Below are positions 1-64,000 of a stretch of DNA of 64,000 bases, one piece after another. Where the stretch lies: assembly GCA_963969365.1 (NCBI GenBank), contig OZ017763.1, positions 1,612,001 through 1,676,000 on the forward strand. The letters run 5' to 3'. Both the position numbers and the translations under genes were made by a program. The notes beneath the pieces were generated by a model. The model saw nothing but the letters and a program-made list of their open reading frames with translations, had not been told where the DNA came from and did not search any database. The stretch comes from Asterochloris sp. CNOR1 (Eukaryota > Chlorophyta > Trebouxiophyceae > Trebouxiales > Trebouxiaceae). Position 1 is the stretch's first letter. Each line of letters begins with the position of its first letter.

Positions 1-3000
1 TGCAGCCCCCAGCATTGAGAATATCATCCACAGATTTCCTCCAGAGCTCCCTCGCCTCCTGTGGCTGCAGCTGGAAGTCTTGCTGGTGTATGGCAGAGGA
101 GGCATTGCCCTCGTGCTGGTCCAGGCTGAGCAGCTCCACAGTGATGTTGCCTGCAGCCAGAGAGGGCACTGTGCTGCTGCATCTCTTATTCTGGACCTCA
201 GCTGACCGTGAGCGGCCTTATGGGGAAGTGAAAGGCAGCCACCTGCAGGCCAGGGACACTGCTCCAAGGGTGAAATAACTGCCAGGCCTCCCTTTTTGTG
301 AGCCAGCTGGAATACGGGCAGGTTGCTAGCTACAAGCCATGGGCCATGCAGCTGCTCATGGCCAGCAGTCATAGACCAAAGGGCTTGCTGCCATCTGGCC
401 TTCCAGGGTTGGTCTTGTCCAGGTCTGCTGACTTTCCATTCCTTGCGCACTGAGTTTGGGTCTTGTCCTGGTCTGCTTACTTTCCATTCCCACGCACTGA
501 GCTTCTTGAGACATGCCTGCCTCAGGACCGAAATTGCAATAAGGAGAGCACCTGGCCTCAGGCTGTACCTGTGTCAGGTATGCGCCAGTTGCTGGCAACC
601 TGGGCATGGGCTGAGCTCTCTGTGGGAGGCACAAGGCAAGACAAACTGTTGTAGCCTGGGACGAGCTTACCTGTGACGGGCTTGTTCAAGTCGCTGACCA
701 CCCAGACACTGACTGAGCTGTCTTCACGGTCCCAATAGGCAGAGACCAGGACTGGGGCAAAGATCCGCTTCAGGCTGTAGTGCAGCAGGCGCCAGTGACC
801 CCCAAAGTCCAGCCCGCTCCAGGATGCCCCCTGCAGCAAAGATGTGCAGCACTGGCTTGATGTGGGATGCCAAGCCATGCAACAAGCACCAGTGATGGCA
901 TCCAGAGTCCAGCCCGCTCCAGGGTGCCCTGCGCAGCAAGATTGTGCAGCTCTGGCATGATGGGGGATGCTAAGCCACGCAGCAGGCACCAGTGATGGCA
1001 TCCAAAGCCCAGCCTGCACAAGGATGTGCCCCTGCAGGACGGACAAACATCTCTGGCATGCAGAGAAGCTGGGCCAGGCAGCAGGCACCAGGGACGGCCC
1101 CAAGGTGCTCCACAATGTCCCTGCCAGCAACAACGTGCAGCTCTGGCTTGTTATGCCAGGCAGGGCGCCATGCATGGACACCAAAGTCCCATGAAGCCCC
1201 ATGCAGCACAAACAGCACAGCCAGGGTGGATGTTCAGTGTCAAAGCATCTGCTGTGAACACTCAGCTTGCTTCAACAAGGCCCCCTCTTGTGAAGCATAG
1301 CATAGCATTGGCCCCTGCGAGGAACACATGCCAGCCTTGTCCTGTAACGTGCAGATGGGCGGCTATCTGGTAGCCGCCCGCCAATAGTCGTGCAGCTGCT
1401 GGGAGGGAATGCACAACAGTGTTGGGGGTGTTGGCCACGTCTGAGTCCACCACCAACCGGCCAGATGTCGTTTAGCTGCCAGTAGAGGATGCCCATGGTC
1501 TGAACCTCCGGGACGCCTTTCAAGCGGCGCCAGTGCTCCAGCGCTGTATGATAGGTCACAGCCTGCTGCACTTGCGTCAGGTAGAGCCACAGTTGGAACA
1601 GCCTGCAGAGCAGCTAGGTCTGTCAGGCCATTTCTGAGACTATACCTGCAATGCACGTGAGTTACTCAGAGTCACAGCTGCACCAGCTTTGCAGGGCCAG
1701 TCACGGTGGTCACGGGCTTATGCTACTGAGTGCTGGCAGTTGTCAGGGCTGTGTCAGGTAGTGAACATGCCCAATGAGGTGACTAGCAAGAGCTAGCAGA
1801 ACAATCAATTGCTGGCTTGCCGGGGCAGAGAAGCGTGCAGTGGGAGGCACTTGCTATCAGCTGCACACCACAAGACGTCTGCTCAGGCTCCACGAGCAGC
1901 GGGTCTGCACCTACTCAGTTGATCATCCAGGCACTGCACATCTAGCACAACTGGTACTTGCTGCAACAGTATCCTGATGGCTGCACAGCTGTTGCTGAGT
2001 GCAGATGCGGGACGGGGCCCAAGCGCATGCCTGCTGTTGGCTGCTGCTGCTGCTCCGTTTGGGGCGCCAGCCCGTCACATGCTCGTGGAGTCACCACACA
2101 CACCTGGTCTGGTCAGTACCTGCCGACCCTGCCTGTGCAGGGGGCACCTTGAAGTGCATCTGAGCCTGCTGCAGCAGCTGCATGTTCCCCTCTGGGTGGC
2201 GCATCCTGCAGCGCGCAGCACACAGGAGTGATTGTTGCCATCCAGCAGGTATTGGCCTGCTGAAGACCTGCACGTCGCCCTTTGGGTGGCGCACCCTGCA
2301 CTGCACAGGAATGAGATTACAAGATGACCAGCATTGCATATTGGCTTGCAGGTGGATCACTCCGCGGTGCACACAGTCCAGCAGACGAGTGTCAACAGCT
2401 GCCAGGCACAGATGGTTGGGTGCTGGGCAGGTGGTAGCGTGCAGTTGACCAGCGCTGCTGCCACCAGGTCTTCTGGGGACAGAACATCAAGTAAGCTGTG
2501 CCCACCACATCTGCACCAGTACAAAGCCAGCGGCCAATATGTTTTGCTTTACCCTGGCAGGTCTGTCCTGGCAGACAGTCAGGCACCTGAGCTTGGCACC
2601 ATGGGTGGACTGCCAGCCAAGCCCACCCTTTCAGTCCCACCCAGCAGTGCGGCTGGCGCCGCCAGCAGAGTTCGCCCTCAACAGCATGTGCTGGTCGTAT
2701 GCTGCAGATGCAAGGCGCAGCGCCCACAGGCTGCAAGAGATATACCAATGGAGCAGATGCAAGTAAAGCGAAATGGTGCCAGTGGCAGCTGACCTGCTCA
2801 CAGTCAGGTTGCACTCCTGGTTCGTCCTGCCAGGCCACGCCCAACACCACTGCAGATCTGAATGCAAGGCCTGCCTGGTGGATCAGTGGCTACTTACACT
2901 GACTTGAATATAGTGGAAATGCTGGGACTCCCATCTCTGTCCTCCAGCTGGGCATCTCAAGCCTGGTATGTGCACCCCAAGATGTATCAGCTCCTCACCT

Positions 3001-6000
3001 GGAAAGCATCCTATGAGGCTGCCAGCTCCACTTTTCTGCTGCTGATTGACAAAGATTGCAGCAGCTTCAGCAGCAAGACAGCACCTACCACGTGGCTTGC
3101 TTTAGTGGCATCTGACAAGGCTAGTGTGGTTCCACTGTGGCTGACCTGAACTCCGTCATGTTGGACTCCCGGCTCCAGTCCTCTTGCTGGGTGACGCCCT
3201 GGTACACAAACCATGAGGGCAGGCTTTCATACCCAAACTCTGAGACAAAGCGCGGCTTGGGATAGGTGGCAGGGTCAAAGCCGTCCTTGTCGTAACTGTA
3301 GAAGTGGATGTCGCCATACTGCTTGCTCTGGCCATCACCCCACCTGCGACCACCAGAGACAGCTCAGAAGGCGCTGGGCAAGCCCATGCCCCTGGCACGC
3401 CTGCCCCTCAGTTCTGCTCTGGTCAGGGCTCCCACCTGCAGCAGAGGGGCGTCTGTAGGAGCAGTGTGGGAAGGGGTGGTGTCACACTGGGCTGATGCCA
3501 CTTTAATTGCTCTTGCCTACATTGTGGAGCAATGCAGGCGCTCCACAGTCTCTGGGAAAATTGAGCAACAGCACCTGACCCAGCTCCTTTACAACTCTTA
3601 TTTGTAGTGCAATAGGTGAGGATGTCACAATGGTATGCACTCCCTGAGCACTTGTGATGAAGGACTGCAAGGGAGAGGTGGGAGGCGTTCAGAGCGGCCA
3701 GCTGCGATGGGTGCCCTGACCACAACCAGGGATGTGGTCACTTGATAGGGATTTGCTACAGGCCACTTAGATCCATCTGCAGGTCTGCAATCGCCACCGC
3801 TGGCACCACTGCAGTCCGGAACAGCTGCTGGGCTTGTGGTTGAGCAGCTGCCTTGTCAGCACTTGACATGAAACAGATGCCTTCTCAGTATGTGGCTTCC
3901 CACAGGCTCACCTCTTGACCTGGAATGAATGCCTTTTTGGCATCTGGGTTTCCACAGGCTCACCTCTTGACATAGGGATTTTGGCTTATGAGCCCATTGG
4001 AGGGGCTGGAGTCCACGAAGATGAGCTGCGGGTTCACACCCGCCACTGCTGCCTCCACAGTGTTCAGAAACAGCTCCACATAATCAGCAATGTAGAGGCG
4101 TGGGTTGTCCACTGTGGGCTGGAACCAGTTCCCCATGGCAATCTCAATCTCGTTGTTTCCGCCCCAGATGACCACTGAGGGATGCCAGGAGGTGCGCCGC
4201 ACCTGCCACTGCACCTCCTGCTGTACCTACAGGGCAACTGACAAAGCGTGTTCAGCTGACCAGATTCGATGTCAGCCCTCATGCGCAGCCTGCAGCTGAG
4301 CAGGCCTCACCTCTGAGAGGAAAGCTTTGTCCCTCGGGTAGACAGAGCAGGCAAAGATGGCCTCCTGCCACACCAGCAGCCCAGCCTCGTCGCACAGGTC
4401 ATAGAACTGGCGAGGTGGGTAGATGCCGCCGCCCCAGACGCGAATCATGTTCATGTGGGCGGCCACAGCGCTGTTCACCAGGTCTGCATAGCGCTCAGGG
4501 GTAGCGCGCGTGGGCAGGATGTCGGCAGGGATCATGTTGGCACCTGCAGTGCAATGGTGACATGCCTCAACGTGGCGCTCTGGGGTGGCCCTGTATCGAT
4601 TGGGATCATGTTGGTACCTGCAGAGCAATGTTGGCAGCGCTGCTGAGACTTGCATGAGCAGGATGCCGGCGGGGTTCATGTTGGCACCTGCGAGCAGAGG
4701 GACCAGCCCGACAGTCAGACATGTGGCGGTGAGAGCCACATCAGTAAACTTGTAAATTACAACACGAGATGCGCAGAGCAGATATGCAGTCACTTGAAGC
4801 ACAAGGCGCCTTTGCTTCCTCGAGTTTGACTTGCTGAAACAACACTGCCAGCAGCCAGGCACGCAGGAAGCCTGGCACATATGCATCCCTGAATCACCCA
4901 CCTTTGGCAAAGACGGGCTGGCCGTTCACCGCAAAGTAGAAGAGCTGGCCCGTGTCCACAGGGTCCCGCCTCAGCTCAACATGCCGAAGGCCCACACGCC
5001 GGTGCAGCACTGTGCCGTGCACCTCGCCCCAGTCTGCCCCCGTGCCATGGCCCTCCCCGTCTTTCCTGCCAGGCTGAAGGATGGGGTGTTGGGCAACCCC
5101 GGCTGCTGGACATGGCTGCAGATGGGTTGCATTGCCACAGAGGGGTGTCACAGAGGTGGCTGGGTTAGTCTGGTTGCAACTGGGGGTGAAGGTGACTGTG
5201 AAGTCGTACAAAGGCTGCTCCCCATGGCCGTGCGGCCACCAGAGGTCATAGGGCGGCTCCAAAGGCATCTGCACGGCAGGAAAACCCAGGTGAGCGTCAG
5301 CACTGCTGGAAGCAGCATGTGGCCACCAGAGGTCGCGCAGGGGTGCCAGGGGCATCAGCATGCCAGGCAGGCTGAGGCATGCCCAAGCACAGCACCGCTG
5401 CGCACAGGGTGTGGGCGTGCAAGGTCATGAGCGGCACCAGGCAGATCTGCACAGCAGGAGATGTATAGAGATGCAGCACTGCTGCAGGCAGCCCCATGCC
5501 TGCTGCAGGATGCCGCTGGCGCCACACACAGCAGACCACCCCACGTGTGCACACAACTCAGCAAAGCTAGCTGCTGTGATCTTCCTTCCAGGCAGCTTGG
5601 TAGGGCAGGACACTCCCAAGATGAAGGCAACACCTGCACCTAGCTTTGCGGGAGACTGCATCATCCTGCAGTGCTCAGCCAGGAGGGATCTGCCGCAGGA
5701 ACTCGCAAAGTTCAAGCAACGGGCAGCTCCACATGATTGTTGCCCAGATGCCTCTCAGGCCACAGATGCATGCAGCTTGGCCTCATGCTGACCTGCCCTG
5801 TGCAATCCCCATCAGGCAAGAGAGTTCGCAGGCCCACATGCCTCTCAGACTACAGCTGACCTGCAGAGTGGCCACGCTCTGGCCAGCCCTGTGCAGGTGC
5901 ACGTGCTTCACAGCGCTCCACTCGGGGCGTGAGTCGCACGCCGCCCGCAGGCAGCCTGACTCGCCGGCGTGCGCTGCTTGCAGGACGGCGTCAATGCTGA

Positions 6001-8062
6001 CAGAGATCGAGGCGGCGCTGTGGTGGTGCTGGCGCACATTCAGCGCTGCAGGAGCAAGTACATCCATCGGCACACTGCTGGAGGCACCTTGGACGATAGC
6101 AAGTGTGACGAAACAGATCAAGTGCTGGGCTTGCATTGGAGTATGTTGGAGGCTGCAAGGCAAGCACATGTCCCATCAAGACTTGGCCAAGCAGGCTTGC
6201 ACAAGCAGCACTCAAGGTCACAACCCCCACAGGCAGCGCCAGCCATGGTCAGGTACTGCAAAGTTCAATATACCCTGGTCTACATGCACATTCCTTCGCA
6301 GTGGTGCTTGCGCTGCAGGACATGCTGCATGGTGGCATCAAGTGGTGTGATGCAGACAGCTGGCAGCAGGCTTCACAAGCATGCATGATTGCAGCCTTGA
6401 GACCCCTCGCAAACCCTGAGGCACCAGTCTGGGCCAAAGAAGGGCGCAAACCTGTCATGTGCGCTGCGCTGTAGGCCTTGAGCTGCACCCCACCATAGAT
6501 GCCCGAGGGAGCAAAGGCAGGCCCCCAGTCCCAACCAAAGTCTGACGCGGTCTTGCGCAGGAAGTTCCAATGGGGCAGCATGTGGTCCAACTGCAGGTGC
6601 ACACAGCAAAGTGGGCAGCAAGTTTGATCGCGAGGCCAGGCGGACGGGCTGGCCACTCACGCATGTGGCCCAGCTGCAGGGGCACACAGCAAGGTGGGCA
6701 GCAAGCTCAATTGCGAGGTCAGGCAGAGGGGCTGGCGCCTCGGCCATGTGGCCCAGCTGTAGCTGGCATGCAGCTCACCTCCATCGTGGGGACCTCATAG
6801 GGATAGGCCTCTGCACGCGTTCTAGCCTCCTGTGGCGCTGGGTGGATGGTGATGGAGATGGTGTTGCGGCCACTGGAGAGCAGCTTCTTGACTGGAAGCA
6901 CATGCTCCCTGCAGGTCAGCCCTTCTATCATTTCAATTGGCACGCAAGGTGCCTCATCTTGCTGACTTGTGAAGGAGCAGCTCAGAATTGCTCCTTGCAG
7001 GAAGCGAGCGGTGCTCAGGTGGTCCTGTGGAGCTGCCACGGCCTCATTGCTTACAAGTGGACTTGCCACATTCATATGTGCTGAGCTGCGCCCCGGCTGT
7101 GTGCATGCTGCCTGATGCATGGCACTTCACATCTACATCTGCTCAGCCAAACCAGTGGAACAGTGCTGCGCACCTATACCTCTGCCTGCAGCCGCTCAGC
7201 CAGGCCAGCTCATCCAGTCTGATCTGCTCAGGGGCGTCTCACCTGACCGCTGAGGAGCACGGCAGCAACCCTGTTCCTTTAGGGCCCACCTGCTTCCCAT
7301 TTGAGCAGCGTTACAGCACATGTTGAGGAGCCTTGCAGCAGTGACTGCACAAGGCCTGCTCACCTGGACGCACTGGTAGAGGTCTGCATGCCTCCTGCTC
7401 ACAGCAAGGTTTGCAACTGTGCAGATGCCTTAGAGCCCCATGACACAAATGGAGCTGCTCCCATGCTGTCCCCAACAGCATGGCAAGTACAGGACTGCTG
7501 CAGCCTCTCAAAACATCTGCCCACCTGAAGGCATTGCCGCAGCTCCCTGCGAGTTGCCCGTTGACGCTGATGTCCGCTACTGTGTCGATGCCTGTGAGAA
7601 CCATGTCGATGTGGGGATGCTCCAGCATGCTGGGAGGTACATCCAGGGTGCAGGAGAACTCCCAGTCCTCCTCGGCGGTCCACCTCAGGCTGTGCTCGTT
7701 GTACCTGAGACATCACAGCGCATCCGCTGGGGCTCAACAGGTGTGGAGGCATCTAGGCACCACCCGCAGGTACAAGGGACTGGCTCCAGTGGCACTCAGC
7801 ATGGCTACGGGTACTGCAGCCTGAGGGCTGGTGTGGTCATGACAGAGGCCGGGCAGCACCTGAACAGTGGATTGCCAATGTGACCTTGTTCCTGCAGGGC
7901 CTGCAAAGTGTACGTTGGCAGGGTCACTGGCATCTTCAGGCTGCCATTGGCATTGCAGAGCTGCCAATCTTCATCTGCCAGATCTTGGATCTCAAGGCTG
8001 CTGGCGATCCCCACCAATGGCATCGTGGCCATTAAGAGCCAGCAGCACACAGTACGACACAT
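1..8062 (-). CDS. Beta-mannosidase, glycoside hydrolase family 2 (3' end beyond window)
   Basis: Secreted or lysosomal/vacuolar-type enzyme that removes terminal beta-mannose from glycans. Exon 1 (8062-7860) starts at an ATG giving a signal peptide ([10 protein letters not shown]...), and exon 2 is 7704-7525 (sugar-binding domain). Later exon blocks lie near 6900-6770, 6570-6480 (FGWDWGPAF), 6060-5860, 5275-5200 ([16 protein letters not shown]), 5060-4915, 4545-4310 ([14 protein letters not shown]), 4215-3965, 3320-3150, 2220-2130, 1590-1460, 840-670 and 165-1. The acid/base site is visible as GGNNEIE, the nucleophile as FVSEFGYES, and the conserved [13 protein letters not shown] is intact. 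The last readable block is the C-terminal beta-sandwich, so only the end of the protein is missing. Several introns hold decayed copies of neighbouring exon edges. The start codon lies 109 bases after the stop of the PsbP-like gene on the same strand. Identity is very secure; exact exon ends are partly inferred. Confidence 0.93.
786..1185 (-). repeat. About four tandem copies of a beta-mannosidase exon 5' edge
   Basis: The functional acceptor and exon start (reading [13 protein letters not shown] on the minus strand) is at 794-836. Decayed copies lie at 891-936, 991-1037 and about 1086-1127, a period near 97 bases. Each keeps the GTCCAGCCCGCTCC-like core and a GCAG-like acceptor, and intron sequence between them is repeated as well. 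Confidence 0.85.
2183..2300 (-). repeat. Two tandem copies of a beta-mannosidase exon start
   Basis: The exon start coding for [10 protein letters not shown] (2183-2211) is repeated at 2273-2300, where the minus strand reads [10 protein letters not shown]. The period is about 90 bases. The copy lies in the upstream intron and runs out of similarity beyond the exon edge. Confidence 0.75.
3862..3985 (-). repeat. Three copies of a beta-mannosidase exon 3' edge with its donor
   Basis: On the minus strand the exon ends TATGTCAAGAG followed by GTGAGCCTGTGG. The segment TCAAGAGGTGAGCCTGTGG recurs with a period of about 52 bases (plus-strand units starting near 3862, 3914 and 3966), so the donor site itself is multiplied inside the downstream intron. 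Confidence 0.8.
4490..4692 (-). repeat. Three copies of the catalytic-domain exon start of beta-mannosidase
   Basis: The real exon start ([19 protein letters not shown] region, acceptor at 4544-4549) is echoed at about 4573-4623 and 4657-4691. All three keep the GTTCATGTTGG-like block beside a CCTGC acceptor. The copies lie in the upstream intron. Confidence 0.75.
5222..5462 (-). repeat. Three copies of the LWWPHG exon start of beta-mannosidase
   Basis: The functional exon start ([18 protein letters not shown]) lies near 5225-5276. A copy at about 5305-5365 still reads PLRDLWWPH on the minus strand, and a weaker one is at about 5424-5462 ([11 protein letters not shown]). Similarity starts at the acceptor and fades inside the exon. 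Confidence 0.75.
6578..6762 (-). repeat. Tandem copies of the HMLPHWNF exon start of beta-mannosidase
   Basis: Units begin at about 6578, 6661 and 6743 (period about 82). The plus strand shows GCATGTGGCCCAGCTGCAGG in each, which on the minus strand is the CTGCAG acceptor followed by the first exon codons. The 6578 unit is the functional one. Confidence 0.8.
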
Positions 8063-8171
8063 AGCACCTCTGAATAAGCCCAGCGCCAAGAAAGACGACA
8101 AGTACTGGGAGAGGGGTTTGTTCAACAGAAAATCATCGGCCAGCAAAATTGTCTGCTCTCAACATGTCTTC

Positions 8172-11100
8172 TCAAACGACCACTTTCGGAGGCTTAAAAG
8201 TCTTAAGGATGCTCTGCAGCTTGCCCTCCCACTGGTTAAGCTCGGACTCCTTGCACTGTGCCGTGAGGGTGAGCATGCGGTTGTACCGCCCATTGAAGCC
8301 CAAGGAGACCACACTGAACAAGTGCCGCTCATCCTGATCAGGCTTCCTGACCTGAAGTTTGCACATGTCCTCTCAAAACAGTGAGCAGCCCATGTGTAGC
8401 GCCAGAAAGCCCTAGGGCAATCCCCAGCCTTGCTAAGTCTCCAAATTCAAAGAACTGCTTGCCGCCAGCAGCAATGACACCCGACCACTGCACTTGTGGG
8501 CAGCAGCACCACGTGTGGGGTGCCAGCAGCAGAGACCAGTGCATCTAGTCATGGTGCACAAGTGCACAGCATGGGGACTCCTCGAGCATTTTGAAGACAG
8601 CTCACCGTGTACTCAATGTAGTAGCTGCCCGATCGCGACTTCGCCTCGACGAGAGAGGCCTCCTGCAAGCACAGAGTGCAGGCTGTGCATGGCTGGCGCC
8701 TGACCTGTGGGCGGGCACACTGCTCACGCTGCCAGGCACGATCAACACCTGCGACACCACCAGATCCACCAGCAGCCCTCAACCCCTGTGGAGGCTTGCC
8801 TGCTTGTGGTGGTTGGCATAGGACATGCACAGCGCAGGGGGGCACAGGGGGCTGCCCAGGGTCAGCAGCTGCACCCGGGATGGCAGCTGGGGCCAGTCAA
8901 GGGCCTGCACAGCAGAAAGCCCAGTCGCTTTGCTGCACCATCTGCAATGCAGAAAAGCTGGTGCCCATCAGTGACAACCTGCACGGAAGGTAGCTGAGGC
9001 CTATTGGTGTCCTGCACAACAGGTGAGCTGAGACCTATTGGTGTCCTGCACAGTAGGTGAGCTGAAGCGCATCGGTCTCCTGCACAGTAGGTGAGCTGAA
9101 GCAAGTCACGGCCCTGGCCAGGGGACCCATCAGTGCCCTGCTGCACAGCACATCAGCCAAGGCAAGTCACTGCCCTGCACAACAGGAAAGGGTTGCTGTT
9201 CAGGCCCAGCGGGTGACCCGCCCTGAGCAAGCTGTACACATAAAGGCGTCAATATGTATGCAGAGGTGTAGCAGCCACTAGCTCTGATTGCTGACAAGTT
9301 CAAGGCTGACGATAGCAGCAATGCCCAACAAAGTGCCTGAGAACCATCATGAGCCGGTGGTGCAAGCTGACCCCCGCTTTACAGCACATAGCCTTTGTGC
9401 CGCACAGCACAGGAGGTCAGGACCATCATCCCCAAACTGAGACGTTGTGCCTGACGATGAGTGGCACCAGCCTCCATGCAGCATCATGCTTGTGTAGTAC
9501 GTCCAGCACCATGCTTGAGCAGTGTGTCCAACATTGCCATGCCACGACTTTGGCGCCCCTCAAGACAGCACTCTTGCGACCCCTTCGCCCCCTAAGTCAC
9601 AACGTCAATGGCTCCTTAATCAGGGACAGTGGAAGACTTTCAAGCCAGGGCAGTGCATTGCCCCACCTGCACTGGCTGCTTGGGCTTCCAGGGTGACCGG
9701 TTCATGAAGCTGCGGTCCATCTGGGCCACCATGTTGTTCCCAAACTGCTCAGCGTCCCCAAAGCTGCCCAGGTTGGTGTAGTCTGCAGGGGTGGGGGCCA
9801 CAGCTGTCTGAGTCAGTGCACGTGGGGGGCACAGTGTATATGTGTATAGGGCGCCTGCACAGTCTTGTTTGTGCAACCTGATGAGCAGGAGAGTGTACTT
9901 GCAGCGTGTGTCTGCAGAGGGGTCTGGCAACAGGACCGGCGGGTGGTGGCGAGCTCTGTGTACGGCGGGCAGCCACAGCCTGGGAGCCAGGGGCAGGGGT
10001 TTCAACAGGACTCAGAAGCTGACGCAGCAAGACCATGCTGGAATGGCAGTGGCTCACATGGCCTGCCCGTTAGTTGGAGGCAATGGCTGCTCTCAAGGAA
10101 GCGGGCAAGCAGGTTGCCGCTCTGGCAGTGCGCAAGCCAAGGCACAGCTTGCAATATGACAGGGCGACTAGGTGCCAGGCAAGCTTGCCTGCTCCCACAT
10201 TGGTGCAGACCACTGTCACATTGGTGTCGCTGTTTCCGTCCACGTACCTGCGGCACAGTCAGTGTGCCAGCCTTAAAAACAGCTCAGAGCATTGAATGTT
10301 TGCCCTGCACAGCTGCCATGCTGATGTCAGCCCAGGGTGCTGCACAGTACGAGACTGAGTACTGGTTTGCATGCACCCTGGGTTCTGCAGCACAGCCAAC
10401 ACATTCACGGCCAAGCCGTGTAAAGCAAACTGATTCTGAGGACTGCCATGACACTCACCATGCTATAGCCCTGCGGGTGCCGGCCGCTCCTGTGAAGCCT
10501 TGGCTGGCCGATGCCTGGCCTTCACCGTTTTGCCAGTCTGCAGTTGACCCAAGGCAGTGTGACATGATGGCAGGATGCAGTACGAGCCACTACTGTGCTG
10601 GTGTGAACACGGGCAGAAACAGGGTGTTACGGTCCCTCTGTGATCAAGAAGAAATGGCCTGCTTCAGCTGTCCTGAGGTTGTTGGCTGACGCCACAGTTT
10701 GCAGGGGCAACTGGCTCACCACTGGGCACATCAAGGGAGAACTTGTCTAGAGCGTCCTCATAGTGCATCACATCGCCTGCAGCATCTGCAGTGCAAAGAG
10801 GGAGGCTCCAACACATTCAGAGCACAAGAAAGCTGACATGCCGGTGCCTTATCACTTACTGGCTAGCTGCGGTGCATGCAGCTGCAGTGCCCCGCCGACA
10901 GCAGACATGCTGAGGAGCAGTTGCCTGCGTGTGAGGTCTGCTCCAGGCCGCTGCGGGGATTGCTTGGAGCAGCGGATTGCTGGCTGCCGGGAAGCGGAGG
11001 CTCTGAATGCATACTGCGGCCCTGCAGTCAGCAATGCAGCTCAATGCGTGTACTGGTTGGCAGCCTAAAGGCTGCTGCGAGCGCCCTGCATTTGGAGCAC

Positions 11101-11207
11101 TGTCAAGTCACCACACTCAGCAATGCAGGCTGGCAGAACTCACCACATCTAGGCCTGACCTTCCTCTGTGCATACGGGCAGCTGGACAATGCCTGCAAGG
11201 TCTGCAT
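8172..11207 (-). CDS. PsbP-domain thylakoid lumen protein (PsbP-like/PPD type)
   Basis: PsbP-fold protein of the photosystem II extrinsic family, probably a PsbP-like or PsbP-domain protein. Exon 1 (ATG at 11205-11207, MQTLQALSS...) joins exon 2 in frame to give a plastid transit peptide followed by a twin-arginine lumen signal (TRRQLLLSMSAVGGALQLHA). Further exons read DVMHYEDALDKFSLDVPS (about 10790-10712), YVDGNSDTNVTVVCTNVGA (about 10249-10189), DYTNLGSFGDAEQFGNNM (from 9782), EASLVEAKSRSGSYYIEYT (near 8660) and the C-terminal RHLFSVVSLGFNGRYNRM (8350-8172). The exon between VPS and YVDGN was not located. The intron 9783-10188 has a GC donor. The gene is divergent from the aspartic protease with only 79 bases between start codons, so the two probably share a promoter. 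Family assignment is secure; the PPL/PPD subtype is not determined. Confidence 0.88.
8961..9115 (-). repeat. Short tandem repeat of about 34 bases inside a PsbP-gene intron
   Basis: Four units of the type CTATTGGTGTCCTGCACA followed by AGGTGAGCTGA (plus strand) lie in a row. On the minus strand each carries a TGTGCAG acceptor-like end followed by similar codons (VQDTNRPQL-like). A looser fifth unit lies near 9140-9190. Confidence 0.75.
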
Positions 11208-11286
11208 GCTGGTATTCTGAGATCTGGTAAAGAGTTTCCTTAAACTGCCCGGGAAGACGCAGCTTCGATTAACTTCCGAAAGCAAG
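11208..11286. promoter_or_regulatory. 79-base head-to-head intergenic region (shared promoter)
   Basis: Only 79 bases separate the start codon of the PsbP-like gene (minus) from that of the aspartic protease (plus). The core promoters and both 5' leaders must therefore lie in this interval or overlap the first exons. No TATA box was recognised. Confidence 0.6.
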
Positions 11287-15626
<4,340 letters not shown>

Positions 15627-16125
15627 ATGCTTTCGTGGCGGTGGGAGGACGTGCAGGGAGCATTGGCTTGGCTTAAGCTTGGTGCAAGCTCTTCAAAAGC
15701 CACCTAAGACTGCGGCGTCTTCTGCCCTAGTGAACGCAGAGTCGACATTGGGACTGCATGTATGCTGTGGAATCCTCGAGGCAGTACCACCAAGAACTGC
15801 ATAGGCTTTCACTGCTGCTGAACAGCTGTACTTGATGTAATGAAATGCATGTTGACAATTGTGGGTGGCCTGAACAGGACTGGTCACTGCTATGTAACAA
15901 AGCCTTGCATCCAAAAAGGAGTGTCTGGTTGCCCTTGGAACCTGCCTATATGGATCTGGGCTCTCAGAACTTGATGAGGCAACGGCGTTTGGATTGGCTC
16001 GAATCAGGCAGCATGCATAGTCGTTAGTAAACTTCACAAAAGAAACCAACAACTCTTCTGGCTTTCGTCCCACAGGCGCTCTGTACATAAGTCCAAGCGT
16101 AGGTAGCAGCGTGGCACAGGCGGAC
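15627..16125. other. Intergenic: aspartic protease 3' region and TMEM45 upstream region
   Basis: This tandem (same-strand) intergenic stretch holds the TGTAA motif near 15836. It contains no other gene that I can support. Confidence 0.5.
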
Positions 16126-19100
16126 ATGGAGATGGCAATGGACGCGGCAAGCGACATAACGGCCTCAGCAAAACCTGTGCTTGACGACTGCCAGGGAGCA
16201 CCCGGGGGGTCTGGCTCATACCTCGGTCATGTGAGGCCGACATGGCAGCGGAATCTTCTGAGGTAACCCAGATCCTTGCTGTGAAGTGCTGACCAAGGTG
16301 CTCATGTGGTTTCCTGCAGGTGGGGCCTGGCATGGTCTTCCTGATCTGGGGCCTGTGGTGGGCCTGGAACGTGCTGAGGCAGCATGCCCAGGCCAAGGGC
16401 TCCCTTAAGCGGTATGCAGGCAATACGCGCAGCTGGTACAAGTTCCCATCCTTTGGTCTGTGGGGGGTCCAGTACCTGGAGATCCTTCTCAAGGTGTTTG
16501 GCGTGGCCTCCATGCTCTTCATGGAGCTACGAGGCGACCATGACCACTACCTGTGAGTGCGTGGGGTGACCTGTTGCATACGCTTGCGGTTACCCTGCTG
16601 CCCAGCCAGGGCCTCTTTCTGCTGTCTGACTATCCTGCCATAGCGCTGGGCATCATTCAGCCTGCTCTGTTGTTGTGGCCAGGCCACCTGACATCATCTT
16701 GCATATCTGACGTAAGCCTCCCCCCAGCGTGGTGCAAGTCATGTGGCCTGCCTCAGCCCTCTCGCTTTGTGCCTGCCAAGGTGCTCCACTGGTTGTCAGA
16801 ACAAGGTTCAGCACAATAATCACAGATCCCGGCTGAGATTTTCCTCCATGCCTCTGCAGATATCTGTTTTGTGCAGACGGCCGCTTCTCAGCGCCTCATC
16901 TTCACAATTGGCAGCATGCCGCCAGCTACCCAGGCGTTTTCACTAGTGGTGAGCATTGGAGCTTTGCTGGCAGCCTTAGAGGGGTCTTCCATGGATGCCC
17001 CTGCCAGGACGGTTGAGCCCCTGAACTGACGTTCATCTTTTCACAATGGCTGGCTGTCCATGTATTGGGCAGCGAGGGTGTGCTCATCATGCATTGCCAG
17101 CTCATGAGCAGCACGCAGCGCCACAGCGCAGGTATGCGGCCAGCTCCAGCAGGTTTTCTGGCACATGCAGCTTTACCTTCAACTTGGGACTTTGAAACAC
17201 CCTTGGAGGTGTGCCGCAGCTGTTTGAAGTCGACAAATACAGCAGCATCAGTATGGGTCGGTGCCTGCAGCCTGGCGGACGCGTTTGGCAACCGAGGTTG
17301 CCTGAAGAGTTCTGTGAGCATGGCAGAGCCCCTCAGCCCGCCACTGTGCGTGCTGACACCATTGGGAGCCAGCTCTAGGCGTCCCTGATAGTCACAGTCT
17401 CACACTTGAGTGGGGCTCTCCTAGGCCTGCAGGTGCATCACCGTCTTCAGACCACTTTCTGAGCTGGGCATTGCGTGCTTCCTCAGGGCCCCAGTGCAAG
17501 CATGCTGCAATTACATGGATGGAGCTTGCCTGCAGGCCTGGGGCGTGCACAGCGTTGCATGTCGCTCCAGCGTCCAAAGTGCAAGCATGCCACAGCAAAA
17601 ACTCAGATGGGTCCATGCCTGCAGGCCTTGTGGACGCGCTGGGCATCTTTGTGACATTGCCAATGGGCACGGAGCAGATCTTCCTGTCCATGGCATTTGG
17701 ACTGGAGGGCTTCCTGATGCTGCTGCACAAGAAGCATGAGCCCGTGGACCTCATAGCGCACGAGCTGCTAGGCTACACCATGGTGGCAGGTGACCACATC
17801 CTGTAGACAGCCTGTGGCGGAGTGCAGACATCCTGCCGCTGAGTCTCAGCAGTCTTGTGAAACTTTGGACTGGCAAGCTGTAGCTGTTGCATGAGGCATG
17901 CAAATGTTAAGGTGGCTACTGTATCAGTGAGTATGAGGTGGCAGGCAGCTTGTGTGGAGCCGTAGTCTGCATTCAAAGGCAAGGGGCAAACAGCTCCAGG
18001 TGGCAGCTGCTGTACTGGGTGCAGTCTGCTGGCAGGTGCTACAGTAGCTTTAGAGGTGCACGGTGATGGCTGCCCAGCCCCGGATGGTTGCTTTCAAGCC
18101 TTGGCATGCTGGAGATGTGCAGGCAGCTACCTTGATGACTCCACAGTGCTGCTGGGGTACAGCAGTGTGGCCCCCTGCTTCTGGCCTTGGGCCATTCTGC
18201 CTCTTGTGGCCACCTGCCAATGGAGTGACATAGCACACAGTGGCTTGCCATGGTGTCTTGCTTTCTCTGGCTTGGCAAGGGTGCAGGCAGCGCTGGACAA
18301 AGCAGACAGGCTCTCTGGAGCCAGCAGCTGCCGCCTGAGCAGCAATTGTGTCTCTTTTTGGACCGCATGAGTCGCAGCTTGCTGGGCCCCTGCATGTGAC
18401 CTGGCGCATAGCGGGCTGGCTGCATAGGAAGCCAGCAGCTTTGACCGAGTTCCATGAAATCTCAGACCAGCTAGCCAGCAGGCAGAAGTTGCATGCTGTC
18501 GCTGGGGTCCTGCAGAACTCGAGACACTGCAGCGGTGCCTCTGCCCTGAGGATGACAGCTTTTTGGAAATCACGCTGAGCTGCCTCTGCTGCCACTTTAG
18601 GGGCACTCTTCATCATCCTCGAAGTTCGCAGCCCTAAGAGCTTCTGGGCGTCCTGCGGGCGGTGTCTGGCGACGATACAGCAGGGCATCTGGCTTTGCAT
18701 GATTGGCCAGATGAAACACAGCGGTAAGGGCAACACAGGTGAGACGGCCTCCGTCTCACCTGCACGGCCAGCCGGTTGCTGCTCTTGTGCAAAAGCCAAT
18801 CAGCTGGTGCCAGGCCAAATTGATGTCCGTGCAGCACCATACCAACTAAGTTGGTCGTCCCTCAGCAGCAGCAGCCAGAGGTGTGCACTCAGTCTGCACT
18901 CATCATAGGGGTATAGGCAGGGATCGTTGTGGATATGGGGCAATGCTGTGTCAGAGTCAAGGTGCACAGGCCCTGGTACGCATGAACCAGCGTTTCGAAT
19001 TGTCTAGGTGGCAAACGCTTCCAATCTGTCAGTACTTGATGGCTTTTTCAGCAGAACTTTGCATCTCATGTCAGCATCCCCTGCTCTGGCAAGCTCAGCA

Positions 19101-21284
19101 GAGCGCAGCTTAGCCTGCTGCTGCTGGTGTCTGGGAGCTGGTGTGTTACGTAGAGGACCACGCAGCTGGCCGTGCCTGAGGCATTGCTAGCCTGAGACAT
19201 TGATACAGCCTTAAGCATAACACAGCCCCTGACTTTGCTACAGGGTCCATCACCTGGGAGACGGCTGGTACTACAGGCATGGGGCCTGCCATGTTTGTGC
19301 CCGTGGTCTACGCCATGTTCGTGCTTGCCACAGCTGTCTTTCTACTCCTATGTGAGTGGCCGTCTGTGGCATGCACAATTCTGTCATGTTGCTCTGTTGA
19401 TGTCTTGCATCTGCTCACCGTGACTGTCCCTGTCCCTGACTGAGTGCCCCAGCAGTGGCTGCCTGCCTGTTCCTATGTGCGTGGGCCCTAAGTGGCTGTC
19501 TGCGGCATGTACAATTCTGTCATCTTGCTTTGTTGATGTGCTCACCGTGACTGGCCCTGTCCCTGAATGAGTGCCCCAGCAGTGCCTGCCTGCGGCATGC
19601 CTGCTGCTGTCAGTGGTCAGGCTTCTGCTTGTTGTCACAGGCCTGCTTGCACGGGGACTGAAGAATCCAGGCTGCCTGTGGCATGCCTGCTACTGCCTCA
19701 GCCCCGGCCTCTGAAAACTTCTGGCTCCTGCTCACTCCAACAGTACTTTCTTCATGTGAGCACGTGGGCTGGAGCATTGGGTCGAGTGTGGCATGCCTGC
19801 AAATTGCTCCGTCCTGCCTGCAGAGTAAGTGTCTCGACTTTGCTGGAAATGCATTGGCTGCAGAGCTGCAAAACCCTGATGCCGCAATGCTGCTATTCAC
19901 GTGGTACAGCTTGGGGTGGCAGGAAGTTGTCAGCAGAGCTGACTCACCTGGAGCTCAATGCTGCACTCTGACTCTGCCCCCTTTCCCTGCAGTGCTCCTG
20001 GTGCTGTAAACAATGGAGATCAGGCACGCAGCTTGCATTTACATGCAAGCAGCGCACCTAGCTCAAGTCAAATGCCTGGCCTGACTGGTCTCTCTGCTCA
20101 CCCTGCAGTGCACGTGGTGCTCCAAACGGTGGAGAACAGGCGGGCAGCCCTGGAGCGGGTGTATGCCTCCCTGCCCAGCATCCAGAGCGATGATGTTCAG
20201 CTGCACCGTACGCTGTCCACAGCCGCGCTGCAGCAGCATGATGCCAAGCCGGCATTTTCACTGGACGGGGATTCGGCGCAGGAGCACTCCACCAACTCTG
20301 ATGCAGGTGGGTTCCTTGTTTCAATTGACATCTGGCTGGTCAGTGCTTGACAATGGTGGCCGCCAGGCTGCCAGCTTTGTGGGCCAGCCTGGTGGGTATG
20401 TGCAGCATTCTATTATGAGGTAGGTGCATGCAAGGACCAATGAGCCCTGAGGTATGTGGGCCTGCCTAGGTGTGGGTCAGAGTGGTGCAGGTGGGGCAGC
20501 CCATTGCTGCCCGGAAGGTGGCTGGCAAGTTTATTATTGGAGGCAGATAGCCCTGCCTCAGGGGATGCAGCACAGGCTTCTGCATGTTGCCTGCCTGGGT
20601 GGTGGCTGTGTTTGCTTCCAGAGCTGTGCCACCTCAGCTGTGCTGGCTGCTGAGGTGGAGGGGCCTGATGGCTCTGCTGGTGGTGGTGGCATGCAGTAGA
20701 GTCTGCGTGCACACCTGGCGCCAAGCGGGTCTGCAGGTGGCCATGCTTGGCCACAGCGGTCTGGGGCTGTATGTGCGAAACCATTCTTGCTTGAGGGAGT
20801 GCTGGGGACTCAGTTTTGCTGTAGAGCATCATTGACTGCCACCTCCTACCTGCAGCAGGCACCCCTCCTAAAAGATTTGATCAGACAGCTGTGCTGCTCC
20901 TTAGGGCTTGATTGGCCAGATTACTTGCAGGCATCATCCCCCTGATTACAACAGGGCTTTTCCAACCCAAAAAACCCTTCCCTTGCTGCACAGCAGGTAG
21001 CCCTAACGGTTGCAGTCGCACTAATCTTTAGGCTGTGCTCCTCTGACAGGGGCAGTGACAGGCAGCATCATGTCGCAGGAGGCATGCATGCAGGCCCAGC
21101 ACTGAAGGGAACACTGGGTGACTTGCACCTGCATTGCTGCGCTGCAGGGGCTTCATCGACAGGCAGCATCGAGCTGCAAAAGGCAGGAGCAGGGCGGGCG
21201 CCATCCCCGGACCCTCATCGAGCCCTTTGGAAGACCATGTTACAGCCCAGCTCCAAGAAGGAGCGGGCTGGTCACATTGTGTGA
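16126..21284 (+). CDS. TMEM45/DUF716-family multi-pass membrane protein
   Basis: Multi-spanning membrane protein of the TMEM45 (DUF716) family, whose biochemical role is unknown. Exons are 16126-16230 (MEMAMDAASDI..., ending YLGH), 16320-16554 (VGPGMVFLIWGLWWAWNVL, the family's first helix and HxxPG-like motif), about 16860-16945 (LHNWQHAASYPGVF), 17612-17788 (TEQIFLSMAFGLEGFLMLLH), about 19248-19351 (AMFVPVVYAMFVLATAVFLL), 20109-20307 (a hydrophilic tail with SLPSIQSDDVQLHR) and 21147-21284 (ending KKERAGHIV, stop). Splice phases of the first four exons join cleanly in frame. The exons at 19.2 and 20.1 kb are assigned by hydropathy and splice sites, so they are less certain. At least four introns hold decayed copies of adjacent exon edges. 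Confidence 0.85.
17262..17640 (+). repeat. Copies of the TMEM45 fourth-exon start
   Basis: The functional acceptor and exon start (CTGCAGGCCTTGTGGACGCG) at about 17607 is echoed at about 17264-17300 (CTGCAGCCTGGCGGACGCG) and about 17526-17560 (CTGCAGGCCTGGGGCGTGC). Both copies sit in the upstream intron. Confidence 0.75.
19338..19620 (+). repeat. Duplicated TMEM45 exon 3' edge and donor
   Basis: The exon end and donor near 19345-19360 (CTCCTATGTGAGTGGCC), with about 120 bases of following intron, is repeated from about 19468 (TTCCTATGTGCGTGGGCC). Long shared blocks include ACAATTCTGTCAT and CCCTGTCCCTGA. The period is about 130-139 bases. Confidence 0.85.
19985..20148 (+). repeat. Duplicated acceptor and start of the TMEM45 20.1-kb exon
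   Basis: The segment 19985-20032 matches 20101-20148 at 39 of 48 positions by hand count (period 116), starting at CCCTGCAG in both. The upstream copy carries an in-frame TAA, so the downstream one is taken as functional. Confidence 0.85.
21047..21190 (+). repeat. Duplicated start of the last TMEM45 exon
   Basis: CAGGGGCAGTGACAGGCAGC at 21047 mirrors CAGGGGCTTCATCGACAGGC at 21144, and both continue with a GCATC and GCAGG-rich match for about 40 bases. The copy lies upstream of the functional last exon. Confidence 0.7.
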
Positions 21285-21841
21285 TTGACGTCTTCACCCG
21301 CAGACATCGACTCCCCTTCGTTTGTATTTGACCAGATCGCATAGAGTCCCGATGGACCCTTGCTGCATATGCATGCCACATGGCTGCTGCGCACTCCCAG
21401 GTTGATGCTACTGCATTTCATTCCATGTTCTAGCACATTTCAGGTCGCTGCTTACTGAGGTCTGGAGGTGTCAATTCATAGTCTGCTTTTGCTGCGCACT
21501 GCTTTGCTGTGTCGTACCCTGGATTTCATTTCATTGTGACTTGCACTGAGTAACGAATGTATGCTGGTGGCCATTCACTGGCATCCAGCAGGAGTAAACA
21601 AAGTAGACCTGCGAAAGGCTCCCAAAACGGAGAAGTTTGGGATCATTGATAACCAGGTCATTGATGGCTCTTGATACACAGTCTCAGACTAAGCCATATG
21701 ACAGTCCAGGGAGGTGATGGTGAGAGTTGACCGGTTCTGAGCAGAGTCAGCCGTGATGGGTTGTGATGCAGTTTTGTTGCAGCCAGACAGAAAGAAAGTG
21801 GCCCCTGGTTTCCCAAAGCCGCAGACTCCCTCCAATCCAGC
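21285..21841. other. Intergenic, no gene recognised
   Basis: This AT-richer spacer between two plus-strand genes holds the TMEM45 3' region and the gamma-glutamyl hydrolase promoter. Short open frames here have no recognisable protein character. Confidence 0.5.
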
Positions 21842-24800
21842 ATGACTGTATTGGATCACCTGGTTGCCTTTTTGCTGGTTGCCTCATCTGTTGTCAGCGC
21901 TCGCTTGCCAGACTTGATTGTACCTGGCGTCTCGTGGTCCCAACACGCAAAGGAGCACCCGACTCTGCCAGCATTGTCAGACAACAGCACCGTGCAGAAC
22001 AGCAGGCCTCTGATTGGCATCCTCTCACAGGCATGGTTCTTTTGTCAGAATCTTTTTTGTCTGCACCTGCGCTCTCCACATGCACCTGATGTTGCTGCAT
22101 GTCATTAGCGTTGCATCAGTGATTGCTGCCTCACAAGAGCATCTAGGGCTTCTTTGGGTGGCGCTTGCCACCTCCTTGGACCTGTTCTGCGCCATTCAAT
22201 GCCATGCTTGTTCCTGCAGGCATGCTACACCTGCCCAGGCAAGAGCTATGTCAGCGCAGGTGAGGAATGGACCAGTAGTCATGTTTCGACCTGCTGACCT
22301 GTCAGCCTCAGCCGCCATGTGGCTATGACCCCTGAAACTCCGTTTGCGCAGGTTATGTGAAGTGGCTTGAGGCTGCCGGCGGACGAGCAGTCCCGATCAG
22401 GCAAGGTCATTGAAGCAGAGTGTCAGCATGATGCAGAGCACGGACAGAGTCTGCCTGAAGCAGGCCCAGTGGCACACAATGCCTGACTCAAGCGTGTTGA
22501 GGCACTGGACTGGGTCACAGTTGTGTGTCTTGGGCTGAGACTGGCACATGGCTCCCTGTGGCCTGCCACATGCCAGCCCACCTTTTGCCCGACACATGGC
22601 TCCTCAGGCCTGTGAACCTTCACCAGCGGCACATGCGTGCTGGGCTGCATCAAGCCCTACACACAAGCATGGGCAGGCTGCATGCTCATTAAGAGTCACT
22701 GCACCCCTTTGGGGCAGGCTGCAGAGTCCTTGCTGGCTGCTTATTGAGAGCAGATCTGAGTTCCAGCACTTGCTCATGCCTGCCTCCAGCCACAGACCCG
22801 TCCCTGCCATTTTCAAAGGAGCAGTGCCATCACCCTGCCTGCTGGTGAGAGCTTCTGCTTCTATTGCCTGCAGGTTCTATGAGAGCGAAGACGAGCTGAA
22901 GAGGCTTTTCCAGTCTGTGAATGGACTGCTGCTCCCGGTGAGCTCATGATCAGGCCTTTCCGCTGAAGCTGGCACGCAACCAGCTATGTCAGCAAACCCT
23001 GTTCCCAGAGAGCACCCCTCGCCCTCCACCTGCAATAATGCCCCTGTGCTGTTGTGAGCTGCATGCAACTCTGCCCTGTTGGTCCCCATGGTTGCAGTGT
23101 TGCGCCCCACTGGCATGATGTTGGTGTCGCCAGGGGTAACGGTGCAGGGTCATTGGGGCCAGTCTTGTGCTTCCAGCGAGCAGGTTACCACGCTGGCCCC
23201 TGCTGTGTGTCTGCATGCTGTTGTGCGCATGGGCCACCCGGAGTGTCAGTCACAGGCTGCCCTTGCCTGCTGAGTAACAGCTGTCATGGGCTGCACTCCT
23301 CTCACCTGCGCAGTGGGTTGCCGGTGCACCGCGTGCTGTGCAGGGCTGCTTGCCTGAGACATGGGTTGATGGCCCTATGCAGCAGGGCGTTGACAAGCTG
23401 ACAGCGACATCTCGCTCATGATTTGCCAAGCCAGCTGTGCAGGGGCTGATACCATGCACTGACCTACACTGACACCAGAATCACAAGCTGCGAATGGCTG
23501 TCACATGCTGGCAATCACCAGCTGATATGTTGCCTGGCCGCCAACTCGCCCCAGGCATGCGCTGTGCAGGGCGAGTTGACTGACATGTGGGACGCGTACA
23601 TGGCGGCCAATCACTTTACATGTCGGCACTCACCAGCCAAAAGCTCACCTGCCCATTGACCGAGTTCAGGCATGGGCTGTGCAGGGCGGACTGACTGACC
23701 TGTGGTTGGATGACCCCTACGTGCTGGCAGCCAACAAGCTGTACAAGTGGGCCAAGGAGGAGAACGATGCTGGGCGCATTTTCCCAGTGTGAGTCTGGGC
23801 ATTTAGGTGCTGGCAACAGGGCCCAGGGAGGCAAGTGATGTGTGGGCTGCCTCTGCCCTGTCAGCATTGCCCACTCTCGCTGCAGGTGGGGCAGTATCCT
23901 GGACCACCAGCTGTAGATAACACCGAGTTAGACATGACTCCCTCCTGAGGCTGCACCTCCAGCTTTTGCTCATCCCCGCCCTGCTCTGGTGCTGCAGGTG
24001 GGGCACCTGCCTGGGGCACCAGCTGCAGATGATCATGACGGCCAATGTGGACTTCAACGACCTGCTGGTCCCCACTGATGCTGTGGTGAGCTTTCCCTTA
24101 TTGTTAGTATTGACTGCTCAGGAGCCAGCCACCATGGTGACAGCAGGAGGTCCCTTTGGCTCTGCTGGTGAGGTGTTGGCAGACCTCTGTAGAGGCATGC
24201 TGATCACCACAAATGCTGTGTGGAGTGGGGTGCAGGCTCAGCTTGCTTAGCAAGCTCAAAGCTGGTGATGAAGTGTTGCCTGTGTATAGTCTGCAGTTAT
24301 GAGTGCCATGGGCTTCTCCAAGCTTGATCCTATGCTGTGCCTGCATGGGCTGTAGCCTATTGGCCTGTGATGCTGGCACGAGGACACTGCCACAGTGGCC
24401 CAGTTGACGTGGACTTCTGCAAGCTTATGCCTGTGCTGTTCCTGCAGTCCAACCCCAACACGCTGGAGTTCACTGACGCGGCAGAGAAGGCGCTGGGCTT
24501 CAGGGACATGGCGGTGAGTTTCTCATCTGACATGTGCTGCTTCCCTGCTTGCCAGGGTCTGGCACAGTTGTGGATGAGTTGCTAGACATCGGTGCTGTCT
24601 TCTCAGCTTTGCCAGGGGCTGGCATGGTCATCACCATTCAGCTGCCGGGCAGCCAAGGCTCCTGACTGCAGCAGCTGATCATCTGCCCCAGGGTTTGGCA
24701 CCAGGCGCTGCATGCAATCCCTGTTGGCATGATCAGAATTCGTCAAGAGGTCATCCAGCCTTACTTATGCAATGTCCGTCTCCAGCCTTTGGTGCACTTG

Positions 24801-27039
24801 ACAGGCTTCGAGCACAGTGCACACTGCTGGAGCTGCTGCAAAGCTCTATCTGACCTGGCAGCAGCACATCACACCTTGGCAGGGCTGCTGTGCGCGGGCA
24901 GGGCATGTGCAAGCATGACCTGGCCGTCCCTGCTCCATGCAACCTGCCTTGCACCGTTGTTACACCTCAGTGCACTTCTCTGCATGCAAACTGTCTCCTC
25001 CTCGAGCACATCTGAGCCACCCATTGCAGTCTTGCATTGAGAAGGGTGGGCGCCCACTTTGCAGAGCAGGTTGCCCGCGGCAGTATCCCACTCTGCTGTG
25101 CAGCCAGATGTTCTTGAGGCAGTGCCACCCCAGTTAATGCCATGCTGCCAATCAAGCTGGTTTGGGACAAACGACCTTGTCTGACCTGTCACTGCTGTCT
25201 CCGTCCTGCTGCATGTCCAGAAGCGGGGCGAACCTGCCCAAGTAGCTGCATATGTATGCATGATGGAGCCATCTCTCACCGGTCCTGTGCAGCCGCTTCA
25301 TCTGCAGACATCACAAAGTTTTGCATCTGTGGACGGCTGTAATTTTGTCAGTTTGACCACTACCTGACTCGCCACCCTGCCCTGTTGCAGCCGGACCTTC
25401 TCAAGAAGCTGAGCGACCCTGCCCAGAACATTGCTATGGAGAACCACCAGTTCGGCGTCCCCCCCAGTCACTTCGACCGCTGGCCTGTTCTGAAAGACGA
25501 CTTTGTTGTCATTAGCACCACCAAGGACAGGTGGGCCGATCAATTACAGCTGTCATGCAGCTGCACAGAGGTAGTCTGTTGTACTATGGCAGGTAGTGAA
25601 CCCCTGCAGCTCATGCAGCTGTGTAAAGGGAGACAGGGACTCTTGCAAGTCCGCAAAGCTGATGGGATGTGACTCACCTTGCTGCGGATGATTGGCAGAA
25701 TGCGCTGTGCTGCAGCACACGGTGGCCCTGTTGTGGCATGCGGGTGTCGAGCCGCCCTGCAGTCTGACTGGGGTGAGGGCTCAGTGTGGCCTGCACACCC
25801 TCATGGCGGCTGCTGCGCTGTGTCTCTGCTGCCGACTCATGTGGCATGACCTCTGCCCGCAGGAATGGCACCGAGTACATCAGCACCATTGAGCACAAGA
25901 AGTACCCCTTCTTTGGCACCCAGGTGGGGACACTGCATGCACCTTTCCTGCATTCCCATGGCGCTTCAGTCCATGATGTGTCGCCTGCCAGTAGCTCAAA
26001 AACTGTGTGTGCTGCAAAGTGGCCTCCCACACCTCTGCACTCACACCCTGCGCCACTGCACAAGCTTCTGCTTGGCAGCTGTGGTGCTGTGATACGCAAA
26101 GTAGTGCTGTACACTGCAAGCCAGCAACCGAAGCTCAAGGGTTGTGCAGAGGCACCAGGCTTTCTGCCCTCGTTGCCCACCCACCCATCAGTCAACACCA
26201 GACGCACTGTCCTGCAGTGGCACCCTGAGAAGCCCCCCACCGAGTTCAGCGACCGTACCATTCCCCACAGCCAGGATGCCGTGCGCGTGAGTCAGCACCT
26301 GGCCAACGTGTTTGTGCACCTGGCCCGCCGTTCCCCCCACAAGCCCGAGAGCCTTGAGCAGGAGCTTGAGGATGTCATCTACAACTACCACTGGTGAGAG
26401 TATGAGGATAGTGGAGACACTGCTAGCTGCAAGTGCCGAGAGCGGGCATGAGCAAGCCCCTGGCAACAGTGTTCGCAGGCTCTGTGGGCAGCTCTGAGGA
26501 GCAGTTCAATGTCAGCTGCCACTACTAACAAGTCACTTTCGGCCAGGTCTTAGGTGTGGGGTTGCAGTCCTGTATGCTGGGGAGCCCTGCACTGCATATG
26601 AGCTCTTGGAGTTTGCCGGGACTCAGCACATTTGCTGTGGCTGGTCTGGAATCACTTTGGCAAGACCGCAGCAGTTGTTTTTGTGCTGCAGCACCTACAC
26701 CGCCAGAGACTCCGTCTTTGAGGCCAGCTATGATGGCCCCGACAACACGTGAGTCCAAGAGAGACCGGCCACATGATCTGCCCCTGCCTTGTGCCTAATG
26801 ATAGGTCCAGCTCGCTGCTTGCTTTGAGCGTACTGGTAGACGCTGCCAGGACAGGCACCCCTGCTTGCCAGCCTGACAGGGCCAGACATGGGTCAGCAGC
26901 AGCTGCGCCCCCAACCAGCTGTGCCTGACAACATGACACTCACACATTTCCCGCTTGCTGCAGATACTTCTTTGACCCCCCAGAGGTTGGGTCAGGGTTG
27001 AATAGCGTCATGCAGGTCAAGGCAGGCAACTTTATTTAG
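21842..27039 (+). CDS. GGH: Gamma-glutamyl hydrolase (folate polyglutamate hydrolase)
   Basis: Vacuolar/secreted class I glutamine amidotransferase-like peptidase that trims polyglutamate from folates. The ATG at 21842 opens a signal peptide (MTVLDHLVAFLLVASSVVSA). Exons are 21842-22030, 22220-22259, 22352-22400, 22874-22937, 23686-23788, 23998-24086, about 24449-24513, 25391-25530, about 25863-25923, about 26218-26394, 26692-26750 and 26964-27039. The nucleophile cysteine is in WGTCLGHQ and the catalytic histidine in GTQWHPEK. Other conserved blocks are SYVSAGYVKWLEAAGG, AMENHQFGVPPSHF and NGTEYISTIEHKKYPFFG. The intron at 22401-22873 uses a GC donor and joins ATC-AG to G-TTC in frame. The first intron probably also starts GC (CAG|GCATGG). 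Exons 23.7 and 24.0 kb are preceded by decayed copies of themselves. Confidence 0.95.
23339..23740 (+). repeat. Three copies of the GGH WLDDPY exon start
   Basis: The functional exon start at 23686 (GGCGGACTGACTGACCTGTGG) is echoed at about 23339-23400 and 23564-23616. Both copies begin at a TGTGCAGGGC acceptor and keep the codons around the WLDDPY and AANK regions in damaged form. Confidence 0.8.
23881..24042 (+). repeat. Duplicated GGH catalytic-cysteine exon start
   Basis: Bases 23886-23930 repeat 23998-24042 (period 112). About 25 of the first 32 bases agree, both following a TGCAG acceptor. The upstream copy has lost the cysteine codon context and contains a stop. Confidence 0.85.
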
Positions 27040-27447
27040 AAGAGCAGTATATTCATCTTACTTCTGAAAACTTTTGTGACGCCCATCTCTTGCCTCAACC
27101 ATTCCCAATACTTGTTCTGCAGTCAGAGAATGCATGTCAGTTGAGCAGCCCAAACTTGTTGCGAGGTAGACTGTGGAACTCCTGCTTGCTGTACAAGTGA
27201 GCACTTCCAACAGTTCTAATTTACTGTCCTTGCACGTTAACTGAGTCTCACCTTTGCTTGAGTTGGGCCAAGTGCTCAAGATGTCAGTTGGTCTCACACA
27301 GACTCGTCATATTGATATCTCTTGTCTACACACTTGTTCAAGAACTGGAACGGTGCCAATCAACAGAGCCTGCAGAGGACAGGCAGCAGCAGTGGCAGTC
27401 TGAAGGGTAATCTTGCCAGCAACAAGGAAGCAGCAGTGCAGCAGAGG
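27040..27447. other. Convergent intergenic region
   Basis: It lies between the stop of GGH (plus) and the stop of the small membrane protein (minus). It should hold both 3' ends. No gene was recognised. Confidence 0.5.
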
Positions 27448-28110
27448 CTAGGAGACAGAACCAAGTATCACCTTGGCAGTGGGTTTCAGCCAGGGTTCAC
27501 CAGCCCGGTCTGCCAGGATGTAGGCACACATGCCCATGAAGAGGTGCCAGCTTCCAAGTGCCACCGCCACATTCTGCAGGGCAGCCAGCAGCACCTGTGC
27601 GTGTTGTGAGCATCAGACCGTCTTCAGGCATGTCGCCATCTGCTATCCGTTGTTGGAGCTCAAAAGTGATCCCTTCTGTGCATGCACACACGTCTGCCAG
27701 GGGGCCAGACTGTCACATGCTAGAAAGCTTCAAGTTGCAGGTGCAACGTAAAGGGAGTGCTGTGCTGAGTACCTGAAGTTTGCGCCAGCTCACTCTCGCA
27801 AGGACAGATGCTGCGTCTGATGACAACTGCCAAGCAGCGCTGATGCGGACCACAAGGCAGGATTGCAGGGAACCTCAAAGCCAGCAAGCCTGCAGGTCCA
27901 CCTCCTGGGATAATGGCTGCACTTGTCAATGCCTCCACACTGGAAAAACTTGAAAAACTTCACCACCACAGACCCTCTTGCAGTCAGCTTGCCTGCAGGG
28001 TCAGCTCCTGCTCCTTAGTAATGGCTCCTATGCGTGACCAGTCGCCGCTGTATGCAGCATCCACCAGGGCGAAGACTGCCAGTGCAATGGCACCTGCAGG
28101 CGGCAGCAGA
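27448..28110 (-). CDS. Unrecognised small plant/algal-type membrane protein (3' exons)
   Basis: Coding character is visible in minus-strand blocks. A block ending near 28093 reads GAIALAVFALVDAAYSGDWS and then RIGAITKEQE. A middle block (about 27840-27775) reads AAWQLSSDAASVLARVSWRK. The last exon (about 27606-27448) reads ALQNVAVALGSWHLFMGM and CAYILADRAGEPWLKP, ending LGSVS and a TAG stop at 27448-27450. Hydrophobic stretches suggest two to three membrane helices. The YSGDWSRIG motif resembles small membrane proteins of plants that I cannot name with confidence. The start codon was not found, and 5' exons may lie as far up as about 29040 (an open frame beginning MPEAAPSLLC). The link between the first and middle blocks is not resolved. 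Confidence 0.55.
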
Positions 28111-28402
28111 CACACTGCAGACATTGCTCAGAACCATCCGCTAGGGTAACGACAACCAGTTGATCCTGCAGCAAGCACAGTATGATCAGTGCTTAGCAGC
28201 ATTCAACAGGGCAAAGACTGCCAGTGCAATGGCACCTGCGGGCAGCAGCAGACACATTGCAGACGTTGCTCAGAAGCATCCACCAGGTCACCATGACGTC
28301 TACCATTGCAATCAAACCTGCAGCTGGCACGGTGCAGTCAGTGCTCAGCAGCATTCAGCAGGGCAACAACTGCAATGGCACTTGCGCGCAGCAGCAGACC
28401 CG
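28055..28402 (-). repeat. Three tandem copies of a membrane-protein exon start
   Basis: Units at about 28055-28149, 28195-28287 and 28345-28402 (period about 140-150) share the acceptor side and first codons of the exon. On the minus strand they read AVFALVDAAYS, AVFALLNAAKH and AVVALLNAAEH. The first two agree at about 90 percent of 83 bases by hand count. The lowest-coordinate unit is the functional one. Confidence 0.88.
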
Positions 28403-29608
28403 CTCCAGCCAGTCGTCCACATGTGTGCCTGAAGGGTGCTTGCTGTTGCAGGCAGGCAGCAGCACTAGAACAATGGGAGACGCAGGGGTTGTCCTTTGTG
28501 AGGCAGCATTGATGCTGGGGCCCACCTTGAACAAAAGGGCTTGACACCAGAGGGTACAAGGTCTCTGCCGCCTGCATCAGCTGCTGGTTCCCGCTTGCTG
28601 CGCACACCTGCATCAGAGTGCTGCACCACTTTTGTGTTAGCAGGGAAGTGCTGCACCAGGCAACACGTCTGCAGATGCTTGCTGTTGAGCAGGTGCCCAG
28701 AGGTTGCTCCTGTGGCAGGAGAGTCAGTAGGCTACAGACCTGAGAAGCCAGCCTTGACGGTTGGGGTCTGCACAAGTCTGTGGTCAGCTTTGATGGGGTT
28801 GGCTTGAGATGGAGTTGCAATGTCCATGGCCTTCTGACAATCCAGCCTCTACATCCAGTGGGGCCTGGTGTGGCCTGAAGGGCACCCATGCTGCCAATGC
28901 ATATCAGGTCAGGTTTCCCCTGCCCTTCTGTCACATAGAGCCAGGGGACCATCAAACAAAGCAGAACAGTATCTATTGCTGCCGGATCCTTAAGCGGTGA
29001 TTGCTCAAGGGCACAGAGAAGTGACGGAGCTGCCTCTGGCATGCTGAGCTGACTGAGCCAAAACGGCTCTCAGATGAAGCGCCTTTTGGGGTGATGGCAA
29101 TTCTGTGCTCCTTGCACCTGTCAAGTCTATGGAATCCCTGCGCAGTGGATCATGGCAGCATTCAAGCTTCACCTTGGACTAAACACAGCACTGCAGGGGA
29201 ACACACCTTCATTGATCAATCTGTTGACAGTGCACCTTCGGCAATACAATCTGCCTTCAAGCCATGTCATAGTGTGATGGACGATGCCTCAAAGAGCTGA
29301 TTGGCTGCCCGTTGTGTGGCACAACTTCGGTTGATGGTTCCCATGAACTGACAGCAAGGCGATCATCAGGGGCTGCAGACTGGTGATCACACTTTGAAGG
29401 AGAGCACAGCGTTGACTAGAACACCGGACAAATTAGCTGAGCTTGTACACAGAGGGTGACACATGCTAGAGTACTTGAGACAGACAAGGAAAGGCAAAAT
29501 GGGGCACGCAGGAAGGCGAGAGAGAGGAGGACAAGTACACAAGACAGGCAGGCTGCAGCTTAAGGGAGGGCGACGACTGGCACTGCAGAAAGGCAGGCAG
29601 GGTGCAGC
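28403..29608. other. Unassigned stretch, possibly 5' exons of the small membrane protein
   Basis: A minus-strand open frame starts at 29042 and continues through 28338, but most of it crosses the repeat copies. A block near 28600-28530 (QLMQAAETLYPLVSSPFVQ) ends at a GT and could be an exon. Nothing else is recognised. Confidence 0.3.
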
Positions 29609-30884
29609 TCAAGGGAGAAAGGCGAGCGGCACAGTCGAGATCTTGGCAAGGCGAGCAGTGGTGCTGCCCAAGAACAGCTGCGAAATGACGCTCTTGCTGT
29701 GCTTGGATGCTACGATGAGGTCAGCCCCAGCAGACTCAGCAAATCGGCTGATGGCGTCTCCAACTGCGGACAGACTGTCGTCCTCACAGCGTATGATGTC
29801 CACCTGCAGCATGACAAGGCATTGCTCCAAAATGCTATATTGCATCCCTGTGTGCCCTGCAACATTATTTATAAAAGGTCCCATCTACAGCCTGCCCAAC
29901 AGAGGGGCGCCTCACCCTGGCATTCTTGACACCTGCCCTCTCACATATGGGCAACAGCTCGTCTTCCAGAAAGGATGTTGTGCCTCTCATCTGCAGAAGA
30001 CAGGCATGAACATGGGCTGTGTGCTGGACGGGGCCACAGAACCTGCACTGCCAAGCTAGACAGCCATACTAGCAGCTGACCCACGGTGCATCTCGCTCCC
30101 AGGTCAGGGTGTTTATGAGCATTCAACAAAGCCAGATTGGGGCCTGACTTCCCCAGGAGGGGCATGGCCCAGGGTCAAACCCACGTGAATGGCACACTAC
30201 TTTGAAAGCACCAGTCCTGGCATCGCTTGTGTCTGGCTGGCAGTTACAATGGCACCAAAAGGAGTGGCTTGATGATTGGTTTGCGCAGGTATCAGGAGGA
30301 CTCACCTCACGCTCCTCCAAAGCCGTGGCCGACTCATAGGACTGCCGTGCTGAGCTGGCACATGCAAATAAGGATGCGCTCACAGGGGGGACGACATGCA
30401 CCAGCCCAAATGTGGTGCCTGCAGTAGGCACACCGGGTGTCCAGCGCCGGGTCTGTGGAGGTTGAGGGGTTTGTTAATGGTAGACATTAAGATCTCAGCA
30501 AGATTTTGCCAGATCCTCAAGAGCATCTCGTACTCCTGCTGGTGCACGCCGTCAAGGTGATGAGGATGCATCTTGAGGCTGGCATCTTCAGGGCCATGCA
30601 GGCACTTACCCTGCTGGTTGAATGTGGCCAGCGCCCACTTGAGACACTTGATGGCAGCCTGCTCTGCGTTGGCAGTGCACATGGTGAGGAGGTTGTGTGA
30701 GGGGGGAACGATGTCGTTGCCTCTGATCAGGGCAGCAGTCAGATATTCAACGAGCAGCATGCTACCGGCCAGCTGTGGCATGCCCCACCAGAGAGTTGTC
30801 ACAAGCCACAATGACCAGCTTAAGGGGCTGCCCAACAGTCTTGGTGCCAGGGCCAGATGCTCCATTGGTCATGCTACCAGTCAT
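29609..30884 (-). CDS. Universal stress protein (UspA domain)
   Basis: Small single-domain universal stress protein, an alpha/beta nucleotide-binding fold. The ATG at 30884 gives MTGSMTNGASG..., followed by strand 1 (LKLVIVACDNSL). Exon 2 (QAAIKCLKWALATFNQQG) joins in frame through the acceptor CGCAGAG. Exon 3 (about 30432-30310) reads GLVHVVPPVSASL, exon 4 (near 30000-29920) reads TSFLEDELLPICERAG, and the last exon (about 29815-29609) reads AISRFAESAGADLIVASKHS and FLGSTTARLAKISTVPLAF. The G-2x-G-9x-G-S/T ATP-binding motif is only partly matched, so nucleotide binding is uncertain. The neighbouring 31.1-31.8-kb locus is a paralogue of the last exon. Confidence 0.85.
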
Positions 30885-31083
30885 TGTGTGAATGCTGAAA
30901 GTCTTCGATCTGCACAAGACACAAATTGTGGGAGACAGAGGAAAAAGCTTTGTCAGCCCTTAAACTTTGATGTGGACAGATCTCTGCATGACCTGAGACT
31001 TGGTGATATTTAAACAGAACCACCATGAAGAAAAAGGCAGCAAAGAGCATGCAAGCCACAGGGCAGGGGGAAAACTACCCAGG

Positions 31084-31806
31084 TTATGGCAGGATGCCTG
31101 ATGGCACAGGAGAGTGCTTGGTGAGGCGAGATGTGATGCTGCCAGTAAATAGTGAGGAGAGCATGGCCCTCTTGTGCCGGAAGGCCACAATGACATTTGC
31201 CCCTGCAGAGTCTGCGAAGCTGCTGATGGCGGGTCTGCGTGGTTCCACTGGGTGCCTGTGATACACACCAAAGGCCCAGCTGTGGTCAGCATGCCTTGTT
31301 CAACTGGCGCGGTGCGGGCAGTATGCTTGTTGGCCGTGTGCTTGTGGGCGCTGTAGGTGGCTTTCCATTGAGTGGAGTCTCACCTGAGTGTTGGGCCTCT
31401 GTGAGCCTGTGATTACTCAGACCAGTGACACCTCAGTGCTGTGTTTGCTTGACCCAGCGTGAAAGACTGTTCAGGGCAGGGAGTGGGTGAGGATGCCAAA
31501 GGTGCCTCATGCAGCAAGGCTGCCCCTCACCCCCAGCTGTCCCACAGCTGCCTCTACCTGAATGGGTCAGAGCAAATGCTTGCCGTGGCATTTGCCTACC
31601 TGCTGCGTCTGCAAAGATCCGGCAATCTGCATAGGCAGTCGCGTGCTGGTCTTTGACACCAAGATGCCATTGCTGTCCTCCAGGCAGCCTATGATGCTTT
31701 CTGTGACCAGCTGCTGCCTCAGGTCTGCCTCTGGAGCGCCAGGGTGGATTCTTGGCAACACCCCACCAGTGTCCCCTTCGAAGACCTTGGAGATGGCAGC
31801 CTGCAT
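31084..31806 (-). CDS. Second, shortened universal-stress-protein-like gene
   Basis: The last exon (about 31258-31084) reads AISSFADSAGANVIVAFRHK and SSLFTGSITSRLTKHSPVPS, clearly a paralogue of the end of the USP gene that starts 200 bases downstream. A possible first exon (31806 to about 31599) starts MQAAISKVFEGDTGG, reads ESIIGCLEDSNGILV, and ends at a CAGCAG|GTAGGC donor. It does not resemble the USP N-terminal half. Either the gene is a diverged two-exon USP or a truncated duplicate that has acquired unrelated 5' sequence. Confidence 0.45.
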
Positions 31807-32869
31807 GGTTGGACCGCAATTAGCTTGTCAGTACCAGATCAGTGCGTGCCTCCCTCGCACATAATTTCTAGTCAACTAGGCCCATCGGTTTCATGTGTGT
31901 CGAGACTTTGGCTGCTGGCCTCAACAAACAAGTAGGTTCCGTCTCGGGGTTTAAGACCACTGTCAGACGAACCTGGGGTACTAAGACCGCGAGTCCCACC
32001 AGGGCCGGTCCCGGTATACTTGCTCCAGCCACAAAGAGGAGTGATCTCATCCTTGGCCTGAATCAGACAGCACACGCAGCGAGCAACCTGGGCGCCTCAG
32101 TGCTTGGCCAGGTGGGCAGAGGCACCCAGCAGTAGCAGCATATTCTGGCGACCCCTACCATGGTGGTCTAAAACATCTACACAAGCATTCTAATGCAGAA
32201 CCCTGCCATAGTTTGTGGCACGTGCCAGGCAGCAATCTGCTGAGCGCAGGGTGACAGCATGGCGATGACTTGGCTCTGGCAGCCAACATGCCCATTGCAG
32301 ACGGTGCTGTTGCCCGCCCAGAGTAACCCCTGGCGAAGGGCTAAGAGTAGCCTTCCTCTGGACAGGGTGCAGCAGACACCTGACCTCAACACAGCTATGC
32401 AAGCTGTGCTTGGGCTGGGAACAGGAGCCCCCCAGGCTCGCAGCTGGTCCTGCCCACCGCGGGCACAGCAGCAGGGCGACCTATCAGCTCATGCCGACAT
32501 CAGCTGTGTGCCCTGCAGAGAGAACCCTATGCCTGCCCTGCAGACACGGGGCAGAAGTAGAGCAGCATGTCGTGCTGCAGCTGATGCCCATCAACACAAT
32601 CATATGCAGCCATAGGTGTGCATGGGATAGGAGGGTAGTCAATGTTCACCCGCCAGGATGCCATGCTGTATGGACACACCCTGACCCACAACTGTCGACT
32701 GCATGCAGGCCAGTGATGAGACTGGCACGGAACAATACACAGGCTCACATATTTGGTTCAGCAGACCACAACATGCACTGCCAGCGCCCTGCAGGCCAGC
32801 TGCACTGTGGCGACAGCAACAGTCCACCATACCGAAACTTAGCAGACCACAGGGTGCCTTCCTGCAGCC
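31807..32869. other. Intergenic region with one unusual open block
   Basis: It lies between the shortened USP gene (minus) and the ankyrin gene (plus). The block 31868-32075 is open in several frames on both strands and looks different in composition from the surrounding CTGCAG-rich sequence. I cannot assign it. The rest shows nothing recognisable. Confidence 0.4.
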
Positions 32870-35800
32870 ATGGGGCAGGAGCAAAGCAACATGTCAGGCG
32901 CGGCAGACCACTACAGCTATGTCCCCACCCTGGAGAAGGGGGATGTGGCCGCACTGGAGGAGCCCGACTCCTCCAGTTGGCAGCGGCAGGCAGGGCCATC
33001 GCCGATGAAAGAGGCAAAGGAGAAGCTGCAGCAGGTGCACCGCCAGCTGGGGTCAGTCAAGGTGAGTTGCACAGGGGTGCTCTGCCAGCAACGGGGATAG
33101 AGCTGCAGCAGGTGCACCGCCAGTTGAGGTTGGTCAAGGTGAGCTGCACAGGGGCGGCCTGTCACAAATGACAGAAAAGCTGCAGCGGGCGCACTGCCAC
33201 CTGGAATCCATCGACCGGGAGCTGCACAGGGGTGCATTCTAGAGCAAGCAGCAACCATGTAGACCCAGATGAATGTACCTTTTTCCTGGCTAGCTCAGGT
33301 GGGCTGCGCTCAACTTCTGGCAGTGGCACATCATGCAGGGATGCCACAATGGCATGGCCAGAAGTTGTGAGCAGGCCCTGCAGGGATGGTGGGTGGGGAA
33401 CAGCAACCTGCAGTGAGGTGCACCGCCAGTTGCGATTCTCAGAATGAGGAGAGCTGTTTTCTGGCAGGGGAGGGGTGCAAGTGAGGGGCTGGGAAAGGCA
33501 ACACTGGGAGAGCTGCAGCAGCAGCTCTGGCAGCTGACATTAGTCGGGGTGAGGAGTGCATTCTGTTGAGGAGGCAGGTGTCAGGTGCACTTGATGAGCC
33601 CGCACACCTGTGCTGCCACGTAACGATGGCCCTTACCGACGATTCTCCCCTTGCCTCCCCCACAGTTGCAGTTGCGTGAGTGGAGCGCACACCCATGGCC
33701 CTGTTAGATCTGCAGCAGGGTGCGCCCCCCAAAGCAGCAAGCAGCCTGTGGCTCAATAGTGCATCCTGTGACGATATGCACCTTGATACACCTGCACTGT
33801 ACTCAGCAATCCCGAGCCGAGCGTCCCCCCTTTCTTTCTGCGCTGCAGTCACTCTCGGGCAAACGTAGCGCAAAGCCCACAGGCCTCGCAGACCTGCAGC
33901 ACAGTGCAGGCCCCACACGCAGCAAGCCAGCTGCTGCCAGCTCGACACCCCCTGCAGCCTATGACCCTGCAGAGGTCCCTGAGGACTGGAAGAGCAGCCT
34001 GTTTGAGGCCGCTCAGCAGAAGTGCAGCACTGGGGGAACAGCTGCCGGGACAGCAGCCGACAGGGCTTTTGGAGGGTTTCAGGCGACGCGCTGCAGCCCT
34101 GCTGCTGCCGCCGCCGCCGCTGCCAGTGCTCAGCAGCAGCCCAGTGGGGGCATTGCCTCTCAGGTAAGCCCAATTCCTGAGAGGACTGGCGTTGCAGGTC
34201 TCTGAATGCTGCGCTGGCTGCTAGCACCCTGCGGCCGGTGGTGGGACTGCTTTGCAGGTAAGTTGCAGGCTGCTGGGTGTATCAGAGCTCTGGTCCTGTG
34301 TCATTTTGAAGACAGCTAGGTTGGTGACTGCAGCAGCCCGGGTTGAGGCGCAGTTGATCATGGCCGGAGCCCACAAGCTTGAGCCTCTGGGTATGGCGGC
34401 GCCAGGCGCCCAGCAGCAGGCGGTGCCATGGCTTCATGCCCAGGCGGGTTGATTGCGGGGCCTTCTGGGTGGGCCAACATGCTGCAGCACTGTCTCAGGC
34501 TGCTGTCCAGCAAACGCCGCCGCTACTGACCAACATTCATGCTGCCTGCCCTGCAGAGGAGCCACATCTTTTGCCACAGACACCACAGACCAGCTCTGCA
34601 CTTGTGAGCTGTGCCAGATGTCCTGGCTGCCCTGCAGAGGGCCATTAAAGAGCACAGGGAGAAGGCGCCCTGGGGATCACTCAGGCAGTTGCACTCACAT
34701 GCAGCCTGCCAGCTTCCCTGCAAGCTCCCCTGCAAGCTCCCCTGCAAGCTGCCCTGCACACTCTCTATGCTGCCCTGTAAAGTCACTGACACAGGACTAA
34801 GACTGGAGTCAGCAGGGCACCAGCAAATCTGCTCCATCTGCAACCTGGTGGAGGTTGCTCCCCACCCTGCAGAGCGGCCTTGCAGAGGACAAGGAGAACA
34901 AGGGCCGGGGAGTCAGTGAGGCAGCTTCTGTGGTGTCCCAAGACGCCGAGGGCACGCAGGTCAAGCTGATGGGCACCATCAGCTTTGACGCTGACTATGT
35001 GCCCGGGGAGGCGCCCAGCCCGCGCATCACATCTCAGGTGGGCTCCTAGGGGGGGTTGCTGACACCAGCAGCGGGCTTGTGGCACCACGCGAGGGCTGTG
35101 GGGACTGCTGTCAGCCCTCACTCAGACAGCACACCACACTGCATCACATCGCATCACATCACAGGAGGGCTCTTGAACTGCATGTTGGCTCAACTTGATC
35201 AAAATTCGGCTGACAAAAGTTGGTGCAACTCTATTTCAAGCGCCTCCAGCATGCTGTTTGGTGCTGCCGCAGGTGGGACCACGCACCGATGCTGCGCACA
35301 GCTGCGTGTGAGCTGCCCAAGCAGTGGATCCTTGTAACCTCAGGACGCCTGGTGTGGCTGCAGGTGGCACCACGCACCGATGCCGTAGTCAGCCCTCTGG
35401 ACCCTCAGCACTCCAAAGTAGCAGAGAGCAACAAGGTGCAGCACTGCCTGCCTGGTTGGGGTCCATGAGTTTGCTGTCTGTGTCACCATGTGCAGCCCTG
35501 CTGATGCTGTGGCTCCGCAAGCTTCGCTGTGTGTGTTGAGGAGGGCCATTGCCAGCATGGAGAGCAGACCACTGCCGCCTTGAAGCTTTCTCAAGCTGTC
35601 AATCACTTCTGCGATGTTGGCCTGATGCACAGGGTGTCTGTTGCGTGCTGCAGTCTGTCTGCCGCCAAGCTGAGCCAGGAGTGAAGCGGCATGCAGCCTG
35701 CTGCATGCTGCATATGCATTTAGCAGTTGCTTGAGCGCTACATTGCTGCAAGCTGCCAAGCTGGTCCAGGACTGCATCTTCACCGGCACCGAGCAGTGTG

Positions 35801-38800
35801 TCTGCTGCGTGCCTGCTGCAGCCTTCTCTGGCGGCAGTCCAGTTTCCTCCTGCTGCTCAGCATCCTGCTATGCCCTGCTTAAGGTGCAGGCACAGCAGCT
35901 TCTTGGTGTCCCTCCAGCACCACAGCCGCCTGTATCCTGGTCTCTGCTTGGCATGCAGGCCCAGCGGCAATTCTTTGCCTCAGAGCTGCACGCTGCTGTG
36001 TTGGCCCAGCACTGCAGCCGCCTGCGCCAGCTGAAGCACATGGGAGCAGACCTCTCGGAGTGGAACAAGGTATAGATTTGGGCATTGTGTCAACTTGACT
36101 GTCCCTTCCTGACTGTGTGGGAGATTCAGCAGCCTCGACATGCAGCCTGCCGGTGTGTGCACCCCTTTTGACTGCTGGAGTACTGAAAAGCTGGGTCTCT
36201 GAATCCCTGCACTGCCTGCAGCATGCCTGTGTATAACGTATGCAATGAGTACAACAGGTTCACTGCATTACGTCTAGAGGCCTGCCACATGGAGAGCAGG
36301 CGCCTGAAGTGCCTCTGCATTATTTGGCAGCACCCAGCAGCACATGTCCACCCGCGTGCTGTGACTTGGAAAGCAGGCAGGTAGCTTCTGACCTGGACTG
36401 CAGCCAAATGCTGATCATCCTTGTGCTGGACCAGCAACTCCCTTCTGAATTGGTCTGTGCTGGCATCCCAGACATCTGTCTCAAAAAGGTGCTTGATCAT
36501 GTGCTGCAGGATGGGCAGGGACCGCTGCACGTGGCTGCTGACCTGGGGAACACCAAGGTGGTGCGCACGCTGATGCAGCTGGGGGCAGACAAGGACAGCC
36601 GGGACAAGGTGTGGCAAAGTCCCTGCAGTCCCAGATCTCTGACCTTGCTGCTCCAAGCGATGTGGTGAAAGCACCCTCTCCATCAGCCTCAAGCTGGGTT
36701 TTGCTCTGGTTAGTCCAGCCTGAGGGAACAGCTGCAGCCACTTGATTCCAGCAGCAGAAGCTGGGAGCTACACCCTTGGCATCTGCCTACTAAAGGTGAG
36801 ATATAGTACTGCCAGCACATGGCCAGAGCCGTGCCTTGCGCCCTGCAAGCCAGGGACGCGCCCCTCGCACTGGCAGTTGGTGGCGTGCTGAAGCAAGTTG
36901 TCACCAGAGCATTGTTCGTCTCAGTTTAACTCACCAACGAGCTGCTGCACTCATCACATGCAGTCCCTCTGTCATAAAGTGTTTGGTCGGTCTGACATCT
37001 GCATAGGCCCCAGTGTTTTGAGTGTGCTCAACTGTGAGCTGAGTGATGCAGTCCACCTCTGCTGCAGAACTGTGACACACCCTCACAGCACCTGTCTATC
37101 AGTGGCGGTGGCTGTGACCATTTCCTGTGTACAGTAATACCTTGTGCCCTGCATAAAAGGGATACACTCCTGCAGCTGGCCATCAGGAGTCAGGAGCCAT
37201 GACTATTACGTGGGGCAGAGCACTTCCAGTGCCTTGCAGAGCAGTTCCTGGTGCCCTGCAGAACGGGGACACGCCGCTGCAGCTGGCCATCTGTGGCGGG
37301 GGCTATGACCAGCGGGGTAAGATGGACTCCATGGAGCTTCTCATCTCCCACGGAGCCAATGTGGAGCTGCCCAACAGGGTGAGGCTTGCTCTCTCTCATG
37401 CTGGCAGGCTGCCAAAGGAACAGGCAAGAGAAAGGCTAGCAGCACTGTGCATGGCGCTTTCGCTGCTTGTTGAGCTGTTCATCTCCCACTAAGCCAACAT
37501 GCAGCTGCCCAACAGGGTGAGGGCAGCTCTGCTGTTGCGGCCTGTTACGTGAGCCTGGCACCGTTGATAGGACTCCTTGTTGGCGGCTGATAAACTTGTG
37601 GGCATGAGAAGCCTGGCCTAAGACATGCTTGGAGCCATTCTGCTGGCTGGGCTGCTCCTCTCCCTTGGAGACGATGTGGTGCTGCCGAACAGGGAAGGCC
37701 ATCCCACTGCCATGGAGCTGCCATGCAGGGACTCAAGTTCTGTGTTGATGAGCGCTGCCATCAGGTGGCACCGTCATGTGTGGTGACACAAGCACACTGT
37801 GCATGACGCTATTGCTGCATGCTGAGCTGCTCATCTCCTGCTGCGCCAACCTGGCGCTGCCCAACAGGGTCAGGGCTCTGCTCCTCTGCTTGTCCTAGAC
37901 TTGTGCGCAGGGGGACATTTTGCTGGCCTGCTGCTGACACGCCACACATGTGCAGAGCTGCATGCTGCTGAAAGTGCGCCATTCCTTTAGTTCCCAGCTG
38001 CAGGAGGGCAGGGGCAGCCGTACCTATCCCCTTTTTGCAAGCAACACAATAAGTTTTCTGGCCTGTGAAACAGCGAGACAGACTGCAAGGGCACGGTGAC
38101 GTGCTCTGACTGGGGCCACCCACAGGGCGAGGGTGGTGTGCACTCCCAAGCTCTATGTCCCAGCTGAGGTCACCCTGGTGCAGCTTGTTTATGCTTTATC
38201 TTCCATCGTCACCCTGCCTGACTGCAGGAGGGCAGGACCCCCCTACACACGGCCGCCCGCACCGGCCACATCCAGGCGCTGATCAGGCTGCTCAACGCCG
38301 GCGCGCACCGGGCCCCCACGGACAGGGTGAGTGCAGGCGACCGGCTACCCCGCTGCTGTACCATGTCCTTCAAGCTGCGCAGCCATCTCCCCACGTGCTG
38401 CTGCCATATTGAGTTGCCGGTGTCTTTGTGCGATGGCGTCCTGCTCATGCGGAATCGTCGTTGCCCTGTCAGCAGCAGTGCCTCCTGGCTATTCTCATGG
38501 TGACTGCTGCCATTCAGCAGGTCTCGGTAGCTGACTGCCTTCACAGTTCAGCCTGTGCAGGGCCCCTGAATGGCTACTGACATCAGTTGCAACTCCTGGT
38601 GCTGCAGCTCGTGTGGGGTGCCCATGTTGCACAGGTTGGCTGCTGCTCACTAAAAGTCGCAACAACAACCGCCACACAAGTGCATCTCACGACTTAGGCT
38701 GCCCACATGCAGCGTGTGTGAATCATAATAGGGGCCAACACACCAGTGCTTTGCCCACATGCTGTCAGCCAATGACAGCATCTCACGGCTTTGACTGCCC

Positions 38801-38934
38801 ATGTCGTGTAGGATGGCTACCGCCCAGTGGACCTTGCGGTGGGTGGTCACCACACAGACATTGTGGAGTATCTGAATGACGTGGACACAGCCGTTCAGTA
38901 CACCAAGATTGCTCAATACAGCAAGTATCTCTAG
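32870..38934 (+). CDS. Ankyrin-repeat protein
   Basis: Multi-exon protein with a long polar N-terminal half and at least four C-terminal ankyrin repeats. Exon 1 (32870-33061) has an ATG at 32870 and a second at 32891; it reads SYVPTLEKGDVAALEEPDSS and ends QVHRQLGSVK at a GTGAGT donor. Next come a low-complexity Ala/Ser exon (about 33850-34163), SGLAEDKENKGRG... with GTISFDADYVPGEAPSP (34868-35037), VAPRTDAVVSPLDPQHSK (about 35362-35433) and QRQFFASELHAAVLAQHCSR (35955-36069). The ankyrin exons contain GQGPLHVAADLGNTKVVRTL (36510-36608), NGDTPLQLAICGG (37259-37378), GRTPLHTAARTGHIQALIRL (38228-38326) and GYRPVDLAVGGHHTDIVEYL (38811-38934, stop TAG). Ankyrin repeats bind protein partners; the partner is unknown. 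Several introns contain copies of exon edges. Confidence 0.85.
33020..33450 (+). repeat. Copies of the ankyrin-gene exon 1 3' edge
   Basis: The functional end (AAGCTGCAGCAGGTGCACCG to the GTGAGT donor, 33021-33061) is echoed at about 33099-33138 with its donor and following GCTGCACAGGGG, at about 33176-33237, and more weakly at 33412-33450. Spacing is about 78 bases for the first two steps. Confidence 0.85.
35272..35400 (+). repeat. Duplicated start of an ankyrin-gene exon
   Basis: GCAGGTGGGACCACGCACCG near 35272 repeats GCAGGTGGCACCACGCACCG near 35360, both followed by ATGC and a partly matching continuation. The downstream copy is in frame with the rest of the protein. Confidence 0.8.
37334..37868 (+). 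repeat. Four copies of an ankyrin exon 3' edge with donor
   Basis: The functional end at 37334-37378 (LISHGANVELPNR, then GTGAGG) is repeated at 37472-37516, about 37650-37693 and about 37824-37868. All keep CTCATCTCC-like and CTGCCCAACAGGG-like blocks. The first copy retains an intact GTGAGG donor. Confidence 0.9.
38613..38850 (+). repeat. Copies around the last ankyrin exon acceptor
   Basis: The sequence leading into the last exon (CATCTCACGGCTTTGACTGC near 38781) is repeated near 38683 (CATCTCACGACTTAGGCTGC). A further weak match to the exon start lies near 38617-38655. Confidence 0.65.
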
Positions 38935-40230
38935 CTTCCAGGGAGCTCTAGTCTTTGGCTGCACCAAGTGCATCTGGCTGCCAAGTGTACGGCCAACCCC
39001 TCAGCAACGAAGGCCTAGGTGCCACGACCCGCAAGCACTAGCACTTGTAGTGGGGTTGCTATCGCTGCTGTTGTGCATATCAAACTTCACTTCAGGCATT
39101 TTGTCTTTCAATGTCCAATGTGGCTCTTGTCTTTGTTCCTGTACACAATGAGCCCCGGCAAGTTTGGATGAATCTCATATGAACTTGAGCTTTGCACACA
39201 CCAAGGCCAGGAAGAAAAGAGTGCTCGTGAGAGCTATGCAAGGCATGTGCACCACCTCCATGTGATGGCAATGAACTTGCTGTCCAGGGTACGCCGGTAA
39301 TGTGTGGGAGTGTCCGCTGCTAGGGCTGAAGGCAATTTGTCTGCTACATTGTCAGGACAGTCACCAGCCCCAGTGCAATCATGCAGTCAGTGGCTATAGC
39401 TCATGCAGAGGAGGTCGCCAGACATTTGCAGACAGCTGGTCATGTATACCATCAATAAGTGCACAAAGCGCAATCATGAGGCACATCAAACATTAAAGTC
39501 CTTCACCAGCGCAGCCCAGTGAGGTGGAAGAGCTGGCCAGCATGCCTGGCAGCAGCATCGGAGCTGTAAAGCCCTTAGCTGCCCCTCACATGAGCATGAA
39601 GAAAGTGAGAGGGCACAAGGTTGAGGCACAAGTGCAGCAGAATTGCAAAAGCCAGTGGACGAGCTTCAGCTGCCAGACAACTGCCAGTACCAGTGCACAC
39701 CATGCTTGCTGTCTGCTAGACAGCTATCACCCACGCTGCCGCGTCCTGAGGCACTGCTGCAGCTGAAAGCACAAGTCTTGTCCTCCTCTGGCACAGGCCC
39801 TTGTTTAGATGATCCTCAGCGTGCTTGTTGCTGCCTGTCCTCTGCAGATGTTTCATGCACAGGACAGCATTGGCTGCAGCCTTTCCAGGGCTGCCACCAT
39901 GACTGGGACCAACGCCTGCTACCAGTGGATCAAAGCAGGAGATCATCAGCGCTGATCATGTGCACAGTAGCAATGCATGATCTTCCTCAAACCTATCGCC
40001 AAGAAAGAAGGCCCAATTACTCGGCCTACTCGACAGCTGCAGGAACTAACCTTCAGCCCTGCGCTTGACCTGTCAGTCTTACTGCTATCGTCAAAATGCA
40101 AACCAGGAAGAGCTCTCGGCTTGCCAAACGGGGGGAAATGGACGCCTCAGAGCAAAGCCCATTTGGTGAGCCAGTTTGCAACATGGACATGCTGCATCGC
40201 CATGCCTGGCAATGAAATGATGCAATTACC
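38935..40230. other. Intergenic, no gene recognised
   Basis: Open frames here, such as one from 39524 and one from 39643, show no family signature or consistent splice structure. The start of the decayed F-box gene may extend into this stretch. Confidence 0.45.
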
Positions 40231-41212
40231 ATGCCTGGTGCTGACAAGCACAGCGCTGTGCACGCCGCCTGTCTGAGGGTCTTGTCAGATGTCTTCTCTC
40301 ATCTCTCCGACCCAAGAGATCTGATCACTGCTAAGCAACATGTAGAAGCTGGAAAAGCAGCGTCGGCTTGGCTAGGGCACGCTACCTGGAGATTGAAAGC
40401 TATGAGGTGAACAACCGGGCTCTACAACTTGGGGCCTGGCTGGCAAAGCACAGAAACCTCATTCAGCACGTCAGAGAAGTCAGCTTTCTATCTGACTTGG
40501 AGATTGATCTGGAGCTGTGCAACCTTGTCCTCTGTGCAGCCACTCATAAAGCAGTGCTCACTTTAGAGGTGAGCCACGCACATGCCTTGTATGGCACAGA
40601 AAGAAGGTTTGATTTACGCCCCAATCAAGCTAACCACCACCTACTGAGTGGAGTTCAATGGTGCCTGACTGCAGAGCTTAGACATGGAACTCTAATTGGA
40701 GAAGGCTCACCTGGCAATCCTGCCGCGCTCGCTCACTTCCTTGTGTCTGCGGGGGCCCTTCAATGTCACAGCTGAGGCATCGGCAAGCGTCCCCAGTGGC
40801 ATACAACCTCACACATTTGAGTTGGCTGAGTGCACACAGGCAAGCTTGCCGTCTCCCCTTCCTACATGCATGGCCTCTCTTACTCGCCTCCATGTCGTTC
40901 TTCTGCCCCAGCATGATCTTAGCCTTGCTGATATAGTGGCGGGGTGCCCCATGCTGCAGCAGCTGAAGCTTGTGTTCAGCTGGTACTATCGCGTTGGCCT
41001 CATGGGAGCCTCTTACCCGTCTTGCATTTTTGCGCGACCTGCGCATCGAGGATCACTTCGACCCGCTCAAGGTTAGCGTCTTTGATCATGTTCAGCATGG
41101 ACTGCTTCCGCCCTTAGATCTGGATGACTTTCCTGCCATGCAAAGGTTCTATGGCACGCACTGTGCCGGCGTCAATGGGCACGTGCGGGGTGCTTATCTT
41201 AAAATCGGGTAG
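40231..41212 (+). pseudogene. Decayed F-box/leucine-rich-repeat-like gene
   Basis: An ATG at 40231 (MPGADKHSAVH...) leads into an F-box-like start (VLSDVFSHLSDPRDLITA). Its continuation TCRSW... is in another frame after about 40340, so a small indel has occurred. The frame RARYLEIESYEVNN and HVREVSFLSDLEIDLELCNL follows. A likely intron (40570-40673, GTGAGC to CTGCAG) leads to LRR-like AILPRSLTSLCLRGPF, but with an in-frame TAA at 40693-40695. A second frame change near 41005 separates LKLVFSWYYRVGLMGA from LTRLAFLRDLRIEDHF. The frame ends at 41212. Two frame changes and one stop argue for a pseudogene of the host's own F-box/LRR family; sequencing error cannot be excluded. Confidence 0.6.
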
Positions 41213-42187
41213 GTTAAATCAATCTCTCTGACGAGCATCAGGCCTGATTAGCCTTTGTGTGTTTTTGAGTAGCTCCTTTTACTGCGGCTTCTTCATTGCT
41301 TTGTATACCTGTGTAAAACATGTCTTACTTGCCCCTCAGGCTCACCAGGCTTTGTGCCACAGGGGGCCAACAGTGAGGCCAGATCAGCAATCCACTCAAG
41401 CTATGGTAACTACATTGACACCCGCAAGCAATCTAGTTGGAGGCTGCTGTCTCAGCTCTGCCCGCTGGCAGTGCTCTGTGCCCCCTCGTGAGAGATATAT
41501 ACATAACTATATTGCTTTGCCCTGGCTCATCAGCTGCCAAGGGGTCCTCAGCTGGCACCTCCCCAGCTGACAGAAGGTTGTGCTGCTTCATTGCCCATCT
41601 TGTCCTGGCCCGCAAGCATGTTAGTTTGCAGATGCTGATGTGATCCGCAGCTGAGAAGTGGCAATGTCAAGTCAAGTGCAAGTGCATAAAAGCACCCTGC
41701 TAGGAGTAGAGCATTTGTACCATCTGATGTTGCCTCTTGCTACAAAAGGCCAAAGCAAGCCAGGGGCTTGGGGCAAGTGAGGCAATACCAAGCCTGGCTT
41801 CCTCCTCACACCAGCAGATGCTGAGTCTGAGACCACGAGGCACGCAGATTGCTATAGGGCTCCTTGACAATTCAGAATCACATTTTGGCTGCAATCGGAT
41901 CGTTACAGCATGAACAGGCACCTTGACCAGGAAAACAGCCAAATGTGTGTCTGAAAGCCCAACAATGGAGATGTTGCATATGGCTACTGCTGTAATTGAA
42001 GCCCAACAGTTTTTCCTGCAAGCGTGATCTGCGTCAATGACCCAAAATAGCGTCCCAAGTGGTGTGCAGCAGACCTACATAGCTCTGCAGCTTGCTATCT
42101 CTGACGTTACACCAGCATGCGCTGCTGTTTTAGATTTGCAGTTCAACAGGAAACAGCAAGGCAGACCAGGAACAAGGAACAGCACAC
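41213..42187. other. Convergent intergenic region, no gene recognised
   Basis: AT-richer spacer between the F-box-like pseudogene and the end of the ArfGAP gene. No protein or RNA gene could be supported. Confidence 0.45.
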
Positions 42188-45100
42188 TCAATAGCCGCCC
42201 TGCAAATCTTTCATGAAGTTTTGAGCCATGTTGGTCAGCTTCTTGCTGGCTCCTGAAGCATACTGCTTCAGCTGCTGCACGTCCTGTCTGGCCTGCAGTG
42301 CCCAAAAGTCAAATGGTCAGGGACCACCAGAGGATCTCTGAGGCCAGCCAGCCATGCCATTCTCTGCCCAACTTCATAAGAAGACAGTGAACTGCTACTC
42401 TGCAGCTTGAGCCTATAAGGCTTGCTTGCGTTGAAAGACATAAAATCTCCTGCCCTGAGCTTCAAGCAGGGCAAGAGTGCCACGCCCAGGTCCAAGCTAT
42501 TGCAGGGCTGACTTAGGTGTTTCTGAGCTGGACAAAGGTGTTCCGAGTCTGTAATGCTTCACATCAGGGCAAGGCTGCCCGCTCCAGCTTCACGGCACTG
42601 CCTGACCTGTAGGGACAATTTGTTGACGAGATCAGACGCATCCAAGTCTCCTGGCCGCGAGGAGCTGGGGCCGGACTCGTCCCTGTCATAGTAGTCTGCT
42701 GACGAAATGGAGGTGGCCCCCTGCAAAGCGTTCCAGGCCTTCAATAGCAGCAGGAAAGTCTGCATGCAGCACTGCAGGTGCACAGTGAGCCTGCCAACCC
42801 CAGCAGCGCAGCAATGGCCGGCAGCAGGAGTCCACCTGGGACCATTCAACAGCCTTGTGTATTTTGCACTCACAAGTGCTGTGGTTGATGCGCAGCAAAT
42901 GGCTGTGTCTTGTGTTACCCCTGATCTTTTCTGTCCTGATTCTGTTCTTATATCTGTCCCCTTGGTCAGTAACTCCCACACAGGGAGGGCCGGTGAGCCC
43001 AGGACACACAACACCAGAACCTCAGCATCCCGACCTAGCAGCAGCTCGGACACGACCAGCCCAGAGCCTTCATGCAGCCACTGACCCACAACAACCTTAC
43101 TTCAAACATGAGAGTTGGGCTCAATGTGTTGTTGTTGCCACCCTACGCGCCCCACATCAGTCACCACCCACATGGAGCTGTGAGAGCCACAACTGCTCAG
43201 GAGCACCTGGAGTGCCCTGGTGCTTTGGCTGACTGTGGTGCCGCTCAATGAGACGTGCCCCACCTGGAATTTTGAGAGCCGCGCAGTGCGCTCATAGTCG
43301 TTGTTCCCGGCACCACCTTCCTCATTGAACATGGAGGATGATATGCTCTTGGCATTGCCAAAGCGCCTGCGAGCCTCGTCTGCCTCAGCAGCCTGCTGAG
43401 CCGCGGCTGCTTCTGCAGCTGCCTTGCCCTTTATGCTGGGCCCTCTGCAGCACAGGCAACCGACAAGTATGAACAAACCAGACGTGGAGACGCTGCACCA
43501 GATGTGGGCTGTGCTTTAGCAGACAACCTGGGGGCTCGCCTCAGCAGCCTGCTGAGCCGCAGCTGCTTCTGCAGCTGCCTTGCCCTTCATGCTGGGCCCT
43601 CTGCAGCAGGGGCAACCAGCAAGTATGAATAAACCACACATGGAGCTGCCCTTGACGTCGGCTGGGCTTCAGCATACAGGCTGGGAAATCTGCGCTTTTG
43701 AAACGCCTGGCACTGCCTGCCGGAGCATGGTGCCTGCCTCAGCATGGTGCCTGCAGAGGCAGCCTTACCCTGGCATGCTGGCCCCTTTGCAGCATGACGG
43801 CAACAAGACTCACACCTTATGCCTGAAGATGGGGCCCCTTGCCCTTCAGGAAGCCCCTGTGCGCAAGGCCCAGACAGCAAGCCATGAAAGAACTGCACAT
43901 GAGGTTGCCTGGCCTTGCTCAAGTCGGCTGGGCTGCGACTGCCTCTGCAACCGCCTTGCCCTTGTTGACAAGCTCCTCTGCATCCGTGAGGACGCCAGAG
44001 CAACCAGCTTTCTCCATGCAGTGACCAGCATCAGCTGTCTGCTGGGCGCTGGCACGCCTCCTCGACGGTCTTGCAAGCCGCTGAGAGACAAAGCTGGACC
44101 CCAGGGCAATGTGCCAAGCGGCAATGAGCGCACCTGCTTCTGATTGCCACTCATCCCATTGTGCCCAAGACTCCAGCAAAGCCCAACCACCATCAATGCT
44201 GTTCCTTTCATACCTCTGACGATTGCTGGAGAGCAGTCGATGTAACACAGGGCTGTGTGCCGGTCTGTGCCATTGGCGACCATGAAGGCAGGCTGCCACC
44301 ACTGCTGCCATTCCTGCCCCTCATCAAGCAGGCAAAATGCAAAACAGCCCAAGTCGGCTACGCTCAGTGGCCCACCTTCTGCCACCTGTGCCGCCCTCAG
44401 CCTTGCTGCTCCCACCCCCTAGGGGGTCGCTGAAGAAGTCGCTAGACCCCAGCGCAATGTGCCCATCCTTGCCCCGGGCCACCCCAGGCGCCTTCACTGC
44501 CTCGTCCTCCTCAGCCAGCATATTGTAGGCAAAGCGGCTGCTGCCTGTGGTGCTGGCAGCAGGGGCATCCTTCTCCTCTGGCTGCAGGCACAGAGCAGAC
44601 AACAACCTCACAGATACTCTGCTGTGAGATGCAGTGCACAGCACACTGTAGACAAGGCGGCTGCTGCCTGTGATGCTGGCTGCGGGGGCATTCTTCTCGT
44701 CTGACTGCAAGGTCGGGAAGGTGCACCATGTGAGAGGAGGTAATATTAGCACCTTGCCTTCTTTTAAATGCAAGTTAGGCATGGCACCTATGCAGCGCCC
44801 TTGTTATGATTGCAAAGCTGTGAGCAGGATCAATTTGTGCCAGTGGTGCTGGCCACCACTCAAACATCCACCACTGAAAGGGCAGGGGACGTCACCCAGG
44901 TTTTACAGCAGGTGCGTCCCCTGCAACCTGCCCAAGAAGACTGCAAGCTGCCTTTCAATTTGCTGTGCAGGTGAACAGTCAACACGCATGTGAACAGCCA
45001 ACACGCAGGAGGGTATCGATGCGGGCCTCTCAGGCAGGGGCGGACACTTGCCGAGAGGCCTGTTGGTGAGCCACAGCCAGAGTGCTGCTCACCACGCCAA

Positions 45101-48100
45101 CAGGTGTTGGGGCAGGCGCCTCCTCTGGAGCCTGGTCAAACAGGCTCTCGTCCACTGGCCGAGCCACCTTTTTGATCCCCAGGCCGCCCGCTTTGTGCAC
45201 AGGACGGCGCCCAGACACCAGCCGCGGCTTGGCAGGCGGCTTGGAAACTGGTCTCACCCCTGCAGAGGGAGAATGGACAGGCTCATTGCAAACCCCATAG
45301 CTACCGTGGAGGTGACCAAAGAGATGTCATCGACTTGCAAGGGGCCTTGACCTCATTGGGTCTGCAGGGACAAGAGGAAGGCCTCAAACCTGAACAGCTG
45401 TGGCTTGATCAGGGCATTCTGATGAGCACGTCAACTTGCTGTCGCAGAGGTGTGACGGCAGCAGCAGCGGCTTTGCCCGCACACCGCCCCCACGCTCAGC
45501 CTGTGTGCAGGTGGTGCTGGTTCCTCTCCAGACGCACATGCACAGTGGTGTGCTGAGCATACCACCACCCCAAGAGCCTGGCCCTGGCCGCCACCACCTC
45601 AGCTGAGCACTGGTGTCCAGCGCTGAGGGCCTGGCCTCAGTTTGCAGGGCTGCGCCCTTGACACAGCAACAAAGTGATGAGTGACTTCGTCAAACCCCAG
45701 CCATCCCCTGAACCTGCAGCATGCTCTTACCTTGGGCAGACGACATGCTGGCAGTGCTGCTGGGTGGCGCTGCCTCGCTGAGCACCTCTGCCAATGCCGT
45801 CGGCCCGCTCAGCGACCCATTCTCAGCCTGCATGCTGCTGACGCTGGCAATGCTGCTGGCATCTGGTGGCGCCTGCAAATAAGTGTGCGTTTGGCACTCA
45901 ACACCAGGCAGAGAGGTCGTGCTGCATGTAGGCAAACAGCTATGCTGGCAAACTTGACGCCTGCAGATGATTGGGCACTGCATCTGGCAAGACGTCGGCG
46001 CCTGCAGGCAATTGTGTGATCTGAATGTAGCCCGCAAGCCAACACAAAAGGGTGCAAGACCCTCACTTAGACAAGATGTGCTGTGCTTGGGCAGACAACA
46101 CTGCTGGCAAACGTCGTCACCTGCAAGCACACTTATTTCCTGCATGATGAGCACAAGCAATGCTGCCTCTCTGCTGTGCACATGGCAGCAACACCTGTGC
46201 TTCACAAAAAGTAAAGCTTCTGCCACAGCTTACACTGCAGCAGCAAACCTCTGGCTTTGACAGCACAGCATATGTCAAGGTGTTTGCTGCATCCCCCAGA
46301 GCTGCTGCAGGCAGCGAAGTGCACCAGTGAGACAGCCTGCCGAGGACACCAAGGAGAGGACCTAGGGACTCAAATGGACCATGCGTCCGCTTCAGTGCTA
46401 TGTGTGGAGGCAGTTCAGCGACCTGGGTTGACAAGTTCATTATTACTCTGCTGGCCTCTGTAGGCCAGCAAGACCTCTGACAGATGCAGTCACCTCGAGG
46501 GCAGCTGTTGCCATGGGGGCAGGGCGGTTGTTGGAGCCCTCAACCGCCTTCCCCTGCCCAAGATACTCTGCTGTGTCAAATCGAGACACGTCCTTTTCCA
46601 GCTGCTGCTTGTACAGCTGCGCTGCACGAGAGGTGTACTGCAGCATGAAAATGTCTATCTGGAGAGCTTTGGGGTCTGCAAAAAGCCACTTGCAGGTGCT
46701 GCTGCTGCTTTTACAGGTCACGTGGCGCACAGTACAGAGCACAACAAAAGGATACTCGGGAGGCATCCAGGCCAGCCGACAGGGCAAACTGCCGCTGCTG
46801 CACAGCCACGCTGTTTGCAAGCAAAATGAAGCCTGCACTCCATGTGACACACACATATGACGTTTTCAGCAGTACCAAGCAGGTGTGGTCAGCAGCTGCT
46901 TGCACAGCCATGCCGCACCGGGAACAAACTGCAGCGCAGATCCAAATATCTTCGTAAAGCAGGTAGCTGGTTGCAGCTGCACCTGTCTGGACAAGCACTG
47001 CTTGGAAGGTACGATGCAGCAGTGCAGGACATGCATCTTCAGCAAGGGCCTGCATGGTGAGTGGGCCTGTCTGGCTGCTGCCTGTACAGCTGTGCCCCCC
47101 AGGGTGTACTGCAGGAGCACAAGGCAGATGGTTGGGCTTTGCCTGATACGAGGGATTGGGGCCGGGAGTGCACGACCAGGCTACCACTCTCCACGCACAG
47201 GATGAACGTGAGGCACTCCTTGGGGTGCCCTGTTGTGGGGCAGCACGCCCTGCGCTACTTCGTTTGCCTGCGCATTGCCCCGGTCCACTCTACCTGTCCA
47301 GTATAGATCTGGGCAAGCAGCCTTGCTTGCTGGAGCAGATTATTGGCGGCTCCCTGCAGCTGTGTGCCTGCCGCAGGGCCCTGCACTGCCTCCAGAGGAC
47401 ACCCTTCCACCTTGTCAGGCAGGCCAGCTCAAACCTGCCACCATGCTGCTTGCCAGAACAGCAGCCGCAATGACACTCAAGTTCCCTCCTCTGGGCCTCG
47501 GCCCCAAACATAGCGCACACCTTCTGCTCTATCTTGTCAGACCCCAGCTCGGACCAGCCATGCTGCTTGAAGAAGGTGCGCGCCCGCTGGTTCCCGCCAA
47601 CAGCGGAGATCTGCAGGTGGGGGTTATGGCATCAGCTGCATGACAAGTGGACACATGTCAGATACAGCTCTCCAGAAGCTGGTGGACACCCTTCAGACTG
47701 CGGCACAGCACAGCCATGCATCTCGTGTCAGGCCCACGGTGTCCCTGGCTGCTGAGTGTTGTGAAGAGCAGGATGGCGGCACACGCATCCTCGGGGAAGT
47801 GCAAAGCACAGCGGCTCCGCAGCAGGCTTCTGCCATGTGCTGCAGGGTGCACGAAGGCAGAGTCGAGCTCTGTTGTGGCTGTGGCAGCCTATACTTCCAT
47901 GCGTCCATGAAAGGTTACCTTCATTTGCTCCTGCGTCCAGGAGTCCAGTGTTGTGGACCTGCAGGGTTGACAGGTCAATTGTCACTGAGATGTACCCAGT
48001 GCTCTGCCTTCAATGTTGAGGCTGATTTTGCTGCCTCCTAAAAGGTTGCAGCCCTTCCCTTTCCTTCCCAGGCTCTTACTCAAATGCAGCACAGCCTGCT

Positions 48101-48794
48101 CGATAGGTCGCAGCCGCTGACCATCTGGCCGCAACATAGGCAGTGCTGTTGGCAGCCGAGCTGCTGCCCGCCAGCTCACAGCACATCTGGTCATTGATTG
48201 CAGCAGACAACTGGTCACATGCCAGGCTGCCCCTCACAAGCATGTAGCATGCCTGCTCAGGTGCAGCACAGCATAGGACAACATTTGAGCACAAACAGCA
48301 CACCAGGGGCGGCAGCAAGTTTCACACTGTTCCAATGGGCTCATGGTAGGTGCAGCCTACCTCACAAAACTGAGGTGCACCCCAAGGCTCCTGTGCACAC
48401 CGGCACAGGCCAGGCAGATGAACACACCATAGGGCACAGAGGACCAGGTGGGATTCCGGGCTGGGCAGTCAAAGCAGACCTGCAGGCCAGCCACACAGCA
48501 TACTGAGCCAGCTCTCACAGTCAGTTACCACCCTTGTTGCATCTCTGGATGGCGGCAGAGTAGATGCAGGACTGGCTGCCAGGTTTGCCAGCTGGCCTAA
48601 ACTTGAGTTGGCGCTGCCGCTGAATGATCTGCTACAGAGGAGACCCTGAGGCCACCCGCAAGGGAATGCTGATGGCAACACAGCTGCATGAGCTGCAAAG
48701 TTTGTTGAAAGCAGCACACCTTGTTCTCAGGCTTGGCCCTCAGCCTTCTGAACAATGTGTCCCTTTCCAGGGCAGGCAGTCCTTCAGAGGCCAT
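42188..48794 (-). CDS. Arf GTPase-activating protein, ARFGAP2/3 (AGD8-10) type
   Basis: COPI-associated ArfGAP acting at the Golgi. Exon 1 (48794 to about 48721) codes for [20 protein letters not shown]. Exon 2 (about 48480-48364) holds the zinc finger CFDC, 16 residues, CLAC, and the arginine-finger region [12 protein letters not shown]. Exon 3 reads [11 protein letters not shown] (near 47945-47915), and exon 4 (about 47612-47527) reads [17 protein letters not shown]. Exon 5 (about 46680-46490) reads [20 protein letters not shown]. Downstream come [17 protein letters not shown] (about 45257-45040), the SSRFAYNM... exon (near 44585-44400), the [17 protein letters not shown] exon (43450-43260), [18 protein letters not shown] (near 42720-42600) and the terminal [13 protein letters not shown] before the stop at 42188-42190. 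These C-terminal repeats are diagnostic of ARFGAP2/3. The gene is head-to-head with the NAD(P)H dehydrogenase. Many introns contain copies of neighbouring exon edges. Confidence 0.93.
43383..43990 (-). repeat. Four copies of an ArfGAP exon start, one very recent
   Basis: The functional exon start (minus-strand [20 protein letters not shown]) lies within 43383-43489. A copy at 43539-43644 (period 156) agrees at 98 of 107 bases by hand count and remains open ([18 protein letters not shown]). Older copies lie near 43738-43800 and 43929-43990 ([14 protein letters not shown]). Decay increases with distance. Confidence 0.92.
44512..44712 (-). repeat. Duplicated Arf[11 protein letters not shown] exon start
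   Basis: The exon start at about 44520-44585 ([20 protein letters not shown] on the minus strand) is repeated at about 44650-44712 ([20 protein letters not shown]). The copy lies in the upstream intron, period about 130. Confidence 0.9.
45840..46130 (-). repeat. Copies of a serine-rich ArfGAP exon edge
   Basis: Several segments sharing GCTGGCAA and GGCGCCTGCA-like blocks lie at about 45845-45890, 45942-45970, 45990-46015 and 46080-46125. They match the edge of the minus-strand exon reading [20 protein letters not shown]. Confidence 0.6.
46885..47120 (-). repeat. Two decayed copies of the Arf[15 protein letters not shown] exon start
   Basis: Segments at about 46885-46945 and 47055-47115 match the functional exon start near 46600-46660. 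On the minus strand they read [15 protein letters not shown] and [16 protein letters not shown], compared with [15 protein letters not shown]. Confidence 0.75.
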
Positions 48795-49318
48795 TTCTTT
48801 CTGTCAGCGCTCCCTCACTATCACTTCTGCAGGAATCACGTATGGCCACGAGCTCAGCAGACTGCCTCTTCCAGACAAGCTGGAGAGCAGATCTCCCGAT
48901 GGCTTCAAATGAGCGTGTTCAACAACAGACCCGCCACCGTTCAAAGCACCGCTTACCCCACTTGCCTTCTTGCTACATCAACAGACCCGAGGCCTGCTCT
49001 GATTGGCAGGATCAATCTGCTTGCCCTCCAATCGGGCCTAGCAGCTTACCAACTGCTCTGACCTGACCCTGATTACACACCTGATTGCTGGACCACCAGC
49101 AATGAGGCAGCCAGGCATGCAGGCATCACATGGCTCAGCAAAGGGCCTCATGCTCACTCAACCCAGGTCTCTGGCAGGGCGGTCTCTTCATCAGACTTGC
49201 CCTGCCATCAGACACAGGAGGCAGGAGCACAGGGCTGTCAGGCCTCAAATCAGGGCAACAGTCAGCACAGAGAAGCCACCTGCACCCCAATCAGAGGTGA
49301 TGGTTTGCCCCAGCATGT
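48795..49318. promoter_or_regulatory. Head-to-head intergenic region of ArfGAP and NAD(P)H dehydrogenase
   Basis: 524 bases separate the two divergent start codons, so both promoters must lie here or in upstream leaders. No specific promoter element was identified. Confidence 0.45.
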
Positions 49319-52300
49319 ATGACCTGGCATGTGCTGCACCGCAGCGCGGTACACAATGCATGGCCTGTGCATCAACCACGCACCCTGAGATTCTGCCCTG
49401 GGCGGGCATTCTCTTCCAGAGGCAGCCTGCCAGACAATAAACCCAGGGCTTGGGTGGCCAGGCTTGCATCCCTTTTGCAGGGCACTGCAAATGGGAACGG
49501 CAGGCCAGCTGGGGTGCCACTTGTGCGAGACAGCCACAAGACAACCAGCACTGGAAAGCAGAGGGTTGTTGTGCTAGGGTCTGGCTGGGGCGCCTGCAGC
49601 TTTGTCAAGGCGCTGAGCAAGAATGAGAGGTGAGCAGCCTGGACTCAGCACCCAGACCCACCAGCGACGCAAGTTGGGTTGAGAGAGAACTTCGGATGCG
49701 GGCATGGTGCCCAGCATCTGTCGGCGCCTGCTTGTCAGCTTGGCCTTGGGGCTGCTCTTGAGCCAGTCAGGGGCAGTGGTCCTTTGAGGGCTGCTCTGCT
49801 CTGTTTTCAAAATTGTTTGTGCAGCTGGGTCCTGCCTACTCTGCGGGGTAAGTAGCCTGTGCAGCAGTAAGATGAGTCATGGCTAGCTTGCAGCATGTTC
49901 ACGCTGTGCAGCCAGCAGCTGAACCCTCCAGTCCCTGCCCTGCAGCAAACGCTACAACGTCACTCTGATCTCACCCCGCAACTTCTTCCTCTGTGAGTGC
50001 AAAGCCAAGCCTGTGAGGCGGCAAGCGCTGCCACTTGCTGCTTTGTCCAGAACTGTTCCTATCATGACCTGTTGCATGCATGTGAATACGCCATCATGTT
50101 GTGTTGATCTGAGGTTGCCCAACAGCCTCCAAACATTGTCTCAATACATCCAGCTGGGAGCAATCATCATGTTGTCGTGTCTGCAGACACGCCGCTGCTG
50201 CCGGCTGTGGCCACTGGGACTGTAGAGGATCGCTCCATTGTTGAGCCTGTCAGGCGAATCATCACTGGCAAGGTGGGCAGTGACCACCAATCGCTTTCCT
50301 CATGTATCACAAAGCAACATTTTTGCATATATATATCATGCACTTATTTGGAGCAGTGACCCAAGGGGCAGCATGCCATGTGGCCCTCTTTTGGTGCAGA
50401 TCCTGCACCCTGATGCCTTGTGCTGCAAGACATATCAGCCCTTCCTTGCCCCTCATACCGCATGCTGCTGGCCAGATGCTGTAAGGCGGCCTGCAGCGAG
50501 TTTAGGAAGGCTGCGACTCACATCGCAATCTGCAGAGCTGCAGGCTGTGAGCTTCCAAGGCTACATGCACTGCATGGCTCCCAGGGGCATCAGGCAGCGT
50601 CCACAACAATGCACAGCAGTCCCTTCAAGTTTCAGCTGTATGGAATGTCCTTCGCCACAACCATTGCTGCGTCCTGCAGGCTGAGTACTTTGAGGCAGCC
50701 TGCACTGAAGTGGACCCTGTCAAGAAGGAGGTGGTGGCTTGCTTTCCCGAGGACACAGGCATGGACAAGCTCTGCTTCAGAGTGCCCTACGACATCCTCG
50801 TGCTAGGTGGGGACCATGGCTTTTTAGTAGTTCTCTGGTCCCCAGATGCCTTCCAGACTTGCTAGGGAGGTCTTGCTTGACCTGAGCACCCTCCTGCTTT
50901 CACTGGCTTCTGCCAGCCCCTGCTGCAAACAGGCACATCACATCCCATCACTGCAAAGGTGTGTCTGATGGGTTTTCCAGGCACGGCCAGCCTAGTCTCC
51001 CCGTGAACACTGCACCTGCTGCACTCTGAGGAGCCACCTATGTCTGCAGGCGCGTCTTCAGTGTGCCAGGCCTGACCTGATTGCAACATATCTGGGCTTG
51101 CCTGGACTTGGTTCCAGCTGCTAGGCAAAACGTGAACTGCTAGTCAGCTGAGGTCAAGCATGCCTGTCGCAGGTGTGGGGTCCATCAACAACACTTTTGG
51201 CATCAAAGGCGTGTCAGAGCACACCTTCTTCTTCAAGAGCATCACAGACGCCGCCAAGCTGCGGAGACAGGTGGGGCTGCTGCGCACTCTTGGTAGGAAC
51301 AAGACCTTTCTCTTTGCCGAAGCAGCTTCCAGCTGGACTTGGTTTGTACGCTTGAAATGCTCTGCACTCATGCAGGGTACCGCCCATATACAGTGAGTGC
51401 ATCTCTGCCCTGTGCTGCTTCTACTTTTGGCTGTCTTCAAGACTGTGATGAAACGGCTGTCACATGCTGATACTGCAGGTGTCTGAGTGCTTTGAGCGGG
51501 CCTCCCTTCCAGCAACATCCATCGAGGTCGGTGGCGCATCAGTGTGCTTGATGCACCAAAACTTGACGTCTGTTGCGCTGTTGCACTCTGCCCCTGTGCA
51601 TTGCTTGCCACTGAAGGTACACTGCCAGGCTGGCCGCTACTTGCTGTGTTAGCCATCGCGCATATACCACAGACATCGTCTGTGCCCCAACTGGGGCCAA
51701 GTACGGCATTTTGCATATGAGGCAGCCGCCCATGGGTGCAGCTGTGGGCCTGGCAGTGTCTGCAGATGAGCAGGCTGCTGCTGCTGCAGCTGTAGCCTGA
51801 CCCTGCCCTGCAGGAGCTTGAGTTGCTGTCAAAGTCTGACTCTGATGTTGGCTGCAGGTGCCAGGCTGTGCAGGGGCCAGAGCCACTGCAAAGGCCCCTG
51901 ATGTCAAACAGTTGCTTGTGTGCTTGATGTTTTGCGCCGCAGCTGAACAATTTCAGGCCCACACTAGTCTCAGCCATTGCTTTTGTTGACGGCGTGCAAG
52001 TCAATGGTCAGGCTGATGGCCTCTGTGTGTAGTGTACTGCTGCGCATCTGACTGCCATCATCACGCAAAGGATTCAGCGCTTGCCGGGGCAGCGGCCCCC
52101 CTGGCTGCTGTGTGTGCCCTTGACTGTAGCTCAGCATTCATGCACCACTGCGCTGCAGGAGATGCATGAGCTACGCTTGTTTGCACCTGGTGGACTGCTT
52201 TTGAGTCAACCTCTGCTGCAGGAGATGCGCAAACTGCTGAGCTTTGTGATTGTTGGCGGCGGCCCTACTGGCGTGGAGGTTGCGGCAGAGCTGTACGACA

Positions 52301-55300
52301 TGGTGGAGAGCGACCTGTCCAAGATCTATCCCAATCTGGTCAAAGAGGCCGTCATCAGCGTGATCGAGCTGCAGGACCACGTACTCAGCACATGTGAGGA
52401 GAGCATTGATGCTCAGCAAGCCTCTTTCTGCATGTTTAGGGGATGCGCATGGGCATGTGCATGGCTGCTACGCTGCCAACTGCCTATCTCATCAAGCTGG
52501 TCCTGGACTTTATGATAAGCGAGTTGTGGGGTTCATTTACAAACATCTGCACCTCCTATGTCAACCTGGGTCCTGAAAAGTCTTCTGTGCCTGCCCTTGT
52601 GCCTCCCAATTGCACTTTGCAGTGCAGGGGACATGTTGATCTCAACCGTTACTGCCGAGATGCCTCAGACTTATGCGACCTTACAGCAGAAAGCCTTGCT
52701 GGCTGCCTGCAGACGACAGGCGCATCAGTGAGTACACCCGCAAGATCTTCACCCGCAACCGCATCCAGCTGGTGCTCAACACCAAAGTCAAGTCTGTGCG
52801 GCGCAATGCCGTCAGCGTGGTGGACAACTCTGGGAACGAGCGGGAAATTGAGTTTGGGGCCTGCGTGTGGGCTACAGGGGTGGCCATGCACCCTGTCATC
52901 AAGCAGGCAAGCTGAGCTGCGAGCGCGCTGGGCCTGAGAGGCGCCCTTGCTCCCTGAGATCAGCCTAGCTCCCTGATTGCGACGCTGTTGTTGGGTAGTC
53001 ATGACGCCATCATGAGACAGCTGAGCACGAGCAGCTGTGAGGTGTTGAGCATGCTGCACTTCCCATTCTGCGGCCTGTATAAGCACTTTTGCTGGCCATG
53101 TACACGCCTTGTCAAGCAGGTCAGCTTATAGCATCTCGGCCCTCTGCATACTGCTTCATGCAGGCTTGATTTCAAGTCACCGGGGGATACCAGCTGTGCT
53201 CTTGCCCGTCAGTCCACTGCAAAGCTCCTGCAGCAGAGCTCGAGATGTCTCGTCGGGATCCTTCTGACACCTGAGCAGCTTTCAAGGCTGTAGCAGTCCT
53301 GGCAGCTTGAATGCTCACCAGGTTGGCTGCACTGTCATTGAGTCGGTTGCGGGTCCTGCATGAGATTCTCAGCTCTGCCTAAGGCCTGATGTTGGATGCA
53401 CAGCTTTAGGTCCGGAAGGGATGCTGAGAGGGCGCATACGGCTTGCAGTGCATGTTACCTGGAATTACACTGCGTCCATGCCTGCCCATTGTCGCAGGGG
53501 CAGCTATTGCAGAGCGCGCTCACCTCTTCGCCACAACAGCAAGTCAATTGCAGCCATGTCCGCAAGATCTGTCAAAGCCTCACCTTGCCTTGTTTTGCTG
53601 CCTGCAGCTCTGGGTGGAGCCGGGTGAGGGTCTCAAGACCTTGCTCAGGCAGCTTCTTTGTCTGGTGGCTCAGCAGCTGCAGCCAACTGTTGCTGAGTCC
53701 TTCTTTTCTCACTCTGCCTGCAGCTGCAGCAGAAGCTGCCTGAGGGTGCACAGACCCACTTCAGGAGCATCATCACGGACGAGTTCCTGCGCGTCAAGGG
53801 CAGCGAGGGCTCGATCTATGCTTTTGGCGATGCCGCAACCATCGAGCAGGTGTGGACTGCTGACTGCACAGGACCTGAGGGCACCTGTGAGACCCTCCCA
53901 GCGAAGAGGTGCAGTGGGTGCAGCAGCAGGGGCGCTGTGCTGCTGCAGCGTCTGCTGTGGTCCATTTCCCAGACCAAGCGTGGATGCACAGGCTGGGCCA
54001 GGGTCTCTTCAGCGTGTCCGGCAGCCAGGCCGTGATCTGTGGGTCCTCTGTGGTGCATGGGCAGGCAGCACACCACTCCCTCTCGGGGCCAAGGCTAGCA
54101 GCTGCTCTTCGGGGCCACCGCACTGGCCTGCTGCCTCCATGAGTGCGTCCACATGCTATGCAAGTCTTCCCCCCTGCCAGGCTGTCTTCAGGTACAGTTT
54201 CAAGCAGAGCTGAACACAATCCGCTGCCCACGCTGCTCACAAGCCTCACCCTTGATCCACAAGGCCTATCTGGACCAGGAAGGCGTGCTGCCGAAGTCCT
54301 GCCTCGCTACTCATTTTGGACACTTGCAGGCCACATTGCTGAGCCGGGGCCTACCCTGTGATTGCTGCCTACTTGCTGCACCGCCTGACTCACCCCTCAT
54401 GCTGTGCAGCCCAAGTCGCTGGAGCACGCAGACGACCTGTTCCACAAGGCCGACCTGAACCAGGACGGTAGGCTGAGGCTGGAGGAGCTGCGCAACCTGC
54501 TGAGGGAGGCCAGCAAGGAGTACAGCCACCTGGAGGAGCATTCCCGCTTCCTGGATGCGTGAGCACTGCTTTGGCTGCTGTCTTGTTGAATCACTGGATG
54601 CTCCCCTCGCACGTGCTGGACACCCAGCCCGTGGACGGCGAAGGTACGTGCCGGCAAGAAGCACAGCGACCTGGGGCAGCAGTCAGGGAAGCTCTGGTGG
54701 AGCTGGTGAAGTGCGCACTGCAGACTCTGGGCACCTGCCCACCCTGCCGCCGCCTTGTCCATGCTCCTGCTTGCAGGAAGTGCTTGCAGGAAGTACGGCC
54801 ACCCTGCTGCCGACTTGTCCACGCTCCTGCCCGCAGGTAGTACGGCCACCTTATTGTCGACTTGTCCATGCTCCTGCCCGCAGAAAATACGGCCAGAGAC
54901 GTTTCGGTGGCCTGGTACGGAGCACGCTGCAGGGGGGCCAGACTGCTGCCCAGCCCAAGAGCCCTGTCTCTGAGCTGACAGACAAGACCGAGCTCACGCG
55001 GGAGCAGTTTGAGGGCCTGCTGGGCCAGATCGACAAGGGCCTGCGGGCGCTGCCAGCCACAGCACAGGTGGGCGCTGAGATGAGCAGCTCCTTGGGAAGG
55101 CACTCTGCAAGGCTCCTCGGGTTGTTGTAGTCCTGCTGGCGGCAGCCTGGGCAGCGCAACTTGTGGGTCCTGACAATGCGCCTGGTCATTGTTGGCGCCA
55201 GGCTAGACTGCCCTTAGCCTGGAAGCGCTGCCTGTCACAATGTAAGTAAAGATGCTGTCACGATCTGCTTGTGGATGCTTGATCGGAGGAAGGGGGACTC

Positions 55301-57108
55301 TGCAGTGGTTTGACGGAGAAGGAAGGGGTAGCATGCAGTGGTATGATGCCCGGCGATGTGATGATGCTGGCCCCATCTGACAAGGGCATGCGCGCATTGT
55401 CCGCATACTCAGAGAGGGTCCTGTGGAGTCGTACCACCTTAGTGTTGTTGTTGGGCCAATTTCAACATGCTAAGCAGGATACAGCCAAGGTGGGCAGTTC
55501 ACAAGGGCAGTATGGTGTCTGGGGCCAAGACGCCAGTCTGAAAGAGCTGCTTCCAGATTGGAAGCATGCAAGGCTTCCTGTATGGCCGCTGTCAGCTGTG
55601 GCATGCTGGGCTCTTCGCTTCAGCATCATCGTGCCTTTCCTGTAGGGCTCGCCAAGCAGCAGGATGAGTTTTCCATTTTCCAACCCCCAGCCTGCGGTCT
55701 CTGGGCAAGGGTTTAGGATTTAGGGACCTCATACTGTCACCTTGGTCCTGTAGGTGGCGGAAGCCCTGCACTCGCATTAGTTTCTCAGTGAAATGTTATG
55801 CATGTTATGCAGTTTGCCAAAGCTGCCACCCCGCTGCCCTGCAGGTGGCCAAGCAGCAGGGCGAGTTCCTAGCCAACCTTCTGAACAAGAATGAGATTGC
55901 GGCAGGGTGCCAGCTCCCACCCAAGACCCAGCCCTTCAAATGTGAGCTGCATGCCATGCATGTGCAATTTCTGGGATAATCATCCCCTGCTGGCTCTGCA
56001 ACAGCAGATTCTGTGGTCTTTCTGTTGATTCCTTTGGGGCCCAAATGCGAAACATGCTTTGCTGCTGTCTGCAAATCGATTGCCTTCTAAGTTCTGTGTC
56101 AGATGCCTGGACCTTGAATGAGGTCCCTCTTCAAGCATGTGCTGTCCCCAGGTGCACTGCGCTACCAAATTAGATTGTTGTGAAAGGGGATCCAATTGGC
56201 CATGGACATGTTGCAAATAGACTTCGCTGACAATCAGGCTGATTGGCAAGCAGTGTCTCTGAATTTCTTATCACAGCATGTTTGCTGCAGCGCAGAGGTG
56301 CATCAGGACGCCCTGCACGCCAGAGCCGTTGCTGTGCTTATCTGACAGTGCACTTGATGTCCCCCTGCAGACAATCACAAGGGCAGCTTGGCCTACATTG
56401 GAACTGACAAGGCTGTGATGGATGTTCCCAGCGTAGGCCCCATCACAGGCTTCACAGCAGGTATGCATGGTTGCCAACTGCATGCACATTGCCTGGTGCA
56501 ATGCTGATGCCAAGGACAGCAGAGGCTTAAGTGCAGTGCTCAGTTGCGGTGATGTGGCCACAGCTTGCTAGGTCGCATGTGTTGAAACTCCAAAGGGCCA
56601 CATGAAGCTTTGCTGGGTTCATTTGGCATCTGCGGCAATATTGTTGCATGTGTGCTACCTGTGCAAGCTGCTGCTTGGGTGACCTGCTGAGCTGTGCCTC
56701 ATTGCAGGGTTGCTGTGGAGGGGCTTTGAGACCTTCAGCCAGATCAGCTTCAGGAACATGTAAGCCCGGCAGTGGCTCAGCCATGTCCATGCTGTGTTGC
56801 ACTGTGCTCTGCATGCATTTGCCTTGTTAACTGTGGCTGTAACAGACTTGCAATCTCACGTCGGCAGCTGACTCAGTACTGCTGCAGGAGTCTGGTCTCC
56901 CTTGATTGGGTCAGGACCAAGATCTTTGGCAGGTGTGCTGACAAGAGTTGTGGCTTGCTGTCAGCTATAGCTGCACAGAGCTGGCTGTGCCCTTGCATGG
57001 TGTCTGCTGTTGGGGGGTGCGCTGCACAGTTCAAGCGCTGACAACTTTCCAACAGCCGGAGCAGAGGCCTGTCTTGCTATTGCTTGCAGGGACCTTTCAA
57101 GGGTGTGA
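49319..57108 (+). CDS. Type II NAD(P)H dehydrogenase with EF-hand (NDB type)
   Basis: Rotenone-insensitive alternative NAD(P)H:quinone oxidoreductase. The N-terminus (MTWHVLHRSAVHNAWPVHQP, then an Arg/Ser-rich stretch) looks like a mitochondrial presequence. The first dinucleotide fold is VVVLGSGWGACSFVKAL (exon 1, 49319-49630). Later exons include KRYNVTLISPRNFFL (49950-49993), YTPLLPAVATGTVEDRSIVE (50188-50272), AEYFEAACTEVDPVKKEVV (50681-50803), 51175-51270, the second fold FVIVGGGPTGVEVAAEL (52221-52395), 52713-52906, 53724-53849, the EF-hand loop DLNQDGRLRLEE (54411-54559), 54884-55066, 55845-55940, 56370-56460, 56708-56757 and the last exons ending FGRDLSRV (stop 57106-57108). The intron 52907-53723 has a GC donor. 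The EF-hand predicts calcium control, as in plant NDB proteins. A TGTAA motif lies near 57295. Confidence 0.93.
52153..52262 (+). repeat. Duplicated acceptor before the second nucleotide-binding exon
   Basis: CTGCAGGAGATGCATGAGCT at 52153 mirrors the functional CTGCAGGAGATGCGCAAACT at 52215, a spacing of 62 bases. Similarity fades after about 20 bases. Confidence 0.65.
53600..53773 (+). repeat. Duplicated start of the LPEGAQTHF exon
   Basis: The segment from 53600 (GCCTGCAGCTCTGGGTGGAG) is a decayed copy of 53716 (GCCTGCAGCTGCAGCAGAAG). The shared TGAGGGT block lies at the same offset. Period 116. Confidence 0.7.
54741..54898 (+). repeat. Tandem triplication of an acceptor region in the NAD(P)H dehydrogenase
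   Basis: Three units (about 54741-54800, 54801-54847 and 54848-54898) repeat ACTTGTCCATGCTCCTGCC, then CGCAG and TACGGCC. The last is taken as the functional acceptor (exon from 54884). In effect the polypyrimidine tract and 3' splice site are multiplied. Confidence 0.9.
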
Positions 57109-57647
57109 TGCGTTTTGTACTGCCCAGTCATGATCTCCCAGCTTCATAATTCATGAGACTGCGATTGAAACCCCTCTGTATCATGAGTTGCCATGTAGTC
57201 GCCAGCCTGATTCAGCAGGCCTGCTGGTTGACACGTGCACATCAGCACCAGTGACTGTCTCTTTGCTGAAAGATGCAAGTAGTCACCACCGTTTCTGTAA
57301 TGTACAGATTCCTTGTGAAAGGTGGTAAGGCCACATTCATGCATCAAAGTGGCAGTGTGGCCATTCTCTGAGATCTGGGCGGTTCAGAGGACAATTCTGT
57401 GGGTGTTTTGCAAAAGGAATTTGCGAAGTTGCAGTCGGGCTCTGCAAGGCCTGCTCAACCTCACAGCTGCAACACAGCAATTGCAATACAAAAGGGGACA
57501 CTGCCTATGAGGAGATCCTAGAACGAAGCTCACAATGAACAAAGCTGGGGCGCACCAGCACTGTCAATTGTCAGACTGTCGCGGCCATGGAGAGCTTGTG
57601 CACAAAGGTAGCCAGACATGGAAGGCTTGGAGATGACAGACAGGTGG
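57109..57647. other. Convergent intergenic region
   Basis: Lies between the stop of the NAD(P)H dehydrogenase and the stop of L-arabinokinase. It holds a TGTAA motif near 57295. No gene was recognised. Confidence 0.5.
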
Positions 57648-60600
57648 TCACAGGGCTTGCCGCCGCCTGAGGAGCAGGTGTCCAAAGCGGGCGGCGCCTG
57701 CACTAGAACCCCGAAACTCATGCGGACTGTGCCCGGTGCTCTCTCTATACTGTGTCACGATGCGTTGCACAGCTGCTTCTGCTTCGGTAGTGGCCTCCCC
57801 CAGCATGCACACTGTCCCTGCATGCAGCAGGCATGGTGGTGAAGCTGCAACGAAAAATTATCTGCACGGCCCAGGCCGTGACAACAACACAGAAGCCAGC
57901 ACAATGCGGCCATGGGCGCAGCCTTCAGGCAGCAGGTAGTCATGGGCCAGCCGGGCCTACTCAGTATTGGGACCACCAGTTTTGCATCATGCCTTCAGAG
58001 TTAATGGCATTAGAGCAACCCCCTGTGGCTGCCAGACAGCAGGCACTTGCCTCCTGAGCCTCCGCCAGTGATCTTGGCTCCAAACAGGACAGGCTGCTTG
58101 CCAGTGGCCAGCGCAGCCGCCTGCTCTGCTCGCACCAGCGCCACCAGGCGGTCGGTGCCCTCGCTGCCCAGGCCGCACCTTGAGTAGCTGGCATGGCTCT
58201 GCAGGGCAGAAGGTGTGGTCTGTTTCCAGGTTTGGCTGCTGTGAGCCTCATGGCTCAGGCAAAGAACAGAGTTGTTCAGAGGGCAGGGGGGTGTGATGGA
58301 TTTTTTACTACTGCTATGCCAGCCAGCACTGTGCACCTGTGATGCAGGCTCTGCCGTTCTACAACATCCAGAGAAGTGCAAGGTGCCACTGTGATCCCAG
58401 GGGACAGCTGCACCCCTCAAGGTTGTTCGCACTCAGTGCACCTGTCTGAGCTGGGGCCGTGCCGGCCGACCGCTGAGGCGGCCTCTGCGTGCAGGTGTGA
58501 CTCGGCGCACCTGATACATGAGCTCCCCAAGGTTGGCAACACAGTCAGGGCCATCCAGGGGGCCCTGGAGCATCTGCTGGAACAGGCGCACGCGGAAGTT
58601 CTCGTGGATGGGGTGGGCTGTGGGCAGCCGTACTGCATAGGTCACCTCTGGCAGGACCTGCGGGGCAGCCATGGCTTCATCCGTTTTATGTGCCACCATC
58701 ACAGGCGCACGTGATCACGGAAGAAAACAACCCCTGGCTTGGGTTATTTATTCTGAAAAGGTAAGAAGCAAACATCAGAAGACAAGGTGCATGTTCTCAA
58801 GGGGCACTGTCAGCAAGCCAGGCTTTGGGCTAAGAGAGGGACGTGGAGCCCAGTGGCAGTGCAAACAGGTGCCCTCAACGCTGGGGATGTTCTAGCCACA
58901 GACAACCTACCTCTGTAACTGTGTCATAGTGGCTGCTATAGCTGTGCAGAAAGTCGCTGCCTAGCACGGCCTCTGGTAGCCGGCCTTCATAGAACTGGGC
59001 AAAGGACCCCGGCAGGATGTTTGTCAGGTAGCCCCCACCTGCAGGCACTCTCCTTGATGAAGCCTGTCTGGAAGCGACAACTCACAGCAGTCTTTGTGCT
59101 GCCTGACAAGGCTGCAATCCCAATGCATGACCGGCATAGGGAGGCTTGACCAACAAGCTGCTGAGCTGCAGATGGGATGCTATGCATGCCAGCTGCCAGC
59201 AGTCTCCCATGAGATCCAAGCTAAGGCTTGAACCCATCCGCTCACACCTCACACACTTTGCACTTTGTAGCACATGTGACAAAACGGCAGCACTTCAATA
59301 ACTTGGCAGTGAGCTGCAACCATATTTGCCAACTCACCCAATGGCGTTGGTGACTCAGCAATGGAGCTGAGCCGCCGAGGATGCAATCGTGGGGCCTCAC
59401 TGCCCAAGCGCTGCAGCCTTCTGGCCTCCTCGCTGAGCATGCGCAAGCCCATGAAGGCTCCCGTGCGCACAGAGCCGTAGTCGTTGCCCCCCACGCTGTG
59501 GCGGATGCCTGAAGAGTGCCCAAAGAACACAGCGTTGCTCAGATGTGCCGACAGTCAGCTCAACTGGAACCAGGACAATATTGAGGACGGCTGGAGCAGC
59601 TAAAATCAGGTTGGTGAGGGCAGGCAGCCTCAGTGCTCCCCACAGCCTGGGACCACCCTGCATTTACGAGGGCAAGAAGGGTGGTCAAAGGGTTGGCGCC
59701 TGTTGGGCTCCACAGAGCTGAAGGAGCCACCGATGCTCTCCCCTTCTCTGTGCATGCTTGAGTCAGTAACCCCTGAAGGCGCATCTCACAGCTTCGAGTG
59801 CCATAGATGTCCATTGGCCCCACACCTTCCGCTAGTTTGACAGATTCTAGAGCAGCTGGTGCTGTGAGGTGTCAGGTGGAGTAGAGAGTTGACTGAACCT
59901 CAGGGTGCGAGCCGGCAACGACCATGGAGTACCTGTGCCACAGCCCTCACAGCACCTTTTGCTTCCCTGCCCGCCTGAATCCGGGCGCCACCGCTAGATG
60001 TGCCCCAGGATCACCACTGACGGCTCCTCTCTTGCCCATGGCCTCCACAACAGCCTTTACAGAAGATGCTTGCTCCCCACCCCACCTGAGTCCAAGCCCC
60101 AGAGCCGCAGGTGCCCTGGAATGACCACTGGTGGTTCCACTTCTGCCGGCTGACAGATCATGGCCATGAGCGCCCCCTCCTCCCCCAGCGCAGCCGCCAT
60201 CTGGTCCATCACCCCACACGGAGCTCCCACCACACTATTCTCGACCTGCAGGGAAGGGTATGTTGTTGATGATAATATCTCCAGCACATGCCTCACTGCT
60301 TCAGCCGTGCACCACATCAGCCTTCTTTGCAGAGATAGAATGGTAGGCACGCGATGAGAACCTCTGCAGGTTGCAAGTTGGTGTGGCTATGAAGGCTTAG
60401 CAAGTGAGCTTGGCGGGAGAGCAGGACCGGAATTTCAGGCGGCGTTCCATCCTCAATGGTGGCAGCCAGCAGCTAAGAATCTGCCTGAGCCAAGATAACG
60501 CAACAGGGCCGCCACGTCCATGGCAAGCGCTCTGTCGTGGCACACAGGGCATTGGCCATTGCTTGTCATCGCAGAGGCTGCAAACTGCAGGTCAAGGTCC

Positions 60601-63600
60601 CAGGGTCTCTGTGCTGCAGGCCCACCCTCACCTTCTGGCAAAGCAGAGCTAGGTCACGGCCGCATATGTCCAGCTGCAGGGCAGCCACCAGGGCTGTCAT
60701 CACAGCCACCTCCACCTGCAGGCCAGGGCAGGGACTTTCAGGGCCTGCATGCAGCAGACTCACGCATGGAGTGTCGCGTCAATGTTCAGCCAACGGTACC
60801 TCAAAGTGGCAAGCAGGCATGAAGGGCACCTCTCTGTCATCCACATACAAGCCCAGGGTGGCAGTGTGGGCACCAGAACACATCCAGTTTGGAACACAGC
60901 CACATATTGCATGAAGCCGGGGTTACCCAAGGCCTGCGCCTTTGCCTCACATGGATGCCACATGCATCTCTGCCACAGCATCGTACTAGCACCAAGACCA
61001 CTCTGGCAAGCCAGCAGCTGAGAAGAGCGTGACAGTATCCTCACTGCGGCAGATGAGCTGACACCTTTGCCCTCCGGCACAGCTGAGTCGATGAGAAGGG
61101 ACATGCCCAGCTGGAAGCGCAAGCCGCGCTCGTGCATCAGCACCACCAGGGCGCCCGCCACATAGGCCGCCCAGCTGCAGAGCACGGGTGAGGGAGGCTG
61201 AGCCGCAGCACAATGACAGTGTGGACTGGTGACCGCCCAGGATGCAAGATGTCCAGGGACTTGCCCCTGTGCTTTCCGGGCGTGTCGTGACAGTCATTTC
61301 CTCGTTCAAACGGCGCTGCCGACCTGTGGGCAGGGTCCTGCTGGAAGTATGCCCTGGCTGCTGTGTAGGAGATGGGGCTCCCGTCCGTCTGCAGCAGGTC
61401 GCTGAGCTCCATGTCAAAGGTGGGGCCGCGATTCGTGTCGTCAGCATGGAGCGACACCACCTGGAGCGCTGGGCACTGACCTGTAGAAAGCAGAGACAGC
61501 TGACTTGCAAAAGCCCTGCGTGGTGCTGGTGAGATGAAGAGCAAGAGGTGTGTGTTTGACAGGGCGGCCAAGCCACAGGATCAGCTTTCTGGTGGCCATG
61601 GGCTGCAGTGCTTGAAGCGAGCGTGAGGCTGGAGCACACTTGGAGCTTGCATGGATGACACAGCATGTATATGGACTCAAGTATACAGACACGACGCTTG
61701 TCAGTTTCAACTGGGCTGTGCCTCAGACAGCGCCAGTGGTCTACCCATCTCGTCAGAGAACAGGCTGAGCTCGTACCTTTCCGGCCCTGGCGCGCCCTGA
61801 CGTGGCTCCAGAGGTGTTCGCTGCCACCTGTGTGCAGCTGGCAGGCCACATGGCAAGCCTCAGCAGTTGGCAACTGCAGAACAAGGCTGCCTGCACAGCA
61901 ATGCAATGATTCAGAGTGCATGTTATTTGTTGTGGCACAGACAAGCAATTGCTGATCAACGCAGAGATGCCTTCACCAAGCTGCAGAGCAGCCCCTGCTG
62001 ACTGCATAGGCCTGCTTGCTGAGCCACCTGCTTTTGCAAAAGTAGACAGGGAGCTGCTTGCGATATACCTGGTGCAATCGGATGCTCCCCATTAGAAGTG
62101 CTGGCTAGGCCCTCACGAAGTATGCTCTGGGTGCACCCCAGTCCAGGCAATTACCTGAATAGTCGGCGATGCCCCCCATCACATCCAGGCGGCCTGGCGC
62201 CCTCGTCACAATCACGTCTGTCTGCAGCTCAGGCCAATAAAAAAATGTCAGCAGACATCTGCAGCAGCACATGCTTGACAGCCATGCAGTGCTGCAGGGT
62301 GCAGACAGCCTTGCCGTGAACGTGAACACAGCTCCACAGCTGCTGAGTATGACAGTGTGCGCTTCCACCACAAGCTTGCGAGCTGTATTCAGGGATGATG
62401 GCTGCAGTACAGTATGGCTTATACACAATTTCGCTGCCGTCAGACACACTGCCCACCTGCCACTGGAACAGACCCCTAGCCGCCTGCATCTCGGGCAGCT
62501 CTGCAGCTGCCTCCTCAGCACTCGGCCCGGGACCGCCCAAGGCAGCCAGCAGCTGCAGGAACCTGATGGTGTCAGGGCAGCGTTCCAAGCTGGCTGCGCC
62601 TGCAGGGGGCGGCACAGCAAAAGTTATGTCCATGCTCCATCCAGTGCCAGCCAGCATTGCCAACTGCAGCAGGGGCAGTCATGTAGGTGCAGACATGGTT
62701 GCCAACCAGCCAGGCAAGTGGGACAGTATTGGCCAAGCAGCAGCTCTGACAGCCAGAAGCGTCAGTCACTCAAGGCAGCATTGTGCATGCAGCACATCTC
62801 TGCTTTGGACCACAGAACAGCCTCCGGGCCCTCCTGGAGCCACTTTCACACCACAACAGCACTCCCATGCCATCAAGCCCTATGTGCCATGTTCAACAGC
62901 CTCTCACATGTCTGCAAGCCCTGTCCTCAGCAGGACAGGACAGTGTTCCCACCACAATGTAGCAGCCTCACCTTTCAGCACTTCAAAGGTGTCCAACACT
63001 GTCTTCAGTGTGGCCTGCCTTGCTTTTGCGCTGGTGGGTGATTCCCCCTGCACCTCCTCAGGTATGTCTAGGCCCCTAGTGTACCACTCTGGCACGTCCA
63101 CCTGCACTGCACGCAGACAAATGTCAAAAACAGTTGCTCATCTGGTTTCCCTGTCTCTGCTGCAGTGTGATGAATCTATAAGCTGGTCAGCTGTAATAGC
63201 ACGAGCAGCCGTGTGTGGAATGCAGGCGGATTGGCGTGGGCAGATCAGTTGAGAGACCTGCACCCTGTGCTGCAAGACGGCCAAATCAGAGGGGGCCATG
63301 CCCTTAAATCTTGCTGTGTCCAAGTGCACAGGCAGACCACTGCCTCATGAAGCTGCAGCATCACATCGGTCAGAGATCTTCATGCAAGGTGGCACCACTG
63401 GGCGCACTGACCTGGCCCCTACGAGCATTGCGCTGCATCATGTAGCCCCAGACGACAGCATCCCGCAGCCGCACCGACCCTGCCCGGCTGAGGGAGCGGT
63501 CCGGCCCTGTCCCAGTAAAAGCGGAACCATCTGTTGGGGCCATGTATCCCTTGTCCTTGGCAATCTGCAGCAGCAGCTTGGTGGCCACTGCAGCACCGTC

Positions 63601-64000
63601 AGTGGGCTCCCTGCAGCAGGATTGGGGTTACAGCTTGATACAGGTCCACCGGAGTGGCCACTGACACCACCATCCAGCTGAGCGGTAGAAGATGTTTGCT
63701 GAATAGGCTTGCACAGCGGTGTGGTTGCCACAGCCAGCAAAAGGGTTTTCCTGCAGCACTCTTGCAGGCCGCAATCCACTTCGATGAGGTATAGTCAAGG
63801 TCAATTTGCAAGAACCCCGGCAGCTGCCCTGCCAGGCCTTTCCCACAGCCAGCCTTGCCAAGGTTGTGATACATATCACACTGCTTTGCCCTCAAGGAAG
63901 GCCCTGCCTGAGAGGCAGCCTGCTGCTTTGGGCAAGCAGGGTTCATGCACGCTGTGCAACCACCTGTAATGGGGCTTCATGGTGGCAGCCTTCTCCAGGA
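57648..64000 (-). CDS. ARA1: L-arabinokinase (GHMP kinase), 5' end beyond window
   Basis: Phosphorylates free L-arabinose to L-arabinose-1-phosphate for sugar-nucleotide salvage. The readable protein begins inside the N-terminal glycosyltransferase-like part ([10 protein letters not shown] at 64000-63970; [14 protein letters not shown] near 63450; [14 protein letters not shown] near 63080). The galactokinase-like part has motif 1 [18 protein letters not shown] (near 62200), [24 protein letters not shown], motif 2 [13 protein letters not shown] (near 61060), [20 protein letters not shown] (60240-60160), [19 protein letters not shown] (59506-59440), [19 protein letters not shown] and motif 3 [11 protein letters not shown] (near 58060). 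The last exon (about 57770-57648) codes for [20 protein letters not shown] and ends RRRQAL at a TGA in 57648-57650. All three GHMP motifs are intact. The joint N-terminal blocks distinguish it from plain galactokinase. Confidence 0.93.
59978..60165 (-). repeat. Duplicated L-arabinokinase exon 3' edge
   Basis: The exon end reading [16 protein letters not shown] with its donor (about 60088-60165) is echoed at about 59978-60042 in the downstream intron. Shared blocks include GATCACCACTG/AATGACCACTGG and the GACTCAG or GATTCAG exon end. Period about 108. Confidence 0.75.

Follow-up and report, generated by a model that had tools for sequence, protein, structure and literature searches.

In the 64-kb window of Asterochloris sp. 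CNOR1 (the whole stretch of DNA presented here), a first-pass annotation had described introns holding decayed direct copies of the neighbouring exon's edge, each with its splice site. This raises the questions: Are these copies products of tandem duplication, how common are they across the genome, and is the duplication directed to exon borders or does it affect introns everywhere?

We analyzed a sample of 244 kb, composed of the window and 18 ten-kb stretches from contigs C1-C18 of the source genome (56.4 Mb in 21 contigs). Exon-intron models were self-trained with exon-length and stricter splice priors, and are thus predictions trained on the same 244 kb that was analysed. They comprise 78 predicted genes, none with an internal stop. 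The donor consensus in these models is close to CAG/GTGAGC; the acceptor consensus is strongly TGCAG, and the next base is G in 69%. GC replaces GT at about 9% of the modelled donors in the sample.

Ten of the 15 window proteins were scanned, and nine of these matched Pfam families. At two of the borders concerned, homology to solved structures is unbroken. The aspartic protease exon continues the homology to prophytepsin (1qdm_A) across the border at 15465, and in the beta-mannosidase gene the homology to 6ddt_A is continuous across the border at about 4543, where FAK runs directly into GANMIPAD. The beta-mannosidase gene model had wrongly run through two intron copies, which means that model errors can hide copies. 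Elsewhere in the window, a universal stress protein model (Pfam Usp) is followed by short models (29609-31806), and the model at 31084-31806 looks like a related, possibly incomplete universal stress protein copy. The region 40001-42000 has the lowest GC in 2-kb steps (0.522) and no modelled exons.

Border copies against controls

In the first self-comparison of the window, 61 ungapped segment pairs with a score of at least 20 were found at offsets of 20-420, and none at this score in three distant offset ranges. Local repeats were present in 15 of the 18 random ten-kb stretches too, with 101 pairs in total. At the control offsets these stretches gave 5 pairs (500-900), 7 pairs (1000-1400, all in stretch L013) and 2 pairs (3000-3400), and the window, run alongside them, gave one pair at 500-900. 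Splice-site-like sequence was seen by eye inside several TRF arrays of the window. A separate array at 8978-9102 consists of 3.6 copies of a 34-bp unit, three of which carry the donor-like AGGTGAGC on the plus strand; it sits in an intron of a minus-strand gene model, opposite to the strand of its AGGTGAGC.

For the main border test, both neighbouring introns of each exon were aligned with the exon and 25 nt of flank on either side. Introns shorter than 120 bp were left out, so that 299 of 343 introns were used, giving 299 upstream and 299 downstream sides. At a score of at least 50 the own neighbouring intron was matched on 52 of 598 sides, against 3 of 598 with shuffled introns, 5 of 598 with inverted introns and 10 of 2011 with non-adjacent introns of the same gene. 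There were 32 upstream and 20 downstream matches, where foreign introns gave 0.75 and 1.05. The window contributed 16 of 94 upstream and 8 of 94 downstream sides, and the other 18 stretches 16 of 205 and 12 of 205. The acceptor lies within every one of the 32 upstream matches, and the donor within 15 of the 20 downstream ones. The copies thus lie close to their source and in the same orientation, as border-spanning tandem duplication predicts. A match at this score occurs in 47 of the 299 introns, so that among the longer introns of this alga about one in six holds a decayed copy of its own exon border.

Most of what the first-pass annotation had said of the distribution was borne out. Tandem duplication of the adjacent exon-intron border accounts for the copies, and they recur in the majority of the stretches taken from around the genome. 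The annotation had counted copies in at least nine genes, and border-spanning copies at a score of at least 50 are present in 9 of the 15 window gene models. Its range of one to four copies per border also holds, with a maximum of four at window position 830 and at position 7093 of stretch L008. The acceptor side is in the majority as claimed, with 32 copies against 15 at donors at a score of at least 50 (binomial P = 0.019; 16 against 5 in the window alone). Of the thirteen acceptor places it had listed, nine are strong (0.8, 2.2, 4.5, 15.0, 20.0, 23.4, 28.1, 43.5 and 44.6 kb), those at 5.2, 17.3 and 53.6 kb are weak, and that at 46.9 kb, with a score of 30, is at background level. All five donor places (3.9, 19.3, 33.1, 37.4 and 60.0 kb) are supported. 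Matches at 3.9, 4.5, 19.3, 46.9 and 53.6 kb were judged by the foreign-intron control levels of the main border test. The copies in the window are collected in Table 1.

Table 1. Copies of exon borders in introns of the window. Entries marked "new" were absent from the first-pass list; (d) marks a distance rather than a period.
Feature	Position	Strand	Exon	Period (bp)	Score	Remarks
Acceptor-side array	781..1155	-	671-830	~100		four copies of exon start
Best copy in 781..1155 array	878-955				87	identity 0.78; intron part 0.82 identical
Acceptor-side copy	2255..2308	-	2133-2205	90	63	copy of exon start
Two acceptor-side copies	4585-4636, 4652-4728	-	beta-mannosidase exon start		65, 55	real acceptor ~4543
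Acceptor-side copy	6661..6698	-	6452-6590	83	60	new; identity 0.89; intron part 0.81 identical
Acceptor-side copy	15304..15387	+	15465-15626 (aspartic protease)	138	91	AG changed to GA
Acceptor-side copy	19972..20032	+	20109-20306	116	62	
Acceptor-side copy	23552..23627	+	23685-23788	115	74	
Acceptor-side copy	23869..23918	+	23998-24085	112	53	
Acceptor-side copy	28183..28260	-	27993-28093	142	110	two weaker copies further upstream
Acceptor-side copy	33644..33772	+	33849-34163	183	65	new; identity 0.64 (low)
Acceptor-side match	34630..34688	+	34873-35037	235 (d)	53	new; highest of 20 controls 42; no significant similarity in intron part
Acceptor-side copy	37133..37228	+	37262-37378	107	68	new; exon has copies on both sides
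Acceptor-side copy	43501..43625	-	43264-43444	156	157	among best preserved, 92% over 108 bp
Acceptor-side copy	44639..44709	-	44376-44581	123		exon part 0.85 identical; intron part dissimilar
Acceptor-side copy	54812..54848	+	54884-55067	47	58	new; identity 0.89
Donor-side match	2774..2842	-	3146-3343	352 (d)	54	new; best of 20 controls 31; intron part not significantly similar
Donor-side copy	3893..3926	-	3964-4226	52	47	TRF array 3862-3973
Donor-side copy	5748..5804	-	5861-6045	91	61	new
Donor-side copy	19428..19539	+	19244-19351		89	
Donor-side copy	33088..33161	+	32870-33061	77	95	identity 0.82
Donor-side copy	37472..37530	+	37262-37378	138	78	identity 0.83
Donor-side copy	59959..60036	-	60086-60245	111	60	
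Weak acceptor-side match	5303..5459	-	4902-5268		52	best of 20 controls 45
Weak acceptor-side match	17248..17290	+	17625-17789	355 (d)	50	best of 20 controls 45
Weak acceptor-side match	53588..53656	+	53724-53849		42	

Could the copies belong to introners or to another dispersed family, as the annotation had hinted by mentioning introners in green algae? Introners have been reported mainly from fast-evolving lineages, green algae among them (PMC9860276). However, the foreign-intron and non-adjacent controls are near zero. Three copies, including 28183..28260 and 43501..43625, were also searched in the whole genome and matched only their own locus, although the reach of this search was limited, since one of the three missed even the neighbouring exon edge. 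We give this explanation practically no credence, and the link to introners was not upheld.

The duplicated unit and its decay

The structure of the unit was described from a list of cases with a score of at least 44 that span the border, weaker or non-spanning matches being left out. Periods in this list range from 47 to 531 bp, with medians of 123 for acceptors and 121 for donors. The unit joins some 50 nt of exon to 57-64 nt of intron (57 nt for acceptors). The intron part reached significant similarity (p<=0.05) in 24 of the 39 acceptor and 10 of the 23 donor cases that could be tested, and in the best-resolved set (score of at least 60, period up to 160) in 14 of 17 acceptors and 6 of 8 donors. 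Among all testable cases it was no better than random (p>0.2) in 10 of the 39 acceptors and 8 of the 23 donors, and case 44581 is a clear exception to a contiguous tandem unit. These counts indicate that many of the copies, including most of the clearest, are contiguous tandem duplications across the splice site, though not demonstrably so for each copy individually.

The same counts bear on the idea that the copies are former coding repeats of a longer exon that turned intronic. In Drosophila, duplicated exon sequence has been described as turning into intron (PMC2891723). However, in the best-resolved set most units contain intron beyond the splice site, which implies that the intron predates the duplication. 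A third-position excess of mismatches is also absent: mismatches between exon and copy are about equal over the three codon positions (0.223, 0.199 and 0.230). We therefore hold a coding origin to be highly improbable. An indel or an in-frame stop is present in 34 of 47 copies, and a bias of the period to multiples of three was not clearly seen (15, 10 and 7 for acceptors; 4, 4 and 7 for donors). The outer copy behaves as neutral sequence, with no coding constraint.

Is the copy nearest to the exon the best preserved, as would be expected if new copies arise repeatedly at the border? This had been claimed for several sets and is true of several, but it is not general and the gradient is weak. 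The nearest copy has the top score in 14 of 25 arrays where 10.3 would be expected (P = 0.096), namely in 10 of 16 acceptor arrays (6.1 expected, P = 0.037) and 4 of 9 donor arrays (4.2 expected); outer copies were counted here from a score of 34 upwards, so some of them are chance matches.

The claim that the copies lengthen introns agrees with the data. Introns with a copy have a median length of 570 bp against 313.5 bp for the others (n = 47 and 252, P = 1.5e-7), and together they account for 22% of the sequence in introns of 120 bp or more. When the period of the best copy is subtracted (44 introns), the median of 387 bp still exceeds 313.5 bp, which suggests that further, older copies or an effect of length itself remain. 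Internal repeats occur in 51% of introns of at least 600 bp and in 4% of those of 300-400 bp.

Two arrays in the other stretches were noted beside these cases. In L012 (6184-7000) a 387-bp unit with about 81% identity is duplicated and spans both acceptor and donor, which is perhaps a whole-exon duplication. In L013 (545-748) a 68-bp unit occurs in three almost identical copies, all of which end near TTGCAGGT. The latter was considered as a case of intron gain and rejected: the modelled intron 608-742 spans two of the units and by eye is probably mis-modelled, so that a mis-modelled border array is probably the better reading.

Placement of the duplications and choice of splice sites

If tandem duplication is this common, then we can ask: Does it prefer exon borders, or are border copies merely the part of a general process that stays visible? 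We think it probable that recurrent tandem duplication acts without direction throughout the introns, and that border copies stand out because they lie beside a conserved exon partner. On this account short DNA segments, commonly of 80-140 bp, would be tandemly duplicated in introns again and again. Where a unit fell wholly within an intron, both copies would decay and soon become unrecognisable. Where it straddled a border, the exon-adjacent copy would retain its coding and splicing role, and the outer copy would be spliced out with the intron and drift freely. With the exon partner held constant by selection, border copies would remain recognisable longest, and since each event adds one unit, the introns with copies would be long. 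Fill-in and end joining at staggered breaks may be the source, or replication slippage.

The opposing reading is that 3' splice regions are preferred, either through a mutational hotspot or through repeated copying of the exon edge, as the annotation's picture of new copies arising at the exon border implied. Several results point in this direction. Repeats cover 30 of 360 acceptor edges, where circular shifting gives 17.0 ± 3.7 and at most 28 in 400 shifts. Acceptor copies relative to introns with intron-only repeats give 32/40 = 0.80, about twice the 0.26-0.41 of uniform-placement simulations, which assume one event per intron, log-normal periods of about 110 bp and simple indels. Better-conserved TRF arrays with a period of at least 40 span a junction in 10 of 11 cases (5.2 expected). 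The acceptor to donor ratio of 32:15 and the gradient in acceptor arrays also speak for this reading. However, donor edges are not enriched (18 of 357 against 16.9 by circular shift), and the donor ratio of 0.375 falls within the simulated 0.26-0.39. With exons masked, so that intron-intron similarity alone was counted, no rise of repeat coverage towards either intron edge was found. The 75 TRF arrays obtained at lax settings do not favour junctions overall, with 9 at acceptors (7.9 expected) and 8 at donors (7.8 expected); those with a period of at least 40 lie at junctions in 16 of 27 cases against 11.8 expected (P = 0.07), and those with a period below 40 in 4 of 48 against 7.5.

The evidence on border-specific duplication is mixed, in its favour at acceptors and against it at donors and in the flat intron-only coverage. 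Part of any junction excess is to be expected since the exon partners are frozen, and for the same reason we favour undirected duplication, which leaves the acceptor excess unexplained. This excess could come from the purging of donor-side events together with simulations that overrate interior repeats. Preference for 3' splice regions seems to us unlikely. Counted against undirected duplication are the acceptor excess over uniform placement, the 10 of 11 better-conserved arrays at junctions, the dissimilar intron parts of some cases, the residual length of 387 bp, and the self-trained, predicted nature of the models.

Whichever way the events are placed, border-spanning ones would persist only where splicing still works. 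A CTSAC motif, with its A most often 20-29 nt upstream of the exon, is likely the branch point. Intron parts shorter than 29 nt are absent from the 23 well-resolved acceptor units; simulation puts 18-23% of units in that range (probability roughly 0.01 or less). Short donor units do occur, with 24 and 25 nt of intron among nine units. The minimum of 29 nt in acceptor units is enough for the branch point. This suggests that acceptor duplications without a branch point were purged, which would explain why short acceptor units are absent. A viable acceptor unit would then have to bring the branch point as well as the AG, and the exon-proximal site is presumably the one spliced.

The annotation had proposed that the copies may supply reserve splice sites. 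If they served as alternative or reserve sites, or as decoys under selection, their splice signals should be maintained, and at first sight many are good. In scores that take the best position within 3 nt and so favour the copies, 22 of 32 acceptor copies lie above the 5th percentile of functional acceptors, a level reached by 14.5% of intron-internal AGs, and 10 of 32 outscore the functional site. Eight of the 32, if used, would stay in frame with no stop before the exon, and among donor copies 8 of 15 score like functional donors and 3 of 15 better. However, the AG survives in 21 of the 32 acceptor copies, near the value of roughly 0.8 squared that the identity of the flanking sequence would give, with no sign of maintenance or purging. 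Donor copies retain their dinucleotide in 12 of 15 cases, somewhat above the flanking identity, though the cases are few. Conservation of the splice sites above their surroundings was not found among the 32 acceptor copies, and codon positions, indels and stops, and periods give no clear signal of function either. The AG is kept at about the rate that neutral decay would give, which lends no support to selection for reserve splice sites, and we regard the idea as very unlikely.

Because 22 of the 32 outer copies look like good acceptors yet are apparently skipped, the arrays form a natural experiment on splice-site choice. A bolder version, which we consider rather unlikely, is that introns grow mainly by duplicating complete 3' splice units at a true acceptor hotspot and leave behind age-graded, ignored acceptors. 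If true, the unit would combine the branch point and AG with some 50 nt of exon, and the spliceosome would pick the exon-proximal site.

Comparison with known systems

Small within-gene duplications that include intronic and exonic parts are reportedly frequent (Gao and Lynch, 2009). What was measured here in the alga is a bias towards acceptors, a minimum of 29 nt of intron in acceptor units, and border copies over a range of decay.

For the origin of such units, the fill-in of break ends that produces small tandem duplications is a plausible mechanism (PMC8355091); that work, by its headings, deals with human and mouse cells and not with algae. In the AGGT model and in the example of ATP2A1, both cited by PMC4974935, tandem duplication likewise supplies splice sites. 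However, the AGGT model duplicates exon sequence and yields a new intron. The AGGT signature, in which the intron ends duplicate the opposite exon edges, was found in 2 of 342 introns at a score of at least 50 (controls 0.0) and in 5 of 342 at a score of at least 40 (controls 0.5). One of the two strongest is the L013 array, probably a mis-modelled border array as described above. Intron gain by this route as a general pattern was therefore rejected as rare.

The closest likeness is the RdRp gene of potato (PMC4974935). There, one tandem duplication crossed an intron-exon boundary, and the unit, as in the alga, joined the end of an intron to the start of the next exon. It carried a putative branch site, a polypyrimidine tract and the 3' splice site. 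In potato a new intron resulted from this single event, because a donor within the former exon segment became active; in the alga there are tens of cases in 244 kb, most of which appear to lengthen an existing intron, with copies that decay. In the open-licence literature we found no description of such arrays of border copies as a widespread feature of algal introns. It is the frequency of border-spanning copies, not the type of event, that looks new. Few intron changes have a traceable source, and the border copies offer direct evidence of intron lengthening over a range of decay.
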